This document shows, piece after piece, positions 1 through 38,110 of a stretch of 38,110 nucleotides of DNA (the first letter of the stretch is position 1; each line of letters opens with the position of its first letter). Source of the stretch: a virus. The notes beneath the pieces are model-generated. The model worked only from the letters and a program-made list of their open reading frames with translations. It made no database searches and was not told the DNA's origin. The position numbers and the translations under genes are program-made. Location: IMG/VR virus record IMGVR_UViG_3300009160_000077, positions 1 to 38,110 of that record. One strand, given 5' to 3'.

Positions 1-1292
1 ATACTCTTCAAACTGATTTAGGTACTAAAGTTACATTAGGTGATGGAGGTTTATTTAGTCAACCACCTCAACAATTAACTAATGCTGATAAACCATATGA
101 GTATGGAGCATCTCAAAATAGACTATCCGTTATATCTACACCAGTAGGTATATACTATATGTCTCAAGCGGCAGGTAAGATATTCTCAATTGGAGACGGA
201 TTACAAGAAATTTCTCAGCAAGGTATGAAATGGTGGTTCACCCTGTTCTTACCTTACAAGCTTTTACAAGATTTCCCATTATATCCTTATCAAGATAATC
301 CTGTAGCAGGTATTGGATGTCAATCTGTATTTGATAATACAAATACTATTTTATATTTCTGTAAAAAGGATTATCAACTTAAAGATGAGTATAAAGGACA
401 AGTAACCTATGTACCGCTTAAAGGAGATAATACAGGTGATTACTTTATGATTAATGGTAACATATCAGCTAAGTTTAAATTAGGTGATCCTATTTTATTT
501 AGAGATGCCTCATGGACTGTAAGTTATGACCCTAAGAATCAGTTCTGGATTAGTTTCCATGACTGGCATCCTGATCTATTATTGCCTACAAAAGATGTAT
601 TCATATCTACAAAAGGTACTGGTGGATGGAGACATAACTGGATTTGTGATAACTACTGTAATTACTATGGTGTTGATTATGCATGTGAAATTGATATTCC
701 AATCACAACAGGTCAGACAGTTACTACTACAAGATCCATTGAATATATCATGGAAGCATACAGAAAAACTGATAACTGTGTTGACTCTTATCATGTATTA
801 GATTATAACTTTGATAGTGCTGTGATATATAATTCAGAGCAAGTATCTGGTTACTTAAATCTTAATATATATCCTAAGAATGACCTACCTCTTACAAGAC
901 AATTTCCAAGATTAAATCCAGCTACAGGAACTTCATTTGATATTTTATTTACAAAAGAAGAAAACAAATATAGATTTAATCAGTTTTGGGATATAACTAA
1001 TAATAGAGGTGAGTTCCCAATTGGTTCTCCTTATCCTGCTGGACAAGGTCAGTATATACCAGGAACTACAACTTTGATTGGTAACTATTCAAATGAAAGC
1101 ACATGGGTTACAGAACCTGATGGATTCAGAAGAGTACTTAATTCAAATAATCTTGACTATACAAAACCAGAATTAGAAAGAAAAAAATTCAGACATTACA
1201 TGAGTTTTATTAACTTAAAGAAAAAAATATCAGGTAACACTAATATCATTTTGAAAATTAGTGATAGTAAAAATGAAATATCTCAAAGATAA
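1..1292 (+). CDS. Tail muzzle-type protein of crAss-like phage, C-terminal part (5' truncated)
   Basis: The reading frame is open from base 3, so the gene starts before the window; the ATG at 159 is internal. About 430 residues are visible. They contain aromatic and glycine-rich beta-type sequence: a YEYGASQNRLSV stretch, GIYYMSQAAGKIF, then WISFHDWHPD and several Cys and Trp residues. From memory of the family, this pattern (a Gly-Ala-Ser-x-Asn segment, a Gly-x-Tyr segment, a Trp-x-Ser-Phe-His segment) matches the large protein that closes the distal tail of crAss-like phages and is thought to gate cargo release. The position just upstream of the cargo genes agrees. The stop overlaps the next start (TAATG), so translation is probably coupled. 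A different tail structural protein remains possible because the N-terminal half is not visible. Confidence 0.7.
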   Translation, partial: TLQTDLGTKVTLGDGGLFSQPPQQLTNADKPYEYGASQNRLSVISTPVGIYYMSQAAGKIFSIGDGLQEISQQGMKWWFTLFLPYKLLQDFPLYPYQDNPVAGIGCQSVFDNTNTILYFCKKDYQLKDEYKGQVTYVPLKGDNTGDYFMINGNISAKFKLGDPILFRDASWTVSYDPKNQFWISFHDWHPDLLLPTKDVFISTKGTGGWRHNWICDNYCNYYGVDYACEIDIPITTGQTVTTTRSIEYIMEAYRKTDNCVDSYHVLDYNFDSAVIYNSEQVSGYLNLNIYPKNDLPLTRQFPRLNPATGTSFDILFTKEENKYRFNQFWDITNNRGEFPIGSPYPAGQGQYIPGTTTLIGNYSNESTWVTEPDGFRRVLNSNNLDYTKPELERKKFRHYMSFINLKKKISGNTNIILKISDSKNEISQR

Positions 1293-2785
1293 TGTACAAT
1301 AAAAAAGCTCTATCTAAAGCTACAGCTGAGTTGGACAAAGCTAAAGCTCCTGCAAAACCTAAAGATATAATCACTGATCCAATGGGTCAGTGGAAATATC
1401 CTGGTTTACCTACTAGAATTCCTGGTAATGATATTACCATGAAAGGTGTGGGTTATCCTGTTGTTGGTGTAACTGATACAGGTCAAAGACAAATTATGCT
1501 TCCTGGAGCAGACTATACTTTTCCAGGAGCAGACTATGTAGATGAATATCCACAAATGAAAAAAGGAGGTAGCAAAAAGAAAACTAAAAGTATTTCTGGA
1601 ACTAACAAATTACTTAAGGTTCATCCTTTATTTAAGAATTATAAGCATAGAGAATTTGATCCTAAAGCAAAACACTTTCAAGATGGTGGTGATGTAGAAG
1701 CAGATCTTACACAAGATGAAATTGACCAATATGTAAAAGGTGGATTCATTGTAGAAGACATATCTGTACCAGAACTTAATCAAGCTAAGAAAGGTAAAAG
1801 TGTTAATACAAGCAAATCACCAAAACCAAGCGTATATACAGCAAAAAATGATAAAGATTATGCATTTAGAAAAAAAGCTTATGATGATAGTTTATCAATG
1901 TATAATTTAAGTACATTGAATAATATGCTTGCAAATAACTATGAAAAAGATCCTAATGTTTCAGAAAAAGAACAAATGGACTATGCAAAAAAGAATGATA
2001 CTTACATTCAAAAAATGAAAAAAATCAAATCACAAGCACTTACAAAATTTGGAGATGTGTATGGTAAACAAACTAAACCTGCACAAACTATAATCAAACC
2101 TTATAAGCCAGAAGTTGAGCCAATAGATTTTAAATCTGGTAATAAAAAATCTGTAGAAAAAACAAAAAAAATTCCTAATATAGAAACAAGAAATTCTGTT
2201 AATTCTTATGAAGATAGTCTTACTGCATATAATAACTATGTGCAAAGAAAAGATATATTAGCTAATTTAAAAAAAGATCAGTTTAAATCAAAAAAAGAAC
2301 TTGATGAGTTCTTAAACAAAGAAAATTTAAAATATCCTACTAATCCATCATTGGCTGCAAAAACAAAGTCAATAAAAAAACAATTTGTATACCCTAAGGG
2401 TGAATCAATAATTTCTTTAGAAGACTATATAAAACCTAAAGGTTCACAAACATCTAAACCAAAAGATGTTATAGTTGATAAACCAAATAATACAGCAAAA
2501 TCAGTTAAAGTTAATAATGCACAGTATCCTCAAGGTTATCAACCATACTCTTTATATGGTAAAGTACTAGATCCTGAAGTATATGGTTATGCTGAATCAC
2601 TTAATGGCAAACCTGTACAGGTATCTCAGTTTGCTGATACTTATGGACACAAAGCAAAAATGGATACATACAGAAAGTCTGGTCAATATCCATGGAAAAA
2701 ACAAAAAGGCGGAATGGTTGCAAAACTCACTCCTAAAGAAATACAAGAGTACATTAACCAAGGTTATATTGTTGAAGAACACTAA
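1292..2785 (+). CDS. Gly-Gly-rich cargo-type virion protein (497 aa) with repeated tail motif
   Basis: This is a lysine-rich, low-hydrophobicity protein with no enzyme motif that I recognise. Its start shares the A of the upstream TAA. It has two internal duplications. One is the segment YDDSLSMYN (near residue 195) against YEDSLTAYN (near residue 308). The other is a 19-residue motif at 139-157 (LTQDEIDQYVKGGFIVEDI) that recurs as the last 19 residues, 479-497 (LTPKEIQEYINQGYIVEEH). Each copy follows a Gly-Gly pair. The N-terminal stretch DPMGQWKYPG to LPGADYTFPG resembles, from memory, proteins encoded next to the muzzle gene in other crAss-like phages. Position and composition suggest a virion cargo or tail-lumen protein, but the function is inferred only. 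Confidence 0.6.
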   Translation: MYNKKALSKATAELDKAKAPAKPKDIITDPMGQWKYPGLPTRIPGNDITMKGVGYPVVGVTDTGQRQIMLPGADYTFPGADYVDEYPQMKKGGSKKKTKSISGTNKLLKVHPLFKNYKHREFDPKAKHFQDGGDVEADLTQDEIDQYVKGGFIVEDISVPELNQAKKGKSVNTSKSPKPSVYTAKNDKDYAFRKKAYDDSLSMYNLSTLNNMLANNYEKDPNVSEKEQMDYAKKNDTYIQKMKKIKSQALTKFGDVYGKQTKPAQTIIKPYKPEVEPIDFKSGNKKSVEKTKKIPNIETRNSVNSYEDSLTAYNNYVQRKDILANLKKDQFKSKKELDEFLNKENLKYPTNPSLAAKTKSIKKQFVYPKGESIISLEDYIKPKGSQTSKPKDVIVDKPNNTAKSVKVNNAQYPQGYQPYSLYGKVLDPEVYGYAESLNGKPVQVSQFADTYGHKAKMDTYRKSGQYPWKKQKGGMVAKLTPKEIQEYINQGYIVEEH

Positions 2786-2821
2786 ACTTTTGAAGTTTAC
2801 ATAATAAATTAAAATTTAGTA
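2783..2821 (+). promoter_or_regulatory. Two-box conserved intergenic element, copy 1 (candidate late promoter)
   Basis: The element begins at the stop codon of the 497-aa gene and reads TAAACTTTTGAAGTTTA, then 11 bases, then AAAATTTAGTA. It aligns without gaps to the only other sizeable gap in the late block (7779-7817), with 31 of the first 39 bases identical and 27 bases between the starts of the AAAC and AAAATTTA boxes in both. The first box can also fold as AAACTT-TTG-AAGTTT. A late promoter is the simplest reading. An RNA processing hairpin is the alternative. Confidence 0.5.
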
Positions 2822-2842
2822 TATTAGTTATATACCCAAAAT

Positions 2843-4873
2843 ATGGAAAAAAGAACTGTAAGAATTTACAAAGCACCAGACGGTAAAGGTAGATACATAA
2901 ACAAAACAAATCAATTTTTGCACAGAGCTCAAGAAGGTGCACAAGTTGATGGTGGTATGGATCAATATGTTCAGTATATACAATCTGAATTACAAAATCA
3001 AACTGCTCCAGAAGAGATATATCAAAAGCTTGTTGAAGCAGGTTTACCTGAAGAGAATGCACAAAGCTTGATTCAACAAATCATGCAAAGTATGTCTCAA
3101 CCACAAGAAGCAGAACCTGCTCAATATCAAGATGGTGGTGAACAAGAAGCATTAGATCAATATGCTACACTGACTGATCAAGGTCAAGAAGATCCTGAGT
3201 CTTATGATATAGATAATATGATAGCAAATACCCCAGGTACTCAAACATTTGAATTTCCTGGTCTTGAAGAATATGTACCAAGCTATACTCCTATAGGATG
3301 GGATCAAACTAATGTTGATGCTTATGGAAATGTTACATTTGAAAGAGGAGGAACTAAAAAATCTTTTGCTAAAAATGTATTGAATTACCTTAAAAAACAA
3401 CAAACTGGTGGTGAAGGTGATGCTGCAGAAGTAGATCCGAATCAACCATTAGGTAGAGGAAATTTACAAGATACAGATACAGATACTGTAAGTAAAAGAA
3501 AATCTGATTTCTTAGCTACATTAAAGAATCAAGCTGACACAGCTAAAACTGAAGAATTGCATGGAAAGATGATGCAGTCTGGTGATCCTTCTTTAATGCA
3601 AATAGCAGATACATTAGGTCAAGGAGATAATGCAAAACCAATTCCATTTGCTCCAGTAGCACAAGAAGGTGGTTATGATGAACAATATGCTCAAAAAGGT
3701 GCTGAGGTAAGAAAAGCTAGAATTAACTATGTTCCTAAATATGTTACAACGGATGGTGGTTTAAGAAACTTTATACCTTGGAATAGACTTGTTAGTTCAG
3801 AAAAACAATTACTACAATCCAATCCTTATCATGTTGCTGATCATAAAAAATATGAAGGCAGTATGGAAGGTTATCATCCTATTGAAAGAAGAGTAACTAA
3901 AACAGGAATCTTTGGTAGACCGAAAGAATGGACTGATATTTATTCTAATGCTCCTCAAACAGATAATGCAAGTAAAAAAGACACTGAGTCTAAAAAAGAT
4001 ACAGGGTCTAAGAAAGATTATGATGTTTCTTTAGTACAAAGAATGCGTGATAAAATGTATGATAGAAGAGAGGCTAGATATAAAAGAGATAATGCAGCTT
4101 TTGATAAAGGTGTTCACCAATTTGTTGACTTAGACAAAGAAAAAGAAAAAGAACAACTTGACTTAAACGCAAAATATCAAAAATCAAAGCCCTCAAATTT
4201 AAGTATGGATAATCCAAACTGGTATAATCAACCTACACCGGTTGAATATACGCCAGTTGAGTTTGCATATGGTGGTGCTTTAGGTGAGTATCAAATTGCA
4301 GGAGCAGTCAAATCTCCTACAAATAAATTAAATGCAGCATCTGATGCAACAGCATCGTTAGGACCAATTTTAGCACCAGCACCTTCATCAATACCAAAAA
4401 GTTTTCAGAGTTTAGCTGGAGCTGTAGAAGCAGTTGGGCAAACTCCTGAAACAGAAGCAAAAACTCCTGAGTATAATACTATTGGTGTTGATAATAAAAG
4501 AAAAAGAGCTATGAATTTTAATGGTGAAAAAGCTGTAAATGTATTTAATGCGGGAGCAGATACTTTAACAGGAGCTCTTGCTGGAATTGATCAAGCAAAA
4601 CAAAATTCTGATTTTTTAAAAAATAACTTTAATTCAGATAACATTTATGATGCTTCATCAGATAAAGATAAAGGTGACTATGTAGCATACGGTCAACAAA
4701 CAGGAATGTTTAGACCAGATCAAACAGGTCAACAAACAGCTGGTAGATTTGCATATGGTCAATATGGAGGTTATATGCAAGAAGGTGGAATGACTGAAGG
4801 GGATGAAGTTGAAATGACTGAAGAAGAATTAGCTGATTTCTTTGCTAATGGAGGTGAAGTAGAATATTTATAA
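2843..4873 (+). CDS. Gly-Gly-rich cargo-type virion protein (676 aa)
   Basis: The protein is acidic and rich in Gln, Gly and Asp, with a basic N-terminus (MEKRTVRIYKAPDGKGRYIN) that I associate with conserved proteins next to the muzzle gene in crAss-like phages. Residues 30-90 look helical and Gln-rich. Gly-Gly pairs are scattered through the chain (YQDGGE, QTGGEG, QEGGYD, AYGGAL, QYGGYM). A three-copy 6-residue repeat (SKKDTE, SKKDTG, SKKDYD) lies near residues 377-394. The last 19 residues, MTEEELADFFANGGEVEYL, align without gaps to the last 19 of the upstream 497-aa protein. There is no Shine-Dalgarno before the ATG, only AT-rich sequence. No catalytic motif is seen; a packaged cargo role is inferred. 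Confidence 0.6.
   Translation: MEKRTVRIYKAPDGKGRYINKTNQFLHRAQEGAQVDGGMDQYVQYIQSELQNQTAPEEIYQKLVEAGLPEENAQSLIQQIMQSMSQPQEAEPAQYQDGGEQEALDQYATLTDQGQEDPESYDIDNMIANTPGTQTFEFPGLEEYVPSYTPIGWDQTNVDAYGNVTFERGGTKKSFAKNVLNYLKKQQTGGEGDAAEVDPNQPLGRGNLQDTDTDTVSKRKSDFLATLKNQADTAKTEELHGKMMQSGDPSLMQIADTLGQGDNAKPIPFAPVAQEGGYDEQYAQKGAEVRKARINYVPKYVTTDGGLRNFIPWNRLVSSEKQLLQSNPYHVADHKKYEGSMEGYHPIERRVTKTGIFGRPKEWTDIYSNAPQTDNASKKDTESKKDTGSKKDYDVSLVQRMRDKMYDRREARYKRDNAAFDKGVHQFVDLDKEKEKEQLDLNAKYQKSKPSNLSMDNPNWYNQPTPVEYTPVEFAYGGALGEYQIAGAVKSPTNKLNAASDATASLGPILAPAPSSIPKSFQSLAGAVEAVGQTPETEAKTPEYNTIGVDNKRKRAMNFNGEKAVNVFNAGADTLTGALAGIDQAKQNSDFLKNNFNSDNIYDASSDKDKGDYVAYGQQTGMFRPDQTGQQTAGRFAYGQYGGYMQEGGMTEGDEVEMTEEELADFFANGGEVEYL
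3971..4024 (+). repeat. Coding tandem repeat, 18-base unit, three copies
   Basis: Three adjacent 18-base units encode SKKDTE, SKKDTG and SKKDYD inside the 676-aa protein. They read AGTAAAAAAGACACTGAG, TCTAAAAAAGATACAGGG and TCTAAGAAAGATTATGAT. The peptide is charged and probably an unstructured linker. Copy number could vary between related phages. Confidence 0.8.
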
Positions 4874-4883
4874 TCTTGATAAG

Positions 4884-7781
4884 ATGAAAGTAAGAATTAC
4901 AAAAGTACCACAAGCTAGAACAGGTTACCAAGTACAAGGTTCTTTAGCTAATGATGTACCAGCTATGGGTGGTGCAGATTACAATACCTATACTGGTCAA
5001 CCAAAACTAAAAACTAGTAAGTATATCACAGCTGTTCCTAGAGAAGACGCTAATCTAGAAGCTGAAGGAGGTGAAGGTGTTTGGGGTGATCTTAATGGTG
5101 ATGGAATGCCAGAATATAAAACTATCAAAGGTCCTAGACACTCAGGCGGAGGTGTTCCACTTAGTCTTCCTGATGATACTTTTATATATAGTGACTTCAG
5201 AGGGATGAATATGAAAGATCCTAATATCTTAAATAAGTTTGGTAAAGGTTCTACAGGTAAGAAAAGTTATACTCCTGCAGAATTAGCTAAACAATATGAT
5301 ATTGAGAAATACAGAAAACTTCTTGAAGATCCAAATTCTGATGTAATAGATAGAAAGACTGCTGAGTTAATGATAAAAAATTATACTCAAAAACTTGGAG
5401 CTCTAGCATTAGCACAAGAAGCTAAGAAAGGATTCCCGCAAGGTATTCCAGCTGCAGCTAAACCATACATGGAAGTTAATGGAATTAAGGAAGATGCATT
5501 AATCTCTCCTGAAATAAAACAATTAAGTTCTCAAGTTGATGGGCAATTAAAAAGAGCTCAACAAATGAATGGTGATGAAACTGACATGGCAGAAAACCAA
5601 GAGAATGAAGCTGCTGAAAGTCAACAACCAAGTTTTGAAGAGGCTCAAGAATTAAACCAAGGTCAACCAGTTGCTGAACCAATGGCTCAGTTTGGTATGA
5701 GCATGGGTGGTTATGATGTTCCGTATACTGATGTAGAAACAGGAGATTTTCTAGAGCAAGCACAATATAGTATGCCAATGGGTATTAACTCTGGTAACTA
5801 TGTTGGAAGACCTCATACTCCAAGATATGCAAGAGGTGGTGGATTAAATGAATATCAAGGTGATAAAGGTGCAAGTACTGTAGCACCTACTGGTGGTGCT
5901 GAACCAATTACTTTAGATGCATCTGATAAAGATGATGCATGGATTAATCAACAAATGAGAATTAAAAAACAGACTGATCCTAATGCTAAATTTAATATTA
6001 CTAGAAATGGTAAACCTTTAAAAGCAAAAGAGCGTAAAGCATTAACACCAGAAGAACAAGCAAAAGGTATTACTCCTGAGCAACTTAAAGGTTTAGGAAT
6101 AGAAAAAGATACTCAAGCTAATAGAATTGCTGCTGCTCAAATAGGACTTCTTGAAAAAGAATATAAAGATCCAAAGTCACCAGTTAGAAAAGCATATCTT
6201 GAACAATATGATAAAACTATAAATGATCCAAAAGCTTTTACTGAAAAGACTGGTGATTATTTTAAAGGTAAACTTACAGAAGCTAATTTATCAGCAGATG
6301 ATAAAATAAATGCTTTGTTAGAAAGCAATAAAAGAAATATTATGTTAAGTGCAAATGGTGCTAATCCTAGAATGTTAACTAATGATGGTTTTAGTCTTGA
6401 TACACCAGCTCATATTGTTGCTCAAGGTACTATTAATCCTGATACTGGTCAACCTTTTAATTTAGCTAGTGCTAAAAAGAAACTTGAAGAGTACAAAACA
6501 AAAGGTTGGACAAGTAGAGAAAAAATGATTAAGGATGTTGGAGCTCCAGCATTACCGCTTAGACCTGATGGAAAAGTGGATAAAGTTAAAGTTGCTCAAC
6601 AACAAATTTCAACACATGCTTATAGAAGAGTAGGTGAAGCTATTTCTAATGGAACTTATAAAGATTATTCACCAGAAGAACAAGATAGACTTCGCACATT
6701 TACTCAAAATAGTGAAATGAACACTGGTAGAGCAGATGAAAAAGATATCTATGGTAATGGTAAAGGTGCTGTTATATCTCCTGTTGAAGGAGATGCGGGT
6801 AATACTTTCTTAGAACAAAAACATGGTTCAATTGCTGCTGAAGATACTTATGAAGAAGTACCTGAAGAAGATACTAAAGTAGAAAAAAAATGTCCTTGTC
6901 AAAAATCTGATGGTACAAAAACTGATACTGGTACTGATCCTAATACAGGAGAATGTAATGAATGTACAGAAGATGTAACTGTTGATGTTGAAAAACCTGC
7001 AGAAACTTGGTTACAAGATACTATTAAAACTACAGGTGCACTTGGTGATTTAATGAAAGTTAAAAAATACATGCCTTGGGCTCCTTCTGTAGATCTTCAA
7101 ACACCTAAACCTACATTCTTAGATCCAACTAGAGAGCTTGCTGCTAATGCTGAACAAGCAAATATACAAACCGCAGGTATGGCGCAGTTTGCTGGACCTC
7201 AAGCATTGTCTGCTAGATCTTCTGGTATTCAAGGACAAGCTGCTAAAAATGCTGCTGATGTTCTAGGTAAATATAATAATGCCAATGTAAATATTGCTAA
7301 TCAGTTTGAAACTAATAATGCAAATATTCAGAATCAAGAAGCTGCTGCTAATCAAGGTATTAAGTCTAGATTATATGATCAAAATACTATGGCTAACCAA
7401 CAGTATGATAATTCAAAAATGGCATTAAGAGGTAACTTAAGAAATCAATATGCAAACTCTATCACTAATAAATGGAAGACAGATGCATTAAACCAAATGT
7501 TTCCACAATATAATACATCTGCTGCTTCTGGAGGTAAAATGAGCTTTACACAGGGTAAGTCAAATAAGCCTGAACAAGCTGCATCAATGAGACAGAAGAT
7601 GGATGATTATATTAAAACTTACAAAATGGATCCTGATAAAGCTCATGCTGCAGCTTATAAAGAACTATATGGTGATAACAGTAAAGAAGCTGTACAAAAC
7701 CCTAATGGTTATCCTGGAGCAGTAAAAGGTCAATCAGGAGGTTTCATATATGGTGATAATACATATCCATTCATATACTAA
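4884..7781 (+). CDS. Cargo-type virion protein with RHSGGG domain and CxC/CxxC motif (965 aa)
   Basis: It starts 10 bases after the previous stop. Residues about 59-112 carry EGGEGVW, DLNGDGMPE, GPRHSGGGVPLSLPDD and FIYSDF. From memory, this His-Ser-Gly-Gly pattern recurs in large virion proteins of Bacteroidota phages. Asp-x-Asn-x-Asp-Gly may bind calcium. Residues 670-694 hold C670-x-C672, 18 residues, C691-x2-C694, a plausible zinc site. The C-terminal third (about residues 760-870) is rich in Asn, Gln and Ala and likely helical. The protein ends in SGGFIYGDNTYPFIY and lacks the tail motif of its two upstream neighbours. The conserved two-box element lies directly after its stop. I cannot assign a biochemical function. 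Confidence 0.6.
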   Translation: MKVRITKVPQARTGYQVQGSLANDVPAMGGADYNTYTGQPKLKTSKYITAVPREDANLEAEGGEGVWGDLNGDGMPEYKTIKGPRHSGGGVPLSLPDDTFIYSDFRGMNMKDPNILNKFGKGSTGKKSYTPAELAKQYDIEKYRKLLEDPNSDVIDRKTAELMIKNYTQKLGALALAQEAKKGFPQGIPAAAKPYMEVNGIKEDALISPEIKQLSSQVDGQLKRAQQMNGDETDMAENQENEAAESQQPSFEEAQELNQGQPVAEPMAQFGMSMGGYDVPYTDVETGDFLEQAQYSMPMGINSGNYVGRPHTPRYARGGGLNEYQGDKGASTVAPTGGAEPITLDASDKDDAWINQQMRIKKQTDPNAKFNITRNGKPLKAKERKALTPEEQAKGITPEQLKGLGIEKDTQANRIAAAQIGLLEKEYKDPKSPVRKAYLEQYDKTINDPKAFTEKTGDYFKGKLTEANLSADDKINALLESNKRNIMLSANGANPRMLTNDGFSLDTPAHIVAQGTINPDTGQPFNLASAKKKLEEYKTKGWTSREKMIKDVGAPALPLRPDGKVDKVKVAQQQISTHAYRRVGEAISNGTYKDYSPEEQDRLRTFTQNSEMNTGRADEKDIYGNGKGAVISPVEGDAGNTFLEQKHGSIAAEDTYEEVPEEDTKVEKKCPCQKSDGTKTDTGTDPNTGECNECTEDVTVDVEKPAETWLQDTIKTTGALGDLMKVKKYMPWAPSVDLQTPKPTFLDPTRELAANAEQANIQTAGMAQFAGPQALSARSSGIQGQAAKNAADVLGKYNNANVNIANQFETNNANIQNQEAAANQGIKSRLYDQNTMANQQYDNSKMALRGNLRNQYANSITNKWKTDALNQMFPQYNTSAASGGKMSFTQGKSNKPEQAASMRQKMDDYIKTYKMDPDKAHAAAYKELYGDNSKEAVQNPNGYPGAVKGQSGGFIYGDNTYPFIY

Positions 7782-7817
7782 ACTTTTGAGGTTTAGTTAA
7801 ATTATAAAAATTTAATA
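7779..7817 (+). promoter_or_regulatory. Two-box conserved intergenic element, copy 2 (candidate late promoter)
   Basis: TAAACTTTTGAGGTTTA begins at the stop codon of the 965-aa gene and is followed after 11 bases by AAAATTTAATA. Position relative to the stop and box spacing equal those of copy 1 at 2783-2821. The fold potential is weaker than in copy 1 because GAGG replaces GAAG, which argues for a DNA-level signal rather than a hairpin. It would drive the endonuclease and the genes after it. Confidence 0.5.
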
Positions 7818-7840
7818 GTTTTACATTATACATTTAAACT

Positions 7841-8482
7841 ATGGCAACGTACTTACAATCTTCACCTGGTATATACAAGATTACTAATCTTGTTAATAAT
7901 AAGATTTATATTGGATGTGCTTCAAATATCAGAACAAGAAAAAATGGTCATTTATATGATTTAAGAAAAGGTGTTCACAAGAATGATTACTTACAACATG
8001 CTTGGAATAAATATGGAGAATTAAATTTTAAGTTTGAAGTTGTTGAGTTATGTGACACAGATCTTTTACATGAAAAAGAACATTTTTGGGTTGACTATTA
8101 TAGTTGTTTAGATAGAGAAATAGGTTATAACTTAAAACCTACTGATCCAGACGGTTGTTCTTTACATTCAGAAGAAACAAAAGAAAAACTTAGACAACAT
8201 TTTAAAGGTAAAAAATTACATCCTAACTGTTATGAAGCAGGTAAAAAATATAATCATTCAGAAGAATGCAAAATAAATTTAGCTAAAGCTAGAGAAAAAT
8301 TAAAAAATGTAGATTTCTATAAAGTACATAGTATTAAAAGAAAACAGGTAAAAAATACAATTACTGGAGAAATATATGAATCACTTAGAGTTGCTTCTGA
8401 TATATTGAATATACCAAAATATGAATTATCTAGAAGACTCTTAGGTAAGAGAAAAAATAATACAAACTTAATATATTTATAA
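7841..8482 (+). CDS. GIY-YIG homing endonuclease with NUMOD3-like DNA-binding repeats
   Basis: The nuclease domain spans about residues 9-98. It has GIY at 10-12, YIG at 23-25, an Arg at 31 or 33 in the usual catalytic position, metal-binding Glu at E80 (in LHEKEHFW), and Asn at N97 (in GYNLKP). Two HSEE segments (109-112 and 139-142) with following basic helices look like NUMOD3 motifs. The C-terminal part (ITGEIYESLRVASDILNI) resembles a NUMOD1 helix-turn-helix that reads the DNA target. All catalytic residues appear intact. It is free-standing between two virion genes rather than inside an intron. Its first six residues, MATYLQ, nearly match MSTYLQ at the start of the next gene. The stop overlaps the next ATG (TAATG). 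Confidence 0.93.
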   Translation: MATYLQSSPGIYKITNLVNNKIYIGCASNIRTRKNGHLYDLRKGVHKNDYLQHAWNKYGELNFKFEVVELCDTDLLHEKEHFWVDYYSCLDREIGYNLKPTDPDGCSLHSEETKEKLRQHFKGKKLHPNCYEAGKKYNHSEECKINLAKAREKLKNVDFYKVHSIKRKQVKNTITGEIYESLRVASDILNIPKYELSRRLLGKRKNNTNLIYL

Positions 8483-11400
8483 TGAGTACTTATCTTCAAG
8501 GTGTCACAGACTTTATTCCGGAACTACAACCATTCCAACCTGACTTAAACTTTTATGCTAATGCAATGCAGACAAAGCAAAATCAGTATGATACTAATTA
8601 TAAGGCGATTAATAACTTATATGGTGAACTATATGATTCTGATTTGACTCATGATAAAAACATTCAGAAGAAAGATCAACTTTTAAAGAATTTAGATTTT
8701 GAACTTAAAAGAGTTTCTGGTCTAGATTTGTCATTGGATCAAAATGTAAACCAAGCAAAACAAGTATTCAAACCTTTCTATGAAGATAAGTATTTGATGA
8801 AAGATATGGCTTGGACAAAAAATTGGAATAGTACTTTAGGTAGTGCTCAGGCTTTACAAAATAATCCTGATGAAAAAATGAGCGGTCAATACTGGGATAC
8901 TGGTATTAAAGAATTACAGTATAAAAAAGAAGAGTTTAGAAATTCTGATTTAGAAAAAACTTTAAATATTGGTACTGCTCAATATACTCCTTATGTGAAT
9001 GCTGCTAAAGTATATAGAGAACTTGCAAAAGAAATGAACTTATCAGTAGATATTGAAAAGCCAGATGCTTCAGGTATGTACATGGTAAGACAAAAGAACG
9101 GAGACTTAATACTTCCTACCTTACAAAAACTATTCTTAGCAGAATACACTAGCAACCCAGCTCTTCAAAAAGTATATGCAACACAAGCATATGTAAACAG
9201 AAATGATTATGTTAACCAAAATGCTGAAAGATTTAAAGGTGATAAACTAGCTGCTGAAAAAGAATACTTACAAACTAAGTACAATGAACTAAGTGCGTAT
9301 TCAGCTAAGAGAGCTCAGAATCATGCTGAGGCTGTTAAGGTGACAGAAACTAAGAAAAATAATGTTGAAGTAGCTGTTGAAAAAGGTGATGTAAACCCAT
9401 CTCAAAATGAATACTTAAGAAAGCTTAATGAGCTTTATGAGATAAACACAAAAGTAAGTGCTCATAGTTCTAGTCTTAATGAAAAACTTAATGGTGAATC
9501 AAGAACTTTAACTACACAAGGACCGACTAATGCTGCTGGTTTAGATCTTACTAACATGGAGCTTGCTAGATTAAAGATAGATTCTGGTATTGCTGCTTTT
9601 GATGCTGAACAAGATGTTATGGGTGCAGCTGATATTCATGCACGTCAAGACATGGTGTTTAAACAAGACTTCAGTAAACTTTACATGGAGAATGTTAGTC
9701 ATCAACATGCAATGCAGAGACAAGCAATAAGTGATCAAAGAGCTGATCAAAGAGCTGAAAAAACAGCTAATGCTGCTAAGTTAATTGAACGTAACAAAAG
9801 TTTAGTAACAAGTGGTGCTTATGTATATGACATAAACGGTGATATTAAACCTAATCCTGCATATACAAGAACAATTAATCTAGGTGTAAACCCAGATGGT
9901 ACTGAAACTAAAATTGAAAATATTCCAACATTGATGGCTGGTGATTACTTTGAAAAAGTATCTAGCTTAACAAGTGGTTATGCTAAAAATATGTATTCTA
10001 CTGTAGCTAATCTTTATGAAACAGGACAATTGCAAAATGATGAACTTTGGGCAATTATGCATCCTAATGAAACTCTTAAAGCTAATCAAGACTTTAGTCA
10101 AGCAAAAGGTGAGTTTTATAAAGAATATAGCAAATTTAAAAAAGATGAAGCTGCTGGTACAAATTATTTAGCAACATCAGGTAAACTTTTTAAATACAGA
10201 GATCAGTTAAAAAAATGGGCTGTTAAAAATAGTGGTAAAGAGGAAGCTGCTTTAATATTAGCACCAGATCAGGCTACTGATAGATTGGCTAATCATGATG
10301 TAGATGTTCAGCAATTTGAATGGTATGCAAAACAATACTATAAAACTAAAGCTACAAATGATGAAAGAATAGATAATGCATTGATGAAAAACATTGCAAA
10401 CTCTGGTTATAGTGAACAAACTAAAAAAGCTCTTGTTGATTTATATAAAAGAAAAGTTGTAACACATCAATATGATGATGATGACTTTGTTAATATTGCA
10501 ACTAAGTACATACTGGAAAAATATGAACCTGATTTTAAAAATAAAGAGCCATTAAAAACTGGGCCAACAGGTAGTGCTAAAGAATCTGCTGATTATGATA
10601 AAAAACTATTTGCTTATCTACAACAAAAAGATAAAGCAAAAGGTCGTAAAACTCCTGGACAAATGCATGATGTTAGATTTAATAATTTAACAAATAGTGA
10701 AGTAAAGCAATATGCACAGCAATTTGAAAGTAAAGCTGGTTATACATCTCCAAAGATAGCTGCAAAAGGTACATTAAAAAGTTTAATAACAGATATGGAC
10801 AATGCATACTATAACATTGTCTCTAATGCAGATAAAAAATCAGGATTATTATCTCCTTTTCCAACTCTTATAAATGGAAAAGATGGTAGAGCTACTATGG
10901 CTGCAAATCAAACAGCTGCTGTTGTAAATATAGGAGCAGTAGGAACATATGGTAATACTGCTTATTTTGAATTCTTAAATGACTTGGAGCGTATCAATTT
11001 TAAAAATGATAATACTAAGTATAGAGTAACTATTGGTAATAAAACTCTTGGTGAAGCAGAAAACTTAAATGTAGATGCTCAAAAATACAAAGACATGTTA
11101 AGAGCCTTGTCTTATACTATAAGAGATAAAACTAAACCTGAAGACTTTATGTTAGCTCAAAGTCAAATTGCCTTAGAAAATAAAAATCTTGGTTCAATGA
11201 CTGTTAAAGTTCCTAGAAGTTTTGCTGAAAAATTCTTTAAAGATGACAAGGGTAAAGTTGATAATGAAATTGTAAACAAAATTGTTGGTGAAGGAATTAC
11301 TTTTGTTGCTCCTAGACATGAATGGAAAAATAGTTTGTTTAAAGGTAATATAACAACACCTGTTCAATCTATTATAAACAGTTCTCCTGATGGAAGACTT

Positions 11401-11715
11401 AACTATAAAGATCCAAGTAATGCAGGACGCTACACTATAGAGAAAATGGGTGATGAGTCATACAGAGCTAATATTACATTTAATGAACTTGGTCCAGATG
11501 GTAGATTGATATCTAATAGTTCTATACTTAGTTCAGAACAATTAGGAAATAATGTTGATCAACTTGTATATCAAGCAAATCAACAAATGGCAATAAGAAT
11601 TCAAAAAAATTTAGCAAAATATAAAGAGTTTCATGCAACTGGTAATACTGATGCAATGAGAAATGCTGAAAAAGCACTTGGATATATACCTAAAAACTTT
11701 GGTTGGAAACATTAA
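8482..11715 (+). CDS. Conserved crAss-like virion-type protein (1077 aa), function unknown
   Basis: The N-terminus (MSTYLQGVTDFIPELQPFQ, then about 90 residues with NFYANAMQTKQNQYD and SGLDLSLDQNV) matches, from memory, a large protein conserved among crAss-like phages between the cargo genes and the RNA polymerase genes. The chain is hydrophilic and mostly helical by composition, with Lys/Gln/Ala-rich stretches around residues 260-300 and 400-440. There is a duplicated 12-base unit near 9735-9758 giving DQRADQRA. No signal peptide, membrane segment or catalytic motif is seen. A structural or ejected-protein role is inferred from the position between cargo and giant genes. Confidence 0.6.
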   Translation: MSTYLQGVTDFIPELQPFQPDLNFYANAMQTKQNQYDTNYKAINNLYGELYDSDLTHDKNIQKKDQLLKNLDFELKRVSGLDLSLDQNVNQAKQVFKPFYEDKYLMKDMAWTKNWNSTLGSAQALQNNPDEKMSGQYWDTGIKELQYKKEEFRNSDLEKTLNIGTAQYTPYVNAAKVYRELAKEMNLSVDIEKPDASGMYMVRQKNGDLILPTLQKLFLAEYTSNPALQKVYATQAYVNRNDYVNQNAERFKGDKLAAEKEYLQTKYNELSAYSAKRAQNHAEAVKVTETKKNNVEVAVEKGDVNPSQNEYLRKLNELYEINTKVSAHSSSLNEKLNGESRTLTTQGPTNAAGLDLTNMELARLKIDSGIAAFDAEQDVMGAADIHARQDMVFKQDFSKLYMENVSHQHAMQRQAISDQRADQRAEKTANAAKLIERNKSLVTSGAYVYDINGDIKPNPAYTRTINLGVNPDGTETKIENIPTLMAGDYFEKVSSLTSGYAKNMYSTVANLYETGQLQNDELWAIMHPNETLKANQDFSQAKGEFYKEYSKFKKDEAAGTNYLATSGKLFKYRDQLKKWAVKNSGKEEAALILAPDQATDRLANHDVDVQQFEWYAKQYYKTKATNDERIDNALMKNIANSGYSEQTKKALVDLYKRKVVTHQYDDDDFVNIATKYILEKYEPDFKNKEPLKTGPTGSAKESADYDKKLFAYLQQKDKAKGRKTPGQMHDVRFNNLTNSEVKQYAQQFESKAGYTSPKIAAKGTLKSLITDMDNAYYNIVSNADKKSGLLSPFPTLINGKDGRATMAANQTAAVVNIGAVGTYGNTAYFEFLNDLERINFKNDNTKYRVTIGNKTLGEAENLNVDAQKYKDMLRALSYTIRDKTKPEDFMLAQSQIALENKNLGSMTVKVPRSFAEKFFKDDKGKVDNEIVNKIVGEGITFVAPRHEWKNSLFKGNITTPVQSIINSSPDGRLNYKDPSNAGRYTIEKMGDESYRANITFNELGPDGRLISNSSILSSEQLGNNVDQLVYQANQQMAIRIQKNLAKYKEFHATGNTDAMRNAEKALGYIPKNFGWKH

Positions 11716-11720
11716 TAATT

Positions 11721-14700
11721 ATGGCAGAAAACACTATACCACAAGATGGATTAAATGGGTTAACGGATATTAATACATTTACAGGACCAGTAAAATCAGG
11801 ACTTACAGAATATACACCTTTAGCTCCATTACCAACAGATATACAACAATTACCTGGTGGATCAAGTATTCCAAATAGAACTTATGCTACTAAGGATTTT
11901 ACTGTAGGTTCATCTCCCACATATTCTGCAAAATTAAATCAAAGAGTTGCTACACCTGGTACAAGTAGTAAAGCTCAAGCAGATTTCATGCAGAATTTAT
12001 TTAATAATTCTCATGATCCAAATGCATATGGTAAAATGTATTCATTTGATAACTCTCCTGGTAGTGGTTCCTTCAAAGCAAGATATAGTGGATATGGAGA
12101 AAAGACATATAATAAACTAGGTTTTGATCCAACTTCAGATACAGAAACATGGTATAATCAAAATACAACTCAGTTTGATGACTGGAAAAGAATGATGACT
12201 CATGCTGCTTGGCCAATGATTAAATTAGGATTTATGAGTCCTGTTAATTCATATGCTAAAATGCTAGGTCATGGTGATGTTGGAGCTAATCAGCAAGAAG
12301 CAAGAGATTATGAGTACTTTAATGCTATTGGTAATTCTACCAAAGGTGGTCTTGGAGGATTCATGACTAACTTGCAAAATTCAGCTGCTTATTCTGTAGG
12401 TATTCTTGCAGAAGGATTAGTTGAAGGTGCAATTATTGGAGGAGCTGTGGGTTTTGCTGAAGGTGGTTTTGGAGCTATTCCAGGAGCGGCAATTGGTGGT
12501 ATTACAGGTACAGTAAAAAGTTTAGCAAAATTACCAGGAGCTTTGTTTAACACAGCTAAGAACATGGGTAAAATTGCAAGTTCTTTGAAAAGTTTGTCTA
12601 ACATAAGTAGTGCAAAAAGTTTTTGGACAAATGCTGGTAGTAAATTAGCAAATGGATTAAATCCTTTAGATAATACAACTGATTTAATCAGAGGTTGGAA
12701 AGATATGGGAGACATAACAAGTTTAGCACGTTCTGCTAGATCTGTTGGTGCTTTCTGGCATGATGTTAAAAATATTAACATGGCTTTATCTGAAGGTAGG
12801 CTTGAAGGTGGTTTTTCAGAACAAGCAACTTACAAAAAACTGTATGATGAACATTATGCAAAAACTGGAGAAGTTCCTTCTGATGATGAGCAGGTAAGAA
12901 TGATGCAACAAGCAAAAGATAATGGTTTTGCTAATACAATGTGGAATACTGGATTAGTATTCTATTCAAATAAAATTGCTTTTCCTTCTATTACAAGAGC
13001 TGGTTTCTTAAAAGGTATCCCTAAGTTTGGAGGAGTTATTGGAACTGTAGGTAGAGAGAAACAAATCATATTTAATCCAGGTAAGAAAGCTGCAGAGGCT
13101 GCTTATACTCTAGAAGATGTTAGTATTAAAAACTCACTGAAAGCTTTAAAGAGCCCAAAACAATGGGGAAAACTTGCAGGTAATTATTTCAAAGCTAATT
13201 TAGTTGAAGGTTTTCAAGAAGTTGGTCAAGAAGCTTTATCAAAAGCAACAGAAGATTACTATGTAAGTAGTTATAACAACCCAGCATTAAAGAACTATAG
13301 ATATGCATTAGGTGCTATTGGAGCAGGTATTAAAGATCAATTAAGTGCTCAAGGAGCAGAAGTATTTGCTTCTGGTTTCTTAATGGGTAGTTTAATTTCT
13401 GGTCCAATAAATACTGTACAAAAATTTGGTAGTGTTGGTTATAATAAATACTTTAAGCATAAAGATAATTACAATGAATACATAGCAAATAAACAAGCAC
13501 AAGGTACACAGATTGTTGAAGCATTAAATACAATGCATCAAAATGGTAAATACTTTTTTGATCCTAAACTGAATAATTATTCAGATCAAATGCTGGTTGG
13601 TAAAGTTGTTGATAATTCAGATGATAAAACTACTGCAGAAATAAAAGATGCAGGTCATCAAGCTTTTACTTCATCTGTCTTAACAGCATTACAAACAGGA
13701 ACCTTTGATACTTTTATTAAAAACTTTGCTGATTACAAATCTGCAACACCTGAAGAGTTAGAAGAAGCTTGGAGCTTAGAGCCTGGTCAAGGTGCAAAAG
13801 CATTACAAAAACTAGACAAAGCAATTGATAATGCAAAAGTTATTGCAAAAAGATTTCAGTTTGCTCAAGATAAGTTTGGTAAATACAGAGTAAATCCTGC
13901 AGAGTATAAAGAAGGAACTATAGAAAGACAAAGAGCTGAGTTTTATAACAAAGCAATCAGTATAGGTATAAACAACCTGACTTTTATGCAATCTGCTTTT
14001 GATGATACTTTAAAAAGAAGTAATAAACTATACAGTGGTTTAGCTGACATATCTTCAATTACAGGAAATGCTTTTGCTGATGTTGCTTTACTAACTGATC
14101 CGTCAAGATTGAATAACCAAATTCAAATGTTGGCTTCTCAAATTACATTTGCTAAAGAATCAAATGATCCACAAATCATGGATAATGTGAGAAAGGACTT
14201 GAAGACAATGAAACTTGTGGAGGACTTTCAAAAAAAGCAAAAAGTATTAAGACAATATGTATTAGATACAGCTCTCTTACCGGAAGAAGAATTATATAAA
14301 AGATATGCAAGTGATCCAATTGAGGATTACAAAGCTAGTTATCATGATTTATTAAAAGGTTTAGCAGGTACTCCTGAGAAGCAAATGAATCTTGATAATG
14401 ATATAAGTGCAAAGGGTGGTATTGATGTTTTATTTGATGAGCTTTTAGATACTGACATGTTAAAGAATCAAGCTGCAGGTCTTGCTAAATATGTTAACTT
14501 ATTAAGTGATCCAAAAGATTTCTTAGAGCATGTAGATAAAAACTATGAATGGATGCAAAATCTTTACAATAACAGAAAAGAATATTTTCAGTCTATTGTA
14601 AATGAGCAAATGGCAGCTATTGAAAGAAATGCTTTACTTAATGCTTTAGCTGATCAAGGTATATATGTTGATTTAGAGCAGTTTGCAAATTGGGCTCAGG

Positions 14701-17660
14701 ATAATAATAATTATCCAGAATACTTTATTGATGAAACAAGAGGTATGATCATCAACCAAAACAGCCCTCTTTATGCTGACTACTTAGATCTTTTCATTGA
14801 TGCAACAAATATGAATGCAATTCCAGCTGCGGGTAATCCGGTATCTGAGAAAGAAAAAATGCAAGATAGACTTGATGATATTGAAGAAAGAAGAAGTAAA
14901 GACTTAGAAGATGCTAATGAAAATTATAATAGAGAATTAGTAAAAGCTTATGGTAAAGATGAGGCAGGTATATTTGATGATATAAGAAAAACTTTAAATG
15001 AAGATACTTCAAGAGAAGAAATAGTTGCATTAGAAATTCAAAAAGAAGAACAAGAAGTTTATTTGAACATCCTGAATGGAGACACTGTTCAAGGAATGAT
15101 TGACATCTATCCTAAATTGGAAGAGCTTGTATCTGAAGAAAGCTTCAATGATGCTCAGACTATAGCAGCTTCTGATAAAACTATAATTGAAAAAGCAAGA
15201 AAAAGAGGTCCTATTTTTAATCCTGATGCTCAAACACCACAGGAAAAAGCTGATGCTATAAATAATGCATTTACAATTGAAGTATATAAAAACATCCTTG
15301 AGAACAACATTAAAGATCTTGAGGAGCAAATTAAAAATGTTAAGTCTCCTGAGACTTTTGATATTGAAGCTTTTCCAGAGTATTTAGCATACCAAAGTGA
15401 TGTAAACCAGATCAATGAAAAATATGATGGTTTTGTTCAAGAAGTAAAAGATGAATTTAAAGAACAAGGTGTTGATGAAAATACTTATGAAGAAGTAACT
15501 ACAGCTACTCCTTATGAAAATTTACCAGAAGGGTTAAAAGCCATGGTTGATGAAGAGTTTGCAAAGTTTCTTACTGAACAATTAGAAGATCCAAATTTAC
15601 AACAAACTAATCCAGAAAATTTTGAACGTACAAGAGCTAACTGGTTGCAAAGTCAAACTAAATTATTTAAAGCTTATGGTGAGAAGGCAAGAGCTGAGGC
15701 AGTTGAACGCGCTAAGGAACTTGCCAGACCACCATTCTTAAAATTTTTCAAATTACAAGTATCAGGAAAAGATGCTCTAAATACTTTAACAGACTATTTA
15801 AAAAATCTTCAGAAAATTGTTGACACTGGTAAGTTTTTAAATTCAAAATCTAAAACTATTGAAGCTACAGCTGATGAACTTGCCCTTATTAAAGAAGACA
15901 TTGAGGCTTTAAAAGGTTATATAAACAGCAGAAAACAAGTTTATAAACCACAAAATATTGCTCAAGAAACTTATAACAATGTAGAACAAAACATTGTAAA
16001 TAGAAGAGGAGAAGTAGAAGATGTATTTAATGAAGAAGGTGTTAAGACAGGTAGAAAATTTGTTGATTCTGAAAACACACCTTTAAGAGCTACTCAAGTA
16101 TCTGATGAGGTTGTAACTAAAATGGTTGGTAAACCAGATTATTTCTTTACTCCTATCAATGAAAGTAAATATGAAACAATAATAGAAATGTATGATAGGA
16201 TTTTTAATGACCCTACTGTAACAGATCCTATTAACCAATTCATGTTAGCATTTCAAAAAAGAGCAGCAGAATTTAGAGGAACCTTTGGTACTAATGCAAC
16301 AAAATTAGATCAGGTAGAAAAAGCTTTAGACTTACCAAAAGAAGAATTTTTAAAAGCTCTTGATAATATTGCTTTTAATCACAGAAGCACAGCAGGAACA
16401 AATGCAGATGCTTTAATTAGAGAATCACTTTCTATTTCTAATGATGAAATTAAATTTAAAGCAGTACCATATACAGACTCAATTGATATTAATGGGCAAA
16501 GAGTTAGGGTATCAGATATAATGACTAAGGATGCATATGATGCATTGTTTGATGCAAATACTGGTATCATTGCTCCACTGTTAAATGACATATTTGATAA
16601 CAAACTTAGAATACTATCTAACAATGTTCTTGTGTTTGACAAATCCTTAAGAGAAAATGGTATTACAGGTGAGTTAGATTTACTTGCATTAACAACTGAT
16701 GGTAAATTAAAGATTATTGATATCAAACTTTCTTCTGGTTCTACTTGGAAATCTTATGAAAAAGAAAATAACCGTAGAAAACTAGAGCATAGAGCTCAGC
16801 AATCTATTTATCAAACATTGGTGTATAACATGACTGGTATTACTCCTGACATATCTATATTACCAATTGAATTTGAAGCAAATCTTGATGGTAAAATAAC
16901 TAGTATTAAAAAATCTTCATTACTTGCTGAAGATCAAAATGTTTATGATTTAGAATATTTACCAGAGATTGAAAACGCTGGTATAGTTAGAGTAGATTCT
17001 GCTATTTCAATGACAACAAGTTCTTCAATGGGGGAAAGCTCACCTGAGGTTAAACCCGCAACAGAAGAAGAACTTGGAGAAATAATCAATTCTACAAAAG
17101 TTACTGATGAAGAATTGTTAGATGAAGAAACTGCTAAAAATCCTATAATGGATTTCAGTAAAGCTAAAAACATGACTGAACTTGGTAAATTAACAGCAGA
17201 AGCTCTTATTGATAATCCCGAATTAGCATCAGAAATTGCTGATGCATATGCAGCTAAACAATATGAATTAAAAACAAAAATTTCTGTTGATAATCTTGAA
17301 GTTGGTGAGTTATTGATGGCTAAAGTTCCTATCTTTACAAACTATGAAAATGAATTTGTTTTTGTAACACAAGTCAAAGGCAACAATGTGATTGTTAAGG
17401 ACTCAATGACAGATGAAACAAAAACATTTACAGAAGAGGAAATGAAAGAAATGTTCATTAAAACAACTAAAGAAGCTGTGGAAAACATGAATGCACCAAT
17501 AGTTACACAAGAAGATGTAGCAAATTCTAAAGAATCTCATGAGAATTTTTTAAAATTCTCAGAAAATACTGAAGAAATTAGTAAATTAAAAAAAGAGACT
17601 GATAACAAATCAGAAGATGAGATAATCAGTAAGATTCAAACTAACGCTAAATACTGTTAA
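11721..17660 (+). CDS. Giant ejection-type protein with PD-(D/E)XK nuclease domain (1979 aa)
   Basis: The ATG at 11721, 5 bases after the preceding stop, is preferred over an in-frame TTG at 11703. Residues about 222-268 form a Gly/Ala-rich hydrophobic stretch (GAIIGGAVGF, GAAIGGITG) that could cross or disturb a membrane. Residues about 1590-1720 look like a RecB/Cas4-type PD-(D/E)XK nuclease: GELDLLAL (E1651, D1653), then KIIDIK (D1667, K1669), then the motif IV helix HRAQQSIYQ (Q1693, Y1697). The rest is mostly helical and acidic with no recognised domain. The protein ends in Cys just before the stop. It is in frame with the next gene, one codon beyond the TAA. Its place ahead of the RNA polymerase gene suggests packaging and injection; the nuclease could act on host or competing DNA, but this is inferred. 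Confidence 0.75.
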   Translation: MAENTIPQDGLNGLTDINTFTGPVKSGLTEYTPLAPLPTDIQQLPGGSSIPNRTYATKDFTVGSSPTYSAKLNQRVATPGTSSKAQADFMQNLFNNSHDPNAYGKMYSFDNSPGSGSFKARYSGYGEKTYNKLGFDPTSDTETWYNQNTTQFDDWKRMMTHAAWPMIKLGFMSPVNSYAKMLGHGDVGANQQEARDYEYFNAIGNSTKGGLGGFMTNLQNSAAYSVGILAEGLVEGAIIGGAVGFAEGGFGAIPGAAIGGITGTVKSLAKLPGALFNTAKNMGKIASSLKSLSNISSAKSFWTNAGSKLANGLNPLDNTTDLIRGWKDMGDITSLARSARSVGAFWHDVKNINMALSEGRLEGGFSEQATYKKLYDEHYAKTGEVPSDDEQVRMMQQAKDNGFANTMWNTGLVFYSNKIAFPSITRAGFLKGIPKFGGVIGTVGREKQIIFNPGKKAAEAAYTLEDVSIKNSLKALKSPKQWGKLAGNYFKANLVEGFQEVGQEALSKATEDYYVSSYNNPALKNYRYALGAIGAGIKDQLSAQGAEVFASGFLMGSLISGPINTVQKFGSVGYNKYFKHKDNYNEYIANKQAQGTQIVEALNTMHQNGKYFFDPKLNNYSDQMLVGKVVDNSDDKTTAEIKDAGHQAFTSSVLTALQTGTFDTFIKNFADYKSATPEELEEAWSLEPGQGAKALQKLDKAIDNAKVIAKRFQFAQDKFGKYRVNPAEYKEGTIERQRAEFYNKAISIGINNLTFMQSAFDDTLKRSNKLYSGLADISSITGNAFADVALLTDPSRLNNQIQMLASQITFAKESNDPQIMDNVRKDLKTMKLVEDFQKKQKVLRQYVLDTALLPEEELYKRYASDPIEDYKASYHDLLKGLAGTPEKQMNLDNDISAKGGIDVLFDELLDTDMLKNQAAGLAKYVNLLSDPKDFLEHVDKNYEWMQNLYNNRKEYFQSIVNEQMAAIERNALLNALADQGIYVDLEQFANWAQDNNNYPEYFIDETRGMIINQNSPLYADYLDLFIDATNMNAIPAAGNPVSEKEKMQDRLDDIEERRSKDLEDANENYNRELVKAYGKDEAGIFDDIRKTLNEDTSREEIVALEIQKEEQEVYLNILNGDTVQGMIDIYPKLEELVSEESFNDAQTIAASDKTIIEKARKRGPIFNPDAQTPQEKADAINNAFTIEVYKNILENNIKDLEEQIKNVKSPETFDIEAFPEYLAYQSDVNQINEKYDGFVQEVKDEFKEQGVDENTYEEVTTATPYENLPEGLKAMVDEEFAKFLTEQLEDPNLQQTNPENFERTRANWLQSQTKLFKAYGEKARAEAVERAKELARPPFLKFFKLQVSGKDALNTLTDYLKNLQKIVDTGKFLNSKSKTIEATADELALIKEDIEALKGYINSRKQVYKPQNIAQETYNNVEQNIVNRRGEVEDVFNEEGVKTGRKFVDSENTPLRATQVSDEVVTKMVGKPDYFFTPINESKYETIIEMYDRIFNDPTVTDPINQFMLAFQKRAAEFRGTFGTNATKLDQVEKALDLPKEEFLKALDNIAFNHRSTAGTNADALIRESLSISNDEIKFKAVPYTDSIDINGQRVRVSDIMTKDAYDALFDANTGIIAPLLNDIFDNKLRILSNNVLVFDKSLRENGITGELDLLALTTDGKLKIIDIKLSSGSTWKSYEKENNRRKLEHRAQQSIYQTLVYNMTGITPDISILPIEFEANLDGKITSIKKSSLLAEDQNVYDLEYLPEIENAGIVRVDSAISMTTSSSMGESSPEVKPATEEELGEIINSTKVTDEELLDEETAKNPIMDFSKAKNMTELGKLTAEALIDNPELASEIADAYAAKQYELKTKISVDNLEVGELLMAKVPIFTNYENEFVFVTQVKGNNVIVKDSMTDETKTFTEEEMKEMFIKTTKEAVENMNAPIVTQEDVANSKESHENFLKFSENTEEISKLKKETDNKSEDEIISKIQTNAKYC

Positions 17661-17675
17661 GATATGGCATGTTCA
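17658..17675 (+). other. In-frame stop/start junction between giant genes, copy 1
   Basis: The sequence TGTTAAGATATGGCATGT reads Cys, stop, Asp, Met-Ala-Cys in one frame. It ends the 1979-aa gene and starts the 3275-aa gene. It is identical at 15 of 18 bases to the junction at 27489-27506. No Shine-Dalgarno is present, so re-initiation after termination is the likely way the downstream gene is translated. Confidence 0.7.
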
Positions 17676-20600
17676 CTTACCCAAGAGCAAATTGGTGATG
17701 TTTATCAATTAATTTATAAAAAACTTTCTGGAGCTGATACTTTGGAAAGTTTTGATTTAGAGGGATTGATAAAACAACTTTATAAAATAGTTCTAGAAGC
17801 TACAGAAGATACAGGTAAAGCTTTACAATATGCACAAGCTGTTCCTGATATTTTTTATTTGGTTGGAAATGATTCAGAAATAAGAAAAAAACTAAGACAA
17901 AGTAAGTTTAGTTTTGATGCCTTAGCAGATTTAAGTTCAGATTTTGAAAATTTAGAAACTGTAAATACTTATGTAAATCCTGCTCCTATAACACCTGATG
18001 AAATTGAAGACACAGTTACTGATATTTTAAACCATAAGGAAGATGTTTCATATGAAGAACTTCCTGAAGAAAAAGTTGCTGAATATCAAAAATCTGCAGC
18101 AAGGATTTTATTTCCAATGTTTACAACAGGTCAAGAAGCAATTGCAGTAAATCCATCAACTACATCAGAAAAAAATGTAAAAGATCCTGAGAAAGCTTTA
18201 TTTTACAAAGTAATTAGAGACATAGTTTATTTTGCTAAGAACAGAAATGAAGATGATACTGTTACTTATGCTGGTAAAGAACTTGGTCTTACTATAATGA
18301 GAGCTAATCAGTTTCCAGATGATTATAGATTGGAATCTGATAAAGCATATTATAAAGGAGAAGATACTGAACTTTATGGAGTTGTAACATACACAGATGG
18401 TTCACCAGTTTATTTTAAAGAAAATGGTGAGATTACTGAAAATCCACAAGATGGTAGAATAATCTATCAAACTATAAGAAAACCTCAGTTAAGTGACACT
18501 AATAGACTTCTTTTTAAAAATAAGTCTGGTTATGCTTATCAATTGCTTGATGCTGAATCAATAGTTGAAAGAGAGCAAAAAGAGTTAGGTACTGACTATT
18601 CAAAAGCTGCTTTTGATACTAGAGTTAATGAAATAAAGAAAGCTCAACAAATGCAGATGAATCAATTATTTGCATTAAGAAAATATGTTAGTGAAACAGG
18701 TAAAGCTATTGTTACTCCTATAACAGGTGGATCTTTTGGAGCATATGAGAAAGTACCTGCACCTAAGTCAATAAAAAGTTTTACAGAGCTATCAGAAGCA
18801 GATCTTAAATCTTATGAATACCATCCTAAAACAGGATATGTTTCTTTTGATTATAGTACTGAAACACCAGGTGGTAAAATAGATCAAACAGTATATCTAA
18901 AATCAGATATGGATGAGACACTTGCTGCTAAAATTGCTGATGTTTTAACAAGTAAGGGTAAGCTTAATGGTGAAGAATTTAGTGGTGCTGATAAAAGAAC
19001 ATTCTTTGAAGTATTTGTTTACAATACTACTATTACAGATGGTGAACCAAGTAGTATTGAAGTGGTTCTTAATAGTAACAAAGAACTTGTTGTTAAAATC
19101 AAAGGTAAAGCAATACCAGAAAATGTATTATATAGTGAAGAAGGAAAACAAATTATAAAAGAAGCACTTCTTAAAGGAAAAGTAAAAAAGAATAAGCAAG
19201 GAAATATTACTGGAACTTATCCATTAAATGTGCATTATAATAAAACTTATAAAGATAAACCTTTTACTGACTATGAAATTAATGGTGATAAAGTAATTGC
19301 AAAAGAAATGAGTCATTTTGATGCAATTAAACCATACATGAAAATTCAGTATACAGGTGATACAAATGCATATTACAATGGATTAAATGCTTACTTAGGA
19401 TTTAGTCTACCTGCTGATTTACCGGCTGACTTCCCTAATGTTCCTAACTTTGGAATCTCAGTATTTAAGCCAGCAGATAAAATCAAAACTCCAATTAAAA
19501 CAGAAGAACCTAAAACTGATTTACCAGCTAAACCTTCTGTAAGTAGAACTATAACAAAACCTGCAGCAGATAAAGTTATAATAGAAGATAGAACACCAGG
19601 TATACCAGATATACAAACAAGAAGTGCAATTATAAATACTCCATCAACAAAAACTTCTGAGAAAATTGATTTTGATAAATTAGACAGAAAAAAATCTGTA
19701 TCTAATTTCTTAGATAGAGTGTTTACAAATAAAGCTGACAGAGAAAGAGCTGAGAAATGGTGGAAAAATTCTCCATTAAATAAAGACAGTGAAGCAAATA
19801 AAGAAAAAGAAAGACTTTCTCCAGGTAGTACTAAAAATTTAATCAGTCTTAAAAGAATTACTGAAGTAGTGAACTCAGATGCATTTGCAACATTTACTGG
19901 TTCAGGTATTACTCTTTATCAAGCTGATGGAGGTACTGCAGTAGATTTGTATCATGAATCTTGGCATGCATTCTCACAGTTGTTCTTAACAAAAGATGAA
20001 AAAATAAAATTATATAATGAGCTCCGTACAAACAAGAAATGGGCTAAAGCAGATTACATTGATATTGAAGAAGCAATTGCTGAAGATTTCAGATCTTATG
20101 CAAAAAGTAAAGGCAAGAAAGAAGCACCTAAAGGTTTTCTTGGAGAAGTGTTTAAAAGGATTTATGCTTTTTTGCGCAACATGTTTGCAAAAGTTAAGAC
20201 AACTGAAATGGCTACTAGACCTAGGGATATTGAATCCGTTAGGGAGTTGTATGACATGTTGTACAGAGCTTCTGCAACTCCTGACATATTCCAAAATCTA
20301 AAAGCAAATGCTGAGAACATGATGTTTACTCAGCTTAACAGATTAAAAGATAATATTGTTCCTGTAAAAACTGCAGCAAAAGACTTTGCTCCATTTACAA
20401 TTGATGAATCAGTATTAATGACAAATACAATTGATAATATCATAGCAGATGTTTTTGAAAATTACAATTTAGATAGACAAACTTCCACAGGTCCTGTTAA
20501 ATTTTTACGTAGTACTAATAACAGAGTTATACTGTACAAAAATGTTAAAGCTGAGTTGGATAATTTATGGAAACTTAAAGTAGCACAGTTTGAAAGTATT

Positions 20601-23600
20601 GTAAATTCTAACCTAGCTAAAGATGAGCTTAGTGATGAAGATATAATAACTGAAGAAAATGCATTAGCTAAAATTGAATTGTTAAACAAAACAATAGAAA
20701 GTTTTGGTGATCCTGAATTATCTGTTACTGGGCAACAAAAAACAGGTGTAATAGCTTTCCATTTAGCAAACTCAAAATTTAAACTGCTTAATGATACTTT
20801 CACAGAATCATTAGAAGACCCAACAATCATCAAGTCAGACAGTGGTAATACTATTAATTCAAAAGACTTAGCAAGTATTGAGACTGTAACTGTTTTGAGT
20901 AGTTTATTCAAAATAGCAAGAAATGAAAATAACAAGATTATTACAAATGATAATGGTTATGTATATGAAGTTGATGAGTTTGGGTTTAAACAATTAGAAG
21001 ATTATAATAATAATTGGAACAGACTAGCAAAAGTACTTGAAGGTTCATTTGATAAAAATGAAATGTATGATAGAATTGAAGCAAACAAAGAAAATTATCC
21101 TGAGTTTATTCAACTATTGACATTACTTCCTGCTAAAGACAGTGAGAAGTACTCTGATAAAATTGCTTTTAATACAATTACTAAATTCTGGCAAGACCTT
21201 AAAAAACCAAGAATCCGTTACAATCAGTTAAATATTAATAGAGTTACTGATGAAAAAGGTAACATAACTAATGAAGCAAGAGTATCTACAAGTGCATTTG
21301 ATATACAATCTGTTGTAAAAGACTGGCAATATTCTTTTACATTAGCTGATGCAGGTGTAAGTGACTTCATTGATAAAGAAACTAAATTTGGTAGAAACCT
21401 TCTTAACGTGGAAGCAGTTATAAAAGCATTCTATGACCCACAAACAAAAGGTTTAAAAACAGGTAAAGATGTACCATTAAAATTCTTAAATGCAATTGGA
21501 ATTAAATTAGATCAAGGAAGTCCTGTTATAAAAGAACTTACAGCAGATAAAAATTTCAGTAGGGAGTATGGTTTACAATATATATTTGATGCATTGCAAC
21601 AAGTTTATATTAACCGTGCGGAACCTAAAGCTTATGAATTTGCTTTAAATCCAGTTAAAAATTTATTAGATGGCTTAGATGAGTCATTAAAAATGGATAA
21701 AACAAAAGCTGGTGATGTAAGATCAAGAATTAAAAAACTTGCTGAATTACAAGTACAAAACTCTGATGCATATTCAAATTTTGCTGCTCTTAGTCCTGAA
21801 AAAAATAGAGTGTGGGAACATTTTGTTGATAATACAATTACAAGAGTAGTAACCTCATTAAATTATGGTAAAAACTGGCAAGAATTAACTAGAGATGACG
21901 CTGATCCAAATAACAAGTTTCAGCATATGAGATGGTTGTCAGTAGATAACAATACTTATACACAATTCTCCAAGTTAATTAATTCAATGTATGATATTAA
22001 AACAGGAGAGAAAAAGAAGAATGCATTAAGTATCTACAACATGGCGGGTACACAAGTAATTGGTGAAAATGATTCCAGTACTACAGGTGTATCTACTGCT
22101 TCTATGGATGCAACAAGCAAGTTCTTACAAGAAATGCATACAATGTTATTGCAAGGTTTAGAAGAGTTCATGAGACATGCTTCTAAACAAAGTGCAATGG
22201 GTTTAACTGCTAAGAATGGTATTCAAACATATGCTGATAAAAAAGCATCTAAACTTTATGTAGATATTGAAGCTTTTGAAGGAAACCCAACTTATGGTGA
22301 ATCAAAAGCATTTGATATTTTAGTAGGTTATTTATCTGGTGAAGCAAATAGAATTTTTAGATTTCAATCAGATTCTAAATTTGAAAACTGGGCTGGGTAC
22401 AATAGACCTGTAAAAAGAAAAGATGGCAAAGGTACAGAAACAATGGCCGGAGCAGCATTTACTGCATTTGATGATGTTCTTACAGAAGATACACAAGCAG
22501 ACTTATATGCTATAATAGACAAAGCTTCTAAATCAAAAGATGCTAAATTCAATATGTTTGATATATTGTCAGACAATGTTGATTTAAGATTGAAGGTAAA
22601 AGCTGATGTAGTTAAATACTTTAATGCACTTACTAAGCAAAGTCAATCTATGCTTGATGAAGCTAAGTATATTGATAATGGTTTACTTTCAAGAGTAGAC
22701 AGTAAACTAAAACCTTCTGAAAAAGAAACAGCTTTACTAAAAGCATACAACTATAATTCATGGATTCATAAATTTGAAACAGCAATAATTGCTTATGGTG
22801 ACTTTGCTCAATACAATCATGAGAAAGAAGAGTTCCACAAGCGTAATGCTGGTTTAGGTTCCGGTGGAGGCGGGTTTGGTGTTGATCTTAAAGATCAGCA
22901 ATATGTAAATGCATTAGAAAAAGTTTATGTCAATACCCTTAATCAAAAAAGAAAAGACAAAGGTCTTGATCTAATTATTCCAAGAGACTATACTGGTACA
23001 CTGGATACAGCTATCATAAAAGAAAGAGAAGAAAATTCTATATACTTCAATGAATATAGAGAAGCTCTTATTGCTGATTACACAGATAGATTAAAAGATG
23101 CTAGACAAGCTGAAAAACTAGCTGATATTGCATTAGGAGAATACAATGGAATGAAGATTGGTGATGGTCAAGGTCATATTACTATTGAAGCATATAGAAA
23201 TCTTAAAAACTTAGAAGGTAAATGGTCTGATGAACAAGAAGAACTTTACAAGAAAGTTTCTAGAGGTGAAGATGTAACTATAGAAGATGTAATAAAATAC
23301 TTTCCCCCATATAAGTTACAGTATTTTGGTAATATGAAAACTGAGGGTCTTACTTTAACATCTTTTCATAAATTCTCCCTTGCTCCAATAGTACCAGGGG
23401 TGGCTAAAGAAGGTACACCTTTATATGACTTACATGAAAAGATGTTGGTTGATGGTATAGATTATGTATTATTTGAGTCAGGATCAAAAGTTGGCCATAT
23501 TGGAACAGGTGATAATATCTTTAATGCAGACAACTCAATTAATAAAGATGCTGTATTTACTAAGAATACAATATTTGCTGAATACTTGAAGAATCAAACA

Positions 23601-26600
23601 GAAATGAATGAGTCATATAAGGGTAAGTCAATTTTTTCTACTCAGATGAGAAAGCTTATACTGGATGGTCTTTATGAGCAAGGAGTAATTACTACTAAAA
23701 ATGACAAAGCAATAACAAGTGATATTGTAAATAAGTATTTAAATGATGTATCTGAATATACTGAGCTATTAAAACTTGAGTTGCTTAATGAAATTGGTTA
23801 TAATGAGACTACTCCTGGAGAATATACTCCAAAAGATGCTGAAAGTATTGGTAAATTATTGATGTTAATCAGAGATAATTTGGAAAGAGAAGATGCATTA
23901 AGTGATGATATCATTTCATTCATTGATGCAACTAAGACAGGTGAATTAGTAAATGATCTTTCATTCCACCCGGAAGCAGGTAAGATTGAGAAGTTGTTAT
24001 TATCTCTTATCAATAAAAGAGTGATTAAACAGAAAGTAAAAGGTGAACCATTGATTCAAGTTTCATCTGCACTGTATGAGAACAATTTCACGGGAATGCC
24101 TACTTTTGAAAATCCTACAGATGAAGAGAAGAAAAAATGGTTAGGTACCAATGGTCTTCCTACCTATCATAAAAGAGCTGATGGTAAAACCGCAGCAATG
24201 AAGGTTATGATTGCATTACAGGGGGACTATGCTAACTTGTTGAATCTTGAGTATAATGGACAAATCATTGGTGATATCAAGACATTAAACAGAGCTGTCA
24301 AAGATGATACATGGTTAGATGCAAATGATGGTGCTAACAGAAAAGCAATAACACTTGTTGGTGTACGTATTCCAGTTCAAGGTTTGAACTCTATGGAGTT
24401 TATGGAAGTGTATGAATTCTTACCTCCACAAGCAGGTAATATCATCATTCCTCCAGCAGAGATAGTTGCTAAGTCCGGAGGTGACTTTGATATTGATAAA
24501 CTTACAATCTTTATGACTAACATAGACAAGACTGGTAAGCTTAAAGAAAAAACCTATGAAAGCAATGAATGGATTAAAAAACAAATAGCTGAGCTTAATG
24601 CTAAAGGTGAATCAACTGAAGCTTTATTCAAAACTCAAAAAGCTGGTTTAGAGAATGAATTAATTAAAGACATCAAAGAAATTCTTGAGCTACCAAGTAA
24701 TTATGTATCTCTAATTACACCAAATGGTACTTTCTTACTTAAAGAGATTGCTGATGATTTATCTCAATATGTAATGGATTATAACCGTTTTGAAACTTTT
24801 ATGACTGAAGGTCAAAAAAACAAGAAAAATAAGGATATGATCAGTCCAACAAGAGTATTAGAGAATGCTTATAATATCTTTAAGCATGAGTCAAACATTG
24901 TAGGTAAGAAAACCCTTGGTCTAGGTGCTATTGAAAACACATTCAATGTACTCTTTAATTCAATTGGAGCTTACATGCCAGCTCAATACAAAGGTGCTGA
25001 GATAATTAAAAAAGTTAATCTTGCTTTGAGACATAATTCAATGGATGTTAATGGAGAAAAAAGAATTTCTCTTTCTAACAGATATGATGCAGATAACTAT
25101 AATAAAATTGCAGATATCTTTTCTCAAGCAATGAATGGCTGGGTAGATGTTGAAAAAGATGCATGGATATTCTTTATCCAGGGTAACTATGAAGTTGCTC
25201 CTATACTTACTTATTTAGCAAAAGCAGGTGTTCCAATCAAAGAAGCTATTTACTTTGTGTCACAACCTTTAGTAAGAGAGTATGTAAAAGAACAAAGAGA
25301 AATTACTTCTGCTTATGCTGAAGTGTTACACAAAGTTCCAAAATTTGGTGGTGTTAAAATAAATGCAGCTAAAAACATATTAAGCAGACGTTTTGGATAT
25401 TCATTTAACAAAAATGCATCTGATAAAATTTATCAAGCAGCAGTGGAAGCTGTAGGAGATAAACAATTTTCTCAAGATGAGATGTATAAATTGATTAAGG
25501 ATTACAAAAAAGATCCTTCTGTGGCAAACAGTGAACTTTCTAAAGCAATGTTCTTACATTTCTTACAGATAGAAGATCAGATAAAAGGAATAGCTCAGGT
25601 TAAAATGAATACTAATCCTGATACAAGTTTAAAATCTGTAATTGCGGGTGTTGAACAAACTGAATCTAACTTAGAAAATTTAGCAGAAAATGAAGATCTT
25701 AATTACCTTGTAGAAAAGTTTTTAAAAGATTCTGTAATATCTTCTTTCTTTAATGGTCCTTTGGCCCTTGCAATAGGCAGACCTTTATTTAAATTAAGAT
25801 ACCATAAGGCAATCAGTAGATATCTAATGGACAAAGAAATGAGTATCATTCAAGAAATGAAAGAAACTGTAGGTGAAAACAAAAGAGATTTGTTTAGCTC
25901 TACTTTCAGAAATGACTTAGTTATGTATTTGTTGCAAAATGCTATTAGAAAATATACTAAGTCTGATAGCTACATGTCTTTGAACTCTACAAAAATGACT
26001 GCAGCGGATATGAAATCAAATGTAATTGGAGCCTTTGTTAAAAAAGGTACTCTTTACATTGATGAAGCAAGAATAAAACAAGAGTTTCTTGATAAAGCTT
26101 GGGCTATTAAATCTGAAGCAGAAAACAGTTATGAAAAACTAGGTCTTCATCCATTACCTGCAGGAACATTCACTGGTAACAAAAATGGTAACTTATCTGA
26201 ATATACAAAATTTGTTGCTGAAAGAGAATACTTAAGAAGTGCCTTCCCTCAAAGAGAAGATGAAACTAAAGCTGAATATGAAAAATTCTTAGCTGAGAGA
26301 GCTTTGGACAATACTTTTAACTTGTTTCACTTGTTTAAAGATGAGAATAATAACTATGCAAAAAGATACACTGAGCTTTTAGAGAAATACCCTAGACTAG
26401 CAAACAGATTTGAAGTTCTTAAGAAAATTGGATATGATGAATTGAGAGATAAGAATACGCTTAAGATTGCTAACTTAAAGCTTAATGATAGAGATGTAAA
26501 TAGCAGTAAAGCTAACTTATACACAACTAACATTAAAAACTTAAGTGATGTGATATACTTAAGAAAACTTGGATACAAAGATGGAGCAGCAACTGAGATT

Positions 26601-27491
26601 TCTCAATTCTTTAACAAACTTCCAATGTATGCTTATATCCAATCCGGATTGAATAAAACTCCATACAGTTTGACAAGTATTGTTGATTACACAGATTTTG
26701 CTAATATCTTAAAAGAAGAATCTGAAGCATTTATCAAAGTGTTAGATTCTTCAACAAGTGAGGTAGTATTAAATGATTTCAATAACCTATTCCTAACTCA
26801 AAACAACATTTCTAGAGGTTCTGAAAAAGGAAGACTTAAAGACTATATCAGCAATTTAGATTTTAAAACTTTTAAGTTAAGTGACAACAGTAATTTAATA
26901 GATTCAAATGTTAGACTTGAAAAAGCTACTCAACCAGCTACTGAAGCTGTAGAAGAACAAGATTATCTAGAAGAAACTTCTGTAGAAAACATGATGACTT
27001 TTAATGATCAAGATGCTGATGTTAATTACTACAGAAATATGTTGAAACAACATCCAGATGTTATCTATATTACTAATCCTGCTGTAACAGATATACAAAC
27101 TAAGTTTGCAAAACCTGAGACTAATCAAGCTGAATTTGCTAAATTAGCAGGTGAAATGAGTATAACAATTCCTACAGATTTAAAACCAGGTGATAATATG
27201 AAAACTTTCCCTGTTGATAAGTATGATGACTACAAAAAAATGGTTGAAAGAAAGATTGCAGACATTAAAACGGCAATGCAAAATCAATCAGTAGCTTTTT
27301 CTAAAGCTGGTTATGGAAATGCATACTCAATGCCTCAAGAATTATTTGTATATTTAAGTAAGAGGTTGTATGAAGAATTTGGATATGTAAATCCAGGTTC
27401 AGCTATAGATAATGAACTAAGTGATCAAGATATAAGTGATGCAGAAATACTGCAAGCATTAGGTTTTGAAAGTGATCCATTTAAATGTTAA
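17664..27491 (+). CDS. Giant virion RNA polymerase with fused zincin-like domain (3275 aa)
   Basis: The motif SGGDFDIDKL (D2274, D2276, D2278) is the metal-binding signature of the second double-psi beta-barrel of the single-chain crAss-like phage RNA polymerases related to the cellular beta' subunit. The preceding RIPVQGLNSM and NIIIPPAEIVAK fit that barrel. K1903 and K1942 (in ESGSKVG) may be the lysines of the beta-type barrel, though this is less certain. Residues about 740-860 hold a separate zincin-like domain: LYHESWHAF (H764, E765, H768), then IEEAIAEDF with a possible third ligand, then FLRNMF. This family transcribes early phage genes after ejection into the host. The protein is longer than the roughly 2200-residue characterised relative that I recall. 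It starts MAC and ends FKC. Confidence 0.88.
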   Translation: MACSLTQEQIGDVYQLIYKKLSGADTLESFDLEGLIKQLYKIVLEATEDTGKALQYAQAVPDIFYLVGNDSEIRKKLRQSKFSFDALADLSSDFENLETVNTYVNPAPITPDEIEDTVTDILNHKEDVSYEELPEEKVAEYQKSAARILFPMFTTGQEAIAVNPSTTSEKNVKDPEKALFYKVIRDIVYFAKNRNEDDTVTYAGKELGLTIMRANQFPDDYRLESDKAYYKGEDTELYGVVTYTDGSPVYFKENGEITENPQDGRIIYQTIRKPQLSDTNRLLFKNKSGYAYQLLDAESIVEREQKELGTDYSKAAFDTRVNEIKKAQQMQMNQLFALRKYVSETGKAIVTPITGGSFGAYEKVPAPKSIKSFTELSEADLKSYEYHPKTGYVSFDYSTETPGGKIDQTVYLKSDMDETLAAKIADVLTSKGKLNGEEFSGADKRTFFEVFVYNTTITDGEPSSIEVVLNSNKELVVKIKGKAIPENVLYSEEGKQIIKEALLKGKVKKNKQGNITGTYPLNVHYNKTYKDKPFTDYEINGDKVIAKEMSHFDAIKPYMKIQYTGDTNAYYNGLNAYLGFSLPADLPADFPNVPNFGISVFKPADKIKTPIKTEEPKTDLPAKPSVSRTITKPAADKVIIEDRTPGIPDIQTRSAIINTPSTKTSEKIDFDKLDRKKSVSNFLDRVFTNKADRERAEKWWKNSPLNKDSEANKEKERLSPGSTKNLISLKRITEVVNSDAFATFTGSGITLYQADGGTAVDLYHESWHAFSQLFLTKDEKIKLYNELRTNKKWAKADYIDIEEAIAEDFRSYAKSKGKKEAPKGFLGEVFKRIYAFLRNMFAKVKTTEMATRPRDIESVRELYDMLYRASATPDIFQNLKANAENMMFTQLNRLKDNIVPVKTAAKDFAPFTIDESVLMTNTIDNIIADVFENYNLDRQTSTGPVKFLRSTNNRVILYKNVKAELDNLWKLKVAQFESIVNSNLAKDELSDEDIITEENALAKIELLNKTIESFGDPELSVTGQQKTGVIAFHLANSKFKLLNDTFTESLEDPTIIKSDSGNTINSKDLASIETVTVLSSLFKIARNENNKIITNDNGYVYEVDEFGFKQLEDYNNNWNRLAKVLEGSFDKNEMYDRIEANKENYPEFIQLLTLLPAKDSEKYSDKIAFNTITKFWQDLKKPRIRYNQLNINRVTDEKGNITNEARVSTSAFDIQSVVKDWQYSFTLADAGVSDFIDKETKFGRNLLNVEAVIKAFYDPQTKGLKTGKDVPLKFLNAIGIKLDQGSPVIKELTADKNFSREYGLQYIFDALQQVYINRAEPKAYEFALNPVKNLLDGLDESLKMDKTKAGDVRSRIKKLAELQVQNSDAYSNFAALSPEKNRVWEHFVDNTITRVVTSLNYGKNWQELTRDDADPNNKFQHMRWLSVDNNTYTQFSKLINSMYDIKTGEKKKNALSIYNMAGTQVIGENDSSTTGVSTASMDATSKFLQEMHTMLLQGLEEFMRHASKQSAMGLTAKNGIQTYADKKASKLYVDIEAFEGNPTYGESKAFDILVGYLSGEANRIFRFQSDSKFENWAGYNRPVKRKDGKGTETMAGAAFTAFDDVLTEDTQADLYAIIDKASKSKDAKFNMFDILSDNVDLRLKVKADVVKYFNALTKQSQSMLDEAKYIDNGLLSRVDSKLKPSEKETALLKAYNYNSWIHKFETAIIAYGDFAQYNHEKEEFHKRNAGLGSGGGGFGVDLKDQQYVNALEKVYVNTLNQKRKDKGLDLIIPRDYTGTLDTAIIKEREENSIYFNEYREALIADYTDRLKDARQAEKLADIALGEYNGMKIGDGQGHITIEAYRNLKNLEGKWSDEQEELYKKVSRGEDVTIEDVIKYFPPYKLQYFGNMKTEGLTLTSFHKFSLAPIVPGVAKEGTPLYDLHEKMLVDGIDYVLFESGSKVGHIGTGDNIFNADNSINKDAVFTKNTIFAEYLKNQTEMNESYKGKSIFSTQMRKLILDGLYEQGVITTKNDKAITSDIVNKYLNDVSEYTELLKLELLNEIGYNETTPGEYTPKDAESIGKLLMLIRDNLEREDALSDDIISFIDATKTGELVNDLSFHPEAGKIEKLLLSLINKRVIKQKVKGEPLIQVSSALYENNFTGMPTFENPTDEEKKKWLGTNGLPTYHKRADGKTAAMKVMIALQGDYANLLNLEYNGQIIGDIKTLNRAVKDDTWLDANDGANRKAITLVGVRIPVQGLNSMEFMEVYEFLPPQAGNIIIPPAEIVAKSGGDFDIDKLTIFMTNIDKTGKLKEKTYESNEWIKKQIAELNAKGESTEALFKTQKAGLENELIKDIKEILELPSNYVSLITPNGTFLLKEIADDLSQYVMDYNRFETFMTEGQKNKKNKDMISPTRVLENAYNIFKHESNIVGKKTLGLGAIENTFNVLFNSIGAYMPAQYKGAEIIKKVNLALRHNSMDVNGEKRISLSNRYDADNYNKIADIFSQAMNGWVDVEKDAWIFFIQGNYEVAPILTYLAKAGVPIKEAIYFVSQPLVREYVKEQREITSAYAEVLHKVPKFGGVKINAAKNILSRRFGYSFNKNASDKIYQAAVEAVGDKQFSQDEMYKLIKDYKKDPSVANSELSKAMFLHFLQIEDQIKGIAQVKMNTNPDTSLKSVIAGVEQTESNLENLAENEDLNYLVEKFLKDSVISSFFNGPLALAIGRPLFKLRYHKAISRYLMDKEMSIIQEMKETVGENKRDLFSSTFRNDLVMYLLQNAIRKYTKSDSYMSLNSTKMTAADMKSNVIGAFVKKGTLYIDEARIKQEFLDKAWAIKSEAENSYEKLGLHPLPAGTFTGNKNGNLSEYTKFVAEREYLRSAFPQREDETKAEYEKFLAERALDNTFNLFHLFKDENNNYAKRYTELLEKYPRLANRFEVLKKIGYDELRDKNTLKIANLKLNDRDVNSSKANLYTTNIKNLSDVIYLRKLGYKDGAATEISQFFNKLPMYAYIQSGLNKTPYSLTSIVDYTDFANILKEESEAFIKVLDSSTSEVVLNDFNNLFLTQNNISRGSEKGRLKDYISNLDFKTFKLSDNSNLIDSNVRLEKATQPATEAVEEQDYLEETSVENMMTFNDQDADVNYYRNMLKQHPDVIYITNPAVTDIQTKFAKPETNQAEFAKLAGEMSITIPTDLKPGDNMKTFPVDKYDDYKKMVERKIADIKTAMQNQSVAFSKAGYGNAYSMPQELFVYLSKRLYEEFGYVNPGSAIDNELSDQDISDAEILQALGFESDPFKC

Positions 27492-27506
27492 GAAATGACT
27501 TGTGAA
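27489..27506 (+). other. In-frame stop/start junction between giant genes, copy 2
   Basis: The sequence TGTTAAGAAATGACTTGT reads Cys, stop, Glu, Met-Thr-Cys. It ends the RNA polymerase gene and starts the 2093-aa gene in the same frame. It differs from the junction at 17658-17675 at three of 18 bases, which suggests a common origin or a selected signal. Confidence 0.7.
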
Positions 27507-30500
27507 GTAACAGCAAAAACACTGCAGTATTTAACCGATGAAGGTTTTATTGATTCTGATAACAATGTAATTGAACTTGATAGAGCTCAAATAGCAAAAA
27601 AAGGTACATTACTTGAACAAATAAATAAACTTACAGAACTTGCTGAAAAGAAATATGGTTTAATAACAGGAGGTAAAAATCTGTTGTTTACCAGAAAAAG
27701 TATTATCAGTAATGCTGAAAAGGTCTATACAAATGATTATTTGTTTAATGAGCTTCAAGATAAGATCAATAATTATAAACCAGCAACTACAGAAAACTCT
27801 AATACTTATAAAGGAATTCCTGTAGTAGATACTGAAGATATTATTTCTTATGAGGGTGGTAAAGGTGCAGCTAGTTATAATAGAGCAAATAATATAATAA
27901 AAGTAAACAGAAATTTATTAAAGCAAAAATTTGAAGAAAAAGCTTGGACTAAACCAAGAAAATTAAAAGAAAATTTGCATGGTGAAATTGTTGAAAGTTC
28001 TGCACAAGCGTTACCAGAAGATATATTTAAAAATTATATTGAGTGGGAACATTTTGTAATTAATCATGAGTATCAGCATTCTTTGTATTCTAGAGAAGAT
28101 TTTGATAAAGATTTTCCTAACAGAAGAAAAGGTGATTATGAAAGTGAAATTAACAAAAGAGCTTTAGAAGATCTTAAAGATGAAGCATTAATAAAAAAAG
28201 TATTTGAAATAAGTTTCAATGAAGAAATTCCATTAGTTGACATTAATGTTGATATTATAAATAGTGCAAGAACAAAAGAAGTTGCTGATGTTTTAGCTCA
28301 AAGGCTTTCACAAGGATTAAATGTGAATTATTTTAACATTAGTGCTGAGGAAGCAGTGAAAACCTTGAAAAGCTCACCGGTGCCATATAATGGAGAAGCT
28401 GCATTTTATTATGCTGGAACTGTATATGTAGTAGGGGATAATGTAAATGTTAGAACTGTTCTTCATGAGTTTTCTCACCCTTTATTAGGAGGTATAAGAA
28501 AAAGCAACCCTGCTTTGTTTAACAATCTGTTTAATCAACTTATGATGACAGATGAGGGAAAAACACTTTTTGCACATGTAGAAAAAGAATATCCAGAGTT
28601 AGAAGTAGGCAATGATCTTTTTAAAGAAGAAGTATTATCATTTGCTTTACAATTAAAAGCTACCAACAGAGTTAATAATGAAATAGAGTCAAAAGGTTTT
28701 GATGCTTTTATCACTAAGCTTTTAGCAGCAATGAAGCAATTTCTCCGTAATATTTTTGGTGAAAAAGTCAATGTAAAAAACTTAGATGTAGATACTACAT
28801 TAGATGAACTTGCTGAAATGCTATTGGAAAAAGACTTTGAATTTGCTACAGACATGATATCTGAGGATGACTTGGTCATGTACGGGAGATTTGTTACTGA
28901 AAGAGCTAATGAGTTAGTAAGTAAAACTTCACCAGAGTCTTTACAAAAAGTAGTAAATGAAGTATATGCACAAAACAGAATCTTACTTAACCAAGCAAGA
29001 AACTTCCGTGCAGATAAACCTACTTATGAAAGACTTAAACAAACTCTTTTTAAAGAAGGTACTACAAGTTTATTACCAGAAGTAGTAAGTACTCTTAAAG
29101 GATACCAAAATATTGAAACAGATAATATACTTGATACAGCTGCAATTATTGATAATGTATTAGATGCTGAAGAAAAAAGAATGATTGAAACTAAACTTAA
29201 AGCTGATGCTTTAGTTAACAGTTTAAATAAGATGGACATGTCTAGTGATTTAATTATCAAAGACTTAAACAAAATTTTATCTCAAAGCAATATTAATAAT
29301 AGACAGATTGTTAGTTTAGTTAATTTGTATAAAAACACTGCTTATGCCTGGGATTCAATCATAGATGAGATTAACAATATCTTGAATGTTGATGAAATTG
29401 ATACATCAAGTGAATTCTATATAACACTTAATAAGCTTAAAAATAATGTAAGCATAATTCAAACTCAGATTGCTAATATATACAAGAAGAACAATGTTCA
29501 ATTTTTTGTTGAAGCAACCAGTTATATGAATGACTTTGTTATTAAACAATTAAACACAGACTTAAAAGCTGCATTACAAAAAGCTTATGCTCCAGAAGAT
29601 CTTGAGAATGTTATTACAGGCATTGTAGATAAAGTTACCACACAATCATTAACAACAGAAGATATTGAAGCTTTAGCAAAAGATGGTGTTCCTGTTGATA
29701 GACTTAATGAGTTCATCAAAAAGTATAATGATTACATTGTTGATGAAGACAGAATTACAAAAGCTTTAACAGGACATGCTAAGGATGTCTCTTGGTTCAA
29801 CAGATGGTTAGAGACATATAGTTCAAGTAATGATATCATTGCAGGACCTCTTGCTAACTTTATTCAGAATCAAAAGACTGAAGTTGAAACAGAAGTATGG
29901 CATAAGTCAGCTAAGTTTCAGAAAAAACTAGAAGAGCTTTTACCAAAAGTAAACTTTAATAAATTAAATTCTACTCAGGTAAGAGATATGGTTGCTGGTG
30001 TAGATACCATAATGACTTATGATAAAAAAACTGGTAAGACAACAGAAAAAGAAATCTACACTTTCTTAAATGAATTTGGTAATGGTTGGAGATATCAGTT
30101 AGATATTCTTGAATACAACTATGATCAAGCAAAAGAATCAGGTGATAAAGAAAAAACGGCTCAAGCATTATCTGCATTAAGACAGTTTAATACTGACTAT
30201 ATGTGGCAAGAATACACTCCAGAGTACTATAAAAAAGATGATATCTTTAAAGAGTCTGAAGCTGGTAACTTGGCATACTTAGCAAGAAAACAAGCTCTTG
30301 ATAAATTTAATAACTTGAACAATCAGTTTACAAAAGAACTTGATAGATTTGAACATTATGGAGAAATTGAAGCCGCTTACAGAGAATACAAACAGTTATA
30401 TTCTAGTTTATATGAAGATGGAACTGCTAAATTTGATGATCCTTCTAAAGGTATTTATGATTTATCTATTTCTAAAGTACTTCAGCAACATAGACAAGCT

Positions 30501-33500
30501 ACAAGCGGTTTCTATGAGTTTATTCCCCTTGAGGGATCCCTTGAGACTTCTTATAATCAATTCATAATTGGTCTTAAAACACTTGGTATTGAAAACGGAA
30601 CAGTTGAGTTTAATAAAAAGTATAATGAATGGCTTAAACAAAATGTTAAAGTAGTTTATGATACAGCTTTTTATGAACAAAGAGCTAAATTATTTACAAG
30701 ATTAGCTAAAATTCAATCTAAAATGAATGATGCATTTAAATCAGAGTTTGATGTAAGTGCTGCTTATAAAACAATCAGTGATTTAATTTATAGTTACCGA
30801 GATGATTTTGGACAACCTGATACAAGTCAATTAGGAGTTGAGAGGTTAAAAAAAATCAAAGACATGGAACAAGCTATTATTAACTTTAGAAATAATGTAG
30901 ATAGTAAGTCAGGTCTTTCTAAAGCAGATACAGAATTGTTAAACTCTTATGCAGATAAAGCTAAGAAAAGAACATTAACTCCAGAAGATAGTAAAGAGTA
31001 CATGAGACTCTTACAAAAACAAAAAGATAGTGGGATTGATCCTAAGTTATTAGTAGAACTTGATGCTTTATTTGCTGAGCTTAGAGATATGTCAAATAAA
31101 ATTCCTACAGAATATTACTTGGATGCAATCAATATGCATTTATCTAAGTACAACATTAAAGAAGTAGATGAATTAACAGTTGATGATTTTATAAACAGTG
31201 AAACTTTTCAAGATTTATTAGAAAAAGATGAAAAATTAGCTGACTGGTTTAATTTGAATCATGTTGAGAATACAAGATATGATAAAGATGCAAAGGATTG
31301 GGTTAATGTTTTTCAAAGAACTGCAGCCAATTCATTTACTAAACCAAGTAATCCTGATCATTTTATTAAGACATACATCAATAATACAGAAACAGGAGAG
31401 AAAATAGAAATCTTTGGTGTTCCTGGTGCAAGACATTCTAGATTAGAAGTAAAAGATAAATACAGAACAATTCCTAGAGAAGATGTAAGAGAAAACTATG
31501 TTGGTAAATACATAGACAATAAAGGTAATTTCTTACCAAGAAGCTTTCAACCAGGTGTAAAAAATTCTGCAAGGGATGACAAATTCATGGATAAAAGATA
31601 TGCTGCTTTAAAAGCATCTAATTCTGCAGAGTATCAATTGCTAGAAGCAATGAAAGAACATCACCTTGAAATGCAAAAAAGTCAAAGTACATTTGGTAAG
31701 TTATATTTAGATGTTCCAAGATTTGCTGTAAATAAAGGAGATATCTATCAGGCTTTAAATAGAGGTGCTTATGGTGAAAGATATAAAGAAGCTTGGGGTA
31801 GTATTAAATCAATGTTGAAACAACAGTTTGGTACTTCAGTAGTGGATTTTGAAAATGATTTAAATTACAATCCGGAAAACAACTTGGTTAATACAGATTT
31901 AAGAGGAGATGAAGTTTCATACATTCCCGTAACAGGTCTTTATAACTTAGATATAAAAGATACGGATGCTGATATCATACAAAGTATGTTTAAGTATGCT
32001 CTTTCTTTGCAAACACAAGGGAAGCTGAATGAATCATTACCATTGGTGCAAAGTTTACTTTCTACCTTAGAAGATCCAGCTAACCAACCAAAGAATTTAG
32101 AGAAGTTCTCTAAAGGTCAGTTTAATGTAAGAAATCAATTGCAAAACATAAATAAAAAAGGAGCTGCTAACAATAGATTAGGTCAAGTAAGATCTTTAAT
32201 AGAAAGAGAATACTACGGTGTTAATGTAATTGGTCTTGAAGAAAACTACCCAAGACTAGGTAAATGGTTAAACACACTTACTAAGCTATCAAGTAAATCT
32301 GCATTAACGCTTAATATTCCTTCAGATTTAAAAAATAAATATTCTGGTTATGTCCAAACTCTTATTGAAGGAGCAGGTGGTGACTTTATTACATTAAAGG
32401 ATATTGCTATTGCTACACCTTGGGCTACTAAAGCTATGTTAGAGTGGACTACAAAAGGAATCTATCAGATTGGTCCTGGAGCAGTAAGTACACAACTTGT
32501 ACAAGTATTTGATCCAGTATTTAAAATGGAAGATGAATTTGGTAGATCTATTACAAGAAGTTTATACAAAGACTTAGTAAATGGTGAGTGGATGTTCATG
32601 CACCGTAAGTTTGGTGAGATGGAAGTTGCTATGAAATTATTTGGTAGTTTCTTGCATGGTCAAAAAATAGATATGGTTGGAGCGGATGGTAAATCTACTC
32701 TTATAAGATATGCTGATGCATGGGAAAAAGATGCAGAAGGTGTTCTTCAGTTAAAAAAGGGTATTCATCCAGGTTGGGATTACAAATCTGTATATCATAC
32801 TTATGCTAAAGGTGAAAGCTTGCAAGAAATTGCAGATAAATATGGAATCACTCTGGAAGAATTAAAAGCAAAAAATAGTATAAAAGTTGTTGAACAGCTT
32901 GAAGATGGTCAAGAAATTGTAATTGCTAAATCTGAAAAATTTAAACTTTTTAAAAATAGATTGCAAGGAACTTCTAGAAGACTATTTGGGGTTTATGATA
33001 AGTTTGGTCAACCAGAGGGTAACAAGTACATTATGTACCGTATGTTCTTCTTCATGAGAAAATGGTTTACTCCAATGTTTGCTAACCGTTTTGGTATGGA
33101 TGTTTCTAAACAAAACTTTGGTGGTGATAGATATGATTGGGCTCTTGGTAAAACAACAAAAGGGTTTTATATATCTGCATTCCAAACAATGTGGGGTATA
33201 TTAAAATCTAAAGGAGCTAACTATCAGTATATGACCGATCAAGAAAAAGCAGACTTTAGAAGATTTGCTGCTGAAGGAATGATGATTGTGTTTACTGCAT
33301 TACTTGCTTCTATGTTATTTGGATACACAGATGATGATGATGACAAATGGAAAAAAGTAAAAGCTAGATCTGGTGCTTTTGGTACAGATGAGTATAATAC
33401 TTATGGATTCCTTGCTAATCATGCTCTCTTATTATTATTAGGGTTACAAGCTGAAACAGGAGCCTTTGTTCCACTTCCTAAAGTATTTGGTTTAAACTTA

Positions 33501-33776
33501 GGAGCAGATGATTATGGTAAAATGTTAACATCTACTACTACTGCTTTTGGAAATACATTGTTACTATACACTGAAATCTTTGGTGATATACTAAATGTAT
33601 TAACTTTCAATGAAGCAGCAAGATTTAAAAAAGATACTGGACCATACTGGTGGCAACAAAAAGATGAGTTAAAAATATGGAAAAGATTATTTTCTGCAGT
33701 TGGTTTCACAGCTGGTACAGGAGATCCTGAATCTGTATTGAAAAACTTATCTAAAGGTGCTGGTAGAGTAAGATAA
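27495..33776 (+). CDS. Giant ejection-type protein with two zincin motifs, LysM domain and hydrophobic C-terminus (2093 aa)
   Basis: The first zincin-like motif is INHEYQHSLYS (H191, E192, H195), followed by YESEINKRAL with a candidate third ligand. The second is VLHEFSHPLLGG (H324, E325, H328), followed by FKEEVLSFAL and FLRNIFGEKV, an arrangement also seen in the upstream RNA polymerase gene. The middle (about 480-1500) is helical. Residues 1767-1811 fit a LysM domain: YHTYAKGESLQEIADKYG, LEELKAKNSI and EDGQEIVIA. LysM binds peptidoglycan-type glycans. The last 180 residues contain hydrophobic segments near 1928-1945, 1969-1988 and perhaps 2015-2036. Together this suggests an ejected protein that touches cell wall and membrane, possibly as a conduit or anchor for the polymerase. 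Proteolytic activity is not proven. Confidence 0.75.
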   Translation: MTCEVTAKTLQYLTDEGFIDSDNNVIELDRAQIAKKGTLLEQINKLTELAEKKYGLITGGKNLLFTRKSIISNAEKVYTNDYLFNELQDKINNYKPATTENSNTYKGIPVVDTEDIISYEGGKGAASYNRANNIIKVNRNLLKQKFEEKAWTKPRKLKENLHGEIVESSAQALPEDIFKNYIEWEHFVINHEYQHSLYSREDFDKDFPNRRKGDYESEINKRALEDLKDEALIKKVFEISFNEEIPLVDINVDIINSARTKEVADVLAQRLSQGLNVNYFNISAEEAVKTLKSSPVPYNGEAAFYYAGTVYVVGDNVNVRTVLHEFSHPLLGGIRKSNPALFNNLFNQLMMTDEGKTLFAHVEKEYPELEVGNDLFKEEVLSFALQLKATNRVNNEIESKGFDAFITKLLAAMKQFLRNIFGEKVNVKNLDVDTTLDELAEMLLEKDFEFATDMISEDDLVMYGRFVTERANELVSKTSPESLQKVVNEVYAQNRILLNQARNFRADKPTYERLKQTLFKEGTTSLLPEVVSTLKGYQNIETDNILDTAAIIDNVLDAEEKRMIETKLKADALVNSLNKMDMSSDLIIKDLNKILSQSNINNRQIVSLVNLYKNTAYAWDSIIDEINNILNVDEIDTSSEFYITLNKLKNNVSIIQTQIANIYKKNNVQFFVEATSYMNDFVIKQLNTDLKAALQKAYAPEDLENVITGIVDKVTTQSLTTEDIEALAKDGVPVDRLNEFIKKYNDYIVDEDRITKALTGHAKDVSWFNRWLETYSSSNDIIAGPLANFIQNQKTEVETEVWHKSAKFQKKLEELLPKVNFNKLNSTQVRDMVAGVDTIMTYDKKTGKTTEKEIYTFLNEFGNGWRYQLDILEYNYDQAKESGDKEKTAQALSALRQFNTDYMWQEYTPEYYKKDDIFKESEAGNLAYLARKQALDKFNNLNNQFTKELDRFEHYGEIEAAYREYKQLYSSLYEDGTAKFDDPSKGIYDLSISKVLQQHRQATSGFYEFIPLEGSLETSYNQFIIGLKTLGIENGTVEFNKKYNEWLKQNVKVVYDTAFYEQRAKLFTRLAKIQSKMNDAFKSEFDVSAAYKTISDLIYSYRDDFGQPDTSQLGVERLKKIKDMEQAIINFRNNVDSKSGLSKADTELLNSYADKAKKRTLTPEDSKEYMRLLQKQKDSGIDPKLLVELDALFAELRDMSNKIPTEYYLDAINMHLSKYNIKEVDELTVDDFINSETFQDLLEKDEKLADWFNLNHVENTRYDKDAKDWVNVFQRTAANSFTKPSNPDHFIKTYINNTETGEKIEIFGVPGARHSRLEVKDKYRTIPREDVRENYVGKYIDNKGNFLPRSFQPGVKNSARDDKFMDKRYAALKASNSAEYQLLEAMKEHHLEMQKSQSTFGKLYLDVPRFAVNKGDIYQALNRGAYGERYKEAWGSIKSMLKQQFGTSVVDFENDLNYNPENNLVNTDLRGDEVSYIPVTGLYNLDIKDTDADIIQSMFKYALSLQTQGKLNESLPLVQSLLSTLEDPANQPKNLEKFSKGQFNVRNQLQNINKKGAANNRLGQVRSLIEREYYGVNVIGLEENYPRLGKWLNTLTKLSSKSALTLNIPSDLKNKYSGYVQTLIEGAGGDFITLKDIAIATPWATKAMLEWTTKGIYQIGPGAVSTQLVQVFDPVFKMEDEFGRSITRSLYKDLVNGEWMFMHRKFGEMEVAMKLFGSFLHGQKIDMVGADGKSTLIRYADAWEKDAEGVLQLKKGIHPGWDYKSVYHTYAKGESLQEIADKYGITLEELKAKNSIKVVEQLEDGQEIVIAKSEKFKLFKNRLQGTSRRLFGVYDKFGQPEGNKYIMYRMFFFMRKWFTPMFANRFGMDVSKQNFGGDRYDWALGKTTKGFYISAFQTMWGILKSKGANYQYMTDQEKADFRRFAAEGMMIVFTALLASMLFGYTDDDDDKWKKVKARSGAFGTDEYNTYGFLANHALLLLLGLQAETGAFVPLPKVFGLNLGADDYGKMLTSTTTAFGNTLLLYTEIFGDILNVLTFNEAARFKKDTGPYWWQQKDELKIWKRLFSAVGFTAGTGDPESVLKNLSKGAGRVR

Positions 33777-33786
33777 AGCTCAGGAG

Positions 33787-33814
33787 AAAAAAAAGGGAGA
33801 GCCTAAGCTCTCCC
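33787..33814 (-). terminator. Rho-independent terminator between convergent operons
   Basis: An 8-base stem, GGGAGAGC (33795-33802) and GCTCTCCC (33807-33814), closes a 4-base loop. On the - strand the hairpin follows the 66-aa gene's stop by four bases and is followed by eight T, a classical terminator. On the + strand it lies 18 bases after the 2093-aa gene's stop with a weaker GTTTCTAAATTT tail, so it may also work in that direction. Confidence 0.88.
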
Positions 33815-33818
33815 GTTT

Positions 33819-34019
33819 CTAAATTTCTGTGTTACATGTATTATCATATTTAAACTTTTGTAGTTTAAGTATGTCATTAGTGTTTAAACCTTCTAAGTTT
33901 ACAAGCTCAACTTTAAATTGACCAGAAACTTTGTCTTTGTTTTTTGTTACTATTGCATAACTACAGTCTGAAGAAACCATAGTAACAAAAACTGATGTTC
34001 CGTTCCATTTTGCTTTCAT
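33819..34019 (-). CDS. Small protein of unknown function (66 aa)
   Basis: The last gene of the small - strand operon. It starts with MKAKWNGTSVFVTMV and looks beta-rich, with two Cys and no membrane segment or recognised motif. The start overlaps the upstream stop by four bases (ATGA), so translation is probably coupled. The stop is TAG, directly followed by the terminator. A palindrome related to the late-block element lies inside its 3' part (33851-33867). Function is not recognised. Confidence 0.65.
   Translation of the reverse strand: MKAKWNGTSVFVTMVSSDCSYAIVTKNKDKVSGQFKVELVNLEGLNTNDILKLQKFKYDNTCNTEI
33851..33867. repeat. Third copy of the AAACTTTTG palindrome, inside a coding region
   Basis: TAAACTTTTGTAGTTTA on the + strand matches the first box of the elements at 2783 and 7779 at 15 or 16 of 17 bases. 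It lies antisense in the 66-aa gene. The second box is only partly kept, with TTTA at the same spacing. It may be a relic or chance, since it also encodes ordinary residues of the small protein. Confidence 0.35.
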
Positions 34020-34393
34020 AAAAACTGTTGTAAATTTGGTTTAAAATAGTTTTTTCCTTTTAAGATTTTACCATCTTCTCTGATGATAGCTTCTCCATCT
34101 TCACCAACCTTGCTCATGTTGCTTGAATGAATTTCATCAAATACTTTCTCAATGATATCCTGCATACCGTGTTTAAGTATGGTTCCGCATAAGATATATA
34201 ACTGATCTCCAAGAGCATCTGCTATTTCTACCATATCTCTTTTATCACAAGCATCAAAATACTCATCATTCTCTTCAGCCATAAGTTTATGTCTTAACAT
34301 CCACTCATGATGTTCTATCAATCTTGGTTCAGTTCCATTTACTTGTTTAAAAGTTTCATGAAATACTTGTACACTGTCTAATTGTTTTTTCAT
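34016..34393 (-). CDS. MazG-like nucleoside triphosphate pyrophosphohydrolase (125 aa)
   Basis: This is an all-alpha NTP pyrophosphatase of the MazG/dUTPase superfamily. The metal-binding pattern EExxE (E40, E41, E44) is followed 11 residues later by ExxD (E56, D59) and then D63 in ALGD. The C-terminal part, EIHSSNMSKVGEDG followed by a REDGKILKG segment, is typical of the phage MazG-like subgroup. Such enzymes cleave NTPs or dNTPs to the monophosphate and pyrophosphate. In phages they are linked to nucleotide pool control or to lowering host alarmone. Length is normal for the family. The start lies two bases after the upstream stop, and the TGA stop overlaps the next ATG. Confidence 0.88.
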   Translation of the reverse strand: MKKQLDSVQVFHETFKQVNGTEPRLIEHHEWMLRHKLMAEENDEYFDACDKRDMVEIADALGDQLYILCGTILKHGMQDIIEKVFDEIHSSNMSKVGEDGEAIIREDGKILKGKNYFKPNLQQFL

Positions 34394-34395
34394 AA

Positions 34396-34914
34396 TTAAT
34401 ACATTATTGTTTTACCTAGTTTGTTTAACCCATTTATGATATCTTGTACACCATGCCCTTTGGCATCAGTGCGTTCTAATATAGCTTTGTATTTAGAATC
34501 TACTTTACTTGTAAAAAGTAAACAGATTTTTAATAAATAATCTATGTACTGGTCATTATACTTCAACTCACTAATATCATTAATGATTGATTTTAGTTTT
34601 GCATAGTATAGTATGAGAGCTGTTAACTCTTCATTTATAAATTTAATCTTATTAGAAAAATCTCTAAATATTTGTTGCAATTCCATTTGAGTATTCTCAT
34701 CTTCTTGAACAAAATGTTTTAAGAATTCTGAGCTGAATAACTCAACAGTAGAGCCAGACTTAATGAAAGGATCTTTTAGATCATGCTTAACATACTTTGC
34801 TTTCTTATCTTCTATAAGATCATTAATGACATCAAAGTCTACTAATGCATCTGCACATTTTAGAGCTATTCTAACAACTCTAATTGTGTCTTTAGGACTT
34901 ACTGTTTTTTCCAT
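34396..34914 (-). CDS. Helical protein of unknown function (172 aa)
   Basis: The ATG at 34914 is chosen because it overlaps the TAA of the upstream 59-aa gene (TAATG); an in-frame TTG at 34935 would extend it by seven residues into that gene. The chain is mainly alpha-helical by composition, with many Lys, Asp, Ile and Leu and a helix-rich middle (ELTALILYYAKLKSIIND). There is no signal peptide or convincing membrane segment. Its setting, ahead of a nucleotide pyrophosphatase, suggests an early or middle function. I do not recognise the family. Confidence 0.7.
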   Translation of the reverse strand: MEKTVSPKDTIRVVRIALKCADALVDFDVINDLIEDKKAKYVKHDLKDPFIKSGSTVELFSSEFLKHFVQEDENTQMELQQIFRDFSNKIKFINEELTALILYYAKLKSIINDISELKYNDQYIDYLLKICLLFTSKVDSKYKAILERTDAKGHGVQDIINGLNKLGKTIMY

Positions 34915-35093
34915 TATCCACTGCAATTTATACAACCCTCATCATCATCTTCCTCTGGGTGAAGTTCAATTCTAGGATTGAGTTGTTTTTTAAGTTCATA
35001 AATTTTTTGCATAACTTCTCCATCTTGGAATATGTTACCTGTAAGCACATTCTTGTACTCAGCAATTTGCTGTCTAATTTGTTCTTCACTCAT
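34914..35093 (-). CDS. Small protein with acidic C-terminus and CxxC (59 aa)
   Basis: This short gene starts MSEEQIRQQIAEYKNVLTGN. A predicted helical first half is followed by an acidic tract (PEEDDDEG) and a C-x2-C pair in the last six residues (CINCSG). The stop overlaps the next start by one base. The CxxC at the very end could bind a metal or be redox active, but a single pair is weak evidence. Support comes from gene packing between the lipoprotein and the 172-aa gene. Function is not recognised. Confidence 0.6.
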   Translation of the reverse strand: MSEEQIRQQIAEYKNVLTGNIFQDGEVMQKIYELKKQLNPRIELHPEEDDDEGCINCSG

Positions 35094-35105
35094 AATATAT
35101 TTGAT

Positions 35106-35258
35106 TTACTTGTTGAATCTTCTAGTTTTGTGGACTTTTTTCCACATCTTACTATCTTCTTTTTTCATTTTTTTAATCTTGTAACTAATTTCTTGTTGCC
35201 TCAAACTACTGTGAGTTGCACAAGATGATAATAAGATAATGAATAATAAAATTCTCAT
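35106..35258 (-). CDS. Very small predicted lipoprotein (50 aa)
   Basis: The product starts MRILLFIILLSSCATHSS. It has a short basic start, a hydrophobic core and a lipobox LSSC with Cys at 13, so a lipid-anchored peptide of 38 residues is predicted after signal peptidase II cleavage. The mature part is strongly basic (KIKKMKKEDSKMWKKVHKTRR). It is the first gene after a terminator and a candidate promoter, so it may be expressed early. Phage lipoproteins of this size act as superinfection exclusion proteins or as outer-membrane spanins. The basic tail and the lack of proline-rich sequence do not decide between these. No lysis genes are visible nearby. Confidence 0.65.
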   Translation of the reverse strand: MRILLFIILLSSCATHSSLRQQEISYKIKKMKKEDSKMWKKVHKTRRFNK

Positions 35259-35267
35259 GATGATTTC

Positions 35268-35302
35268 TAAAATGCAAATATAAAAAAAAGGAGTAGCCTA
35301 AA
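35268..35302 (-). promoter_or_regulatory. Candidate Bacteroidota-type promoter for the small-gene operon
   Basis: On the - strand, TATATTTG (35282-35275) matches the Bacteroidota -7 consensus TAnnTTTG and lies 16 bases before the lipoprotein ATG. A weak -33-like TTTAGG (35302-35297) sits 14 bases upstream of it, inside the loop and stem of the terminator, which is closer than the usual spacing. TATATTTG can occur by chance in AT-rich DNA, but its place right before the first gene of an operon supports it. Confidence 0.45.
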
Positions 35303-35310
35303 CTACTCCT
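35282..35310 (-). terminator. Rho-independent terminator after the 403-aa gene
   Basis: The stem AGGAGTAG/CTACTCCT (8 pairs, 6-base loop) is followed on the - strand by a run of T. It lies 36 bases after the TAA of the 403-aa gene and separates the DNA polymerase transcript from the small-gene operon. Its loop region on the - strand (AGTTTAGGCT) nearly equals that of the terminator near 33800 (AGCTTAGGCT). Confidence 0.85.
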
Positions 35311-35345
35311 CATGATAACAAACTTGTCTAACCACAAACAAGCTA

Positions 35346-36557
35346 TTAAAAGAAGTCTGGAATTGAATCCAGATCTTCATCATCTTCATCTGAACCAAGA
35401 GCAAGATCTTGCTCCATGTCAAATAAATCATTTTCTGATTTTTCTAATTCTCTAGCTTTTTCTGCATTTGGAATTCTGATCAGAATATCATCTAATGATA
35501 ATTTTTCAGGTTCTGATAAGTCAATCATTTTTGGTGCTTCTTCAATAACTGGTGCTTCAAATGTATTACCTACAGGATCTGTATAAGTAATTATATCTTC
35601 AACATTGTCTTCTAAAGCAAACTCACTTTCTACTTCAGGCTCTTCAATTTCTTCAACAGGTGGAGGGCATACAGCTATTTCTTCTTCATCTTCTTTATTT
35701 GATTCAGAATTTTCTATTAAACTTTCAACAGCTTCAATTGCTTCAATTTCAGCAATTTGATCTAATAAGTTTATTTGATTAGGATCCGTAAATTCCGGCA
35801 CCTCTACTGCTTCTACCGTAGGAACAACAGCTACTCCAGCTTTTGGAAACTTATTCACAGTATCCAAGAAATAGTGAAGAACTCTTTGGTCCTCAATCCA
35901 TGTTCTAGGATGTGAAATCTGAAGAGAAATAGTAACATAGTTATAGAATGCCCATAAACTATCATTGTTTTTATAAACATGACTTGGTCTATCCATCTGA
36001 GAACGGATAATACTAGCTTGCTCTGTAGTTAGGATACTATACTCTGCAAAAAGAATACCTAGCATCTGAGCTTGTTTTCTTCTTGTCATTGTTACTGTTT
36101 CCATGAAAGCTTTATCAGAAACTAATTGAGAGTAATACATGTGTGCATTAGCAATCTGGTCATCAATAGTAGCTTTAGTCTCTACATCTGCAGTTCCCGT
36201 GTGCTTTCTGGTCCATGTTCCAATTTCACCGGATGTCATTACAGTTTCTGTAGCTGTAATATAACCTCCAATCAAACATTTAAACTTAACCTGTTTGTTG
36301 TAACTGTTTGTCCAAGCAAACATCATGTATAATTCAGGGTCTAGATTATAATTTAATCTATAAACTCCTTGAGCAATTTGCCCGTCAGCAGTACATCTGT
36401 ACTCTTCATCTACAATAACAAATCCAGCAGCAGTTAATTGCTGTTTGGAATAATCAATAACAAATTGGTGGCTGATTACTGTATAAGTAGCAGCATGTTG
36501 TGGCAAAGGCACACCAACTAGGTGCGCCATTGTACATTCTTGTATTTTCTTTGGCAT
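35346..36557 (-). CDS. Replication-linked protein with SSB-like acidic tail (403 aa)
   Basis: Residues 1-235 form a folded domain (YRCTADGQIAQGVYRLNY, then a Trp-Thr-Asn segment and SLWAFYNYVT). It vaguely resembles the DUF932 phage/plasmid family; I am not certain of this. Residues about 240-403 are very acidic and Glu-rich and look disordered. The chain ends DLDSIPDFF, much like the DDDIPF tip with which single-stranded DNA-binding proteins recruit partners. The start overlaps the DNA polymerase stop by one base, so the two are probably made together. A single-stranded DNA-binding role is a reasonable inference from the tail and neighbour, but the N-terminal fold is not proven. Confidence 0.55.
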   Translation of the reverse strand: MPKKIQECTMAHLVGVPLPQHAATYTVISHQFVIDYSKQQLTAAGFVIVDEEYRCTADGQIAQGVYRLNYNLDPELYMMFAWTNSYNKQVKFKCLIGGYITATETVMTSGEIGTWTRKHTGTADVETKATIDDQIANAHMYYSQLVSDKAFMETVTMTRRKQAQMLGILFAEYSILTTEQASIIRSQMDRPSHVYKNNDSLWAFYNYVTISLQISHPRTWIEDQRVLHYFLDTVNKFPKAGVAVVPTVEAVEVPEFTDPNQINLLDQIAEIEAIEAVESLIENSESNKEDEEEIAVCPPPVEEIEEPEVESEFALEDNVEDIITYTDPVGNTFEAPVIEEAPKMIDLSEPEKLSLDDILIRIPNAEKARELEKSENDLFDMEQDLALGSDEDDEDLDSIPDFF

Positions 36558-38110
36558 TAGAATAAACTTAATTGGTTTGTGACTTGTTCAAGAGAATGAA
36601 TCTCTTTCTTAATCTTTTGTAAATAGAAATCATTATGGATTAAATATTCCTCAAAAGGTTTTTCTACATAGTTTATGAATACTGTTTGCATCCATGGTCC
36701 GGCCTCAACCTGAATCTCTCTGTTGTCAGAAAGATTGGTCTTAATAATTTTACTACCTGTCTTAGATATATAATACCTAAGAGTATGTTGGAGCTCATCT
36801 TTTACATAAGATCCCATTTCAACATGGTGCTCTACAAACTTCCAATTACCTTTAATCTTTACTCCTCCACAATAATCAAAGATGTCTTGATTTTGTTGCA
36901 GATAATTTTCTGGTTCAATACCAAATACAAAATGATAATAAATTGCTTTAGGAATGATCAAAAATGATCTGTTTTTGTGCAGAGCTAAATTATTAAACTC
37001 AAATCTACCTTTTGCTTTTACATTAGCATAATAAAATTTACCATCTCTTTCTTCAAATACATCATAAGATTGTTCCTTCTTGAGCTTATCATAGACATCT
37101 TTAGGAACCTCAGACAATTCATTGACAGCAATATAGTTATTTACATCTCCCAGTACTATTTTTTGATAAGTACCATGCTCTAATTTAAGCTGTGTTAGCT
37201 TTTCCCATCTCTCACAAATTTCCATATACCTATCATAGTACTTTCTTGGTATAAGAGTTTCCAAACCATCTGTATTTTGCATAAGCGGCATAACATCTGG
37301 AATCTCTTCACAAATCATTTCATGAAGCATCATCAAACTCAATTGACCATTGATAGTAATCCTCATTGTAAACTCAGGATCATATAGAAAACTATTAGCA
37401 TCATTACTCAAACCATAAGTTGAGTTAAGAATAATCTTATACACATAGTTTTTAGGATCTTTCTTACTAATCTTTTTTCTCTCATCAAAGAACCATTCAT
37501 ACAGCTCACAAAATTCTGCTTTAGGAAGATGAGCTGGTGCCCATTTATTTCTGATAGCAAGATTAGGATAGTAACTTACAACATCTGAAGAAAGAATTAC
37601 CATCTCTTCATCAGATTCATAAATACCTGTTGTCCTAGCTCCATGTACACCACCTAGACCAAAGTCTGTCTTCACGCCTTTATACTGCACAGAATATTTA
37701 AACCCTCCTTTTGTGTTATCTGGATACACAACAATATCATTGAACTTATCTAATAAATTCTGAAAGGTTGCTGTCTTAAATTTTGTATAAGGAAGAATAA
37801 TATCCTTTACTCTAATCTCAGTTCTATAAGTTCTAAGCTGTTTAAGGTCATACTTCTTATAACCTGTTTGTTTACTCAAAAAATATAAAAACAACTCTTT
37901 GGAAATTCTTGGCTCAGATGCACTATAAAGATCAATACCATACTCTTGGGTCAAAGTCCTTCTTAAATCAATCTGACTCTTGCTTAAGTACATTATTTGC
38001 TTAGTAGACTTAACATCATTAATGCAATAAGTAATAACTTGGTTGATTTGATAATCTTCAATTTCAGTAGTATGATGAATAGGCATGTCCTGGATATTCT
38101 CCCAGTTCAT
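36557..38110 (-). CDS. Family B DNA polymerase (N-terminus cut by window edge)
   Basis: This is the replicative polymerase. The visible part begins in the 3'-5' exonuclease domain at Exo III (YCINDV, the Tyr-x3-Asp motif). Exo I and II must lie beyond 38110, so the Met at the edge is not the true start. Polymerase motif A is SSDVVSYYPNLA (near 37563-37595), motif B is KIILNSTYG (near 37411-37440), and motif C is MQNTDGLET (near 37265-37285). Motif C has Asn in place of the first Asp of the usual DTD; the second, more important Asp is kept. Thumb sequence follows to the stop. The downstream 403-aa gene overlaps by one base. Confidence 0.93.
   Translation of the reverse strand: MNWENIQDMPIHHTTEIEDYQINQVITYCINDVKSTKQIMYLSKSQIDLRRTLTQEYGIDLYSASEPRISKELFLYFLSKQTGYKKYDLKQLRTYRTEIRVKDIILPYTKFKTATFQNLLDKFNDIVVYPDNTKGGFKYSVQYKGVKTDFGLGGVHGARTTGIYESDEEMVILSSDVVSYYPNLAIRNKWAPAHLPKAEFCELYEWFFDERKKISKKDPKNYVYKIILNSTYGLSNDANSFLYDPEFTMRITINGQLSLMMLHEMICEEIPDVMPLMQNTDGLETLIPRKYYDRYMEICERWEKLTQLKLEHGTYQKIVLGDVNNYIAVNELSEVPKDVYDKLKKEQSYDVFEERDGKFYYANVKAKGRFEFNNLALHKNRSFLIIPKAIYYHFVFGIEPENYLQQNQDIFDYCGGVKIKGNWKFVEHHVEMGSYVKDELQHTLRYYISKTGSKIIKTNLSDNREIQVEAGPWMQTVFINYVEKPFEEYLIHNDFYLQKIKKEIHSLEQVTNQLSLF

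Follow-up and report, generated by a model that had tools for sequence, protein, structure and literature searches.

We asked what separates, and what might connect, three giant genes that lie end to end in a viral contig with only a stop and one further codon between them. The window, that is the whole stretch of DNA analysed, is the 38,110-base IMG/VR record IMGVR_UViG_3300009160_000077, a fragment lacking the block of structural genes (crass-type MCP, portal, TerL and IHF). Examination of its ORFs bore out that P1 (11721..17660, 1979 aa from the ATG), P2 (17664..27491, 3275 aa) and P3 (27495..33776, 2093 aa) are present on the plus strand in one common frame. The initial annotation had described each boundary as Cys-TAA-acidic codon-Met-x-Cys, and both window breaks have this form, namely break 1 (Cys-TAA-GAT-Met-Ala-Cys, 17655..17672, plus strand) and break 2 (Cys-TAA-GAA-Met-Thr-Cys, 27486..27503, plus strand), whose 18-mers do differ at three positions. 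The pattern TGYTARNNNATGNNNTGY, which represents the Cys-stop-codon-Met-x-Cys layout, occurred twice in the window versus 0.10 times expected in shuffles. Since two occurrences were also reached in 1 of 100 window shuffles, the DNA likeness of the two junctions is by itself only moderately unlikely, and we regard it as suggestive rather than compelling.

The detail that the annotation had left unexplained, the Cys on both sides of each stop, turned out to be the real finding, and it is the Cys pair that relatives conserve. P1, P2 and P3 contain 4 cysteines in 7,347 residues, each at most three residues from an inner end: the only cysteine of P1 is its last residue (Cys1979, 17655..17657), P2 has exactly two (Cys3, 17670..17672, and Cys3275, 27486..27488), and P3 has one (Cys3, 27501..27503), all on the plus strand. 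With random placement, the chance of all four cysteines landing this close to the inner ends is ~7e-13. Cysteine content is 1.3-1.5% in other, non-cargo genes of crAss-like phages. The control neighbour P0 (8482..11715, plus strand, 1077 aa), which lies upstream of P1 in the position of crAss001 gp46, has zero cysteines, and its boundary with P1 is Cys-free. Judging from the sequence of the inner ends, which consist only of Met-x-Cys and a bare C-terminal Cys, a lipoprotein signal or an intein can be set aside.

Identity of the cargo block

P2 matched the RNA polymerases of crAss001 and phi14:2 by tblastn (5e-18 and 4e-16, respectively), its core could be aligned with named Crassvirales RNAPs, and it carries the DFDID RNA polymerase active-site motif at aa 2274 (24483..24497, plus strand) as well as an HExxH-type motif, HESWH, at aa 764 (19953..19967, plus strand). 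A sequence-level search of P2 against the PDB gave no match, and neither did Foldseek with the P2 N-terminus. P1, the putative first piece of the cargo chain, occupies the position of crAss001 gp47 and phi14:2 g067; it has a hydrophobic glycine-rich stretch near aa 223-246 and PD-(D/E)xK nuclease-like motifs (GELDLL ... DIKLSSG, aa 1650-1673, 16668..16739, plus strand), and the AF2 model of this segment gave weak Foldseek hits to AdnA, RecE and EXO5 (E 0.01-0.09). The last piece, P3, is in the position of phi14:2 g065 and crAss001 gp49 and contains HEYQH and HEFSH motifs, a LysM domain (aa 1772-1810) and a hydrophobic segment (aa 1923-1945). The gene order P0-P1-P2-P3 matches that of phi14:2 and cr111_1, with the RNAP flanked by two further giants and located after tail and cargo genes. 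A thioredoxin gene lies near the RNAP genes in several gut relatives, which may or may not matter.

Since P2 has the motif and matches of an RNAP and P1 and P3 stand in the crAss001 and phi14:2 positions, the window is, by homology, the transcription cargo block of a crAss-like phage, with P1 and P3 the predicted partner cargo proteins of the virion RNA polymerase P2. Their presence in the virion is likewise predicted from homology: in crAss001, gp47, gp49 and gp50 were found in virions by mass spectrometry, were placed in the cargo zone of the capsid, and are expected to unfold partly to pass the tail (Bayfield et al. 2023, PMC10172136). A single-chain vRNAP of the N4 type was ruled out, because P2 is a DFDID-type RNAP homologous to that of crAss phages and the block consists of three polypeptides.

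Cysteines at protein breaks in relatives

Two scans of IMG/VR viral contigs yielded about 125 loci with this RNAP, most of them metagenomic. Start codons were picked blind to cysteine, and 222 breaks could be scored in the whole set, while the non-redundant set comprised 52 clusters at 70% core identity with 92 intact breaks. Cysteines were present within 10 residues on both sides of all 92 intact breaks across the 52 clusters, at -1 to -10 on the C-terminal side and at +3 to +6 on the N-terminal side (extending to +7 among all 222). The outer ends of the same IMG/VR relatives lacked them, at 0 of 91 final C-termini and 0 of 4 P1 N-termini; one final C-terminus that was flagged, in L108, is itself a new break. 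The sole scoring failure among the 222 breaks, L074, was traced to the assigned start, an ATG that lies further upstream and overlaps P1, in place of which an MKVTC start is present. Three further apparent exceptions were reading-frame shifts, at poly-A runs in L027 and L131 and through a single indel in L110. Internal cysteines numbered 16 in 519,923 residues of complete pieces, with none in 185 of 199 pieces.

The same pattern was observed in 16 named Crassvirales genomes from the Steigviridae, Suoliviridae and Intestiviridae, a set that includes crAss001: the Cys pair was present at 21/21 breaks, and cysteines were found at 0/16 outer N-termini and 0/16 outer C-termini. Among 49 other proteins used as a control, one had a cysteine in its first 7 residues and three had one in their last 10. 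Alignments of the four end regions had mean column identities of only 14, 23, 15 and 16%, and each contained exactly one invariant column, the terminal cysteine, corresponding to Cys1979 of P1 (39 phages), Cys3 of P2 (40), Cys3275 of P2 (39) and Cys3 of P3 (39). Several gut Crassvirales have 3-17 internal cysteines in these proteins. The earlier emphasis on frame, TAA and one-codon gap was thus misplaced, the cysteine being the conserved part of these sequences.

Natural rearrangements of the cargo genes allowed the cysteines to be followed when a break is lost, gained or moved. The giants of the Suoliviridae and Intestiviridae retain the chain and order of the window and differ from it in that one break is fused and Cys-free and in that stop-codon reassignment appears to occur in several of them. 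P1 and P2 form one protein of about 4,500-5,800 aa without an N-terminal Cys in the Suoliviridae, which keep the pair at the remaining break; in the Intestiviridae, P2 and P3 form one protein of about 4,250-4,620 aa with a Cys at position 3-5 and a Cys-free C-terminus, and P1 ends in Cys. The Cys pair is absent from both fused junctions. Conversely, an extra piece of 242-655 aa with a Cys at both ends lies between P2 and P3 in other loci (L016, L022, L027, L029, L030, L054, L070, L130, L134 and L145). In L108, a GIY-YIG endonuclease gene marks the point at which P3 is divided, and a P-loop domain opens the second part; the first half ends DCG-stop and the second begins MAC, while the intact P3 of L105, 48% and 45% identical to the two halves, has no inner Cys. 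L133 encodes a piece of ~6,385 aa with two RNAP-type motifs and a Cys near both ends, and was rejected as a P2+P3 fusion since a Cys-flanked break was found further on, where the following piece begins MSC. At the shifted P2|P3 breaks the intervening regions did not align by BLAST, and the exact homology of these breaks is not shown.

The RNAP gene of cr108_1 is interrupted inside the DFDID motif with no Cys at the interruption, which looks like an intron, so that the break would be at the level of RNA and not of protein. In crAss001, gp47 (P1) and gp50 (P2) are non-adjacent and on opposite strands, and the cysteines are kept. Since the fusion, fission, relocation, intron and strand cases agree with one another and with N4, whose vRNAP is unbroken, there are two terminal cysteines for every protein break. 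What the sequences show directly is where the cysteines lie, that they track protein breaks and that they are conserved.

Proposed disulfide coupling and its alternatives

Since the end cysteines are always paired and the proteins are otherwise nearly Cys-free, a disulfide between consecutive ends is the simplest cause of this pattern. We therefore propose, with a probability of roughly two in three, that P1, P2 and P3 are joined head to tail by inter-protein disulfides between their terminal cysteines and are threaded as one injected cargo chain; from the sequences, the three proteins would probably be hooked into a chain of ~7,350 residues. The disulfide itself, the order of the pieces, the pulling and the release by reduction are all steps that we infer. 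In this model, the virion would package all three proteins and deliver them into the host as successive segments of a single chain, with a lone cysteine on each end tail wherever a gene end interrupts that chain. A disulfide would link the C-terminal Cys of each segment to the N-terminal Cys of its successor (P1-SS-P2-SS-P3). The segments would pass the portal and the tail in a set order, one drawing the next after it, and the links would be reduced in the host cytoplasm, which would set the polymerase free. The disulfides would thereby restore a single chain, something that N4 and the families with fusions achieve at the level of the gene, and the model agrees with published accounts in which giant virion polymerases thread like beads on a string (N4, PMC12633501). 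AF2 models covering the two sides of break 1 put the cysteines of P1 and P2 on 3-6-residue end tails adjoining helical bundles, and such short tails could leave them free to meet. Inner cysteines may be avoided so that wrong disulfides cannot block unfolding or threading, and their scarcity fits a chain that cannot afford stray disulfides when unfolded. Given its hydrophobic stretch near the N-terminus, and that of P3 near the C-terminus, P1 could, speculatively, lead and insert in the membrane.

The resemblance of the two window junctions had instead suggested a signal in DNA or RNA, for translational coupling, re-initiation, frameshifting or stop readthrough. However, the three frame relations were distributed as by chance in the 92 non-redundant junctions (32/22/38, with the same frame in 32/92), spacing ranged from -11 to +36 nt, stops were TAA, TAG or TGA, and both TGT and TGC were in use as Cys codons; the acidic codon is untranslated and not conserved. 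Since frame, spacing, stops and Cys codons are unconserved, and the crAss001 cysteines persist with P1 and P2 on opposite strands, readthrough, re-initiation or another DNA-level signal is removed as an explanation, and we consider it very improbable. Nor did a duplicated module boundary hold up, as P1, P2 and P3 have no mutual similarity. The idea of a split polyprotein survived in part: comparison of the boundaries in related phages did reveal versions in which P1+P2 or P2+P3 are one protein, but the common frame linked to readthrough was at chance level, with the Cys pair kept. It is thus partly supported, at the sequence level, that the three proteins behave like one breakable chain. The P1|P2 break is probably of common ancestry in all compared phages, so its cysteines might be functionless relicts of an ancestral junction, or chance; this is scarcely credible, however, since they are invariant where mean column identity is only 14-23%, and pairs at new, lineage-specific breaks already contradict it.

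Alternatives at the protein level are less easily dismissed. The terminal cysteines could be buried, without a disulfide, in a small interface through which consecutive proteins dock, a reading that accounts equally well for pairing and for loss on fusion and that agrees with the placement of both break 1 ends beside helical bundles by AF2. We nonetheless judge docking unlikely, since a packing residue is rarely the sole invariant column in four alignments that lack any other conserved interface residue, the Cys stands at varying distances from the end (-1 to -10 and +3 to +7), and the near-absence of inner cysteines would be left unexplained. Alternatively, each end Cys might bond with a second molecule of its own protein or with a different component of the virion; presumably more than one copy of every cargo protein is packed (PMC10172136), and the Steigviridae homologues of gp45 have a close Cys pair. 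Such links are improbable given that cysteines are on inner ends only, never outer, and that both are absent together on fusion and present together on fission, and most Suoliviridae homologues of gp45 and gp46 are Cys-free. Cys pairs are common metal ligands, and neighbouring terminal cysteines, perhaps from several copies, might hold the ends together via Zn or another metal. The same packing of several copies per virion (PMC10172136) could supply four thiols, but each end has only one Cys with no conserved His, Asp or Glu alongside, which makes metal coordination quite improbable.

Against disulfide coupling stands the fact that virions assemble in a reducing cytoplasm, in hosts that are often anaerobic, so oxidation would have to be late or inside the capsid. 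Other counterpoints are the tolerance of inner cysteines in gut members and the possibility of homotypic links if there are several copies per virion. The coupling would not be needed for the RNAP to fold, since the phi14:2 enzyme was solved alone as a recombinant protein.

Comparison with known systems and implications

In the Cellulophaga phage phi14:2, the three consecutive genes g067, g066 and g065 have the same 1-2-1 pattern of cysteines (-1 | 3, -2 | 3), although the proteins are shorter; g066 is the virion RNAP of PDB 6VR4. crAss001 resembles the window in the homologous position and order of the genes and in its RNAP, with one Cys in gp47 (at -3), Cys at 5 and -9 plus one inner in gp50, and one in gp49 (at 5), and differs in having gp47 on the other strand. 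Where the crAss001 virion paper was searched, neither terminal cysteines nor links from one cargo protein to another came up (PMC10172136). The paper does describe disulfides by which subunits of the tail and of the portal vertex are bonded to one another (PMC10172136); these, however, join folded structural subunits laterally, rather than cargo head to tail. The vRNAP gp50 of N4 and the Schitoviridae is likewise a very large RNAP that is carried in the virion and leaves it through a narrow tail, by "beads-on-a-string" threading (PMC12633501), but it is one unbroken polypeptide from a different RNAP family. N4 gp50 (3500 aa), gp51 and gp52 all lack cysteine, and the absence of end cysteines from the vRNAP would follow from its being a single unbroken polypeptide.

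No report of the terminal-Cys pattern was found in the open literature searched, although an earlier mention in the phi14:2 structure paper (Drobysheva et al. 2021) is possible. Crassvirales are the most abundant human gut phages. The finding addresses how they move an RNA polymerase machinery of more than 800 kDa through a narrow tail. That a Cys pair marks every break but is missing from fused genes suggests that the order as a whole shares a coupling device. More broadly, Crassvirales may possess one continuous ejectable chain of ~5,000-9,000 residues whose genes are broken in lineage-specific ways, with cysteines as couplers, disulfides as the links and host redox as the switch that releases the RNAP, a generalization whose odds we regard as about even. 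The Cys rule is a sequence marker of cargo boundaries, and coupling through cysteines offers a reason why gene breaks are so well tolerated here. If this coupling is real, redox state would be the release switch of the virion RNA polymerase.

Genes flanking the giant cargo genes

Recurring GG-containing segments were found in the upstream virion genes of the window (1292-2785 and 2843-7781), for instance FQDGGDVEADLTQDEIDQYVKGGFIVEDI and QKGGMVAKLTPKEIQEYINQGYIVEEH, which both occur within one protein. The 965-aa protein encoded at 4884-7781, which probably holds the position of crAss001 gp45, carries a four-Cys cluster (CPC...CNEC, aa 670-694), whereas among the gp45 homologues a pair of closely spaced Cys is seen in several from Steigviridae, and most from Suoliviridae contain no Cys. 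At the other end of the window, replication genes occupy the opposite strand (33819-38110), including a MazG/PRA-PH-like nucleotide pyrophosphohydrolase (34016-34393) and a family B DNA polymerase fragment that reaches the contig end (36557-38110).

GIY-YIG endonuclease genes

A free-standing GIY-YIG homing endonuclease gene lies between cargo genes at 7841-8482, and the start of its product (MATYLQ) is similar to that of the next gene (MSTYLQ, from 8482), a likeness that would fit either copying of the gene start or its use as a target by the element. In the relative L108, a GIY-YIG endonuclease gene marks the site at which the giant protein P3 is split (15312-22076). The second half of this P3 opens with a P-loop domain (GTSGSGKST), which did not align with the intact L105 homologue.

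Giant proteins and terminal cysteines in relatives

In L133 (IMGVR_UViG_3300027983_000017; P2, the virion RNA polymerase (RNAP), from 3902) and in L152, ~6,385 aa are encoded in one open frame. Both DFDGD (~aa 2337) and DFDID (~aa 5683), each an RNAP-type motif, occur in this protein, and its Cys are confined to the vicinity of the two ends; it is apparently a duplicated or double-core virion RNAP in one polypeptide. The Suoliviridae giant genes of L087, L089, L093, L095, and L098 are interrupted in frame by numerous standard stop codons, a pattern that fits stop-codon reassignment, and they retain the terminal cysteines proposed as disulfide couplers. Several gut Crassvirales have annotated thioredoxin-family genes near the RNAP block (L090, 14396-14665; L148, 25987-26256; L084, 32689-32958; L094, 13770-14015; L099, 31463-31732), whose products could possibly be the redox partner of the terminal cysteines.
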